A stretch of 64,000 nucleotides of DNA, from positions 37,860,133 through 37,924,132 of the forward strand of contig OZ025263.1 of NCBI GenBank assembly GCA_964019135.1. The letters are read 5' to 3'. This stretch comes from Arenicola marina. Taxonomy: Eukaryota > Annelida > Polychaeta > Arenicolidae. Positions 1 through 64,000 of the stretch are shown piece by piece. How positions within the stretch are numbered: the stretch's first letter is position 1; the number at the start of each line of letters is the position of its first letter. The position numbers were made by a program, and so were the translations under genes. The notes beneath the pieces are model-generated. The model searched no databases. It saw only the letters and a list, made by a program, of their open reading frames with translations, and was not told the DNA's origin.

Positions 1-390
1 GTACAGTGGCCAGCAGATTGATGGGGAGAGGGGCTGTGGGTACAGTGGCCAGCAGATTGATGGGGAGAGGGGCTGTGGGTACAGTGGCCAGCAGATTGAT
101 GGGGAGAGGGGCTGTGGGTACAGTGGCCAGCAGATTGATGGGGAGAGGGGCTGTGGGTACAGTGGCCAGCAGATTGATGGGGAGAGGGGCTGTGGGTACA
201 GTGGCCAGCAGATTGATGGGGAGAGGGGCTGTGGGTACAGTGGCCAGCAGATTGATGGGGAGAGGGGCTGTGGGTACAGTGGCCAGCAGATTGATGGGGA
301 GAGGGGCTGTGGGTACAGTGGCCAGCAGATTGATGGGGAGAGGGGCTGTGGGTACAGTGGCCAGCAGATTGATGGGGAGAGGGGCTGTGA
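1..390. repeat. 39-bp minisatellite, ten near-identical copies
   Basis: The unit is 39 bp and repeats from the first base of the window for ten copies that look identical to each other. Key parts are GGCCAGCAGATTGATGGGG and GAGAGGGGCTGTGGGTACAG. The period is a multiple of three, so it leaves an open frame that is not evidence of a gene. The array probably continues left of the window. Identity between copies suggests recent amplification. Confidence 0.95.
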
Positions 391-404
391 TGGCGGGGAT
401 TTCA

Positions 405-3400
405 AAGTTAGTGATAGTGACCAGTGAGTGAGCTGTTATGACTTGAGTGGAAGTGACTGATGAGTGAACGGTGTTGAAAGTGACCAGTGAGTGAGCGGTG
501 TTAAAAGTGACCAGTGAGTGAGCGGTGTTGAAAGTGACTGATGAGTGAGCGGTGTTGAAAGTGACCAGTGAGTGAGCGGTGTTGAAAGTGACCAGTGAGT
601 GAGCGGTGTTGAAAGTGACTGATGAATGAGCGGTGTTGAAAGTGACTGATGAGTGAGCGGTGTTGAAAGTGACCAGTGAGTGAGCGGTGTTGAAAGTGAC
701 CAGTGAGTGAGCGGTGTTGAAAGTGACCAGTAAGTGAGCAGTGTTATAAGTGATCAGTGACTGAGCGGTGTTGAAAGGGACCAGTGAGTGAGCGGTGTTG
801 AAAGTGACTGATGAGTGAGCGGTGTTGAAAGTGACCAGTGAGTGAGCGGTGTTGAAAGTGACCAGTGAGTGAGCGGTGTTGAAAGTGACCAGTAAGTGAG
901 CAGTGTTATAAGTGATCAGTGACTGAGCGGTGTTGAAAGGGAACAGTGAGTGAGCGGTGTTGAAAGTGACTGATGAGTGAGCGGTGTTGAAAGTGACCAG
1001 TGAGTGAGCGGTGTTGAAAGTGACCAGTGAGTGAGCGGTGTTGAAAGTGACCAGTAAGTGAGCAGTGTTATAAGTGATCAGTGACTGAGCGGTGTTGAAA
1101 GGGACCAGTGAGTGAGCGGTGTTGAAAGTGACCAGTGAGTGAGCGGTGTTGAAAGTGACCAGTGAGTGGGCGGTGTTGAAAGTGACCAGTGAGTGAGCGG
1201 TGTTAAAAGTGACCAGTGAGTGGGCGGTGTTAAAAGTGACCAGTGAGTGAGCGGTGTTAAAAGTGACCAGTGAGTGGGCGGTGTTGAAAGTGACCAGTGA
1301 GTGAGCGGTGTTGAAAGTGACCATTGAGTGAGCGGTCTTAAAAGTGACCAGTGAGTGGGCGGTGTTGAAAGTGACTGATGAGTGAGCGGTGTTGAAAGTG
1401 ACCAGTGAGTGAGCGGTGTTAAAAGTGACCAGTGACTGAGTAGTGTTGAAGAGGGCCAGTGAGTGAGCTGTGTTGAAAGTGATCAGTGAGTGAGCGGTGT
1501 TGAAAGTGACCAGTGAGTGGGCGGTGTTGAAAGTGACCAGTGAGTGAGCGGTGTTGAAAGTGACCATTGAGTGAGCGGTCTTAAAAGTGACCAGTGAGTG
1601 GGCGGTGTTGAAAGTGACTGATGAGTGAGCGGTGTTGAAAGTGACCAGTGAGTGAGCGGTGTTAAAAGTGACCAGTGACTGAGTAGTGTTGAAGAGGGCC
1701 AGTGAGTGAGCTGTGTTGAAAGTGATCAGTGAGTGAGCGGTGTTGAAAGTGACCAGTGACTGAGCGGTGTGGAAAGTGATCAGTGGCTGAGCGGTGTTGA
1801 AAGTGACCAGTGATTGAGCGGTGTTGAAAGTGACCAGTGAGTGATCGGTATTGAAAGTGACCAGTGATTGAGCGGTTTTGAAAGTGAGCAATGACTGAGA
1901 AGTGTTGAAAGTGATCAGTGACTGAGTAGTGTTGAAAGTGATCAGTGAGTGAGCGGTGTTGAAAGCGACCAGTAAGTGAGCGGTGTTAAAAGTGACCAGT
2001 GACTGAGCGGTGTTGAAAGTGACCAGTGACTGAGCGGTGTTGAAAGTGACCAGTGAGTGAGCGGTGTTACAAGTGACCAGTGACTGAGCGGTGTTGAAAG
2101 TGACCAGTGAGTGAGCGGTGTTGAAAGTGACCAGTGAGTGGGCGGTGTTGAAAGTGACCAGTGAGTGAGCGGTGTTGAAAGTGACCAGTGAGTGAGCGGT
2201 GTTAAAAGTGACCAGTGAGTGGGCGGTGTTGAAAGTGACTGATGAGTGAGCGGTGTTGAAAGTGACCAGTGAGTGAGCGGGGTTAAAAGTGACCAGTGAC
2301 TGAGTAGTGTTGAAAGTGACCAGTGACTGAGCGGTGTTGAAAGTGACCAGTGAGTGAGCAGTGGAAAGTGATCAGTGAGTGAGCGGTGTTGAAAGTGACC
2401 AGTGAGTGAGCGGTGTTAAAAGTGACCAGTGAGTGAGCGGTGTTAAAAGTGACCAGTGAGTGGGCGGTGTTAAAAGTGACTGATGAGTGAGCGGTGTTGA
2501 AAGTGATCAGTGAGAGCGGTGTTGAAAGTGACCAGTGAGTGGGCGCTGTTGAAAGTGATCAGTGAGTGAGCGGTGTTGAAAGTGACCAGTAAGTGAGCAG
2601 TGTTATAAGTGATCAGTGACTGAGCGGTGTTGAAAGGGACCAGTGAGTGAGCGGTGTTGAAAGTGACCAGTGAGTGAGCGGTGTTGAAAGTGACCAGTGA
2701 GTGGGCGGTGTTGAAAGTGACCAGTGAGTGAGCGGTGTTAAAAGTGACCAGTGAGTGGGCGGTGTTAAAAGTGACCAGTGAGTGAGCGGTGTTAAAAGTG
2801 ACCAGTGAGTGGGCGGTGTTGAAAGTGACCAGTGAGTGAGCGGTCTTGAAAGTGACCATTGAGTGAGCGGTCTTAAAAGTGACCAGTGAGTGGGCGGTGT
2901 TGAAAGTGACTGATGAGTGAGCGGTGTTGAAAGTGACCAGTGAGTGAGCGGTGTTAAAAGTGACCAGTGACTGAGTAGTGTTGAAGAGGGCCAGTGAGTG
3001 AGCTGTGTTGAAAGTGATCAGTGAGTGAGCGGTGTTGAAAGTGACCAGTGAGTGGGCGGTGTTGAAAGTGACCAGTGAGTGAGCGGTGTTGAAAGTGACC
3101 ATTGAGTGAGCGATCTTAAAAGTGACCAGTGAGTGGGCGGTGTTGAAAGTGACTGATGAGTGAGCGGTGTTGAAAGTGACCAGTGAGTGAGCGGTGTTAA
3201 AAGTGACCAGTGACTGAGTAGTGTTGAAGAGGGCCAGTGAGTGAGCTGTGTTGAAAGTGATCAGTGAGTGAGCGGTGTTGAAAGTGACCAGTGACTGAGC
3301 GGTGTGGAAAGTGATCAGTGGCTGAGCGGTGTTGAAAGTGACCAGTGATTGAGCGGTGTTGAAAGTGACCAGTGAGTGATCGGTATTGAAAGTGACCAGT

Positions 3401-4137
3401 GATTGAGCGGTTTTGAAAGTGAGCAATGACTGAGAAGTGTTGAAAGTGATCAGTGACTGAGTAGTGTTGAAAGTGATCAGTGAGTGAGCGGTGTTGAAAG
3501 CGACCAGTAAGTGAGCGGTGTTAAAAGTGACCAGTGACTGAGCGGTGTTGAAAGTGACCAGTGACTGAGCGGTGTTGAAAGTGACCAGTGAGTGAGCGGT
3601 GTTACAAGTGACCAGTGACTGAGCGGTGTTGAAAGTGACCAGTGAGTGAGCGGTGTTGAAAGTGACCAGTGAGTGGGCGGTGTTGAAAGTGACCAGTGAG
3701 TGAGCGGTGTTGAAAGTGACCAGTGAGTGAGCGGTGTTAAAAGTGACCAGTGAGTGGGCGGTGTTGAAAGTGACTGATGAGTGAGCGGTGTTGAAAGTGA
3801 CCAGTGAGTGAGCGGGGTTAAAAGTGACCAGTGACTGAGTAGTGTTGAAAGTGACCAGTGACTGAGCGGTGTTGAAAGTGACCAGTGAGTGAGCAGTGGA
3901 AAGTGATCAGTGAGTGAGCGGTGTTGAAAGTGACCAGTGAGTGAGCGGTGTTAAAAGTGACCAGTGAGTGAGCGGTGTTAAAAGTGACCAGTGAGTGGGC
4001 GGTGTTAAAAGTGACTGATGAGTGAGCGGTGTTGAAAGTGATCAGTGAGAGCGGTGTTGAAAGTGACCAGTGAGTGGGCGCTGTTGAAAGTGATCAGTGA
4101 TTGAGCGCAGTTGAAAGTGATCAGTGAGTGAGCGGTG
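405..4137. repeat. 27-bp minisatellite, about 137 copies, with higher-order structure
   Basis: The 27-bp unit contains GTGACCAGTGAGTGAGCGG followed by TGTTGAAA. Variants (CTGATGAG, CAGTGACTGAG, ATAAGTGATCAG) recur in order. A block carrying the GAAGAGGGCC variant occurs at 1448, 1691, 2983 and 3226, giving a repeated segment of 1535 bp, about 57 units. A shorter 162-bp period is visible from 728 to 1080. Each unit has a GTGAGT hexamer that resembles a 5' splice site on the + strand. Open frames on the minus strand through this array are repeat artefacts. Confidence 0.95.
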
Positions 4138-4352
4138 TTTAAATGGGCTGTGGGTAACGTCTAACGTTATATGATGGGTCGGTGTATGTGAAGTTAACTC
4201 CGGTGCTTAGTGTTGTTTATCTATTTAGACCCGAGTCTTTAGGCTTTAATCTTTCGTTATTGCTGTCCTAGTCCTGTGCGAATATTAGGTTGTCCTTTAG
4301 TGTGTATTGATTAGCCGTTATCTCTTCCAATTATTAGTAGAGCGCCAACCTA

Positions 4353-4635
4353 TCAGAATTTGCCTATCTGTTGCTGCTTCAAGCAGTAAATCTCTTTCAG
4401 AAGGTGTGTTGCGCTGCAGAGCTCTCCTTGTGTTGTATTTATAAAAGAACTACATAAAATGTATGACACGGCCTGGTGTACACACGGTGTACTGTCATTG
4501 TTGGTTTCACCATGAATGGTTTCACATCGTACTCTTGCTGTACAGCCTGAAATAACGATATTCCCTCTAAGTCTCTTGATTTGTGACGATGTACCTTCGA
4601 CAATAGCCAATCGATCGTTCAAATCCTGTTGATTT
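4353..4635 (-). other. Weak minus-strand coding-like stretch, unrecognised
   Basis: A minus-strand open frame of about 90 codons sits in non-repetitive sequence. It has no ATG at its start. Upstream on its strand there is an acceptor-like AAATCAACAG directly before GATTTGAACG, so it could be an internal or terminal exon. The peptide includes LNDRLAIVEGTSSQIKRLRG, which I do not recognise. It may equally be chance. The rest of 4138-4780 shows nothing else. Confidence 0.15.
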
Positions 4636-4779
4636 AATGCACTTACGCACTTATAACTTGCTGCTATACATGTTTAGCTGAATAACTGAAGGTCTAAAAT
4701 GAGTATATTCCTGATATTTTATCATACATATGTTGATTGCACTCTCTCTCAATGAGAACCTGGTGCGTTGTCAAACTGG

Positions 4780-5125
4780 GTGTAGTTGGTGGGTTGTCAA
4801 GCTGGTTGTAGTTGGTGGGTTGGGTTGTCCCCCGGGGGGGGGGGGGGGGTTGTCACACGCGGGGTGGTTGGTGGGTTGTCACACGGGGGGTGGTTGGGCT
4901 AGACAGGAGGGGTGGTGGGTTTTCACACTGGGGGTGGTTGGTGGGTTGTCACACGGGGGTGGTTGGTGGGTTGTCACACGGGGGGGTGGTGGTTGGTGGG
5001 TTGTCACATGGGGGGTGGTTGGTGGGTTGTCACACGGGGGGTGGTTGGTGGGTTGTCACGGGGGGGGGGGGTGGTTTGTTGTCACACGGGGGGGGGTGGG
5101 GTGGTTGGTGGGTTTTCACACGGGG
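4780..5125. repeat. G-rich minisatellite, unit about 25-28 bp
   Basis: About a dozen imperfect copies of a G-rich unit containing GTTGGTGGGTTGTCACAC and a run of 4 to 11 G. The runs vary in length between copies, as expected for slippage. The + strand has many closely spaced GGG tracts and could form G-quadruplexes. Three overlapping open frames here are artefacts. Confidence 0.9.
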
Positions 5126-5897
5126 GATGGTTGAAACTTCTCAACCTGTGTGCATACACTGTTGTTTGAACACAATGAGTATATTTGCTGTGAATGGTGA
5201 TATTTTGCAGTTATATTAACTGTCAGACTTTACTTGGAGATACCGTTGTGGCACTTGTATGTATATTACGTTTATATTATGTTACGCCACAATGTTCGTC
5301 ATAAACAAAACTGGTTTTATGGTTAAGTAGTATGGAAACAATTCTGATCTATATATCGTCGATATAATACGTAAGTTTGCGTTGGACGTAACGAAAACTA
5401 CTCTGTGATCTAGTTCAAAGACAATTAAGTTAACCATATTTGCTGTTGGACCCAAACCTCTCAGGCTTTATCTCTGACCGCCTGTCGGATTTGGCAAGAA
5501 TCGTCACAATGGTTCAACTCCAATCAAAGGACGCAATGTATATTGTACAGACTAAGTTGTAAATAGACAGAAAGCTGTCAGTTCGTGGCCTCATCCTCGC
5601 CCTATGTAAATAAAGTCATGTTGTTGCGATTACAGTGATCGAAATATTTGCTGGTTATGTATTTATATATTAAGATGTGGTAGAGGACTCGCGTTCTAAC
5701 GATCGTTGTGGTTGGTAAGTCGACAACCTGTCGCCTAGTGAGGCGGACTTTCTGCCTCCAAACGATATATTGCAGCGGCGTTAGAGCGACATGGACAACG
5801 AGTACCTGCTTCTTTTTCTGTATTTCTTTCTCGTGTTGATACTTATTGTACAGAATGCTACTCGGTATCATCCTCAAACAATTACTGTATTGCCAAT
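5126..5897. other. No gene seen; single AATAAA
   Basis: Non-repetitive sequence without a convincing exon. An AATAAA hexamer at 5609-5614 could be a polyadenylation signal on the + strand, but I see no upstream terminal exon to go with it. Confidence 0.4.
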
Positions 5898-6178
5898 AAA
5901 ACGTCTTTACCTACTCGTTATCATAATCCAATGACTTGACGCTCTGTGCTTACACACGGTAGACCGGAAACGTCTTTACTTACTCGTTATCATAATCCAA
6001 TGACTTGACGCTCTGTGCTTACACACGGTAGACCGGAAACGTCTTTACTTACTCGTTATCATAATCCAATGACTTGACGCTCTGTGCTTACACACGGTAG
6101 ACCGGAAACGTCTTAGCTACTCGTTATCATAATCCAATGACTTGACGCTCTGTGCTTACACATGGTAGACCGGAAGCG
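5898..6178. repeat. 69-bp tandem repeat, four copies
   Basis: Four copies of a 69-bp unit that begins AAACGTCTTTACTTACTCG and ends ACACACGGTAGACCGG. The first three are nearly identical and the fourth has small changes (a shorter ACGTCTTAGCTACTCG start and ACACATGG). Confidence 0.93.
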
Positions 6179-6349
6179 GATTTCACGAACGTAGTTTAGC
6201 CGTCAACGGGGCTTAGTCGGCTAAGGTTACCATGTAAATGATGGACGATGTTAGCCGACTATAAGCGCCGTACCCGGCTAAACTATGTACCTACGTGCAA
6301 TAGGCCATTGGCATTCCTGAAATGGAGATACGACCATGTAAAACGGCAT

Positions 6350-8215
6350 TTTGGAGAGCAATCATTTTGCGTAAATAATTATGTGTTCTTCGCATGCCAG
6401 ATACAACATATCTAAAGCTGCTCATGCAGCAATTTTTTACTTAAATTATGGTTTTCGAATGTCTGACTGTCTAAATGTAACCTTCATGAGAAAGATCTGT
6501 CATCGCTCGATGAAAGGTATAAAACTGCCGCAATGTGCATATTTCGATGACGTAGTACACAAGAAAGCCACTTATTCACATGGGATGCACCAACTTTTCC
6601 CAAAAAAGAGGCTTAACAACATATCTGGGTGTTTATTGCAGACAATAGGTGTACTTCTATGCTAAGAATATAAATACGTCATTTCCGATCAAAATAGTTT
6701 TTACATTTTTCAAGAAAAATATTGCTGGATGAGTAACTTTAAGACATTTACGAAAGAAAGTTCTTCTATTTGCCGGAAAAACACCAAATTTAGCCGAAGA
6801 ACTATATTTTGACTGGCCAAAATGCCTCCTTTTCCTCTAATTCCACAACCCTTACATTGGTAATCATGTGGCGTATTTCTGGCACGTCAGATCAAGCTTA
6901 TTCAAGAAATTAAGGCAAGAAAATCTGTTTGCCGAAAAGCACTAATTATATAGACAAATTATATTTTGACACTTCAAAACGCCTGCTTTCACTCCAATTT
7001 GACAACTTTCGCATAAATAATGATGTGGCGTCCTTCTGGCACGCCACGTCTAACATTTTTATGAAATCAACGAAAAAAAATTGATTCGATTTGCAACTAA
7101 GCGCAAATAAAAAAATGCGGACCAAAATGCCTTACGTACGTCCCTCCCATTCGACAAATTTGGCGTAATTAATGATTTGGCATCCTTTTTACATGCTGAT
7201 ATATAACATACGTAAGGAATTTAAGAAAGACAATTGGTTCTATGTGCCGAAAAGCACCAAGTATATAACCAAAAAACCATGTTTTTTTTCAAATATAACT
7301 AAAAATCTATATTTGGGCGGCATCAAAGGCCTTCTCTCCCTCCATTATATATAATCACATGCCGCCCTTCTCGCATTCCATATCTAACATATTTAAGACA
7401 TAAACAAAAGAAAATTGGTTCTACTTGCCAATTACCAAGTATAACCGAGAAACGATATTTTGACACCGTCAGGATGCGTTTTTTCCCCTACAAATTAAAA
7501 CTTTGCATAAATAATGATTTGGTGTCCTTCTGGTATGCCGGATCTAACGTATTTAAGAAATTGGTTCTTTTTGACGAAAAACGTACTTTATCAAGCAGAA
7601 AAACACGATTTCAGTGGGCCAAAATGTCTTCTTTCCCTACAATTCGACAATGTTTGCATAAATAATGACGTGGCACCCTCGGGAGTGCCATATCTAACAT
7701 ATTTAAGAACTGGTTTTATTTGTCGAGATTAACGAAAGAAATTTTGTTCATTTGCCTGAAAACTATTTTAGCGGGCCAAAAGCTTATTCTCCTCAAATTC
7801 GACATAGTTTGCATAAATAATTATGTGGCCTTTTTCGGGCATGCCACCTGTAACATATTTTAAATATAGAATATAAAAAATATAGAAATTTGGTTCTATT
7901 TGCCGAAAACACCATTTATGCCGGAAAAACAATATTTTATGGGGCCAAAAAGTCGTCTTCTCTTCCATTCGACAAATTTTGCAGAAATGTTAAATACTGT
8001 GGCCTCCTTCGGGCATGCCGCATGTAACATATTTAACAATTTAGCGAAAGAACATTCTATTTGCTTTTATTTGCCCCCAAACAAAATGTTTGTCAAAAAG
8101 GGGGGGGGGGGGCAAATTTAAAAGCTTTGTTCAGTTTGACAAATTTTGCTTAAATAATACTGTGGCATACATTTGGCATACCTCATCTAACATGTTTAAG
8201 AAATTAACCAAAATT
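6350..8215. repeat. Diverged satellite-like array, period about 155-175 bp
   Basis: A phrase of the type GCATAAATAATGATGTGGCG, followed by a CTTCTGGCACGCC-like stretch, TCTAACATATTTAAGAAATT and TTGGTTCTATTTGCCGAAAA, returns near 6375, 6862, 7018, 7171, 7350, 7512, 7662, 7818, 7995 and 8155. Copies are strongly diverged with indels, so this is an old array. Spacing near 160 bp resembles nucleosome-length satellites and the tandem cores of some non-autonomous elements known in molluscs; that link is inference. Small open frames inside are not genes. Confidence 0.8.
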
Positions 8216-8229
8216 GGTTCTACTCTATA

Positions 8230-8587
8230 CACCGGTTACCAGAGGAACTCATGAGGTCCATCTCCTTGCCACTCCGAAAACTGAGGTAAATTGCTGGACA
8301 TTCTGAATAACTATGTATACAATGGCCCGCCCCCCATTACCCAGAGCTGTCATCGACTGGGCTCGACACGAATATCAGGCGCAAGACCAATTATTGCGAG
8401 CCTGCTTAACTACAGTGACGTAATGTCGGTGCTTGAATTTGGCCACAAGATACTCCTAAAAGGCAGGGACGGCATTGAAATAACCCTCCACTTTCCACAA
8501 GAGTTACTTGAAAGGCAAAAGGATATGGAGGACGCGCTCACGCCGTCAAGCCAGCCCGGTGTAACATTATTAACTGTCCGGGCCTGA
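8230..8587 (+). pseudogene. Relic of L1-type LINE ORF1 (RNA-binding domain fragment)
   Basis: The frame from about 8291 to the stop at 8587 has no ATG and is preceded by an in-frame stop. Its peptide carries CHRLG, then GARPIIASLLNYSDVMSVL, then HFPQELLERQKDMEDAL. The order (arginine/histidine-rich HRLG, RPIIA, a short loop, then FPxEL with a following RKxM-like helix) is the pattern of the RRM and C-terminal domain of L1-type ORF1 proteins. No endonuclease or reverse transcriptase follows downstream, so this is a short dead fragment. Family assignment is by motif memory only. Confidence 0.6.
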
Positions 8588-8840
8588 TAACTATCTGGAC
8601 GGGACACGTTATGATGGATCAGTGACATGACAATATGTCCGGCCGTGATAATGCGTCCGGCCTGTCGGGATCTAATCGCTCCCTATTATTAACTGATCAA
8701 GCAACAGACATTGCGCCGCGGATCAGACACCTTATCACAGGTGAAATAACACCGTGAAGAGCAGTCCGACTATACCCCCTATCTCACTTGAGGCCCACTT
8801 CATTGTTCTACACGCTTTGGCATGCATGAGCTGGCACCAA

Positions 8841-9105
8841 GGTTGAGTTGCGGAGCACGCTCGACCGCCGCGAACAATTTTGTCACTCGGAGCTCGCTAT
8901 GCAACGACATTGGTCACATCGAACTATTTCCATTTGTTGCGGGGATATCTACTAAATAAATGTCCTTACTTAGGAAATAGCAGCACAATCTCAATAGTGT
9001 ATATATATATTGATAAATAAAAGATAACTATAAAGCATCGATATTTACGGGTTATCCCCACTTATTTCAGAAGAATCGTCGTCCAGAATTTAATATTATC
9101 ATGCG
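8841..9105 (+). mobile_element. MITE-like element copy, damaged
   Basis: This stretch begins GGTTGAGTTGCGGAGCACG and runs through CGACCGCCGCGAACAA to GGTTATCCCCACTTATTTC and GAATCGTCGTCCAGAATTTA. It matches, in the opposite orientation, the element at 21291-21509, with one inserted stretch near 8885-8940. The far terminal inverted repeat that the other copy has is missing here. A partial echo of the tail (GTTATCCCCAGTATAC, then GAATCGGCGTCCAGAG) lies at 9248-9292. Confidence 0.75.
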
Positions 9106-9244
9106 GGGCTGCTCTTGATCGCGGCGTACCATACCCCACTTCCGGTTCAAAATTGTACGCATCCTTGACCAATCCGCCAAGTTCAAGTCCTTATTAGTCG
9201 TTGCCGATGGCGTGCGCACGCGGTCGACACCCATAAGCAACGCA

Positions 9245-9297
9245 CCCCAGTTATCCCCAGTATACTTCAAAAGAATCGGCGTCCAGAGTTAAACATT
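9245..9297 (+). repeat. Second partial copy of the MITE-like tail
   Basis: It contains GTTATCCCCAGTATACTTC followed by AAGAATCGGCGTCCAGAG, matching the tail of the copy at 9048-9100 with several changes. It may be the remains of a second insertion or a local duplication. Confidence 0.6.
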
Positions 9298-9734
9298 ATG
9301 GGTATATTTGATTATGCACTTCGCCTGCCCGGCGCGATTTTTTTGCGCATGCGCTTTTAAAGTCCCGTGTGTCGGATATTCAAACGTAAAATCCGCGTTG
9401 TCCGAAAGCAACATGGCCGACGAAGAAGTTATGTGGATGTCATTTCACTAAGATTTCGAACTTTTGCTCGTAAAATAAAAAAAATGAATTGCCTGCCCGA
9501 AGAGAAACGAAAAATGTTTATCATAAATGTATGGCAAACATGTTTTTTAATAATATTGCTAGAAATTAAATTGCACGAAGATGGCCGCAATAATAACGGC
9601 CCCAATAATATTGGGGTATAAAATTAGTATTATTAATAATATTAGTATGATGCTTACTTTCGTTGCCCGTAAACTTACGATCTCTCGTTAAACTAGCATG
9701 TACAAGATACGGTTGCGAGCTCGTAACTGCAAGT
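9298..9734. other. No gene seen
   Basis: A GC-rich start (GCGCATGCGCTTTTAAAG) is followed by AT-rich sequence with several TAATATTA-like stretches near 9600-9650. Short open frames have no recognisable domain. Confidence 0.5.
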
Positions 9735-9962
9735 GAAACGATCCACTTGGGCTGTTCCTTTGACGCCATGTTGGAAATCCTTGTGCCGGGCCCTGCTCGA
9801 AACCGAGAGCACGCGGCGCGGTGAAATTGATCACGTGACGCAACGCTCGGGGCACGATTTTCACTGTTTAATAGGGCTATACAGTTCTCGCGATCGGGCC
9901 GCAAGACTTCAGTTTTGGGGACAAACAAACACACGTGCTCCATGTTGAAGTGTAGGCAGCTA
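9735..9962 (-). repeat. Left member of an inverted repeat pair (partner near 19.5 kb)
   Basis: Read on the minus strand this segment contains CACGTGTGTTTGTTTGTCCC followed after about 45 bases by TATAGCCCTATTAAACAG. The segment at 19510-19595 on the + strand has the same two blocks with small differences. The pair is therefore inverted and encloses about 9.6 kb. It might be the end of one large element or two independent insertions of one family. A minus-strand open frame covering it shows no known domain. Confidence 0.55.
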
Positions 9963-10194
9963 TCAGGCAATTTCTTTCCAGGTTTATTCTAAAGACTATG
10001 AGTACCATTTCACTAAACATGGCTATGGGCGATATACGTTAAAATATTTTGAGGCGATGAAGCGCAGAACTTTGGGAATGTACAAGGAAAAATCCGTCTT
10101 CAAAACACTCGAAAGCTAAAAACAAGAGATATTCGACCATAGGTCGAGGACGAAAATACATAAGTACATTTGGAAGCTGTATTAACGGCGACGT

Positions 10195-10290
10195 TACGAG
10201 TCGTCAGGGCCAATTTCGGCTAAAGGGCCTTATAGGGGCAATTTGGGCTAAATGCTGCCTTCGACAGGCAGTGTAGCACTGTAGGCGGAG
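10195..10290 (+). repeat. Short cluster of GGGCAATTTGGGCTAAA-type repeats
   Basis: Two to three copies of a motif near GGGGCAATTTGGGCTAAAT. The same motif forms larger clusters at 12885-13110 and 15425-15700. Confidence 0.6.
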
Positions 10291-10369
10291 CTTAATTGGA
10301 CATCCAGTTTGAAGCCAAGGCGCTTCTCTTGAAACAATATTAACGGTACTTTCGTATCTTTTATTTATT

Positions 10370-10590
10370 ATGTCTTCGTGACTTCACGAACTTCATTTGA
10401 CGATCACGACAATATTCGCGATGGCTTCTATTTTGTTAAGTATACCTACTTACGAAATCATGGGTGAACTCATGAACTTGCGGGTGATGGTAGCTATTGC
10501 CAAATTAGCTGAACATCAAGCAGGCCCAAACTTTCGTAGGAGCACGTAAGCTATGAAGTTGACGCACACTTATCCCCCTCGCCATAGGTG
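10370..10590 (+). repeat. Partial copy of the long dispersed element
   Basis: It contains GATGGCTTCTATTTTGTTAA, GGTAGCTATTGCCAAATTAG and CGTAGGAGCACGTAAGCTAT, matching 10745-10870 in the adjacent longer copy. It stops where that copy begins, so the arrangement looks like a partial tandem duplication or one element inserted beside another. Confidence 0.7.
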
Positions 10591-10599
10591 TCTGAAGAC

Positions 10600-12690
10600 G
10601 ACGTGTTTAAGTGAACATGAAGTGTTGTTCTCAAGAGCGATTGCTTGACTCATTATGAATGGCGCTACGAATTTCACTTTTTATCTAATAATACGTCATC
10701 GTGACGTGACATGACGTCATTTGACGTTCGCCAAAATGCTCAAGATGGCTTCTATTTCTTTAAAATGCCTACTTATCAACTCGGGTTATGACAGCTATTG
10801 CCAAAGTTGCTGAAAATAAAGCAAACCCAACATTTCGTAGGAGCACGTTAGCTATGATGTCATTTTTTACGCATACTTATCCCCTGCACCAAAAAAGTTA
10901 CACCTTGCACAAGCTGTCCCTGAACACGACCTGCAACGTCAAGCGACCCGAAAGTCGCCATACTTTATAATAGCTAAGTAATAGCTTACGTAAGATGTGT
11001 GATGTCATGACGTCATAATGACGTTATGACGTGACGCGCGACAACGATTCAAGTGGCAATACGCCATGGTTTACTGCCAAAACTTATTCGATTAAAGAGC
11101 TAGGCGATAGAAAGAATAGTCCTTCCGCTATGGCTTGACGAAATGGCCAAAAGTTGCATTAGTTCATCATGACGGAGACACGGAGACCTACGACAAGAAC
11201 AAAGAACACTGCAGGCGAAGTGATATAGCAACTCATTTCTTTCTTTTACTAGGTTTCTGCCGATCAATGGTCCCTACCATTTGGCCTAAAGATCACAGCT
11301 CTGGCATGTTTTTCTTAATTTTGACGTTGTTTTAAAGAAGGACACAATCTCCATTCACTCATCATTGTGGCCCTCAAAGGTGTAGTCCCACTTTGAAGCG
11401 CTCTAGCGCCATAACTGAGCAACATCCGCCTGATTGAAGCATTAAGTGATCTGTAGATGCTTATTGGCAACTAGTTGGCGAAAGGAATACAATTTTAGCA
11501 TTTTTATCTGATTTTTGACGATTTTTCTTTTAATGGCAAGAATCTGTATGTTTATCATTAGGCCAGTGGCTTCGTTGCCATGGAAACACAAAGTAATACA
11601 GAGATCGCCTGGTTTTTCTTATAACTTGCTTTTAGGGGATATTACCTCACTGTGTGGCGAAGGAGACTGAAATAGCCTGAGCGGAAGTAGGTCATATTAG
11701 ATCAAGTTCATTTTTCCCCATAGGATCCCATGTTAACCGATTTGGACTATATGCCGAAAAGTAATGTGGCTATGGAACTATGTGGACAGATTATGACTCA
11801 GCTTAGTATTATCCATCTACAGCTGCAAGCATTGAGTGCTGACTTGAATAGGACACCCGTGGGAGCCTCTGCTAACACCATAAATCTTTCACCATTGGCA
11901 AAATTTCAAAAAAATCCTGTGACGTCACTATTTGCTCCAATCGCATGCGATAAGCACTGAGGCTACTATGTATCATGTTTAACTAAGGAAAAAATGCCGG
12001 TGTCGTTTGATGGAGGCACTTGTGAAAAACACGACAAAACATTTTTCCCAGCCTGAAGATACAGCGCTTTAACATGGGAAGTCCCATAGAGAAATGCCGT
12101 CGGCCCTGGAACCGGAAGTAAGATAGGAACATATTGTTTTTAGCTTGCAGCTATACGAGAAACTACGTTTCCTACAATATGATGCTACTTTCTCATTTTT
12201 GGGATTCTTTTCAGATTTTTGACGATTTTTTTTAAGTACCAAAAGTGACGTCATCGTGACGTCACGTGACTCATCAGAAAACTCTAAGATTCGACACAAC
12301 TCATCTCAATTCATATTTCTATGGCATATTAGAATATCATATCGATAGCTTGATGGCAAATGTGCCCAAAAGCGAGAAAACTGACAGAGATCATTTAGTG
12401 CGTTTTCCGCAAAACTTATTACCTCATTTTACTCAAAAATGAGTATTACGCATCAAAAGGTGAACAATACGCGAAAATTGCGCCTTGAATGGTAGCACAT
12501 CTTGAAACTGACCAGAGATCTGTAGCGTCAATATTAACGGAGATATAAGCGTTTTTAGTAATTTTTTCAAAAAATCGCTGTGACCTTGACCTTTGACCTT
12601 TTAACCTGAGTGACGAATATGGTGTAGCCCTATAGCCTAGCTATTAGATACTGAAGACTGCGAACCGATGTATGCAACCGTTAGGTCACA
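10600..12690 (+). mobile_element. Long non-autonomous dispersed element, copy A
   Basis: About 2.1 kb that aligns collinearly with 15850-17790. Shared landmarks in order are TCAAGAGCGATTGC, AAGATGGCTTCTATTTCTTT, ACAGCTATTGCCAAAG, GTTGCCATGGAAAC, TTTTCCCCATAGG with CCATGTTAA, GCAAGCATTGA, ACATGGGAAGTCCCATAGA, GTGACGTCATCGTG and finally CGCTGTGACCTTGACCTTTG. There is no reading frame with a transposase or reverse transcriptase, so it is non-autonomous or just a remnant. It holds several ATGACGTCAT palindromes and a direct repeat of TGACCT near its 3' end. The end near 12720-12790 has ACAGACATACAAAAAAACG and a GGTACTGACAGAAG-like tail. The class is not determined. Confidence 0.75.
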
Positions 12691-12884
12691 AGACGACTTC
12701 CCGTTTTTTAGTGAAACAGACATACAAAAAAACGAACAAACAAGACAGCCGAAGGCTGAGGTACTGACAGAAGTGACTTCATCTTCATTTCACCGTTTAT
12801 GTGCCCAAACTATGGTACAGGCGATGACATGCAGAAACACATATACTATAAGCTGATTTTGCCTCATGCTGGCTAGATGATGCC

Positions 12885-13110
12885 TTCAGTGGGCATATTG
12901 GGTTAAACAGCTCCTTGAACGAACAACGTGGGCTAAATAGCGCTATAAACGGGCAAATTGGAATAATTACGGCCTTCAGCGGCCAATTTGGGCTAAACAT
13001 GGCCTTCAATGGCCAATTTGGGCTCAATAATGCCGATATCCGAAGGCGTTCTAGCCCACACTGCCCACTGAAAGCCGTATTGGGCTCGCTGAAAGCGCAA
13101 TTTGGCCCAA
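12885..13110 (+). repeat. Minisatellite with GGCCAATTTGGGCTAAA motif, unit about 35-38 bp
   Basis: About six diverged copies of a unit with GGCCTTCARYGGCCAATTTG-like sequence followed by GGCTAAAYA. It is related to the clusters at 10195-10290 and 15425-15700. Confidence 0.75.
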
Positions 13111-13439
13111 ATTGACCTCTACGATGCGGATTCTGGAATAGCACAATCTAACGGCTGCTGTTCAACGCGGGCTGTTTTCCCAGATAGTGGGCGCCGTTTT
13201 GAGTGAATTCGGCCAAATCCCGACTTTCTACGTGTGCTTGGTCCCGCCCTAATGCCTGTTCTCGGACTCGTCATTGCTAAATTACGGAGCCGTCCAGCGT
13301 CAAAACTAAGCGTGCTAGGCTAGAAGCGAATGCGGATTCCTCACCAAAGTCGACGTTTGCACGTCCTTTGAAACCAGTCCCGACTCTAGCGTCGCTATTA
13401 AGCAAACGATAATGACGATAAAGACTTCCCGTTCTCGAG

Positions 13440-13545
13440 TGGGACAGACATACATACATACATACATACATACATACACACAAACACGACCAACCGACAT
13501 ATGACGAAAATTGAAAATTTCAATTTTCGTCATAACAAGAACTTA
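13440..13545 (+). repeat. CATA microsatellite followed by perfect hairpin (element end)
   Basis: GACAGACATACATACATACA-type tetranucleotide repeats are followed by CACGACCAACCGACAT and then a perfect inverted repeat at 13501-13533, with 16-nt arms (ATGACGAAAATTGAAA and its complement) around one A. Similar ends occur at 18752-18786 and 18849-18878, so this is a family-specific terminus. A hairpin after a simple repeat may mark the 3' end of a non-autonomous element. Confidence 0.75.
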
Positions 13546-13990
13546 GTGGGACACTGATGATGACTTTGGGTCACAGAACGTGTCTTTCTGAACATGGTGA
13601 TCCAAACCGCGACCCTCCACGATGATTATTAAGGGAATGAGGGCCATTTCTAGATTCCGGTACATTGAGTACATATGCTCGGTCCCCTGGCTTGAACTTT
13701 ACATTGAATATGATAGCGTGGTTTTGAGGTCAAGACGGGGCCTCGGAATTAGGTCAGCGGCTTCAGTGAATGGTATTACAAATGCTCGTGCCGACCTAGT
13801 GTGGACTTAAAAAAAAAAAAAAAAAAAAAAAGTAAAAAGTTAGTGGCCCAAATGGTGTGTATTGTTGCCTGAGGTCGTCTCTTACGTTGCCGCTGCATGA
13901 CATTTTTGAGAAATTTTGAACAAATTTTGTTTCCGGATTTCCTGGGGGTGTGCGTTGGGAAGCCAGCACCATGGCCACTGGTCATTCATT
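13546..13990. other. No gene seen; poly(A) run at about 13808-13832
   Basis: Non-repetitive sequence with a run of about 24 A after GTGTGGACTT. The A run could be the tail of a retroposed sequence on the + strand, but I cannot identify the body upstream. Confidence 0.4.
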
Positions 13991-14815
13991 AGCGGACTAA
14001 ACAAATCACCCCTCTGAAGTGATCAGGCGTGTATCGAGGATGCCTTGGGTTGTCTTCCGCAAGTGAGGGTCCGCAGGGTGTTCGAATAGGGATGCGGGAG
14101 CTCTAATCAGGATTCGTGGGACCAATAGAGATCTGATGGGTCGATTAGGGTTGTGTGGGACAAATCGAGATGTGCAGGGTCGAATTCGACGGTTCGAAAC
14201 GGGATCCGTGGGACACATTGGTATACGACGGGTCAAAGCTGATTTCGTTGGGTTCAATCTGGATTAGCAATGTTCAATCAGGATCACCAAGGTCCAATCG
14301 GGATTTGAAGGTCAAATAGGGATGCGACGGGTCAATCTGCATCCTAGTTGTCAAATCTCTATCTGGCGGCTTCCATCAGGTTATGAGGGAGTCAATAAGA
14401 ATCATATGAGTCCAATCTGGATGCGACAGATTAAATCTGGCTCTGACGGGTCTAGTGGGGATGCCAGATGACTACTCGGGATCCGAGAGAGCACATGTGG
14501 ATGTCCAGGTCGAATGGGGAGCTGAGAGGTCAATCTGGATCTGAGAGGCAAAATAGGCGTCTGTGAATGATATCTGGATCTGAGGGATCAATCTGGATCT
14601 GAGAGGTCAATTCTAGATCTGAGAGGTCCAATGTGGATCTGAAGGATCAAATCTGGATCTGAGGGTCAAATCTGGATCTGAGGGGTCAATATGGATCTAA
14701 GAGGTCAAATCTGGATCTGAGAGGTCCAATCTGGATCTGAAGGATCAAATCTGGATCTGAGGGTCAAATCTGGATCTGAGGGGTCAATATGGATCTAAGA
14801 GGTCAAATCTGGATC
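13991..14815 (+). repeat. 20-21-bp minisatellite with a divergence gradient
   Basis: The left half has loosely similar units such as GGGTCGATTAGGGTTGTGTG and GGGATCCGTGGGACAC. The right half is much more regular, with ATCTGGATCTGAGAGGTCAA repeated. Divergence thus decreases from left to right toward the next array, as if amplification had moved rightward. Confidence 0.85.
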
Positions 14816-15428
14816 AGATGGAGCTTTCTGTTGACAAAATAGAATAGAGATTTATGTTGGTAAAATGGAGCTTTCCGTTGGCAAAATGGAGATTTCTGTT
14901 GACAAAATAGCGCTTTATGTTGGCAAAATGGAGCTTTCTGTTGACAAAATAGCGCTTTCTGTGGGCAAAATGGAGCTTTCTGTTGGCAAAATAGCGCTTT
15001 CTGGTTGCAAAATCGAGCTTTCTGTTGACAAAATAGCGTTTTCTGTAGGCAAAATGGAGCTTTCTGGTGGCAAAATGGAGCTTTCTGCAGATAAAATAGC
15101 GCTTTCTGTGGGCAAAATGGAGCTTTCTGTTGGCAAAATAGCGCTTTCTGGTTGCAAAATCGAGCTTTCTGTTGACAAAATAGCGTTGTCTGTAGGCAAA
15201 ATGGAGCTTTCTGGTGGCAAAATGGAGCTTTCTGTTGGCAAAATGGAGCTTTCTGTTAGCAAAATAGCGCTTCCTGGTGGCAAAATGGAGCTTTCTGTTG
15301 ATAAAATAGCGCTTTCTGTGGGCAAAATGGAGCTTCCTGTTGAGAAAATAGCGCTTTCTGGTGGCAAAATGGAGCTTTCTGGTGGCAAAATGGAGCTTTT
15401 AGTTCGACAATTAGAGCTTTCGGCGGGC
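14816..15428 (+). repeat. 21-bp minisatellite, about 29 copies
   Basis: The unit contains GGCAAAATGGAGCTTTCTG followed by TT or GT, with AAAATAGCGCTTTCTGT as the alternate version. The 21-bp period gives a stop-free seven-residue repeat (VGKMELS on +, and an SSILPPE-like repeat on -) in both strands. That is expected from period and composition; no start context, splice sites or known protein support coding. Confidence 0.9.
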
Positions 15429-15700
15429 AATTTGAGCTAAATATCGGACATAACGGGCAATTTGGGCTAAATAGCAAGTATAACAGAGAATTTGATGTGC
15501 ACTGGGCATCTAAAGGGCAATTTGGGTTAAACAGCGCGTATAACGGGCAATTTGGGCTAAATAGCGAATATATCCGGTCATTTGAGCTGAACAGCGCATA
15601 TATGGGGGCAATGCTGGATAAACAGCGCCTATATGGGGACAATTCGGGCTAAACAGCGCGCATAACGGGAAATTTGAGCCAAATAGCGCATTCATCCGAA
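15425..15700 (+). repeat. Minisatellite with GGGCAATTTGGGCTAAATA motif, unit about 36 bp
   Basis: About seven copies of GGGCAATTTGGGCTAAATAG-type sequence followed by CGYATATAAC. It adjoins the 21-bp array directly and shares its motif with the clusters near 10.2 and 12.9 kb. Confidence 0.8.
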
Positions 15701-15849
15701 AACGTGCGCACCGCAGGCTCTATTTTGAGCAATGTGCAATGAGCAATTAACCGATATTAACAGAATTACAGATAAAACCGTTCTTTGTGCCGGTGACGTG
15801 AGGATCGCGTCGTGTAACGTATCTTCCGCTCGCCAATTTAATGCTATAT

Positions 15850-17790
15850 TAGAGTTTAAGTGAACATGAAATTTCGTTCTCAAGAGCGATTGCTCGACTC
15901 ATTATGAATGGCGCTACGAATTTTACTTTTTATCTAATAATACGTCATCGTGACGTCCTTTGACGTTCGCGAAAATGCTCAAGATGGCTTCTATTTCTTT
16001 AATATACCTACTTATCAACTCGGGTTATGACAGCTATTGCCAAAGAGGCTGAAAATAAAGCAAACCCAACATTTCTTAGGTGCACGTTAGCTATGACGTC
16101 ATTTTTGACGCACACGTTTTGGTACCGCAAAAAAAGTTACGCATCGCAGCAGTTGTCTCTTGATATAAGGTACAGTGTCAAATCAACCGGTAGTCGCTAC
16201 GAGGTATAATAGTTGAGTAATAAAGGTTATAAAATTATGACGTCATCACGTTATGGTGACGTCATGGCATAACGCACGGCAACGTCCAAATATCTAAACA
16301 CAAACATTTATGCCCTCAATCCAAAACGTTGATTAGAACGGCGGTAGATCTGTTAGTTCTTCAGATATAGCTTCACCTAATGACCGAAAATTGCTATTCT
16401 CCACCATTACGGATAAGTGAAAAACGAGCAGACGAAGAAAAGACTCTGCAGATAAGATGTAAAAGATAATAATGCTTTACTGCCAATAGTAATCTGGAGA
16501 CATATCTTCCCTACCATTATACGCAAAGATCGAAGGTCTAGCTAGTTTTTCCGATTTTTGACGAATTTTCTAAGTTAGAGGGAATTTGTATACTTTATCA
16601 TTGGGAAAATGTCCGGTTGCCATGGAAACGAAACGCGTTTGCCGTCAGCCTACCCTGGGACTCTTGTACTCGTCCACATCTCTCACCATGGTAGAGCAAA
16701 GTGAGATCGCTCAAACGAAAGTATGTCAAATTGAATGAAATTATATTTTCCCCATAGGGTTCCATGTTAAACGTTTTCGACTCTATACCGAAAAGTTAGT
16801 ATGTTATGTCACCATGTTTACCGTTGGTGGCTCATCTCAGTCCGGTCCATCCACAACTGCAAGCATTGAACGATAACTGGCATAGGTCGCCCGTGGGAGT
16901 CCTTGCCAGCGCTAAAAATCCCCATCTTTTACCATTAGCCAAATTTCAAAAAATTCCTCTGACGTCATTTCTTATTCAAATGCCATATGGTATCCATGGT
17001 TTCTACTAGGTACCATATTGAATCAAACAAAAAATCCTGGTAGTGTTTGACGAAGGCACTTGTGAAATATGCAACAAAACATTTTTTCCCAGCTTGAGAG
17101 ATGTAGGGCTTTAACATGGGAAGTCCCATAGACAACTTCCCGCCGCTCTGGAACCGGGAGTAAGATTGGAACGTATTGTTTTTACTATCCAGCTATACAG
17201 GAGATCACTTTCCCCACAATATGACGCCAGTCTAGCATTTTTCGCATTTTTTTTTCGATTTTTGACAATTTTTTTAATGTACCGAAAGTGACGTCATCGT
17301 GGCGTCACGTGACGCACTGGAGAGACCTAAGATTCTATAGAGGTTATTCTTATTAATATTTCTATGACATGTCAGTACCTTATAGCGATAACTTGGTTTT
17401 AAATGTGTCTAAAAGCCACACAACTGACAGAGGTGATTTAGTGTGTTTTCCGAAAAACCTATTATCTCATTTTGCTCGAAAATGAGTATGACGCGTCAAA
17501 AAGTGAACAATACACGAAAGATGCCCCTTGATGGGTTGCACGTTCTGAAACTTACCCGAGATCTCTATCTCTAATATTAACGGAGATATATGCGTTGTTA
17601 ACTTTTTTTATAAAAAATCGCTGTGACCTTCACCTTTGACCTACATATGCCATTAACGAACTTGACCGAGCCATTTCACCAATCTACCTTTCGGTGAAGA
17701 ACGATGACCGTAGCTGTCGAATTACGACCTGTATCGAGCGGACAACAAAGGAGACAAACAAACATACATACGAGACGGTCAAGCAGAGCT
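15850..17790 (+). mobile_element. Long non-autonomous dispersed element, copy B
   Basis: Collinear with copy A at 10600-12690 through all landmarks listed there, at visibly reduced identity. The 3' part has TAATATTAACGGAGATATA, CGCTGTGACCTTCACCTTTG and then GACAAACAAACATACATACG. No coding capacity for a transposition enzyme is seen. Confidence 0.75.
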
Positions 17791-17899
17791 TGAGAAGGAA
17801 GACGAAAATTGTGGTTATGGGACCAATTCGACTATGTTAAGACCCATTTCATGACGTTAACACGCCGTCAGTCATTTGGCGTATCGAGGCTTTATAATG

Positions 17900-18790
17900 G
17901 GCTTGGCCATGTTAAAGTTTGATTATTTGCCAGCGTCGAAACTACTGGTTCGATTTTGATGGTATTTGGCATACATGATGTCAGTAATATGGGTACGTAT
18001 TCCACCACATATGAGTCATCTACCTGCATTTATGTAGTCACAGCGAATTTTTTGCGCTTTCGGCATTGTCAAAATTGATCATCCAATTACTCGAAAACTA
18101 TAAACGTGAGGTGAAATCTGAGGGCACTTTACTTTTGCGTATCTCTCTGAAAAATACTCTGAAACAAATCGCGAATCTCTAGACCAAATATTAACGAAGT
18201 TACGCGGGAATACATGTTTCGTAACCTTGACCTTGATGTGACCTTGACCTTGGAAGCGTGACCTTGGTCAATATAATATTTTACGCCCAAATACTAATGT
18301 CATGTCTGACGCAACGTGTCGTTTGTCTGACATGTCCCCTTCATGGAGAAATTAAACAGGCCTGATTCCCGCCAAAATGCTCCCATAGGGTCCCATGTTA
18401 AACTTTGGGAATTTTTTGCAGAAGAACTATGCGGACGATGTTCAAAATTGAAACGCCGTATATAAGGTACCTATGAGCCCAATACGTGAATTAATTTTGA
18501 GCGTCATTAAGTACAAACTCGGAACGCTATAGAGATTTTGCCGATTTTTGTTCCTATCTATCAATGGTTAAGCGAATTGCGAAAAAATCCTGTGACCTTG
18601 AACGTTGACCTACATAGCCCATCTACTAACTTAGCCTGACGATTGCTACTCCGCATCTTTCTGTGAATTTGGAAGTCGATATCTTAAGGCATTCGAAAGA
18701 TAATGCCCCGCGTTACAAACGGACAGACACACATACAGATTCACCGAACACACCGACATAAGACGAAAATTGGAAATTTTCGTCTTAACA
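17900..18790 (+). mobile_element. Related dispersed element with CCTTGACCTTG motifs and hairpin end
   Basis: It has the same architecture as the 3' half of copies A and B, but is diverged: AAATATTAACGAAGTTACGC, then AACCTTGACCTTGATGTGAC, a CCATAGGGTCCCATGTTAAA block, TGTGACCTTGAACGTTGACC, ACGGACAGACACACATACAG and a hairpin at 18760-18786 with 12-nt arms around GGA. The 5' limit is uncertain. Confidence 0.6.
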
Positions 18791-18825
18791 AATTTACAAA
18801 CCGAACATAGTAGTATACTGACAGA

Positions 18826-18880
18826 CTTCTGTCAGTACCAAACACGACCAACTGACATATGACGAATTTTCGTCATAATA
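18826..18880 (+). repeat. Isolated element terminus with palindromes
   Basis: ACTGACAGACTTCTGTCAGT forms a palindrome around CT. It is followed by ACACGACCAACTGACATATG and a second perfect hairpin at 18859-18876 with 8-nt arms. The same phrase precedes the hairpin at 13501, so this is probably a remnant 3' end of that family. Confidence 0.6.
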
Positions 18881-19440
18881 ACGTTCTAAATTTAGCCCTG
18901 CACCCGGGCTTTCGCAAGTTCCTCAAACAGCGAGTGACGTCACAGAGTTTCGCGTGCCTCCGCGGTAACAAAAATGGCGAGAGCAAGTGATCGACTTAAC
19001 CATTCCGCTGTCAAAATGTGCAGTGTATGGAGTAACAGCACACGGATGCGTCATTAAACCACATGGTAAAGATAAAATAAGACCAGTTGGTTGTTTTCGT
19101 ATCACTTCTGGATCACGAAAAGACCAAGTTTCTTCATTTTTGTAAGTTCTCTGTTTGAAGCGTTGCGCCAACGTTGTCACCGGGGAAAATCCGTATGACG
19201 TCATAATGCCTCGTTTTCGTAGGAACTGCAAAAAAACGTTAGTTTCTCAGTCGTATTGTCCCGTCGCAAAAAATATTCGTCATTGTGATGGCGCAAACGA
19301 ATAAAAAATATGTTGTCTATCCGTTTTGTAACGCTATATTTCTTAAATATTCTTAATCATATCTCTAGGCCTTCCGCAATAGACCCACCCCTCGGCGTCT
19401 GGCTTTTGCGCAGGTAGTCCGGTTCCCAGTCTCTCTCTCT
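18881..19440. other. No recognised gene; GC-rich promoter-like stretch
   Basis: Around 18935-19250 the sequence has CpG-rich stretches and a TTTTTGTAAGTTC donor-like site. One + frame includes KCAVYGVTAHGCVIKPHG just before that donor. This could be a first exon of an unrecognised gene or mobile element, but I cannot name it. Confidence 0.25.
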
Positions 19441-19600
19441 GCGTAACATACACGTCACGCCTACGTCACAGATAGTCAGGATACCAGTGTGCGCAGAGAT
19501 TCTAAACTCGTTCCGAACACGTGCTTTGTTTGTTTGTCCCCAAAATGAGTAAACCGGAAGTCTAAGCGAACGAGACTTTATAGCCCTGTTTACAAGACGT
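19440..19600 (+). repeat. Right member of the inverted repeat pair (partner near 9.8 kb)
   Basis: It contains CACGTGCTTTGTTTGTTTGT followed by CCCCAAAA and, after about 45 bases, TATAGCCCTGTTTACAAG. This matches the minus strand of 9870-9940. Divergence between the two is considerable. Confidence 0.55.
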
Positions 19601-21290
19601 CGTGATTGAGGTACTCCGCCCTATGATGCGGGACTACTGTCGCTGAGGCGGTTGATCTTGCTCAACCAGGGGGGGGGGGGGGAATCAACCGCCGCAGCGC
19701 CACCTACAATGGGCGAAAATAGGGCAATGTAAAAATTTGTCTGGCGCTGTCAGAAACTTCATGCGAGCTGATGCTTCTTAGGCGTATTATTATATTATAG
19801 TGAGTACAAGGGAGGAAAGGACAATAAAACCTATTCAGCCAAACACTCTTGTTTCTAATATTTAACACGTTTTGCGATGTTATATCCACTTTCCTTACGA
19901 AAAACATAGATCGAAGCGTTGACGACCATTGCCGCCATTATCGTCAAAATGGTCAAACTTTAGCGACATTTGAGGCCATCGTCCTCGTTAACCATTAGAG
20001 CGATATCGATAAGACTCCGGCAAGTATTAGAAATGGATATCTATTTTCTAAAATGTCAAACCCGCTCAACTCCTCTCCAACATTTACTATTTCACCGCCT
20101 TTCAAACGTAGGCCCCATCAGCCTGATCGTGCCATGTAATAGCCAATAGGTACAGAAGTTTGGGGGGCCCCAAGCCAAAGCTGGTGGGCGGGGTTTTTGA
20201 AATTCCTGTCACTTTTCAACAACTTTTGCCTAATTCCGACTCCTTGAGATAGCTAGGATTTATTCACAATGATATCAGTCACTGGTAAAAAGTAGTAATT
20301 TATTAAAGTTATAGATTAATATATTATTGTTAGATGTATTATTTATTTCAAACAAATTACAGAGCAACTTGTATGAAGTTTATTGTTGGAAAAGTAAATA
20401 TTGTGCCAAGTAATGCCAAAGTAATATTCTTTAGGTAAATTTTTTTGCTGCAAGAACTGATTGTTTTTGGCTATATGTTAATTATAACAATATTTTTTTT
20501 TAGTAGTAGGTCTATGTATGGGTAGGGGCTCCAACCCTGAAATCGGCCCCTCCTATCCAGATATTCTGGAACTGCTCCAGATATATTTACATACTGGTAC
20601 ATCTTTGAACTCAAAGTATAAAATCACATTAAAAACATCATGCAAGCTTATTTTATTGATATATGTAATGGGTATTGCAGCAAAAATTTAATACCACTTT
20701 ATAAGATGCAGGGTATTACATGTACATGGTATATTTTTATAAGCAACTCAGTGGGTGAAATTTCGGTCAGGTAGTTACTTGATATGACAACTAAAAATTC
20801 TATTGTTTCAATTTTAAATGATAATGAGTACTGATACTGTTTATTTACAAGGCTTATATGTAAAGCAAAGGGGGATGGTGAAAAATGTAATGTTATTTCT
20901 TCATATTTCATGCATATATATCATGTACCAGAAATGCTAGCAAGCAGCGCTGGTAAAAAAGAATTCTGGCTGCTACTCTCATAAAACACCATGCAGTTAT
21001 TCTTAAATTCACAATATGGTCTAATTAGTGTCTAGCATTATAGAACTGCCTATATAGATCTATATGCCACACCATACACAGCAAGTGATTGGAGCAGGCT
21101 GGGTTGCCTTAAATATTTAAATTTTCCTGAGATTTCTGCTTTCTACAATCTTGTTACACTGACAATGTTACAGATATTTGTATTAGTTATAGCTATAGTC
21201 CCTTTTTTCAGGATTTTGTGGAGAATGTCTTCAGTAATATCAGTTGCCAGCTCTTCTGCAAGGATGCCAAGTAAAGCTTTGCTCAACACT
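19601..21290. other. No gene seen; poly(G) run at about 19669-19682
   Basis: AT-rich, mostly unique sequence. A 14-bp G run lies between GCTCAACCA and GAATCAACC. Open frames are short with no recognisable domain. Confidence 0.5.
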
Positions 21291-21509
21291 GGGTTGAGTT
21301 GCGGAGTACGGTATTCAATTCTGGACGACGATTCGTCTAAAATACGTGGGGATAACCTGTAAATATCGTTGCATAATAATTATCCATTATTTATCCATAT
21401 TTTACACTATTTTGAGTGTGCTGTTATGCCCAAATTAGGGTTAATTATTTTGGGGATATGCCCGCAACAAATTGCTCGCGGCGGTCGATCGTGCTCCACA
21501 ACTCAACCC
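21291..21509 (-). mobile_element. MITE-like element with terminal inverted repeats, next to PHF14
   Basis: The left end reads GGGTTGAGTTGCGGAGTACG and the right end, on the other strand, GGGTTGAGTTGTGGAGCACG, so the ends are inverted repeats of about 20 bp with two differences. Length is about 219 bp and there is no coding frame. I do not see a clear target-site duplication. The inner sequence (ACGGTATTCAATTCTGG, GTGGGGATAACCTGTAAATA) matches the inverted copy at 8841-9105. It ends about 165 bp upstream of the PHF14 start codon. Confidence 0.75.
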
Positions 21510-21673
21510 TGAAATGAAAACTGACCACTCTCCGCCTTCGACTCACTCCGCTAGGGCTTGCGTAGCGCCACCATGCGGGGAGCTTGCTGACAGATCTGTC
21601 ATCTGACTGGAACCAAATCTCGATTTGTTCAAGCATTGCAGTTTCGCCATTAATTAAGCTTCGGTGGGCGAAA
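21510..21673 (+). promoter_or_regulatory. PHF14: Putative PHF14 5' UTR and proximal promoter
   Basis: This short interval separates the MITE-like element from the first PHF14 codon. An in-frame TAG at 21563-21565 with no in-frame ATG between it and 21674 supports the chosen start. The start context GCGAAAATGG has A at -3 and G at +4. I see no TATA box; the transcription start itself cannot be placed. Confidence 0.45.
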
Positions 21674-21728
21674 ATGGAGGACAACATTTGTGAGGATCCT
21701 AGCGTTGGATTTTTGTACAAGGCAATGC
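21674..21728 (+). CDS. PHF14: PHF14 exon 1 (start codon)
   Basis: It encodes MEDNICEDPSVGFLYKAM plus one base. Donor C|GTGAGTTG. Joining to exon 2 makes a CTG codon and the peptide KAMLERDPRKRRVKP. The exact phase match and good Kozak context are the evidence. The alternative start is ATG 25067, which would be an initial-exon reading of exon 2. Confidence 0.75.
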
Positions 21729-24700
21729 GTGAGTTGAATATATGTTAGATCTAGGTATAGATTTCGACCACATCCTTATTATCGCCCACATGTCGTTGGC
21801 GCTTAGAAAACAAAGTGCAGCCTGCAAATCCTCAGCGATTTGAAACCCCTCCCCTTCAATCTGCCTAGTATCGATTTGTGGGTGAATACCCCAACCAATC
21901 CTTATTATATTTGGATTCTACATACCATAAAACTGCATGTGGAGTTGTTTCGCTGTTTTTGAATGCCAAATTTGTGTATAAGAACACAAACCTAAGGCCT
22001 TAAGGTTCATAACAGACCATAAACACCTACCATATCGCTCACCAATTATCTGCCAATGAGCAAAACATTTCAAATCCATGAATTGTCCGCCACAAAAATG
22101 AAAACTTGCGCTGATTTGAAATGTCATAAACGTGTGTATACAAGTCGTTTACCGGTGCCACCGACAGGGGGCCCAAGCGCTAAATTATATGAGATAATAG
22201 AAGCATCCGAAGTACCACTTTTTCTTTGGCAGTGGCTGTTGACACTGCTTGTGGTCAAAGGTAACATTTCTTGTTTATGGTTATTTTGGTGCAGCCGTTG
22301 CAACAGTCAGCTCTACATGTAGCTTTAAACTATCTATTTACCTATACTACAGATGGCAATATAGGGCGGAACCGGCAAATTCCCCGGTTTTACTAGTTTA
22401 CCTCGTGGAACAATGCTGAAAAATAGGTGTATTTTGGGTATGGAAATCGCGATACAACAAAAATACAAAGATTGCATATTACAAGGCAAGGCTTCATGTA
22501 ATTTTTATGTCTTCGTCATATCGCGATTTCCACATGCAGAAGATACCCATTTTTTTTATTGTAGAGATACGTACAATAACTCTAGGGGCACAACAGTGTC
22601 CATGCTAAATTCTTTAGACACCAGTCAGGAATCGACTGTAGCTTTTATCATAATGTGTACGCGTACAATCATAGTGTTTACATATTCTACATACCTTGTT
22701 CTATCTTTTGACATCAAGAAAGTGTGTCAACACTAAGTTGTTCGGCTATATTTTCTCAAAGAAATTTTAGAGCACACAACTTGTCTTGCCTCAGTATTTA
22801 GCAATGAACTACATATTTACATAAAGTAAACTATTCTCTGTTGGTTTTCCTAACTTCTTCATCTGCTGTATGATTTCTGAGCTTTTTCATTCTCATGTTG
22901 GAGTTGGCAACCCAGATGGGGGGTGGCCAGCATATCATAATGGTGTGTGTGGGGGGGTCCTTTGAAATCCAGTAATGCCTGAGAGCGCACTGCCACATGC
23001 CTATACGCCTGTAGTAAGTAGTGCATTTTTTTCTAATAAAAAAGATACCCATCAAACCTGAAATATTCATAAAGTTGCCCCACAGAACTGATGTTTCACA
23101 TGAAACACCAAATTTGTATGATTGAGAAATTCTTGAATCCTGTGGAAGATACAACATTGCCAACAGAGCAGGTTTGCTGGGAAAAGACAAACCAAGATTG
23201 ATCCCTAGCCCTTCAAGTACAAAATGGGGGTGGGGGCTAATGCAGAATTGTATATAGAAAAGAGCCAGGTTTGAGGTAAAAAGAAGATTCAGAAGAGGGC
23301 ACCTAGCCCCCCCCACCCTGCCCCCACCATTGTATAACAGCACCCCCCCCCAGGCATTCATGACTTCACTTATCCACATGGCATTGCTGATCCCGAACAA
23401 ATCGCATGATGCATTGAGGACAAAAGTGTGATTTGGCTTATAAACACAAAGTTTTTGGAGGGGAAAAAAACTAACATATATGTGGCTAATGGGATCTGTA
23501 CATCATATATCTTCCATTCCACAGTCAGCCCCTGATAAGGGTCCAGTTGCGGAACAACAGCTTGCTAGCAGGACTAAACCTGCACGAGATCAAGAATTTA
23601 TCCTTGCATTATATATCTTGTTGCCCTTATCAATTAATTGCCTTCTATGAAAAGTATAATGAAAAGTAATTTTACAAGTGTTAAACTTTTCTTTCCTTCC
23701 CTCATATTCAATGTTTACTGCCACCAATTCCTGGTTTTGTAGCCGTACCACTGCAGCCCCATGACTGCCATATCTATATCAGTGATCATGCTTGTGCAAT
23801 AATATATCCCCCTCCTCCAGGGCTCACCCATATCCATCCAGTCATACCTTTTTGGGAGATGTCACGCAGCCCAAAATGCCTCCCTCTTCCTCCTCAGAGT
23901 CAGAGATCTTGTCCCATCCAAAACTGCCCAGGTTGCTCCCCTTGGTCTGGATCAGCCCATTGTTTGGCAGTCAAGTGCACCTGATTAGTTCTGAGCAAAT
24001 ACAATATTCTGTAATCTGACTAGCTGTTAAGATGTTGGTATAATAATGTGTATCATTGTTATTCACACCTTGTTTTGTGTCTAAATCTGATATAAATAGG
24101 GTTGTCTAAGTATTGTATCAGTAAACAATGCCTGGGGAGCACAAACCAAGCATGGCTGGAAACACTCCTGTCAATGCTGTCATCAATTAGTGGGAGAAGG
24201 GAGCTGGACATTTGTATTATATGGCTCGATGTTCGCATGTTAGGATACGTGAACCTAGACAGCTTATCTGGTGGCATCTCTCTTCTTATACAACTCCCTC
24301 TGTTCTATGATATTTATTTTGGGCTGGCAGAACAGAAATTGTATAAGCTAGGATAGTAAATGTACTAATGTAAAACAAGTTAGCAGACAGGGCTTCCTCA
24401 CCTAATCTTCTGGTTAGTTACAATCACAAATTAGGATTGAGGAGTTTTCTTCAAGAAGTGACGACCATTTTTTTTAGCAGGAATGGAACACTAAGAATCA
24501 TGGGCTTCATAGTGAGCGACTGGTGGCATTTGAATGTGACAGTTTCTGAACTCACAAACAAGTTGATGGCTCGACCCTGTCTATAGTAACTTTAAATTGT
24601 TTGCAAGATCAGGATCTTCTGCGGCAAATGCAGTGATCATTGCAATAATTGGTACTATACCACAGTAATTTGATATACCCCAAATTAAAATGTTAATAGA

Positions 24701-27700
24701 ATAACTCATTATAACATGATGGCAAACAAGCTTAAAAGCTGCAAAGCAATATAAAAACAATATTAAAAGCTACCTTTAGTCTTAAATAATGCTGTCATTA
24801 TAAAATCTGGATATTTTTGTTTATAATTCCTGTTATTCCTAAATGAAAGACATTTTAATAATTTTTTGTTTTATAAAAATTCATCATGTCATTATCCATG
24901 AAGTTCAGAGACCCGGCTGAGCCGTGACATGCCCTGCTGTCCCCACAGATGATTGGCTCCGATCCAGAGACTTTGCTCCATAGTCATACCCACAGACTGC
25001 ACACATATCACTGGCAGCCTGAATAATAAAGGGAAAATGTTCAATTATGTTTTCACTTTTATTTTTATGTCAGTGGAGAGAGATCCAAGGAAGAGACGAG
25101 TAAAACCTGTTCAACAACATTTAATGCAGCTTGATTTTGGAGGCTTGGAAGACAGCTCAGATGACAGTGACTATGAGATGCCAGGTGAGTAACACATTAA
25201 AACAGCTGGTCGGGGTGATATAACATGTCGACCTTCAAAGTAAAGGGTCGTTGTTAGGGGCAATCAGATTAAAAACAAATATTATAAAACTAAATCTTAG
25301 TGGAAATCTTTGTGGGCATGGCCAGATGGTCTAAATTGTGTTTGTTTTATTGGACATGGCCAGATGGTCTAAATGATGTTTGTTTTATTGGATATAGCCA
25401 GATGGTCTAAATGGTGTTTGTTTTATTGGATATAGCCAGCTGGTTTAAATGGTGTTTGTTTTATTGGATATAGCCAGATGGTCTAAATTGTGTTGCTTTA
25501 TTGGACATGGCCAGATGATCTAAATGGTGTTTGTTTTATTGGATATAGCCAGATGGTCTAAATGGTGTTTGTTTTATTGGATATAGCCAGCTGGTTTAAA
25601 TGGTGTTTGTTTTATTGGATATAGCCAGATGGTCTAAATTGTGTTTGTTTTATTGGACATGGCCAGATGATCTAAATGGTCTTTGTTTTATTGGATATAG
25701 CCAGATGGTCTAAATTGTGTTTGTTTTATTGGATATAGCCAGATGGTCTAAATGGTGTTTGTTTTATTGGATATAGCCAGATGGTCTAAATTGTGTTTGT
25801 TTTATTGGATATAGCCAGATGGTCTAAATGGTGTTTGTTTTATTGGATATAGCCAGATGGTCTAAATGGTGTTTGTTTTATTGGACATGGCCAGATGACG
25901 TAGATGATGTCGATGATGAGATAGCGGATGATGTCTGTGAACTCAAATCCAGGAGTGAAGGATCGAAATCTGACATATCTGGAACATCATCCGAAGATGA
26001 GCCACCTGAGGAAGACAGTACTCGACCGGTTGGTTTTGAAAATGCTGTTGTAAGTATCCAAGAGATAATTTCCACGACGCATGCACATTTCAGACTATAT
26101 CTGCGTTGTGGCCCGATCGCGGTCAGTGGTCAAGTCTGGAGTAGATATTTCAATAAAATGATTCAATAAAGGGTGTAGTTTAATCTTACAATAACAGACA
26201 CTGTGTGTATCGCGGCCCTACTTTGTTTGACGGCGATTGTGGTAAGTGATTGCTTTCCACTTCCACAACATTTGTTTTGAACAATAAGCAACTGTTTAAA
26301 GTCTTGAAATTTATCAAATTGCTCAACCTGTTTGCGTCACTCCTTATATGCAGTCGATCACAAGTTATCCAACCTGATGGCTGTTATACATCATATCGCC
26401 TTATCCAATCTGTCACTCCTTATCCAGCTAATCATTTCAGTCCTCACTTACAACAAATATGACTGTGACAAGTACCAGATAACGAACTTGATAGACATGA
26501 GCGCAATCATTGTGTGTCGTCTGTTGCAGTCCAAGTTGAACGATGCCGTTGACTGCCCTGAATCCAACATGGCCGCCAGTAGCCGGATTAAGCTCATGTT
26601 ATGTTGTGTATGCTTAGGGGAGATCAGGTACAACGAAGATGTCGCTGAATAGATTACACGAGATTGTGACTACTGTAGTCCCGTGACAATTGGGTTTTGA
26701 GGTGGAGGCGTGTACATGTATTAGGCTATGTGCGGTGGCTCTACCTATTTTAAAGTGCTATATTAACTGAACCTTGCATTTTTGGTTGTCATCACCCTGA
26801 AACATTGAACATTGACATATGGGAAGATGGACATATGTTATTCGCGGCGAATATGATCAGAGCACCTGTTATACCGTGATAACCAACATTCTGTGTATAC
26901 ATGTATACTTTGAACCCCGTGTTTCTATACCACCGGAATAAGTTACACATAAATAAACAGGTATAAAATTGATGATCCTCTTTATAAATATGTCGATCAT
27001 ACGTTTTTCTGCCGGACTTTAATTGGTAACTACCTCCCATTTTCATTCAGTAAAGATGTATATTTCTTATTTATGCCTATAAATATGCGCCCTACCCTAA
27101 TTATACTCATATTAAACATGAAATGATACTCCTGAACATTGTCATGATTAACAGTATGCGTAATATTGTCATGCTTTTGCTTTTAGTGAGGAAGAAAACG
27201 AGATAGTTGAATGTGACAGTTGCGGCATTTCTGTCCATGAAGGTATTTTAGCAGGGACTAAATTCGTGTTATTGGCCCTCGGGCCCATAGTTCAATACAA
27301 CAGCTACAGTTAACTGAACAATAATGTGGAGGTTTCTACTGGATTGAAGAGACGTCTGATGCTGTTGCTATGGATTCTTACTCGTAATTGCGTTGGAGTT
27401 TCCTTGACCTTGGCGTTATTGTGTACACTCATACTCCTCTACCTTGGGCTTTCTCCAACAGGTTGCTATGGTATCAGTGACTGCCAGTCTGTTGCCAGTA
27501 CGGTGTCTTCGGCGAGCACGGAACCATGGTTTTGTGACGCCTGCCGGGCGGGCCTCAAGCCGGTAAGTTAGTCTGGTTAATAAAGATCACGCATAGTAGG
27601 GGGGGAGGGGGGGTTGGGGGCGGGCCTCAAGCCGGTAAGCTAGTCTGGTTAATAAAGATCACGGGTAGGGGGGGGGGGGCTCAACCCCTCTCCCCCCACC

Positions 27701-30700
27701 GCCTCCACGTCACATACACCTTAAGGAGAACCACTCCTCCCCCCACCGCCTCCCCGTCACATACAACTTGTAGAGAACCCCTCCTCCCCCCACCGCCTTC
27801 CCGTCAGATACAACTTATAGAGAACCCCTCCTCCCCCCACCGCCTCCCCGTCACATACAACTTATACAGAACCCCTCCTCCCCCCACCGCCTTCCCGTCA
27901 CATACAACTTTTAGAGAACCCCTCCTCCCCCCACCGCCTCCCCGTCACATACAACTTACAGAAAACTCCTCCCCCCACCGCCTCCCCGGCACATACAACT
28001 TATAGAAAACTCCTCCCCCCACCGCCTTCCCGTCACATACAACTTATACAGAACCCCTCCCCCCACCGCCTCCCCGTCACATACAACTTATAGAAAACCC
28101 CTCCCCCCACCGCCTTCCCGTCACATACAACTTATACAGAACCCCTCCCCCCACCGCCTTCCCGTCACATACAACTTATACAGAACCCCTCCCCCCACCG
28201 CCTTCCCGTCACATACAACTTATACAGAACCCCTCCCCCCACCGCCTTCCCGTCACATACAACTTATAGAGAACCCTTTCCCCCACCGCCTTCCCCTCAC
28301 ATATAACTTATACAGAACCCCTCCCCCACCGCCTCCCCGTCACATACAACTTATACAGAACCCCTCCCCCCACCGCCTTCCCGTCACATACAACTTATAG
28401 AGAACCCCTCCCCCCACCGCCTTCCCCTCACATACAACTTATACAGAACTTCTCCCCCCACCGCCTCCCCGTCACATACAACTTATACAGAACCCCTCCC
28501 CCCACCGCCTCCCCGTCACATACAACTTATAGAAAACCCCTCCCCCCACCGCCTTCCCGTCACATACAACTTATAGAAAACCCCTCCCCCCACCGCCTTC
28601 CCGTCACATACAACCTATAGAGAACCCCTCCCCCCACCGCCTTCCCGTCACATACAACTTATACAGAACCCCTCCCCCCACGGCCTTCCCGTCACATACA
28701 ACTTATACAGAACCCCTCCCCCCACCGCCTTCCCGTCACATACAACTTATAGAGAACCCCTTCCCGCACCGCCTTCCCCTCACATACAACTTATAGAGAA
28801 CCCCTCCCCCCACCGCCTTCCCGTCACATACAACTTATAGAGAACCCCTTCCCCCACCGCCTTCCCCTCACATACAACTTATACAGAACCCCTCCCCCCA
28901 CCGCCTTCCCGTCACATACAACTTATACAGAACCCCTCCCCCCACCGCCTTCCCGTCACATACAACTTATACAAAACCCCTCCCCCCACCGCCTTCCCGT
29001 CACATACAACTTATAGAGAACCCCTTCCCCCACCGCCTTCCCGTCACATACAACTTATACAGAACCCCTCCCCCCACCGCCTTCCCGTCACATACAACTT
29101 ATAGAGAACCCCTTCCCCCACCGCCTTCCCCTCACATACAACTTATAGAGAACCCCTCCCCCCACCGCCTTCCCGTCACATACAACTTATACAGAACCCC
29201 TCCCCCCACCGCCTTCCCGTCACATACAATTTATACAGAACCCCTCCCCCCACCGCCTTCCCGTCACATACAACTTATAGAGAACCCCTCCCCCCACCGC
29301 CTTCCCGTCACATACAACTTATACAGAACCCCTCCCCCCACCGCCTTCCCGTCACATACAATTTATACAGAACCCCTCCCCCCACCGCCTTCCCGTCACA
29401 TACAACTTATACAGAACCCCTCCCCCCACCGCCTTCCCGTCACATACAACTTATACAGAACCCCTCCCCCCACCGCCTTCCCGTCACGTACAATTTATAC
29501 AGAACCCCTCCCCCCACCGCCTTCCCGTCACATACAACTTATACAGAACCTCTCCCCCCACCGCCTTGCCGTCACATACAACTTATGCAAAACCCCTCCC
29601 CCCACCGCCTTCCCGTCACATACAACTTATACAGAACCCCTCCCCCCACCGCCTTCCCGTCACATACAATTTATACAGAACCCCTCCCCCCACCGCCTTT
29701 CCGTCACATACAATTTATACAGAACCCCTCCCCCCACCGCCTTCCCGTCACATACAACTTATACAGAACCCCTCCCCCCACCGCTTTCCCGTCACATACA
29801 ACTTATACAGAACCCCTCCCCCCACCGCCTTCCCGTCACATACAACTTATACAGAACCCCTCCCCCCACCGCTTTCCCGTCACATACAACTTATACAGAA
29901 CCCCTCCCCCCACCGCCTTCCCGTCACATACATCTTATACAGAACCCCTCCCCCCACCGCTTTCCCGTCACATACAACTTATACAGAACCCCTCCCCCCA
30001 CCGCCTTCCCGTCACATACAATTTATACAGAACCCCTCCCCCCACCGCCTTCCCGTCACATACAACTTATACAGAACCCCTCCCCCCACCGCTTTCCCGT
30101 CACATACAACTTATACAGAACCCCTCCCCCCACCGCCTTCCCGTCACATACAACTTATACAGAACCCCTCCCCCCACCGCTTTCCCGTCACATACAACTT
30201 ATACAGAACCCCTCCCCCCACCGCCTTCCCGTCACATACAACTTATACAGAACCCCTCCCCCCACCGCTTTCCCGTCACATACAACTTATACAGAACCCC
30301 TCCCCCCACCGCCTTCCCGTCACATACAACTTATACAAAACCCCTCCCCCCACCGCCTTCCCGTCACATACAACTTATACAGAACCCCTCCCCCCACCGC
30401 CTTCCCGTCACATACAATTTATACAGAACCCCTCCCCCCACCGCCTTCCCGTCACATACAACTTATACAGAACCCCTCCCCCCACCGCTTTCCCGTCACA
30501 TACAATTTATACAGAACCCCTCCCCCCACCGCCTTCCCGTCACATACAACTTATACAGAACCTCTCCCCCCACCGCCTTGCCGTCACATACAACTTATGC
30601 AAAACCCCTCCCCCCACCGCCTTCCCGTCACATACAACTTATACAGAACCCCTCCCCCCACCGCTTTCCCGTCACATACAACTTATACAAAACCCCTCCC

Positions 30701-33700
30701 CCCACCGCCTTCCCGTCACATACAACTTATACAGAACCCCTCCCCCCACCGCCTTCCCGTCACATACAATTTATACAGAACCCCTCCCCCCACCGCCTTC
30801 CCGTCACATACAACTTATACAGAACCCCTCCCCCCACCGCCTTCCCCTCACATACAACTTATACAGAACCCCTCCCCCCACCGCCTTCCCGTCACATACA
30901 ACTTATACAAAACCCCTCCCCCCACCGCCTTCCCGTCACATACAACTTATACAGAACCCCTCCCCCCACCGCCTTCCCGTCACATACAACTTATACAGAA
31001 CCCCTCCCCCCACCGCCTTCCCCTCACATACAACTTATAGAGAACCCCTCCCCCCACCGCCTTCCCGTCACATACAATTTATACAGAACCCCTCCTCCCC
31101 CCGGGTGGGTTGCCTTATTTTTATTTCTTCTTACCAGTCGTCCGAAATGAAGCGTTAACACTCGCCAATTTAATTTTAAGATGGAAACTTTCGATGCAGA
31201 TCGCGATTAGATTAGGTCGGACATCCGCTTTAATGGAAACTACAATGTATACTGTGCACTACAATCGTGCCTGTGTTATATTTGTTGTAAACCTTTGTAT
31301 AAATAATTCATGTGCACCATTTATTTACACATTTGATACACATGCGAAATTATCGTTATCCTGGTAGACGGATTTAGACTAACCAGTAGGATGGTTAGTG
31401 TTAAAAAAAAACAGTCCCACAGATAAATTCGGCACTTTTCACGAAGCACCCCAGCCTCTATCAACATTTCCTGGTTGACATTAGATAGAAATTCATACTA
31501 TTGGTATTATTCAAAAGGTGAATAACCCACCTTCAATTTGATACATTGCATGCAATGGAAACAGTTTTCCGTGATGAATGCATAAGATCTGGCTAAACTT
31601 TTTATGCAGGACTTTTTTTGAAGGGTATATTTGTTTATTTATATAAGGCTCTTCTCTCCATTATGTCCAACAGCACTGTGAGCTGTGTCCTAACGAAGGC
31701 GGGGTGTACAAGGAGACTGACACCGGAAGGTACGCAGACCTCCGTATAGGGACGCAACACGTTGTCTGCCAACCAATTAACTGATGCGGCGTATTTTGCG
31801 AGTGATACTAATGTTAAATGGATGAGGAATCCTATGTAGCCTATTCCCCGCGAGGTCGCTTTTAACCCTGATCAGTGTGGAGACGCAACTAGGCCAAAGT
31901 ACGAACACGAGGGCCGATGAACATCCCATGTATGACTGATCGCTTGTAAAAAGTAATCCTCGCAATAAACTAGGCGTTGTTTAACTTTGTCTGCGCTGTG
32001 CTAACCCACACCCGCCGTTGCCTTGTTTCAGATGGGTTCACATTGTCTGTGCGCTGTACATACCAGGGGTGGCATTTGGAGATGTCGACAAACTGAGTCC
32101 TGTCACGTTATACGAAATGCCTCACACCAAGTGGGGGGCAAGAGTAAGTGTCACCTAGATATATATGTATATATATATATATATATTTAGTAGGACTTTT
32201 CTTCGCTTGTCAGAATCATGTTGTATCTATAATGCGTTACATTCCTGAGGTTCTCATGCACCAGACATGCTTGAGGAGCCTTTGACCACACATCGTATGA
32301 TATGACCAGCCTTATGTGTGCAGACAGTGCGTGAACTTGACTCCAGCGAATTGGTTGCAGACTTGTACGCTGTGTGAGGACGAGCGGTTCAGCCAGACTG
32401 GCGTCTGCATTGGGTGCGATGCTGGCATGTGTAGAGCCTACTTCCACGTCACGTGGTATGTATTGTTGTAATTCAGTAGCTGAATAGAAAAAAGAGAAAA
32501 TAAGTTTCTTCATAAATTACCAAATTTAGTCGAATTTTGCTTCAATTCAAAACACGTGACTTCCATCCTGCTTCCCACTCGGTGTCGACTGTCTTGAGAG
32601 CGGTGGCCGGTGCGAGTCCCACTCGTGTCGACTGTGTGAGCGCGGTGGCCGGTGCGCGTCCCGCTCGTGTCGACTGTGTGAGCGCGGTGGCCGGTGCGCG
32701 TCCCGCTCGTGTCGACTCTCTGAGCGCGGTGACCGGTGCGAGTCCCACTCGTGTCGACTGTGTGAGCGCGGTGGCCGGTGCGAGTCCCACTCGTGTCGAC
32801 TGTGTGAGCGCGGTGGCCGGTGCGAGTCCCACTCGTGTCGACTGTGTGAGCGCGGTGGCCGGTGCGAGTCCCACTCGTGTCGACTGTGAGCGCGGTGGCA
32901 GGTGCGAGTCCCACTCGTGTCGACTGTGTGAGCGCGGTGGCCGGTGCGAGTCCCACTCGTATCGACTGTGTGAGCGCGGTGGCCGGTGCGAGTCCCACTC
33001 GTGTCGACTGTGTGAGCGCGGTGGCCGGTGCGAGTCCCACTCGTATCGACTGTGAGCGCGGTGGCCGGTGCGAGTCCCAGTCGTGTCGACTGTGTGAGCG
33101 CGGTGGCCGGTGCGAGTCCCACTCGTGTCGACTGTGTGAGCGCGGTGGCCGGTGCGCGTCCCGCTCGTGTCGACTCTCTGAGCGCGGTGACCGGTGCGAG
33201 TCCCACTCGTGTCGACTGTGTGAGCGCGGTGGCCGGTGCGAGTCCCACTCGTGTCGACTGTGTGAGCGCGGTGGCCGGTGCGAGTCCCACTCGTGTCGAC
33301 TGTGTGAGCGCGGTGGCCGGTGCGAGTCCCACTCGTGTCGACTGTGAGCGCGGTGGCAGGTGCGAGTCCCACTCGTGTCGACTGTGTGAGCGTGGTGGCC
33401 GGTGCGAGTCCCACTCGTGTCGACTGTGTGAGCGCGGTGGCCGGTGCGAGTCCCACTCGTGTCGACTGTGTGAGCGCGGTGGCCGGTGCGAGTCCCACTC
33501 GTGTCGACTGTGTGAGCGCGGTGGCCGGTGCGAGTCCCACTCGTGTCGACTGTGTGAGCGCGGTGGCCGGTGCGCGTCCCGCTCGTGTCGACTCTCTGAG
33601 CGCGGTGACCGGTGCGAGTCCCACTCGTGTCGACTGTGTGAGCGCGGTGGCCGGTGCGAGTCCCACTCGTGTCGACTGTGTGAGCGCGGTGGCCGGTGCG

Positions 33701-36700
33701 AGTCCCACTCGTGTCGACTGTGTGAGCGCGGTGGCCGGTGCGAGTCCCACTCGTGTCGACTCTCTGAGCGCGGTGACCGGTGCGAGTCCCACTCGTGTCG
33801 ACTGTGTGAGCGCGGTGGCCGGTGCGAGTCCCACTCGTGTCGACTGTGAGCGCGGTGGCAGGTGCGAGTCCCACTCGTGTCGACTGTGTGAGCGCGGTGG
33901 CCGGTGCGAGTCCCACTCGTATCGACTGTGTGAGCGCGGTGGCCGGTGCGAGTCCCGCTCGTATCGACTGTGTGAGCGCGGTGGCCGGTGCGAGTCCCAC
34001 TCGTGTCGACTGTGTGAGCGCGGTGGCCGGTGCTAGTCCCACTCGTATCGACTGTGTGAGCGCGGTGGCCGGTGCGAGTCCCAGTCGTGTCGACTTTGTG
34101 AGCGCGGTGGCCGGTGCGAGTCCCACTCGTGTCGACTGTGTGAGCGCGGTGGCCGGTGCGCGTCCCGCTCGTGTCGACTCTCTGAGCGCGGTGACCGGTG
34201 CGAGTCCCACTCGTGTCGACTGTGTGAGCGCGGTGGCCGGTGCGAGTCCCACTCGTGTCGACTGTGTGAGCGCGGTGGCCGGTGCGAGTCCCACTCGTGT
34301 CGACTGTGTGAGCGCGGTGGCCGGTGCGAGTCCCACTCGTGTCGACTGTGAGCGCGGTGGCAGGTGCGAGTCTCACTCGTGTCGACTGTGTGAGCGCGGT
34401 GGCCGGTGCGAGTCCCACTCGTATCGACTGTGTGAGCGCGGTGGCCGGTGCGAGTCCCAGTCGTGTCGACTGTGTGAGCGCGGTGGCCGGTGCGAGTCCC
34501 ACTCGTGTCGATTGTGTGAGCGCGGTGGCCGGTGCGCGTCCCGCTCGTGTCGACTGTGTGAGCGCGGTGGCCGGTGCGAGTCCCACTCGTGTCGACCGTG
34601 TGAGCGCGGTGGCCGGTGCGAGTCCCACTCGTGTCGACTCTCTGAGCGCGATGGCCGGTGCGAGTCCCACTCGTGTCGACTGTGTGAGCGTGGTGGCCGG
34701 TGCGAGTCCCACTCGTGGCGACTGTGTGAGCGCGGTGGCCGGTGAGAGTCCCACTCGTGTCGACTGTGTGAGCGCGGTGGCCGGTGCGAGTCCCATTTGT
34801 GTCGACTGTGTGAGCGCGGTGGCCGGTGCGAGTCCCACTCGTGGCAACTGTGTGAGCGCGGTGGCCGGTGCGAGTCCCACTCGTGTCGACTGTGTGAGCG
34901 CGGTGGCCGGTGCGAGTCCCACTCGTGTCGACTCTCTGAGCGCGGTGGCCGGTGCTAGTCCCACTCGTGTCGACTGTGTGAGCGCGGTGGCCGGTGCGAG
35001 TCCCACTCGTGTCGACTGTTTGAGCGCGGTGGCCGGTGCGAGTCCCACCCGTGTCGACTCTCTGAGCGCGGTGACCGGTGCGAGTCCCACTCGTGTCGAC
35101 TGTGTGAGCGCGGTGGCCGGTGCGAGTCCCACTCGTGTCGACTCTCTGAGCGCGATGGCCGGTGCGAGTCCCACTCGTGTCGACTGTGTGAGCGCGATGG
35201 CTGGTGCGAGTCCCACTCGTGTCGACTGTTTGAGCGGGGTGGCCGGTGCGAGTCCCACTCGTGTCGACTGTGTGAGCGCGATGGCCGGTGCTAGTCCCAC
35301 TCGTGTCGACTGTGTGAGCGTGGTGGCCGGTGCGAGTCCCACTTGTGTCGACTGTGTGAGCACGGTGGCCGGTGCGAGTCCCACTCGTGTCGACTGTGTG
35401 AGCGCGATGGCCGGTGCGAGTCCCACCCGTGTCGACTCTCTGAGCGCGGTGACCGGTGCGAGTCCCACTCGTGTCGACTGTGTGAGCGCGGTGGCCGGTG
35501 CGAGTCCCACTCGTGTCGACTCTCTAAGCGCGGTGTCCGGTGCGAGTCCCACTCGTGTCGACTCTCTGAGCGCGATGGCCGGTGCGAGTCCTACTCGTGT
35601 CGACTGTGTGAGCGCGGTGGCCGGTGCGAGTCCCACTCGTGTCGACTCTCTGAGCGCGGTGGCCGGTGCGAGTCCCACTCGTGTCGACTGTGTGAGCGCG
35701 ATGGCCGGTGCGAGTCCCACTCGTGTCGACTGTTTGAGCGCGGTGGCCGGTGCGAGTCCCACTCGTGTCGACTGTGTGAGCGCGATGGCCGGTGCTAGTC
35801 CCACTCGTGTCGACTGTGTGAGCGTGGTGGCCGGTGCGAGTCCCACTCGTGTCGATTGTGTGAGCACGGTGGCCGGTGCGAGTCCCACTCGTGTCGACTG
35901 TGTGAGCGCGATGGCCGGTGCGAGTCCCACTCGTGTCGACTCTCTGAGCGCGGTGGCCGGTGCGAGTCCCACTCGTGTCGACTCTCTGAGCGCGATGGCC
36001 GGTGCGAGTCCTACTCGTGTCGACTCTCTGAGCGTGGTGGCCGGTGCGAGTCCCACTCGTGTCGACTGTGTGAGCGCGGTGGCCGGTGCGAGTCCCGCTC
36101 GTGTCGACTCTCTGAGCGCGGTGACCGGTGCGAGTCCCACTCGTGTCGACTCTCTGAGCGCGATGGCCGGTGCGAGTCCTACTCGTGTCGACTGTGTGAG
36201 CGTGGTGGCCGGTGCGAGTCCCGCTCGTGTCGACTCTCTGAGCGCGGTGACCGGTGCGAGTCCCACTCGTGTCGACTCTCTGAGCGCGATGGCCGGTGCG
36301 AGTCCCACTCGTGTCGGCTGTGTGAGCGCGATGGCCGGTGCGAGTCCCAATCGTGTCGACTGTGTGAGCGCGGTGGCCGGTGCGAGTCCCACTCATGTCG
36401 ACTGTGTGAGCGCGGTGGCCGGTGCGAGTCCCACTCGTGTCGACTCTCTGAGCGCGGTGACCGGTGCGAGTCCCACTCGTGTCGACTCTCTGAGCGCGGT
36501 GGCCGGTGCGAGTCCCACTCGTGTCGACTGTGTGAGCGCGGTGGCCGGTGCAAGTCCCACTCGTGTCGACTGTGTGAGCGCGGTGACCGGTGCGAGTTCC
36601 ACTCGTGTCGACTGTGTGAGCGCAGTGGCCGGTGCGAGTCCCACTCGTGTCGACTCTCTGAGCGCGGTGGCCGGTGCGAGTCCTACTCGTGTCGACTCTC

Positions 36701-39700
36701 TGAGCGCGATGGCCGGTGCGAGTCCCACTCGTGTCGACTCTGAGCGCGGTGGCCGGTGCGAGTCCCACTCGTGTCGACTGTGTGAGCGCGGTGGCCGGTG
36801 CGAGTCCCATTCGTGTCGACTGTGTGAGCGCGATGGCCGGTGCGAGTCCCACTCGTGTCGACTCTCTGAGCGCGGTGGCCGGTGCGAGTCCCACTCGTGT
36901 CGACTGTGTGAGCGCGGTGGCCGGTGCGAGTCCCACTCGTGTCGACTGTGTGAGCGCGATGGCCGGTGCGAGTCCCACTCGTGTCGACTGTGTGAGCGCG
37001 ATGGCCGGTGCAAGTCCCAATCGTGTCGACTGTGTGAGCGCGGTGGCCGGTGCGAGTCCCACTCATGTCGACTGTGTGAGCGCGGTGGCCGGTGCGAGTC
37101 CCACTCATGTCGACTCTCTGAGCGCGGTGACCGGTGCGAGTCCCACTCGTGTCGACTCTCTGAGCGCGGTGGCCGGTGCGAGTCCCACTCGTGTCGACTG
37201 TGTGAGCGCGGTGGCCGGTGCAAGTCCCACTCGTGTCGACTGTGTGAGCGCGGTGACCGGTGCGAGTTCCACTCGTGTCGACTGTGTGAGCGCAGTGGCC
37301 GGTGCGAGTCCCACTCGTGTCGACTCTCTGAGCGCGGTGGCCGGTGCGAGTCCTACTTGTGTCGACTCTCTGAGCGCGATGGCCCGTGCGAGTCCCACTC
37401 GTGTCGACTCTGAGCGCGGTGGCCGGTGCGAGTCCCACTCGTGTCGACTGTGTGAGCGCGGTGGCCGGTGCGAGTCCCACTCGTGTCGACTGTGTGAGCG
37501 CGATGGCCGGTGCGAGTCCCACTCGTGTCGACTCTCTGAGCGCGGTGGCCGGTGCGAGTCCCACTCGTGTCGACTGTGTGAGCGCGGTGGCCGGTGCGAG
37601 TCCCACTCGTGTCGACTGTGTGAGCGCGATGGCCGGTGCGAGTCCCACTCGTGTCGACTGTGTGAGCGCGGTGGCCGGTGCGAGTCCCACTCGTGTCGAC
37701 TGTGTGAGCGCGATGGCCGGTGCGAGTCCCACTCGTGTCGACTGTGTGAGCGTGGTGACCGGTGCGAGTCCCACTCGTGTCGACTCTCTGAGCGCGGTGG
37801 CCGGTGCGAGTCCCACACGTGTCGACTCTCTGAGCGCGATGGCCGGTGCGAGTCCCGCTTTTCCACGTGTCACAGGTGTCATGTTTTCCTTCGCAGTGTT
37901 TGGGGGGTACCTTGAGGGGAGACCCGGCTTCTTTCTCCCTTGATCCTTTTCGTTTTCGCTATTTGACCTGGCAGATTATGCCCATTACAGCTCTCTTTAC
38001 TACCTCACGATGTTGAAGACGTTTCGTTCTTCTGTCAAAGAAATATATCTGAACTGCATGCTTTGCACACCAACCCTGCGGCCAAATGACCCAGCTCCAC
38101 AATACGGCGGCCAGCAAGAAGTTCACTCAAGTTGTCAGTGTCACTGTCAGTGACAGATTCAGTAAAGTCATCAGTGTTAGATTTATTTATAACAGTGGCG
38201 TCATTACTTTGTTCAGCCTCACTCTGTGGCACTTGTTCATTTTCACCAGATGAATGCAACTTTCCAAGTCTTGACGCGTCAAAATTGGACGCAAAGCGCC
38301 CTGATTTGTTGCGACGCAACTGAGACATTTTTGTTAGTTATCGCCCACATTTACACTCTCTCGCTAGGGCGCAGGATTAACATTTCCACCACTCACTACG
38401 TGGCGCCACGGGTGACGCGCTCTCGTCCTTAACCAGTTCTTGTCATATCGCGTCAATGAGAGAAGGAAGGGAGAGTGGAGCCATGTCCCCGGGGGTAACC
38501 CCCTACTCTACTCTTTGCGAAGAAGGACATGGGATTTTTATCCTGCATAACACTCCCTCCGTATTAGTGATGATTTTATTTGTTACGTTGTTAGCATAAT
38601 ATATAAAGAGTTATATCCCACAAAAGTGGCCTTTCTGTGAACTTGGCGTTGTGCTATAATTCCAGCGGCCTCCGTGAAGGTTTGCTGTCGGAGGCGGCCC
38701 CCGATGAGGTAAGCGCTGCACGCGTGCCGTGGCACATAGACCAATGTTGGTACTCTATCTTGCTCTGTACATGTCATAGATTTCTTAAACTCATTTAAGC
38801 ACATATGTTAATCGGTATAACTAATGAAATGGTAATAATTGGATATATTTTCCTCTATATATATATATTATTTGTATTTTTGGGCACAACTCCTATCACA
38901 CATGAATGTTTGTAATAGTACTGACTTCGCCATCGACTTAAGGCTACAGAATTGTCGTCTGTTGATATTGCACAGACCATGGCGGAATATATTTGTGTAA
39001 TTATCGTGTATCGCTATTTACATTTCAGGACATTGCGGACCCGTTCTACGCTTACTGCAAGCAGCATGCCGATAAACTTACCGTGAGATACAAGCGGCGC
39101 AACTGGTTGGCGCTTCAGTCGAACATTAAGCAATCGGCGACCGAGCACGGAACTCTGACCGAGAAAGAAAAGGTCGGAGCGCTACTTCACGCCCCCCCCC
39201 CCACACACACACACAGCGGCGGCCTCTTCTAAGTTAGAAGAGGCCGCCGCTGTGTTAGAAGTTCTAACACCACCCTGAAATGCAACATTCGTGGGAAAAA
39301 GAGGAGAAAGAAAGACTTAGATACTCGAGGACCCGCATAAGTCATAACTTATATAACGTAAACTAAACCGTAACGTAGAGAGCGTGTAACGCATTGTTAA
39401 GAGCGTCTGCAAAAAAATTACCCTTTGTAAAGCTTTATTACGTGGCGTGTTTTCTGTTTGAAATGGCTCAACCGCTTAACGGTTATCTTTGTGTTTGTAG
39501 GCCAGGGTACAGAGGAAGTTGAGGGTGCACCGTCAGAAGTATCTAGCGGGTCAGTTCAAGAAACAGCCTTCGTGGGGTGAGTAAGATACCCGTGCACCAG
39601 TCACGTGGGGTGAGTAAGATACCCGTGCACCAGTCACGTGGGGCGAGTAAGATACCCGTGCACCAGTCACTTGGGGTGAGTAAGATACCCGTGCACCAGT

Positions 39701-42700
39701 CACGTGGGGTGAGTAAGATACCCGTGCACCAGTCACGTGGGGTGAGTAAGATACCCGTGCACCAGTCACGTGGGGCGAGTAAGATACCCGTGCACCAGTC
39801 ACTTGGGGTGAGTAAGATACCCGTGCACCAGTCACGTGGGGTGAGTAAGATACCCGTGCACCAGTCACGTGGGGTGAGTAAGATACCCGTGCACCAGTCA
39901 CGTGGGGTGAGTAAGATACCCGTGCACCAGTCACGTGGGGTGAGTAAGATACCCGTGCACCAGTCACGTGGGGTGAGTAAGATACCCGTGCACCAGTCAC
40001 GTGGGGTGAGTAAGATACCCGTGCGCCAGTCACTTGGGGTGAGTAAGATACCCGTGCACCAGTCACGTGGGGTGAGTAAGATACCCATGCACCAGTCACG
40101 TGGGGTGAGTAAGATACCCGTGCACCAGTCACGTGGGGTGAGTAAGATACCCGTGCACCAGTCACGTGGGGTGAGTAAGATACCCGTGCACCAGTCACGT
40201 GGGGTGAGTAAGATACCCGTGCACCAGTCACGTGGGGTGAGTAAGATACCCGTGCACCAGTCACGTGGGGTGAGTAAGATACCCGTGCACCAGTCACGTG
40301 GGGTGAGTAAGATACCCGTGCACCAGTCACGTGGGGTGAGTAAGATACCCGTGCACCAGTCACGTGGGGTGAGTAAGATACCCGTGCACCAGTCACGTGG
40401 GGTGAGTAAGATACCCGTGCGCCAGTCACTTGGGGTGAGTAAGATACCCGTGCACCAGTCACGTGGGGTGAGTAAGATACCCATGCACCAGTCACTTGGG
40501 GTGAGTAAGATACCCGTGCACCAGTCACGTGGGGTGAGTAAGATACCCGTGCACCAGTCACGTGGGGTGAGTAAGATACCCATGCACCAGTCACGTGGGG
40601 TGAGTAAGATACCCGTGCACCAGTCACGTGGGGTGAGTAAGATACCCGTGCACCAGTCACGTGGGCGCCAGATGTCCGCGTCATATGTTCGACACTTTTT
40701 CGATAAAGTGACCTATTTTAGAGATCGGCAGTCTGGTCCATACTTTGACCACGAATGATTGGTTTCCCCGTGTGGCGTGGCAAATAATAAGGCGAGAGCA
40801 CGTTAAGTACCCATGGTTTTCACGTCTAGCGCTAGTATCTGGTTCAGTTCTAGTTGTGGTCATTGTTCTTCCTATATTGGCATGTGGCGAGTAGTACCAA
40901 CGGAAAAAGTGCCCCGGATGTTAAATACCAGTGCATCTGCACTAAGGAGACTTCTGAGGAAGGCTGAACTCCATGGCATCAACACTCAGGTAACCTATTA
41001 ATCATTGTTATTTATCTTATATTCTGGTTTTATCCTGTATCCTGGGAGAACATGATTCATATTTTGTGAGAATCTAAAATGAATGCTATGGGGGTTTGCT
41101 TATTGTTTCTGTGGCAATACGTTATTGATACTATTTACAGGTTAGAGGTTCACATCCAACATACCGCTATTCATATGGCAACATCTGCCTTCAGTGAAAT
41201 ATCATCTAGGCGTATGCCTCTGTCGCATTTTTGCTTGAATATAAATTCGACGTCATTCACGCCAAACTTGCTATTTCCTGATTTTAAACAAATGCTGGAA
41301 TTATGTTATTACCGATCGATCTACTTCAGGCACAGAACACCGCCAGCAACAAGGATATCAGGAAGAAGTGGCACATACCACCGGCCTTCTCTGTGGAGTT
41401 TGTAGGCTACTATCTAGGTAAAGGACGTGGCACCGGCTTTCTCTGAGGAGTTTGTAGGCTACTATCTAGGTAAAGGACGTAGCAATGGCCTTCTCTGTGG
41501 AGTTTGTAGGCTACTATCTAGGTAAAGGACATACCACCGGCCTTCTCTGTGGAGTTTGTAGGCTACTATCTAGGTAAAGGACGTAGCACCGCCCTTCTCT
41601 GTGGAGTTTGTAGGCTACTATCTAGGTAAAGGACGTAGCACCGGCCTTCTCTGTGGAGTTTGTAGGCTACTATCTAGGTAAAGGACGTACCACCGGCCTT
41701 CTCTGTGGAGTTTCTGGCTACTATCTAGGTAAAGGACGTACCACCGGCCTTCTCTGTGGAGTTTGTAGGCTACTATCTAGGTAAAGGACGTACCACCGGC
41801 CTTCTCTGTGGAGTTTGTAGGCTACTATCTAGGTAAAGGACGTACCACCGGCCTTCTCTGTGGAGTTTGTAGGCTACTATCTAGGTAAAGGACGTAGTAA
41901 CGGCCTTCTCTGTGGAGTTTGTAGGCTACTATCTAGGTAAAGGACGTACCACCGGCCTTCTCTGTGGAGTTTCTGGCTACTATCTAGGTAAAGGACGTAG
42001 CACCGGCCTTCTCTGTGGAGTTTGTATGCTACTATCTAGGTAAAGGACGTAGCACCGCCCTTCTCTGTGGAGTTTGTAGGCTACTATCTAGGTAAAGGAC
42101 GTAGCACCGCCCTTCTCTGTGGAGTTTGTAGGCTACTATCTAGGTAAAGGACGTACCACCGGCCTTCTCTGCGGAGTTTGTAGGCTACTATCTAGGTAAA
42201 GGACGTACCACCGGCCTTCTCTGTGGAGTTTCTGGCTACTATCTAGGTAAAGGACGTACCACCGGCCTTCTCTGTGGAGTTTGTAGGCTACTATCTAGGT
42301 AAAGGACGTACCACCGGCCTTCTCTGTGGAGTTTGTAGGCTACTATCTAGGTAAAGGACGTACCACCGGCCTTCTCTGTGGAGTTTGTAGGCTACTATCT
42401 AGGTAAAGGACGTAGCACCGGCCTTCTCTGTGGAGTTTGTAGGCTACTATCTAGGTAAAGGACGTACCACCGGCCTTCTCTGTGGAGTTTGTAGGCTACT
42501 ATCTAGGTAAAGGACGTACCACCGGCCTTCTCTGTGGAGTTTGTAGGCTACTATCTAGGTAAAGGACGTACCACCGGCCTTCTCTGTGGAGTTTGTGGAC
42601 TACTATCTAGGTAAAGGACGTACCACCGGCCTTCTCTGTGGAGTTAGTAGGCTACTATCTAGGTAAAGGACATACCACCGCCCTTCTCTGTGGAGTTTGT

Positions 42701-45700
42701 AGGCTACTATCTAGGTAAAGGACGTACCACCGGCCTTCTATGTGGAGTTTGTGGGCTAGTATCTAGGTAAAGGACATACCACCGGCCTTCTCTGTGGAGT
42801 TTGTGGGCTACTATCTAGGTAAAGGACATATCACCGGCCTTCTATGTGGAGTTTGTAGGCTACTATCTAGGTAAAGGACGTACCACCGGCCTTCTCTGTA
42901 GAGTTTGTAGGCTACTATCTAGGTAAAGGACATACCACCGGCCTTCTATGTGGAGTTTGTAGGCTACTATCTAGGTAAAGGACGTAGCACCGGCCTTCTC
43001 TGTGGAGTTTGTAGGCTACTATCTAGGTAAAGGACGTAGCACCGGCCTTCTCTGTGGAGTTTGTAGGCTACTATCTAGGTAAAGGACGTAGCAACGGCCT
43101 TCTCTGTGGAGTTTGTAGGCTACTATCTAGGTAAAGAACGTACCACCGCCCTTCTCTGTGGAGTTAGTAGGCTACTATCTAGGTAAAGGACGTACCACCG
43201 GCCTTCTATGTGGAGTTAGTAGGCTACTATCTAGGTAAAGGACGTACCACCTTCCTTCTCTGTGGAGTTTGTGGGCTACTATCTAGGTAAAGGACGTACC
43301 ACCGGCCTTCTCTGTGGAGTTTGTGGGCTACAATCTAGGTAAAGGACGTACCACCGGCCTTCTCTGTGGAGTTTGTAGGCTACTATCTAGGTAAAGGACG
43401 TACCACCTTCCTTCTCTGTGGAGTTTGTGGGCTACTATCTAGGTAAAGGACGTACCACCGGCCTTCTCTGTGGAGTTTGTGGACTACTATCTAGGTAAAG
43501 GACGTAGCACCGCCCTTCTCTGTGGAGTTTGTAGGCTACTATCTAGGTAAAGGACGTACCACCGGCCTTCTCTGTGGAGTTTGTAGGATACTATCTAGGT
43601 AAAGGACGTAGCACCGGCCTTCTCTGTGGAATTTGTAGGCTACTATCTAGGTAAAGGACATACCACCGGCCTTCTCTGTGGAGTTTGTAGGCTACTATCT
43701 AGGTAAAGGACGTACCACCGGCCTTCTCTGTGGAGTTTGTAGGCTACTATCTAGGTAAAGGACATACCACCGGCCTTCTCTGTGGAGTTTGTGGGCTACT
43801 ATCTAGGTAAAGGACGTAGCACCGCCCTTCTCTGTGGAGTTTGTAGGCTACTATCTAGGTAAAGGACGTACCACCGGCCTTCTCTGTGGAGTTTGTAGGA
43901 TACTATCTAGGTAAAGGACGTAGCACCGGCCTTCTCTGTGGAGTTTGTAGGCTACTATCTAGGTAAAGGACATACCACCGGCCTTCTCTGTGGAGTTTGT
44001 AGGCTACTATCTAGGTAAAGGACGTACCACCGGCCTTCTCTGTGGAGTTTGTAGGCTACTATCTAGGTAAAGGACGTAGCACCGGCCTTCTCTGTGGAGT
44101 TTGTAGGATACTATCTAGGTAAAGGACGTGGCACCGGCTTTCTCTGTGGAGTTTGTTGGCTACTATCTAGGTAAAGGACGTACCACCGGCCTTCTCTGTG
44201 GAGTTTGTGGGCTACTATCTAGGTAAAGGACGTAGCACCGGCCTTCTCTGTGGAGTTTGTAGGCTACTATCTAGGTAAAGGACGTACCACCGGCCTTCTC
44301 TGTGGAGTTTGTGGGCTACTATCTAGGTAAAGGACGTAGCACCGGCCTTCTCTGTGGAGTTTGTAGGATACTATCTAGGTAAAGGACGTGGCACCGGCTT
44401 TCTCTGTGGAGTTTGTTGGCTACTATCTAGGTAAAGGACGTACCACCGGCCTTCTCTGTGGAGTTTGTAGGCTACTATCTAGGTAAAGGACGTAGCACCG
44501 GCCTTCTCTGTGGAGTTTGTAGGCTACTATCTAGGTAAAGGACGTGGCACCGGCTTTCTCTGTGGAGTTTGTTGGCTACTATCTAGGTAAAGGACGTACC
44601 ACCGGCCTTCTCTGTGGAGTTTGTGGGCTACTATCTAGGTAAAGGACATACCACCGGCCTTCTCTGTGGAGTTTGTAGGCTACTATCTAGGTAAAGGACG
44701 TACCACCGGCCTTCTCTGTGGAGTTTGTGGGCTACTATCTAGGTAAAGGACGTAGCACCGGCCTTCTCTGTGGAGTTTGTAGGATACTATCTAGGTAAAG
44801 GACGTGGCACCGGCTTTCTCTGTGGAGTTTGTTGGCTACTATCTAGGTAAAGGACGTACCACCGGCCTTCTCTGTGGAGTTTGTAGGCTACTATCTAGGT
44901 AAAGGACGTAGCACCGGCCTTCTCTGTGGAGTTTGTAGGCTACTATCTAGGTAAAGGACGTAGTACGGCCTTCTCTGTGGAGTTTGTAGGCTACTATCTA
45001 GGTAAAGGACGTAGCACCGGCCTTCTCTGTGGAGTTTGTGGACTACTATCTAGGTAAAGGACATATCACCGGCCTTCTCTGTGGAGTTTGTGGACTACTA
45101 TCTAGGTAAAGGACATATCACCGGCCTTCTCTGTGGAGTTTGTGGACTACTATCTAGGTAAAGGACGTAGCACCGGCCTTCTCTGTGGAGTTTGTGGACT
45201 ACTATCTAGGTAAAGGACGTAGCACCGGCCTTCTCTGTGGAGTTTGTGGACTACTATCTAGGTAAAGGACATATCACCGGCCTTCTCTGTGGAGTTTGTG
45301 GACTACTATCTAGGTAAAGGACGTAGCACCGGCCTTCTCTGTGGAGTTTGTAGGCTACTATCTAGGTAAAGGACATACCACCGGCCTTCTCTGTGGAGTT
45401 TGTAGGCTACTATCTAGGTAAAGGACGTAGTAACGGCCTTCTCTGTGGAGTTTGTAGGCTACTATCTAGGTAAAGGACGTAGCACCGGCCTTCTCTGTGG
45501 AGTTTGTAGGCTACTATCTAGGTAAAGGACGTAGCACCGGCCTTCTCTGTGGAGTTTGTTGGCTACTATCTAGGTAAAGGACGTACCACCGGCCTTCTCT
45601 GTGGAGTTAGTAGGCTACTATCTAGGTAAAGGACATACCACCGCCCTTCTCTGTGGAGTTTGTAGGCTACTATCTAGGTAAAGGACGTACCACCGGCCTT

Positions 45701-48700
45701 CTCTGTGGAGTTTGTGGGCTAGTATCTAGGTAAAGGACATACCACCGGCCTTCTCTGTGGAGTTTGTGGGCTACTATCTAGGTAAAGGACGTACCACCGC
45801 CCTTCTCTGTGGAGTTTGTAGGCTACTATCTAGGTAAAGGACGTACCACCGGCCTTCTCTGTGGAGTTTGTGGACTACTATCTAGGTAAAGGACGTACCA
45901 CCGGCCTTCTCTGTGGAGTTAGTAGGCTACTATCTAGGTAAAGGACATACCACCGCCCTTCTCTGAGGAGTTTGTAGGCTACTATCTAGGTAAAGGACGT
46001 ACCACCGGCCTTCTCTGTGGAGTTTGTGGGCTAGTATCTAGGTAAAGGACATACCACCGGCCTTCTCTGTGGAGTTTGTGGGCTACTATCTAGGTAAAGG
46101 ACATACCACCGGCCTTCTATGTGGAGTTTGTAGGCTACTATCTAGGTAAAGAACGTAGCACCGGCCTTCTTTGTAGAGTTTGTAGGCTACTATCTAGGTA
46201 AAGGACGCGGCACCGGCTTTCTCTGAGGAGTTTGTAGGCTACTATCTAGGTAAAGGACGTAGCAATGGCCTTCTCTGTGGAGTTTGTAGGCTACTATCTA
46301 GGTAAAGGACGTACCACCGCCTTTCTCTGTGGAGTTTGTAGGCTACTATCTAGGTAAAGGACGTAGCACCGGCCTTCTCTGTGGAGTTTGTAGGCTACTA
46401 TCTAGGTAAAGGACGTAGCAACGGCCTTCTCTGTGGAGTTTCTGGCTACTATCTAGGTAAAGGACGTACCACCGCCCTTCTCTGTGGAGTTTGTAGGCTA
46501 CTATCTAGGTAAAGGACGTACCACCGGCCTTTTCTGTGGAGTTTGTGGACTACTATCTAGGTAAAGGACGTACCACCGCCCTTCTCTGTGGAGTTTGTAG
46601 GCTACTATCTAGGTAAAGGACGTACCACCGCCCTTCTCTGTGGAGTTTGTAGGCTACTATCTAGGTAAAGGACGTACCACCGGCCTTCTATGTGGAGTTT
46701 GTGGGCTAGTATCTAGGTAAAGGACATACCACCGGCCTTCTCTGTGGAGTTTGTGGGCTACTATCTAGGTAAAGGACATATCACCGGCCTTCTATGTGGA
46801 GTTTGTAGGCTACTATCTAGGTAAAGAACGTAGCACCGGCCTTCTCTGTAGAGTTTGTAGGCTACTATCTAGGTAAAGGACATACCACCGGCCTTCTATG
46901 TGGAGTTTGTAGGCTACTATCTAGGTAAAGGACGTGGCACCGGCTTTCTCTGTGGAGTTTGTGGGCTACTATCTAGGTAAAGGACGTAGCAACGGCCTTC
47001 TCTGTGGAGTTTGTAGGATACTATCTAGGTAAAGGACGTGGCACCGGCCTTCTCTGTGGAGTTAGTAGGCTACTATCTAGGTAAAGGACATACCACCGCC
47101 CTTCTCTGTGGAGTTTGTAGGCTACTATCTAGGTAAAGGACGTACCACCGGCCTTCTCTGTGGAGTTTGTGGGCTAGTATCTAGGTAAAGGACGTAGCAC
47201 CGGCCTTCTCTGTGGAGTTTGTAGGATACTATCTAGGTAAAGGACGTGGCACCGGCTTTCTCTGTGGAGTTTGTTCGCTACTATCTAGGTAAAGGACGTA
47301 CCACCGGCCTTCTCTGTGGAGTTAGTAGGCTACTATCTAGGTAAAGGACATACCACCGCCCTTCTCTGTGGAGTTTGTAGGCTACTATCTAGGTAAAGGA
47401 CGTACCACCGGCCTTCTCTGTGGAGTTTGTGGGCTACTATCTAGGTAAAGGACGTAGCACCGGCCTTCTCTGTGGAGTTTGTAGGATACTATCTAGGTAA
47501 AGGACGTGGCACCGGCTTTCTCTGTGGAGTTTGTTGGCTACTATCTAGGTAAAGGACGTACCACCGGCCTTCTCTGTGGAGTTTGTAGGCTACTATCTAG
47601 GTAAAGGACGTAGCACCGGCCTTCTCTGTGGAGTTTGTAGGCTACTATCTAGGTAAAGGACGTGGCACCGGCTTTCTCTGTGGAGTTTGTTGGCTACTAT
47701 CTAGGTAAAGGACGTACCACCGGCCTTCTCTGTGGAGTTTGTGGGCTACTATCTAGGTAAAGGACATACCACCGGCCTTCTCTGTGGAGTTTGTGGACTA
47801 CTATCTAGGTAAAGGACATATCACCGGCCTTCTCTGTGGAGTTTGTGGACTACTATCTAGGTAAAGGACGTAGCACCGGCCTTCTCTGTGGAGTTTGTAG
47901 GCTACTATCTAGGTAAAGGACATACCACCGGCCTTCTCTGTGGAGTTTGTAGGCTACTATCTAGGTAAAGGACGTAGTAACGGCCTTCTCTGTGGAGTTT
48001 GTAGGCTACTATCTAGGTAAAGGACGTACCACCGGCCTTCTCTGTGGAGTTAGTAGGCTACTATCTAGGTAAAGGACATACCACCGGCCTTCTCTGTGGA
48101 GTTTGTGGGCTACTATCTAGGTAAAGGACGTACCACCGCCCTTCTCTGTGGAGTTTGTAGGCTACTATCTAGGTAAAGGACGTACCACCGGCCTTCTCTG
48201 TGGAGTTTGTGGACTACTATCTAGGTAAAGGACGTACCACCGGCCTTCTCTGTGGAGTTAGTAGGCTACTATCTAGGTAAAGGACATACCACCGCCCTTC
48301 TCTGAGGAGTTTGTAGGCTACTATCTAGGTAAAGGACGTACCACCGGCCTTCTCTGTGGAGTTTGTGGGCTAGTATCTAGGTAAAGGACATACCACCGGC
48401 CTTCTCTGTGGAGTTTGTGGGCTACTATCTAGGTAAAGGACATACCACCGGCCTTCTATGTGGAGTTTGTAGGCTACTATCTAGGTAAAGAACGTAGCAC
48501 CGGCCTTCTTTGTAGAGTTTGTAGGCTACTATCTAGGTAAAGGACGCGGCACCGGCTTTCTCTGAGGAGTTTGTAGGCTACTATCTAGGTAAAGGACATA
48601 CCACCGCCCTTCTCTGTGGAGTTTGTAGGCTACTATCTAGGTAAAGGACGTACCACCGCCCTTCTCTGTGGAGTTTGTAGGCTACTATCTAGGTAAAGGA

Positions 48701-51700
48701 CGTAGCACCGGCCTTCTCTGTGGAGTTTGTAGGCTACTATCTAGGTAAAGGACGTAGCAACGGCCTTCTCTGTGGAGTTTCTGGCTACTATCTAGGTAAA
48801 GGACGTACCATCGCCCTTCTCTGTGGAGTTTGTAGGCTACTATCTAGGTAAAGGACGTACCACCGGCCTTTTCTGTGGAGTTTGTGGACTACTATCTAGG
48901 TAAAGGACGTACCACCGCCCTTCTCTGTGGAGTTTGTAGGCTACTATCTAGGTAAAGGACGTACCACCGCCCTTCTCTGTGGAGTTTGTAGGCTACTATC
49001 TAGGTAAAGGACGTACCACCGGCCTTCTATGTGGAGTTTGTGGGCTAGTATCTAGGTAAAGGACATACCACCGGCCCTCTCTGTGGAGTTTGTGGGCTAC
49101 TATCTAGGTAAAGGACATATCACCGGCCTTCTATGTGGAGTTTGTAGGCTACTATCTAGGTAAAGAACGTAGCACCGGCCTTCTCTGTAGAGTTTGTAGG
49201 CTACTATCTAGGTAAAGGACATACCACCGGCCTTCTATGTGGAGTTTGTAGGCTACTATCTAGGTAAAGGACGTGGCACCGGCTTTCTCTGTGGAGTTTG
49301 TGGGCTACTATCTAGGTAAAGGACGTAGCAACGGCCTTCTCTGTGGAGTTTGTAGGATACTATCTAGGTAAAGGACGTGGCACCGGCCTTCTCTGTGGAG
49401 TTAGTAGGCTACTATCTAGGTAAAGGACATACCACCGCCCTTCTCTGTGGAGTTTGTAGGCTACTATCTAGGTAAAGGACGTACCACCGGCCTTCTCTGT
49501 GGAGTTTGTGGGCTAGTATCTAGGTAAAGGACGTAGCACCGGCCTTCTCTGTGGAGTTTGTAGGATACTATCTAGGTAAAGGACGTGGCACCGGCTTTCT
49601 CTGTGGAGTTTGTTGGCTACTATCTAGGTAAAGGACGTACCACCGGCCTTCTCTGGAGTTAGTAGGCTACTATCTAGGTAAAGGACATACCACCGCCCTT
49701 CTCTGTGGAGTTTGTAGGCTACTATCTAGGTAAAGGACGTACCACCGGCCTTCTCTGTGGAGTTTGTGGGCTACTATCTAGGTAAAGGACGTACCACCGC
49801 CCTTCTCTGTGGAGTTTGTAGGCTACTATCTAGGTAAAGGACGTACCACCGGCCTTCTCTGTGGAGTTTGTGGACTACTATCTAGGTAAAAGACGTACCA
49901 CCGGCCTTCTCTGTGGAGTTTGTAGGCTACTATCTAGGTAAAGGACGTGGCACCGGCTTTCTCTGTGGAGTTTGTTGGCTACTATCTAGGTAAAGGACGT
50001 ACCACCGGCCTTCTCTGTGGAGTTTGTGGGCTACTATCTAGGTAAAGGACATACCACCGGCCTTCTCTGTGGAGTTTGTAGGCTACTATCTAGGTAAAGG
50101 ACGTACCACCGGCCTTCTCTGTGGAGTTTGTGGGCTACTATCTAGGTAAAGGACGTAGCACCGGCCTTCTCTGTGGAGTTTGTAGGATACTATCTAGGTA
50201 AAGGACGTGGCACCGGCTTTCTCTGTGGAGTTTGTTGGCTACTATCTAGGTAAAGGACGTACCACCGGCCTTCTCTGTGGAGTTTGTAGGCTACTATCTA
50301 GGTAAAGGACGTAGCACCGGCCTTCTCTGTGGAGTTTGTAGGCTACTATCTAGGTAAAGGACGTAGTAACGGCCTTCTCTGTGGAGTTTGTAGGCTACTA
50401 TCTAGGTAAAGGACGTAGCACCGGCCTTCTCTGTGGAGTTTGTGGACTACTATCTAGGTAAAGGACATATCACCGGCCTTCTCTGTGGAGTTTGTGGACT
50501 ACTATCTAGGTAAAGGACATATCACCGGCCTTCTCTGTGGAGTTTGTGGACTACTATCTAGGTAAAGGACGTAGCACCGGCCTTCTCTGTGGAGTTTGTA
50601 GGCTACTATCTAGGTAAAGGACATACCACCGGCCTTCTCTGTGGAGTTTGTAGGCTACTATCTAGGTAAAGCACGTAGTAACGGCCTTCTCTGTGGAGTT
50701 TGTAGGCTACTATCTAGGTAAAGGACGTAGCACCGGCCTTCTCTGTGGAGTTTGTAGGCTACTATCTAGGTAAAGGACGTAGCACCGGCCTTCTCTGTGG
50801 AGTTTGTTGGCTACTATCTAGGTAAAGGACGTACCACCGGCCTTCTCTGTGGAGTTAGTAGGCTACTATCTAGGTAAAGGACATACCACCGCCCTTCTCT
50901 GTGGAGTTTGTAGGCTACTATCTAGGTAAAGGACGTACCACCGGCCTTCTCTGTGGAGTTTGTGGGCTAGTATCTAGGTAAAGGACATACCACCGGCCTT
51001 CTCTGTGGAGTTTGTGGGCTACTATCTAGGTAAAGGACGTACCACCGCCCTTCTCTGTGGAGTTTGTAGGCTACTATCTAGGTAAAGGACGTACCACCGG
51101 CCTTCTCTGTGGAGTTTGTGGACTACTATCTAGGTAAAGGACGTACCACCGGCCTTCTCTGTGGAGTTAGTAGGCTACTATCTAGGTAAAGGACATACCA
51201 CCGCCCTTCTCTGAGGAGTTTGTAGGCTACTATCTAGGTAAAGGACGTACCACCGGCCTTCTCTGTGGAGTTTGTGGGCTAGTATCTAGGTAAAGGACAT
51301 ACCACCGGCCTTCTCTGTGGAGTTTGTGGGCTACTATCTAGGTAAAGGACATACCACCGGCCTTCTATGTGGAGTTTGTAGGCTACTATCTAGGTAAAGA
51401 ACGTAGCACCGGCCTTCTTTGTAGAGTTTGTAGGCTACTATCTAGGTAAAGGACGCGGCACCGGGTTTCTCTGAGGAGTTTGTAGGCTACTATCTAGGTA
51501 AAGGACGTAGCAATGGCCTTCTCTGTGGAGTTTGTAGGCTACTATCTAGGTAAAGGACGTACCACCGCCCTTCTCTGTGGAGTTTGTAGGCTACTATCTA
51601 GGTAAAGGACGTAGCACCGGCCTTCTCTGTGGAGTTTGTAGGCTACTATCTAGGTAAAGGACGTAGCAACGGCCTTCTCTGTGGAGTTTCTGGCTACTAT

Positions 51701-54700
51701 CTAGGTAAAGGACGTACCACCGCCCTTCTCTGTGGAGTTTGTAGGCTACTATCTAGGTAAAGGACGTACCACCGGCCTTTTCTGTGGAGTTTGTGGACTA
51801 CTATCTAGGTAAAGGACGTACCACCGCCCTTCTCTGTGGAGTTTGTAGGCTACTATCTAGGTAAAGGACGTACCACCGCCCTTCTCTGTGGAGTTTGTAG
51901 GCTACTATCTAGGTAAAGGACGTACCACCGGCCTTCTATGTGGAGTTTGTGGGCTAGTATCTAGGTAAAGGACATACCACCGGCCTTCTCTGTGGAGTTT
52001 GTGGGCTACTATCTAGGTAAAGGACATATCACCGGCCTTCTATGTGGAGTTTGTAGGCTACTATCTAGGTAAAGAACGTAGCACCGGCCTTCTCTGTAGA
52101 GTTTGTAGGCTACTATCTAGGTAAAGGACATACCACCGGCCTTCTATGTGGAGTTTGTAGGCTACTATCTAGGTAAAGGACGTGGCACCGGCTTTCTCTG
52201 TGGAGTTTGTGGGCTACTATCTAGGTAAAGGACGTAGCAACGGCCTTCTCTGTGGAGTTTGTAGGATACTATCTAGGTAAAGGACGTGGCACCGGCCTTC
52301 TCTGTGGAGTTAGTAGGCTACTATCTAGGTAAAGGACATACCACCGCCCTTCTCTGTGGAGTTTGTAGGCTACTATCTAGGTAAAGGACGTACCACCGGC
52401 CTTCTCTGTGGAGTTTGTGGGCTAGTATCTAGGTAAAGGACGTAGCACCGGCCTTCTCTGTGGAGTTTGTAGGATACTATCTAGGTAAAGGACGTGGCAC
52501 CGGCTTTCTCTGTGGAGTTTGTTGGCTACTATCTAGGTAAAGGACGTACCACCGGCCTTCTCTGTGGAGTTAGTAGGCTACTATCTAGGTAAAGGACATA
52601 CCACCGCCCTTCTCTGTGGAGTTTGTAGGCTACTATCTAGGTAAAGGACGTACCACCGGCCTTCTCTGTGGAGTTTGTGGGCTACTATCTAGGTAAAGGA
52701 CGTAGCACCGGCCTTCTCTGTGGAGTTTGTAGGATACTATCTAGGTAAAGGACGTGGCACCGGCTTTCTCTGTGGAGTTTGTTGGCTACTATCTAGGTAA
52801 AGGACGTACCACCGGCCTTCTCTGTGGAGTTTGTAGGCTACTATCTAGGTAAAGGACGTAGCACCGGCCTTCTCTGTGGAGTTTGTAGGCTACTATCTAG
52901 GTAAAGGACGTGGCACCGGCTTTCTCTGTGGAGTTTGTTGGCTACTATCTAGGTAAAGGACGTACCACCGGCCTTCTCTGTGGAGTTTGTAGGCTACTAT
53001 CTAGGTAAAGGACGTACCACCGGCCTTCTCTGTGGAGTTTGTAGGCTACTATCTAGGTAAAGGACGTACCACCGGCCTTCTCTGTGGAGTTTGTGGGCTA
53101 CTATCTAGGTAAAGGACGTAGCACCGGCCTTCTCTGTGGAGTTTGTAGGATACTATCTAGGTAAAGGACGTGGCACCGGCTTTCTCTGTGGAGTTTGTTG
53201 GCTACTATCTAGGTAAAGGACGTACCACCGGCCTTCTCTGTGGAGTTTGTAGGCTACTATCTAGGTAAAGGACGTAGCACCGGCCTTCTCTGTGGAGTTT
53301 GTAGGCTACTATCTAGGTAAAGGACGTAGTAACGGCCTTCTCTGTGGAGTTTGTAGGCTACTATCTAGGTAAAGGACGTAGCACCGGCCTTCTCTGTTTA
53401 GTTTGTGGACTACTATCTAGGTAAAGGACATATCACCGGCCTTCTCTGTGGAGTTTGTGGACTACTATCTAGGTAAAGGACATATCACCGGCCTTCTCTG
53501 TGGAGTTTGTGGACTACTATCTAGGTAAAGGACGTAGCACCGGCCTTCTCTGTGGAGTTTGTAGGCTACTATCTAGGTAAAGGACATACCACCGGCCTTC
53601 TCTGTGGAGTTTGTAGGCTACTATCTAGGTAAAGGACATACCACCGGCCTTCTCTGTGGAGTTTGTAGGCTACTATCTAGGTAAAGGACGTAGCACCGGC
53701 CTTCTCTGTGGAGTTTGTAGGCTACTATCTAGGTAAAGGACGTAGCACCGGCCTTCTCTGTGGAGTTTGTTGGCTACTATCTAGGTAAAGGACGTACCAC
53801 CGGCCTTCTCTGTGGAGTTAGTAGGCTACTATCTAGGTAAAGGACATACCACCGCCCTTCTCTGTGGAGTTTGTAGGCTACTATCTAGGTAAAGGACGTA
53901 CCACCGGCCTTCTCTGTGGAGTTTGTGGGCTAGTATCTAGGTAAAGGACATACCACCGGCCTTCTCTGTGGAGTTTGTGGGCTACTATCTAGGTAAAGGA
54001 CGTACCACCGCCCTTCTCTGTGGAGTTTGTAGGCTACTATCTAGGTAAAGGACGTACCACCGGCCTTCTCTGTGGAGTTTGTGGACTACTATCTAGGTAA
54101 AGGACGTACCACCGGCCTTCTCTGTGGAGTTAGTAGGCTACTATCTAGGTAAAGGACATACCACCGCCCTTCTCTGAGGAGTTTGTAGGCTACTATCTAG
54201 GTAAAGGACGTACCACCGGCCTTCTCTGTGGAGTTTGTGGGCTAGTATCTAGGTAAAGGACATACCACCGGCCTTCTCTGTGGAGTTTGTGGGCTACTAT
54301 CTAGGTAAAGGACATACCACCGGCCTTCTATGTGGAGTTTGTAGGCTACTATCTAGGTAAAGAACGTAGCACCGGCCTTCTTTGTAGAGTTTGTAGGCTA
54401 CTATCTAGGTAAAGGACGCGGCACCGGCTTTCTCTGAGGAGTTTGTAGGCTACTATCTAGGTAAAGGACGTAGCAATGGCCTTCTCTGTGGAGTTTGTAG
54501 GCTACTATCTAGGTAAAGGACGTACCACCGCCCTTCTCTGTGGAGTTTGTAGGCTACTATCTAGGTAAAGGACGTAGCACCGGCCTTCTCTGTGGAGTTT
54601 GTAGGCTACTATCTAGGTAAAGGACGTAGCAACGGCCTTCTCTGTGGAGTTTCTGGCTACTATCTAGGTAAAGGACGTACCACCGCCCTTCTCTGTGGAG

Positions 54701-57700
54701 TTTGTAGGCTACTATCTAGGTAAAGGACGTACCACCGGCCTTTTCTGTGGAGTTTGTGGACTACTATCTAGGTAAAGGACGTACCACCGCCCTTCTCTGT
54801 GGAGTTTGTAGGCTACTATCTAGGTAAAGGACGTACCACCGCCCTTCTCTGTGGAGTTTGTAGGCTACTATCTAGGTAAAGGACGTACCACCGGCCTTCT
54901 ATGTGGAGTTTGTGGGCTAGTATCTAGGTAAAGGACATACCACCGGCCTTCTCTGTGGAGTTTGTGGGCTACTATCTAGGTAAAGGACATATCACCGGCC
55001 TTCTATGTGGAGTTTGTAGGCTACTATCTAGGTAAAGAACGTACCACCGGCCTTCTCTGTAGAGTTTGTAGGCTACTATCTAGGTAAAGGACATACCACC
55101 GGCCTTCTATGTGGAGTTTGTAGGCTACTATCTAGGTAAAGGACGTGGCACCGGCTTTCTCTGTGGAGTTTGTGGGCTACTATCTAGGTAAAGGACGTAG
55201 CAACGGCCTTCTCTGTGGAGTTTGTAGGATACTATCTAGGTAAAGGACGTGGCACCGGCCTTCTCTGTGGAGTTAGTAGGCTACTATCTAGGTAAAGGAC
55301 ATACCACCGCCCTTCTCTGTGGAGTTTGTAGGCTACTATCTAGGTAAAGGACGTACCACCGGCCTTCTCTGTGGAGTTTGTGGGCTAGTATCTAGGTAAA
55401 GGACGTAGCACCGGCCTTCTCTGTGGAGTTTGTAGGATACTATCTAGGTAAAGGACGTGGCACCGGCTTTCTCTGTGGAGTTTGTTGGCTACTATCTAGG
55501 TAAAGGACGTACCACCGGCCTTCTCTGGAGTTAGTAGGCTACTATCTAGGTAAAGGACATACCACCGCCCTTCTCTGTGGAGTTTGTAGGCTACTATCTA
55601 GGTAAAGGACGTACCACCGGCCTTCTCTGTGGAGTTTGTGGGCTACTATCTAGGTAAAGGACGTACCACCGCCCTTCTCTGTGGAGTTTGTAGGCTACTA
55701 TCTAGGTAAAGGACGTACCACCGGCCTTCTCTGTGGAGTTTGTGGACTACTATCTAGGTAAAGGACGTACCACCGGCCTTCTCTGTGGAGTTAGTAGGCT
55801 ACTATCTAGGTAAAGGACATACCACCGCCCTTCTCTGAGGAGTTTGTAGGCTACTATCTAGGTAAAGGACGTACCACCGGCCTTCTCTGTGGTGTTTGTG
55901 GGCTAGTATCTAGGTAAAGGACATACCACCGGCCTTCTCTGTGGAGTTTGTGGGCTACTATCTAGGTAAAGGACATACCACCGGCCTTCTATGTGGAGTT
56001 TGTAGGCTACTATCTAGGTAAAGAACGTAGCACCGGCCTTCTTTGTAGAGTTTGTAGGCTACTATCTAGGTAAAGGACGTAGCAACGGCCTTCTCTGTGG
56101 AGTTTGTAGGCTACTATCTAGGTAAAGGACGTAGCAATGGCCTTCTCTGTGGAGTTTGTAGGCTACTATCTAGGTAAAGGACATACCACCGGCCTTCTAT
56201 GTGGAGTTTGTGGGCTACTATCTAGGTAAAGAACGTAGCACCGGCCTTCTCTGTGGAGTTTGTGGGCTACTATCTAGGTAAAGGACATACCACCGGCCTT
56301 CTATGTGGAGTTTGTAGGCTACTATCTAGGTAAAGAACGTAGCACCGGCCTTCTTTGTAGAGTTTGTAGGCTACTATCTAGGTAAAGGACGTAGTAACGG
56401 CCTTCTTTGTAGAGTTTGTAGGCTACTATCTAGGTAAAGGACATACCACCGGCCTTCTATGTGGAGTTTGTAGGCTACTATCTAGGTAAAGAACGTAGCA
56501 CCGGCCTTCTCTGTGGAGTTTGTAGGCTACTATCTAGGTAAAGGACGTACCACCGCCCTTCTCTGTGGAGTTTGTAGGCTACTATCTAGGTAAAGGACGT
56601 ACCACCGGCCTTCTCTGTGGAGTTTGTGGACTACTATCTAGGTAAAGGACGTACCACCGCCCTTCTCTGTGGAGTTTGTAGGCTACTATCTAGGTAAAGC
56701 ACGTACCACCGGCCTTCTCTGTGGAGTTTGTGGACTACTATCTAGGTAAAGGACGTACCACCGGCCTTCTCTGTGGAGTTAGTAGGCTACTATCTAGGTA
56801 AAGGACATACCACCGCCCTTCTCTGAGGAGTTTGTAGGCTACTATCTAGGTAAAGGACGTACCACCGGCCTTCTCTGTGGAGTTTGTAGGCTACTATCTA
56901 GGTAAAGGACATACCACCGCCCTTCTCTGTGGAGTTTGTAGGCTACTATCTAGGTAAAGGACGTACCACCGGCCTTCTCTGTGGAGTTAGTAGGCTACTA
57001 TCTAGGTAAAGGACATACCACCGCCCTTCTCTGAGGAGTTTGTAGGCTACTATCTAGGTAAAGGACGTACCACCGGCCTTCTCTGTGGAGTTTGTAGGCT
57101 ACTATCTAGGTAAAGGACGTACCACCGGCATTCTATGTGGAGTTTGTAGGCTACTATCTAGGTAAAGGACGTACCACCGGCCTTCTCTGTGGAGTTTGTG
57201 GGCTACTATCTAGGTAAAGGACGTACCACCGGCCTTCTATGTGGAGTTTGTAGGCTACTATCTAGGTAAAGAACGTAGCACCGGCCTTCTTTGTAGAGTT
57301 TGTAGGCTACTATCTAGGTAAAGGACGTAGTAACGGCCTTCTTTGTAGAGTTTGTAGGCTACTATCTAGGTAAAGGACATACCACCGGCCTTCTATGTGG
57401 AGTTTGTAGGCTACTATCTAGGTAAAGAACGTAGCACCGGCCTTCTCTGTGGAGTTTGTAGGCTACTATCTAGGTAAAGGACGTACCACCGCCCTTCTCT
57501 GTGGAGTTTGTAGGCTACTATCTAGGTAAAGCACGTACCACCGGCCTTCTCTGTGGAGTTTGTGGACTACTATCTAGGTAAAGGACGTACCACCGGCCTT
57601 CTCTGTGGAGTTAGTAGGCTACTATCTAGGTAAAGGACATATCACCGCCCTTCTCTGAGGAGTTTGTAGGCTACTATCTAGGTAAAGGACGTACCACCGG

Positions 57701-60700
57701 CCTTCTCTGTGGAGTTTGTGGGCTAGTATCTAGGTAAAGGACATACCACCGGCCTTCTCTGTGGAGTTTGTGGGCTACTATCTAGGTAAAGGACATACCA
57801 CCGGCCTTCTATGTGGAGTTTGTAGGCTACTATCTAGGTAAAGAACGTAGCACCGGCCTTCTTTGTAGAGTTTGTAGGCTACTATCTAGGTAAAGGACGT
57901 AGTAACGGCCTTCTTTGTAGAGTTTGTAGGATACTATCTAGGTAAAGGACGTGGCACCGGCTTTCTCTGAGGAGTTTGTAGGCTACTATCTATGTAAAGG
58001 ACGTAGCAACGGCCTTCTCTGTGGAGTTTGTAGGCTACTATCTAGGTAAAGGACGTAGCAATGGCCTTCTCTGTGGAGTTTGTAGGCTACTATCTAGGTA
58101 AAGGACATACCACCGGCCTTCTATGTGGAGTTTGTAGGCTACTATCTAGGTAAAGAACGTAGCACCGGCCTTCTCTGTGGAGTTTGTGGGCTACTATCTA
58201 GGTAAAGGACATACCACCGGCCTTCTATGTGGAGTTTGTAGGCTACTATCTAGGTAAAGAACGTAGCACCGGCCTTCTTTGTAGAGTTTGTAGGCTACTA
58301 TCTAGGTAAAGGACGTAGTAACGGCCTTCTTTGTAGAGTTTGTAGGCTACTATCTAGGTAAAGGACATACCACCGGCCTTCTATGTGGAGTTTGTAGGCT
58401 ACTATCTAGGTAAAGAACGTAGCACCGGCCTTCTTTGTAGAGTTTGTAGGCTACTATCTAGGTAAAGGACGTAGTAACGGCCTTCTTTGTAGAGTTTGTA
58501 GGATACTATCTAGGTAAAGAACGTACCACCGGCCTTCTATGTGGAGTTTGTAGGCTACTATCTAGGTAAAGAACGTAGCACCGGCCTTCTTTGTAGAGTT
58601 TGTAGGCTACTATCTAGGTAAAGAACGTAGCACCGGCCTTCTATGTAGAGTTTGTAGGATACTATCTAGGTAAAGGACGTGGCACCGGCTTTCTCTGTGG
58701 AGTTTGTAGGCTACTATCTAGGTAAAGGACGTACCACCGCCCTTCTCTGGGGAGTTTGTAGGCTACTATCTAAGTAAAGGACATACCACCGGCCTTCTAT
58801 GTGGAGTTTGTAGGCTACTATCTAGGTAAAGGACGTAGCACCGGCCTTCTCTGTGGAGTTTGTAGGCTACTATCTAGGTAAAGGACGTAGCAACGGCCTT
58901 CTCTGTGGAGTTTGCAGGCTACTATCTAGGTAAAGGACATACCACCGGCCTTCTATGTGGAGTTTGTAGACTACTATCTAGGTAAAGGACATACCACCGG
59001 CCTTCTCTGTGGAGTTTGTTGGCTACTATCTAGGTAAAGGACATACCACCGGCCTTCTCTGTGGAGTTTGTAGGCTACTATCTAGGTAAAGGACGTAGCA
59101 CCGGCCTTCTCTGTGGAGTTTGTAGGATACTATCTAGGTAAAGGACGTACCACCGGCCTTCTCTGTGGAGTTTGTAGGCTACTATCTAGGTAAAGGACGT
59201 AGCACCGGCCTTCTCTGTGGAGTTTGTAGGATACTATCTAGGTAAAGGACGTACCACCGGCCTTCTCTGTGGAGTTTGTTGGCTACTATCTAGGTAAAGG
59301 ACATACCACCGGCCTTCTCTGTGGAGTTTCTGGCTACTATCTAGGTAAAGGACGTACCACCGGCCTTCTCTGTGGAGTTTGTGGGCTACTATCTAGGTAA
59401 AGGACGTACCACCGCCCTTCTCTGTGGAGTTTGTAGGCTACTATCTAGGTAAAGGACGTACCACCGGCCTTCTCTGTGGAGTTTGTGGACTACTATCTAG
59501 GTAAAGGACGTACCACCGGCCTTCTCTGTGGAGTTAGTAGGCTACTATCTAGGCAAAGGACATACCACCGCCCTTCTCTGTGGAGTTTGTGGGCTACTAT
59601 CTAGGTAAAGGACGTACCACCGGCCTTCTCTGTGGAGTTTGTGGGCTAGTATCTAGGTAAAGGACATACCACCGGCCTTCTCTGTGGAGTTTGTGGGCTA
59701 CTATCTAGGTAAAGGACATACCACCGGCCTTCTATGTGGAGTTTGTAGGCTACTATCTAGGTAAAGAACGTAGCACCGGCCTTCTCTGTAGAGTTTGTAG
59801 GCTACTATCTAGGTAAAGGACATACCACCGGCCTTCTATGTGGAGTTTGTAGGCTACTATCTAGGTAAAGGACGTAGCACCGGCCTTCTCTGTGGAGTTT
59901 GTAGGCTACTATCTAGGTAAAGGACGTAGCAACGGCCTTCTCTGTGGAGTTTGTAGGCTACTATCTAGGTAAAGGACGTAGCACCGGCCTTCTCTGTGGA
60001 GTTTGTAGGATACTATCTAGGTAAAGGACGTGGCACCGGCCTTCTCTGTGGAGTTTGTAGGATACTATCTAGGTAAAGGACGTGGCACCGGCTTTCCCTG
60101 TGGAGTTTGTAGGCTACTATCTAGGTAAAGGACGTACCACCGCCCTTCTCTGGGGAGTTTGTAGGCTACTATCTAAGTAAAGGACATACCACCGGCCTTC
60201 TATGTGGAGTTTGTAGGCTACTATCTAGGTAAAGGACGTAGCACCGGCCTTCTCTGTGGAGTTTGTAGGCTACTATCTAGGTAAAGGACGTAGCACCGCC
60301 CTTCTATGTGGAGTTTGTAGGATACTATCTAGGTAAAGGACGTGGCACCGGCCTTCTCTGTGGAGTTTGTAGGATACTATCTAGGTAAAGGCCGTGGCAC
60401 CGGCTTTCCCTGTGGAGTTTGTAGGCTACTATCTAGGTAAAGGACGTACCACCGCCCTTCTCTGGGGAGTTTGTAGGCTACTATCTAAGTAAAGGACATA
60501 CCACCGGCCTTCTATGTGGAGTTTGTAGGCTACTATCTAGGTAAAGGACGTAGCACCGGCCTTCTCTGTGGAGTTTGTAGGCTACTATCTAGGTAAAGGA
60601 CGTAGCACCGCCCTTCTCTGTGGAGTTTGTGGGCTACTATCTAGGTAACGGACGTGGCACCGGCTTTCTCTGTGGAGTTTGTAGGCTACTATCTAGGTAA

Positions 60701-63688
60701 AGGACGTACCACCGCCCTTCTCTGTGGAGTTTGTAGGCTACTATCAAAGTAAAGGACATACCACCGGCCTTCTATGTGGAGTTTGTAGGCTACTATCTAG
60801 GTAAAGGACGTAGCACCGGCCTTCTCTGTGGAGTTTGCAGGCTACTATCTAGGTAAAGGACGTAGCAACGGCCTTCTCTGTGGAGTTTGCAGGCTACTAT
60901 CTAGGTAAAGGACGTACCACCGCCCTTCTCTGGGGAGTTTGTAGGCTACTATCTAGGTAAAGGACGTAGCACCGGCCTTCTCTGTGGAGTTTGTAGGCTA
61001 CTATCTTAGTAAAGGACGTACCACCGGCCTTCTCTGTGGAGTTTGTGGGCTACTATCTAGGTAAAGGACGTAGCACCGGCCTTCTCTGTGGAGTTTGTAG
61101 GCTACTATCTAGGTAAAGGACGTAGCACCGGCCTTCTCTGTGGAGTTTGTAGGCTACTATCTTAGTAAAGGACGTACCACCGGCCTTCTCTGTGGAGTTT
61201 GTGGGCTACTATCTAGGTAAAGGACGTAGCACCGGCCTTCTCTGTGGAGTTTGTAGGCTACTATCTAGGTAAAGGGCGTACCACCGGCCTTCTCTGTGGA
61301 GTTTGTAGGCCACTATCTTAGTAAAGGACGTACCACCGGCTATCTCTGTGGAGTTTGTGGGCTACTATCTAGGTAAAGGACGTACCACCGGCCTTCTCTG
61401 TGGAGTTTGTAGGCTACTATCTAGGTAAAGGACGTAGCACCGGCCTTCTCTGTGGAGTTTGTAGGCTTCTATCTAGGTAAAGGATGTACCGCCGGCCTTC
61501 TCTGTGGAGTTTGTTGGCTACTATCTAGGTAAAGGACGTACCACCGGCCTTCTCTGTGGAGTTTGTAGGCTACTATCTTAGTAAAGGACGTACCACCGGC
61601 CTTCTCTGTGGAGTTTGTGGGCTACTATCTAGGTAAAGGACGTACCACCGGCCTTCTCTGTGAAGTTTGTAGGCTACTATCTAGGTAAAGGACGTAGCAC
61701 CGGCCTTCTCTGTGGAGTTTGTAGGCTACTATCTAGGTAAAGGACGTACCACCGGCCTTCTCTGTGGAGTTTGTAGGCTACTATCTTAGTAAAGGACGTA
61801 CCACCGGCCTTCTCTGTGGAGTTTGTGGGCTACTATCTAGGTAAAGGACGTAGCACCGGCCTTCTCTGTGGAGTTTGTAGGCTACTATCTAGGTAAAGGG
61901 CGTACCACCGGCCTTCTCTGTGGAGTTTGTAGGCCACTATCTTAGTAAAGGACGTACCACCGGCCTTCTCTGTGGAGTTTGTAGGCTACTATCTTAGTAA
62001 AGGACGTACCACCGGCCTTCTCTGTGGAGTTTGTGGGCTACTATCTAGGTAAAGGACGTAGCACCGGCCTTCTCTGTGGAGTTTGTAGGCTACTATCTAG
62101 GTAAAGGACATACCACCGCGCTTCTCTGTGGAGTTTGTAGGATACTATCTAGGTAAATGACGTAGCACCGCCCTTCTCTGTGGTGTTTGTAGGCTACTAT
62201 CTAGGTAAAGGACGTAGCACCGGCCTTCTCTGTGGAGTTTGTAGGCTACTATCTTAGTAAAGGACGTACCACCGGCCTTCTCTGTGGAGATTTTAGGCTA
62301 CTATCTAGGTAAAGGATGTACCACCGGCCTTCTCTGTGGAGTTTGTAGGCTACTATCTAGGTAAAGGACGTACCACCGGCCTTCTCTGTGTAGTTTGTAG
62401 GCTGCTATCTAGGTAAAGGACGTACCACCGGCCTTCTCTGTGGAGTTTGTAGGCTGCTATCTAGGTAAAGGACGTACCACCGGCCTTCTCTGTGGAGTTT
62501 GTAGGCTACTATCTAGGTAAAGGACGTAGCACCGGCCTTCTCTGTGGAGTTTGTAGGCTACTATCTAGGTAAAGGACGTAGCAACGGCCTTCTCTGTGGA
62601 GTTTGTAGGCTACTATCTAGGTAAAGGACTACCACTGGCCTTCTCTCTGGAGTTTGTAGGCTGCTATCTAGGTAAAGGACGTACCACCGGCCTTCTCTGT
62701 GGAGTTTGTAGGCTACTATCTAGGTAAAGGACGTAGCACCGGCCTTCTCTGTGGAGTTTGTAGGCTACTATCTAGGTAAAGGACGTACCACCGGCCTTCT
62801 CTGTGGAGTTTGTAGGCTACTATCTTAGTAAAGGACGTACCACCGGCCTTCTATGTGGAGTTTGTGGGCTACTATCTAGGTAAAGGATGTACCACCGACC
62901 TTCTCTGTGGAGTTTGTAGGCTACTATCTAGGTAAAGGACGTAGCACCGGCCTTCTCTGTGGAGTGTGTAGGCTACTATCTAGGTAAAGGCCGTAGCACC
63001 GGTCTTCTCTGTGAAGTTTGTAGGCTACTATCTAGGTAAAGGATGTACCACCGGCCTTCTCTGTGGAGTTTGTAGGCTACTATCTAGGTAAAGGACGTAC
63101 CACCGGCCTTCTCTGTGGAGTTTGTAGGCTACTATCTAGGTAAAGAACGTACCACCGGCCTTCTCTGTGGAGTTTGTAGGCTACTATCTAGGTAAAGGAC
63201 TACCACCGGCCTTCTCTCTGGAGTTTGTAGGCTGCTATCTAGGTAAAGGACGTACCACCGGCCTTCTCTGTGGAGTTTGTAGGCTACTATCTAGGTAAAC
63301 GACGTAGCACCTGCCTTCTCTGTGGAGTTTGTAGGCTACTATCTAGGTAAAGGACTACCACCGGCCTTCTCTGTGGGGTTTGTAGGCTACTATCTAGGTA
63401 GAGGACGTACCACCGGCCTTCTCTGTGGAGTTTGTAGGCTACTATCTAGGTAAAGGACGTACCACCGGCTTTCTCTGTGGAGTTTGTAGGCTACTATCTA
63501 GGTAAAGGACGTACCACCGGCCTTCTCTGTATTTGACATCAGTTACCGGTACTTGACACTGCCTCTTTGACCTGTAATCAGACCGCAACGAACGGATGAC
63601 AACGATGGCGACTCACTTCCTGGAGCTGGTCAATCAAAGGAAACGCCTCGAGCAACAGGAACGTGAGATCAGGCTGCGCTATGACCAG
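21674..63688 (+). CDS. PHF14: PHF14, PHD finger protein 14, 15 exons, 3' part outside window
   Basis: PHF14 is a nuclear chromatin reader; in vertebrates its PHD-zinc knuckle-PHD (PZP) module binds the histone H3 tail. Exons: 21674-21728, 25074-25184, 25895-26049, 26530-26627, 27187-27242, 27462-27562, 31674-31729, 32032-32143, 32361-32455, 38666-38708, 39029-39172, 39501-39576, 40895-40989, 41330-41417, 63582-63688. Together they give 1392 nt (464 codons), with all phases agreeing. An acidic, serine-rich N-terminus (residues 20-105) precedes the PZP module (about 131-312), with CCVCLGE, CDSCGISVHEGCYG, EPWFCDAC, CELCP, GRWVHIVCALYIPGVAFGD, LCEDERF and CDAGMCRAYFHVTC. Next come YCKQHAD, a basic linker, the conserved SASALRRLLRKAELHGI block and the start of a coiled coil. 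The stretch before the first PHD is about 130 residues against roughly 300 in the human protein as I recall it. Two further PHD fingers should lie to the right of the window. Confidence 0.95.
21729..25073. other. PHF14 intron 1, no gene seen
   Basis: About 3.3 kb, AT-rich and mostly unique. It contains short poly-C and poly-G stretches near 22920-23350 and no exon I can support. Open frames up to 189 codons on the minus strand have no recognisable domain. Confidence 0.5.
25074..25184 (+). CDS. PHF14: PHF14 exon 2
   Basis: Acceptor TTTTTATGTCAG, donor G|GTGAGTAA. It encodes ERDPRKRRVKPVQQHLMQLD followed by SSDDSDYEMP, which corresponds to the KRRQVKP and SSDDSDF motifs at the start of human PHF14. 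If intron 1 is wrong, translation could begin at ATG 25067. Confidence 0.9.
25305..25906 (+). repeat. 38-bp minisatellite of intron 2 carrying the 3' splice site
   Basis: About 15 copies of a 38-bp unit containing TTTGTTTTATTGGATATAG, then CCAGATGGTCTAAATG. The last copy ends in GGACATGGCCAG directly followed by exon 3 (ATGACGTAGATG), so the true acceptor is the final copy and each earlier copy has a T-rich tract and a CCAG. The exon start matches the corresponding repeat bases at about 10 of 15 positions. Confidence 0.9.
25895..26049 (+). CDS. PHF14: PHF14 exon 3 (acidic region)
   Basis: Donor GTT|GTAAGTAT. It encodes DDVDDVDDEIADDVCELKSR and then a serine/acid-rich stretch with SDISGTSSEDEPPEED. 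It matches the acidic low-complexity region before the first PHD in PHF14 proteins and is shorter here. The acceptor is the last unit of the 38-bp array. Confidence 0.88.
26050..26529. other. PHF14 intron 3, no feature seen
   Basis: Unique sequence without further exons that I can support. Small open frames continue from exon 4 upstream and are not supported by splice sites. Confidence 0.5.
26530..26627 (+). CDS. PHF14: PHF14 exon 4 (start of first PHD finger)
   Basis: Acceptor CGTCTGTTGCAG, donor ATCAG|GTACAACG. It encodes SKLNDAVDCPESNMAASSRI and then CCVCLGEI with the first zinc-binding cysteines (about residues 132-135). Confidence 0.92.
26628..27186. other. PHF14 intron 4, no feature seen
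   Basis: AT-rich unique sequence; no exon or repeat recognised. Confidence 0.5.
27187..27242 (+). CDS. PHF14: PHF14 exon 5 (first PHD finger)
   Basis: Acceptor TTTTGCTTTTAG, donor GAAG|GTATTTTA. It encodes SEEENEIVECDSCGISVHEG, with the Cys pair and the zinc-binding His of the PHD fold. Confidence 0.95.
27462..27562 (+). CDS. PHF14: PHF14 exon 6 (end of first PHD finger)
   Basis: Acceptor TTTCTCCAACAG, donor CCG|GTAAGTTA. It encodes CYGISDCQSV, then SSASTEPWFCDACRAGLKP, closing the first PHD finger (CxxC at about residues 183-186). The end of this exon and its donor are duplicated 72 bp downstream. Confidence 0.95.
27543..27690 (+). repeat. 72-bp tandem duplication of the exon 6 end and its donor
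   Basis: CGGGCCTCAAGCCGGTAAGT and CGGGCCTCAAGCCGGTAAGC lie 72 bp apart, each followed by TAGTCTGGTTAATAAAGATC. The second donor is at 27635. If it were used, the added 24 codons would hit a stop at once (GTA AGT TAG), so it is a decoy or a source of non-productive mRNA. Confidence 0.92.
27690..31100. repeat. 44-bp C-rich minisatellite of intron 6, about 78 copies
   Basis: The unit contains CCCCTCCCCCCACCGCCTTC, CCGTCACATACAACTTATAC and AGAA. The left end has looser units (CCTCCCCGTC, TTAAGGAG), and the right two thirds are very regular. Because 44 is not a multiple of three the frame rotates, giving 44-residue pseudo-repeats in open frames of up to 530 codons that are not genes. The minus strand has GGGGGGAGGGG in each unit and could form G-quadruplexes. 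Confidence 0.95.
31101..31673. other. Rest of PHF14 intron 6, nothing seen
   Basis: Unique AT-rich sequence between the 44-bp array and exon 7. Confidence 0.5.
31674..31729 (+). CDS. PHF14: PHF14 exon 7 (zinc knuckle)
   Basis: Acceptor TTATGTCCAACAG, donor GGAAG|GTACGCAG. It encodes HCELCPNEGGVYKETDTG; CELCP is the zinc knuckle between the two PHD folds of the PZP module. Confidence 0.95.
31730..32031. other. PHF14 intron 7, nothing seen
   Basis: 302 bp of unique sequence, no feature. Confidence 0.5.
32032..32143 (+). CDS. PHF14: PHF14 exon 8 (PZP module)
   Basis: Acceptor TTGCCTTGTTTCAG, donor AGA|GTAAGTGT. It encodes WVHIVCALYIPGVAFGDVDK, then LSPVTLYEMPHTKWGAR, the very conserved centre of the PZP module. 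Confidence 0.97.
32361..32455 (+). CDS. PHF14: PHF14 exon 9 (extended PHD)
   Basis: Acceptor GAATTGGTTGCAG, donor ACGTG|GTATGTAT. It encodes TCTLCEDERFSQTG, then VCIGCDAGMCRAYFHVT, the second, extended PHD. An upstream CAG near 32321 is not used, because the frame after it meets a stop. Confidence 0.96.
32581..37858. repeat. 42-bp CpG-rich minisatellite of intron 9, about 126 copies
   Basis: The unit contains GGCCGGTGCGAGTCCCACTC, GTGTCGACTGTGTGAGCGCG and GT. Common variants are TCTCTGAG for TGTGTGAG, GATGGCC for GGTGGCC, and a 2-bp shorter GACTGTGAGCG version. Each consensus unit has six CpG and a GTCGAC palindrome. The period is 14 codons and stop-free on both strands, which explains open frames of over 1000 codons on both strands (for instance CRLCERGGRCESHS). 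The array lies wholly within an intron whose flanking exons splice in phase. Confidence 0.96.
37859..38034. other. Right flank of the 42-bp array
   Basis: Just after the array the sequence TTCCACGTGTCACAGGTG resembles the end of exon 9 (TTCCACGTCACGTGGTATG). It may be a relic of the junction from which the array grew. The similarity is short and weak. Confidence 0.3.
38035..38328 (-). pseudogene. Possible N-terminus of a Mutator-like transposase
   Basis: A minus-strand ORF of 97 codons with a true ATG (AAAAATGTCTCAG). It begins MSQLRRNKSGRF, continues through a serine/acid-rich linker and ends with GRRIVELGHLAAGL and CKACSSDIFL. Basic RRNxxGRF starts and a GRRIVxLxxLAxxLxCxxC segment occur, as I recall, at the N-terminus of Mutator-type transposases common in marine invertebrates. 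The ORF stops right after that segment and no catalytic domain follows within the intron, so it is a fragment, antisense to PHF14. Confidence 0.4.
38329..38665. other. Intron 9 remainder, nothing further recognised
   Basis: Upstream of the minus-strand ORF the sequence is moderately GC-rich (TACGTGGCGCCACGGGTGAC) and could be its promoter or element end. A palindrome-like CCCCGGGGGTAACCCCC lies near 38487. Confidence 0.35.
38666..38708 (+). CDS. PHF14: PHF14 exon 10 (43 nt)
   Basis: Acceptor CTATAATTCCAG, donor GAG|GTAAGCGC. With the TG from exon 9 it encodes CGLREGLLSEAAPDE, corresponding to human CAQKEGLLSEAAAEE. This small exon is easily missed but is required for frame and domain. Confidence 0.95.
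38709..39028. other. PHF14 intron 10, nothing seen
   Basis: About 320 bp, AT-rich, with a short TA microsatellite near 38858-38870. Confidence 0.5.
39029..39172 (+). CDS. PHF14: PHF14 exon 11
   Basis: Acceptor CTATTTACATTTCAG. It encodes DIADPFYAYCKQHADKL, then RRNWLALQS and an EKEK end; the first part is nearly identical to the vertebrate protein. The donor AAG|GTCGGAGC is weak, but it is the only placement that keeps phase 0 into exon 12 before the frame closes. Confidence 0.93.
39211..39270 (+). other. Two perfect hairpins in intron 11
   Basis: Arms 39211-39232 and 39234-39255 are perfect 22-nt complements around a single G (left arm starts ACACAGCGGCGGCC). A second perfect hairpin, 39252-39260 and 39262-39270 (GTGTTAGAA arms, one-base loop), overlaps its end. 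They lie about 40 bp after the weak donor of exon 11 and next to a poly-C and CA run. Confidence 0.95.
39271..39500. other. PHF14 intron 11 remainder, nothing seen
   Basis: Unique sequence ending in the acceptor of exon 12. Confidence 0.5.
39501..39576 (+). CDS. PHF14: PHF14 exon 12
   Basis: Acceptor CTTTGTGTTTGTAG, donor TGGG|GTGAGTAAG. It encodes ARVQRKLRVHRQKYLAGQFK and KQPSW, equivalent to ARINARLQQYRAKAELARS and RPQAW in human PHF14. A basic, helical linker region. Confidence 0.93.
39571..40663 (+). repeat. 33-bp minisatellite of intron 12, each unit with a strong donor
   Basis: About 33 copies of a 33-bp unit containing CGTGGGGTGAGTAAGATACC, CGTGCACCAGT and CA. The first copy starts in the last bases of exon 12, so the unit holds about 5 nt of exon and 28 nt of intron. 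Nearly all copies keep GTGAGTAAG (a few read GCGAGTAAG). Most junctions also form a CACGTG palindrome, with CACTTG in several. The period of 33 gives stop-free frames in three of the six readings, but the frame coming from exon 12 stops at once (GGT GAG TAA). Confidence 0.97.
40664..40894. other. Right flank of the 33-bp array to exon 13
   Basis: Unique sequence. The acceptor region ATGTGGCGAGTAG|TACC has a poor pyrimidine tract and resembles the array's GTGGGGCGAGTAAGATACC. Confidence 0.4.
40895..40989 (+). CDS. PHF14: PHF14 exon 13
   Basis: With the G from exon 12 it encodes VPTEKVPRML, then SASALRRLLRKAELHGINTQ, matching human VPREKLPRPL and SASAIRKLMRKAELMGI. Donor CAG|GTAACCTA. The acceptor at 40891-40894 has a weak tract but is fixed by phase and protein match. 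Confidence 0.92.
40990..41329. other. PHF14 intron 13, nothing seen
   Basis: About 340 bp of unique sequence. Confidence 0.5.
41330..41417 (+). CDS. PHF14: PHF14 exon 14
   Basis: Acceptor CGATCTACTTCAG, donor CTAG|GTAAAGGA. It encodes AQNTASNKDIRKKWHIPPAF and SVEFVGYYL, corresponding to human KHKQPALTADFVNYYF. Its last 40 nt are the seed of the 52-bp array that follows. Confidence 0.93.
41378..63529 (+). repeat. 52-bp minisatellite of intron 14, about 426 copies, each with exon 14 end plus donor
   Basis: The unit is the last 40 nt of exon 14 (ACCGGCCTTCTCTGTGGAG, TTTGTAGGCTACTATCTAG) plus the first 12 nt of the intron (GTAAAGGACGTR). It fills almost the whole 22-kb intron. Some units read GGACATACCACCGG, closer to the exon. 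Nearly all keep TATCTAGGTAAAG; from about 58.7 kb variants TATCTAAGTAAAG and TATCTTAGTAAAG appear, still with GT. A 2-bp shorter TTTCTGGCTAC version also recurs. Since 52 is not a multiple of three, no long frame survives. Longer segments of 2.3-3.0 kb are themselves repeated. Confidence 0.98.
63582..63688 (+). CDS. PHF14: PHF14 exon 15 (coiled-coil start)
   Basis: Acceptor TTTGACCTGTAATCAG, donor CAG|GTAAGGGC. With the G of exon 14 it encodes DRNERMTTMATHFLELVNQR, then KRLEQQEREIRLRYDQ, matching ERNMRMIQIQENMAEQ and the following coiled coil of human PHF14. The gene continues beyond the window. Confidence 0.93.
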
Positions 63689-64000
63689 GTAAGGGCTGCT
63701 TATGGGAAGGGTGGGGCAGCGTTTAATGAACTCCTGGCATATATTAAGTAGTTACTAAAGCTAACTAAATATGCTGCTAGCTTCTCTGTTAAACATCCCA
63801 AGGCATCTGACGTTAACGTTGTCAACAGCTTAGCCTAAGGGTAAAGGTTTAATTTTAAATAGGCAGTGTATTTACACAGTTCGTTGGCAATTCAATTTCA
63901 TCTTCAGATCCGCCCAGAATTAAAAGGTCATTTACATGTACAGATGAGGGTTTTTATAGTAAAGAGACGAAATGCTGTGACCACTTAAGACGTAAATCTT
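63689..64000. other. Start of PHF14 intron 15, nothing seen
   Basis: Unique sequence after the exon 15 donor to the end of the window. Confidence 0.5.

Follow-up and report, generated by a model that had tools for sequence, protein, structure and literature searches.

The window, the whole 64,000-nucleotide stretch of DNA analysed here, contains part of a PHF14 gene, and the features of this gene and of related loci are listed in Table 1. Fourteen modelled exons from 25074 to 63688, with one start corrected, gave an open frame of 445 residues. Over the stretch searched, this translation showed 57-58% identity to its two best matches, and it matched PDB chain 7d86 with an E value of 4.1e-98. 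Judged by this homology, the gene is PHF14, as the sequence-only reading had proposed. The exon ending at 41417 is the 13th coding exon in the model beginning at 25074, and the predicted exon is preceded by an AG acceptor. The joined translation over the 41417/63582 junction remained in frame (...VEFVGYYL|DRNERMTTMATHF...), and PHF14 relatives were alike across the same junction (P0008, ...TEFISYYFDRNERM...; P0013, ...VEFISYYLERN...). Because these relatives share sequence over the junction, protein homology supports both the predicted exon end at 41417 and its partner at 63582, and with them the earlier proposal that the authentic donor is the first copy of the array described below.

Table 1. 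Exons, intron and tandem arrays of the PHF14 gene, and splice-site arrays of the blind sample.
Feature	Position	Strand	Basis
Acceptor-containing array, 38 bp x 15.2; last copy carries the acceptor for exon 25895..26049; AG in 15/15 full units	25321..25897	+	
PHF14 coding exon using the acceptor of the 38-bp array	25895..26049	+	exon model, translation
Exon end and donor in two copies about 72 bp apart (GGCCTCAAGCCG|GTAAG at 27562 and 27634)	27548..27640	+	read from sequence
Intronic array, 44 bp x 77, containing none of the gene's splice sites	27690..31103	+	Tandem Repeats Finder
Intronic array, 42 bp x 126, containing none of the gene's splice sites	32573..37856	+	Tandem Repeats Finder
PHF14 coding exon; its donor, GGG|GTGAGT, lies in the first copy of the 33-bp array	39501..39576	+	exon model, translation
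Donor-containing array, 33 bp x 33.2; +2 T altered in 2/32 full units	39571..40665	+	
PHF14 coding exon, 88 nt; 3' end is copy 1 of the 52-bp array; predicted donor TAG|GTAAAG at 41417/41418	41330..41417	+	exon model, translation, PHF14 homologs spanning the junction
Donor-containing array, 52 bp, 426.4 copies; copy 1 is the PHF14 exon end and donor	41376..63530	+	Tandem Repeats Finder, unit split
Intron, 22,164 bp; array throughout except for 63531-63581	41418..63581	+	sequence
Next PHF14 coding exon	63582..63688	+	exon model, translation
Acceptor array, 61 bp x 94, on C18 downstream of the window; AG in 94/94 full units	L001:2196-7940		
Donor array, 71 bp, 32.1 copies by Tandem Repeats Finder, 31 donors found; copy 1 ends a ClC-like exon	L024:5640-8611	-	
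Acceptor repeat, about 90 bp, 5 copies found, one without AG; ends in a TRPM-like exon	L015:7873-8985		

The intron downstream of the 88-nt exon is occupied by a tandem array. Tandem Repeats Finder gave a period of 52, with 93% matches and a score of 37926, which was the highest in the window. The array begins inside exon 41330-41417, goes on into the intron and covers it except for about 51 bp, the gap that separates the array end from the exon at 63582. Splitting the array unit by unit yielded 426 full units and a partial last one, with 111 distinct sequences among the 426. Each unit is composed of about 40 exonic and 12 intronic bases, a division that hinges on the cutting point because copy 1 is alignable from either 41374 or 41378. 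Every unit has the form CTATCTAG|GTAAAG; the donor GT was intact in 425 of the 426 full units, and the 9-mer TAG|GTAAAG was unaltered in 406. These results bore out the description of a 22-kb intron filled by some 426 copies of an exon end together with the donor, in a unit of 52 nt that contains the donor and keeps GT in nearly every copy. An exact 23-mer of the unit was found in none of the 29 loci retrieved, which represent a small fraction of the genome.

We then considered what the repeated donors would mean for splicing. When the exon was extended to any later donor, the identical in-frame stop appeared at codon 39 of the exon in 425 of 425 cases, in agreement with the earlier expectation that downstream donors would quickly meet a stop. 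With a textbook donor matrix, the strength of the repeated donor was 5.97 bits, the fifth weakest among the 18 modelled donors of the gene. Local donor strength cannot pick out the first copy, because the consensus copies all carry the same donor. Position and exon length could single out the first donor, and exon definition would be a reasonable idea for how the choice is made. The shielding of donors by RNA structure was ruled out, as the RNA over the exon and the first copies folded less stably than shuffles (z +2.4).

Tandem arrays made up 84% of the 64.7-kb part of the PHF14 gene that was studied. Besides the 52-bp array, the gene holds a second donor array (33 copies) and two acceptor arrays (15 and 94 copies). 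The last copy of the 61-bp array contains the acceptor and the first bases of a PHF14 PHD-finger exon (L001:7914-8045). The complete retention of AG in both acceptor arrays (Table 1) was uninformative on constraint, because many other columns were equally invariant. In addition to the two-copy exon end with donor in the window, a second one was read from the sequence of L001 near 1967/2033. A 49-bp array (L002:1108-4205) begins at an exon end whose donor is ambiguous, being either CAG|GTGGTC or, upstream, GTG|GTGAGT. A 32-bp array (L001:139-1455) adjoins an acceptor with the AG left outside the repeat, and its repeated part, CTTAACTGAC, is branch-point-like. More minisatellites lie upstream of the studied gene part, at window positions 1-389, 461-4143 and 14507-15691, with units of 39, 27, 20 and 63 bp.

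The wider abundance of such arrays was estimated in a blind sample of 18 stretches of 10 kb (L008-L025), taken at fixed places on contigs C1-C9. Tandem arrays accounted for 45% of the bases, and 4 of the 18 stretches were array throughout, end to end. The sample listed 67 arrays with a unit of 15 bp or more and 1275 open frames. Coding context was looked at in L024 and L015, and two further splice-site arrays of the sample were found there, the one in L024 belonging to a ClC-like gene and the one in L015 to a TRPM-like gene. The ClC-like Pfam match (PF00654, E 1.2e-8) extends into the next exon past the array, and the TRPM-like exon matched PF25508 (E 1.5e-14). The L024 intron also carries, after the array, older and diverged relatives of the 71-bp repeat. 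An 84-bp repeat in another stretch (L013:5186-6015) translates on its minus strand into C2H2 zinc fingers and is therefore a coding repeat.

The overlap of arrays with splice sites was compared with a chance expectation, in which units were placed at random in array-collapsed sequence. In the 64.7-kb gene part, 4 of the 10 arrays contained a splice site versus 1.7-2.0 expected (P 0.07-0.11), a test in which several exon limits, in the last four exons, were placed by eye. The overlap was therefore not clearly above chance, and plain chance seeding could account for it. With the ambiguous 49-bp array included, the count was 5 of 10 (P 0.016-0.032), and chance becomes a less comfortable explanation. 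Donor motifs were not significantly enriched in the arrays of the blind sample (8/56 versus 5.8 expected, p 0.23; strong form, 4/56 versus 1.6, p 0.07), nor in those of the window and the downstream stretch (4/18 versus 3.6 expected, p 0.53; strong form, 3/18 versus 1.4, p 0.12).

The 52-bp array itself carries traces of its turnover. It contains 15 exact block duplications of at least 8 units. Their lengths range from 8 to 17 units and their spacings from 45 to 158 units, and in the longest, of 17 units, the two blocks are spaced 101 units apart. The exonic copy has the same sequence as 11 of the 426 units, itself being one of them. The block duplications and the matches to the exonic copy show turnover by exchange. 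The array copies showed no coding constraint: of the changes possible in the exonic columns, the variants observed comprised 12 of 32 that are synonymous, 39 of 89 that are nonsynonymous and 2 of 5 that create a stop.

Taken with the sequence features above, these observations make it probable, in our judgement, that the array is a "mirage"-type minisatellite, seeded across the PHF14 exon edge and tolerated by splicing as a by-product. A short tandem duplication would once have covered the PHF14 exon end and the first intron bases, and the observed copy number and block duplications suggest that growth to about 426 copies may have proceeded via unequal exchange and block duplication. The exon-proximal copy would be the only donor to yield the short open-frame exon, while later ones would lengthen the exon and add a stop. 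Splicing could still work because only this copy gives an 88-nt exon with an open frame; the later donors bring a stop, and transcripts from them, if made, would therefore be lost. The array would most likely be a by-product of a widely minisatellite-making genome and not a selected splicing-control device, because nearly half of the sampled DNA is array and the splice-site overlap stayed close to chance (45% and P 0.07-0.11, as given above).

The host of the array was assessed from COX1 on the mitochondrial contig (code 5), which was 92% identical to COX1 of Pilargis wolfi; the annelids that followed in rank, nereids among them, reached 88-90%. The host is thus presumably a phyllodocid annelid. 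A cephalochordate (amphioxus) host was ruled out by this COX1 match and by the identity of the PHF14 translation to Branchiostoma PHF14, which was only 51% versus 57-58% for the two best matches.

According to the accessible parts of two reports, mirages in amphioxus are tandem repeats over exon-intron boundaries, at donors and acceptors, which reportedly leave splicing undisturbed; they occur in Adh3, with units of 10-72 bp, in the globin genes BflGb6 and BflGb9 and in PGBD5, and TnC and others are cited (PMC3087553, PMC3902484). The arrays described here resemble them, as far as those parts go, in being minisatellite-like, in spanning the boundary at donors or acceptors, in keeping many AG/GT and in having the authentic site exon-proximal. 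Unlike the amphioxus globin and PGBD5 mirages of 3-7 copies, the annelid array reaches 426 copies and 22 kb; unlike the amphioxus mirages described in those parts, it also lies in an annelid host, and several such arrays occur within one gene. The mirage hosts named in those parts are cephalochordates; this difference concerns distribution rather than mechanism. An annelid parallel is provided by intron 1 of earthworm metallothionein, which, in the accessible part of the report, carries minisatellite-class tandem repeats with monomers of about 180 bp, duplications of a fourth exon also being mentioned (PMC12783039). The likeness is that of an annelid gene with minisatellite-class intron repeats; the difference is that those monomers lie inside the intron, and the same part describes no splice-site-carrying repeats. 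In the portion of the openly licensed literature that was accessible, no annelid mirage case was found. The 52-bp array is a real and extreme case of a known sequence kind, in a new phylum. That an annelid gene has such arrays at donors as well as acceptors, one of them with hundreds of copies, suggests that in genomes rich in minisatellites the edges of exons can seed repeats time and again. The case also offers a natural experiment on how the spliceosome selects a single donor when hundreds of almost identical ones are available, and on how an intron that was once tiny can reach tens of kilobases.

Whether selection also keeps the copies usable is an interesting question beyond the reading of a tolerated minisatellite. 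Exchange might move one inner copy after another into the exon-proximal position, where it would serve as the working donor; broken donors then could not spread, and the exonic part would drift freely. We regard such a donor reserve as unlikely, and the array offers several observations in its favour. All six variant types of GTAAAG were singletons, compared with 20 of the 61 types in the other columns (Fisher P 0.0023, not corrected for linkage). The copies are related by descent, so that this test overstates their independence; by rank, the result is 1 in 52. Among the 52 six-column windows, GTAAAG was the sole one without a variant above one copy, and it was the least diverged (0.23% versus a mean of 4.1%). 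A purely neutral by-product would not predict so few spread variants in the donor hexamer, a number below that of every other six-column window of the array. The lack of coding constraint in the exonic columns agrees with free drift of that part; however, exonic stops and nonsynonymous variants have not been purged. The complete donor from -3 to +6 ranked only 5 of 52, and the pattern is absent from the 33-bp array, where GTGAGT ranked 21 of 33 and the +2 T was lost in two units (Table 1). The singleton-only variants of the donor hexamer are a lead, not proof, of selection via inner-copy promotion. If selection of this kind were true, splice-site minisatellites would constitute a renewable, self-policing exon edge in minisatellite-rich genomes.

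It appears improbable that the intron itself was born by tandem duplication of an exon segment. An intron-gain model has been put forward for amphioxus mirages in the accessible part of PMC3087553, and in PHF14 an AG|GT sits at the duplicated boundary of an intron that is almost entirely array; however, the final 51 bp, acceptor included, do not stem from the repeat and so speak for a small intron of older date. The intron gain by tandem genomic duplication described in the accessible part of PMC4974935 is similar in its tandem duplication around AGGT boundaries. In that system a new intron arises from a single duplication, whereas in PHF14 the array was amplified at a boundary already in place.

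We consider it highly improbable that the array serves as a splicing device, in which hundreds of donors would bind U1 or the intron would be removed stepwise (recursively) via the AG|GT of each unit. A splice from donor 1 to the AG of any unit would, as its sequence suggests, rebuild the same donor, and two further AGs per unit scored 5.6 and 6.4 with a matrix built from the acceptors of the PHF14 gene. However, the AG that precedes the GT scored only 0.5, below 16 of the 18 modelled acceptors of the gene (leave-one-out). The 33-bp donor array lacks AG|GT, and the weak folding of the RNA over the exon and the first copies likewise argues against such a device.

That the array is an assembly error, either false or inflated in length, is barely credible: long tandem arrays are difficult to assemble and block duplications are present in this one, but its units are diverse in sequence, the window contains no N, and comparable arrays occur at several unrelated places.
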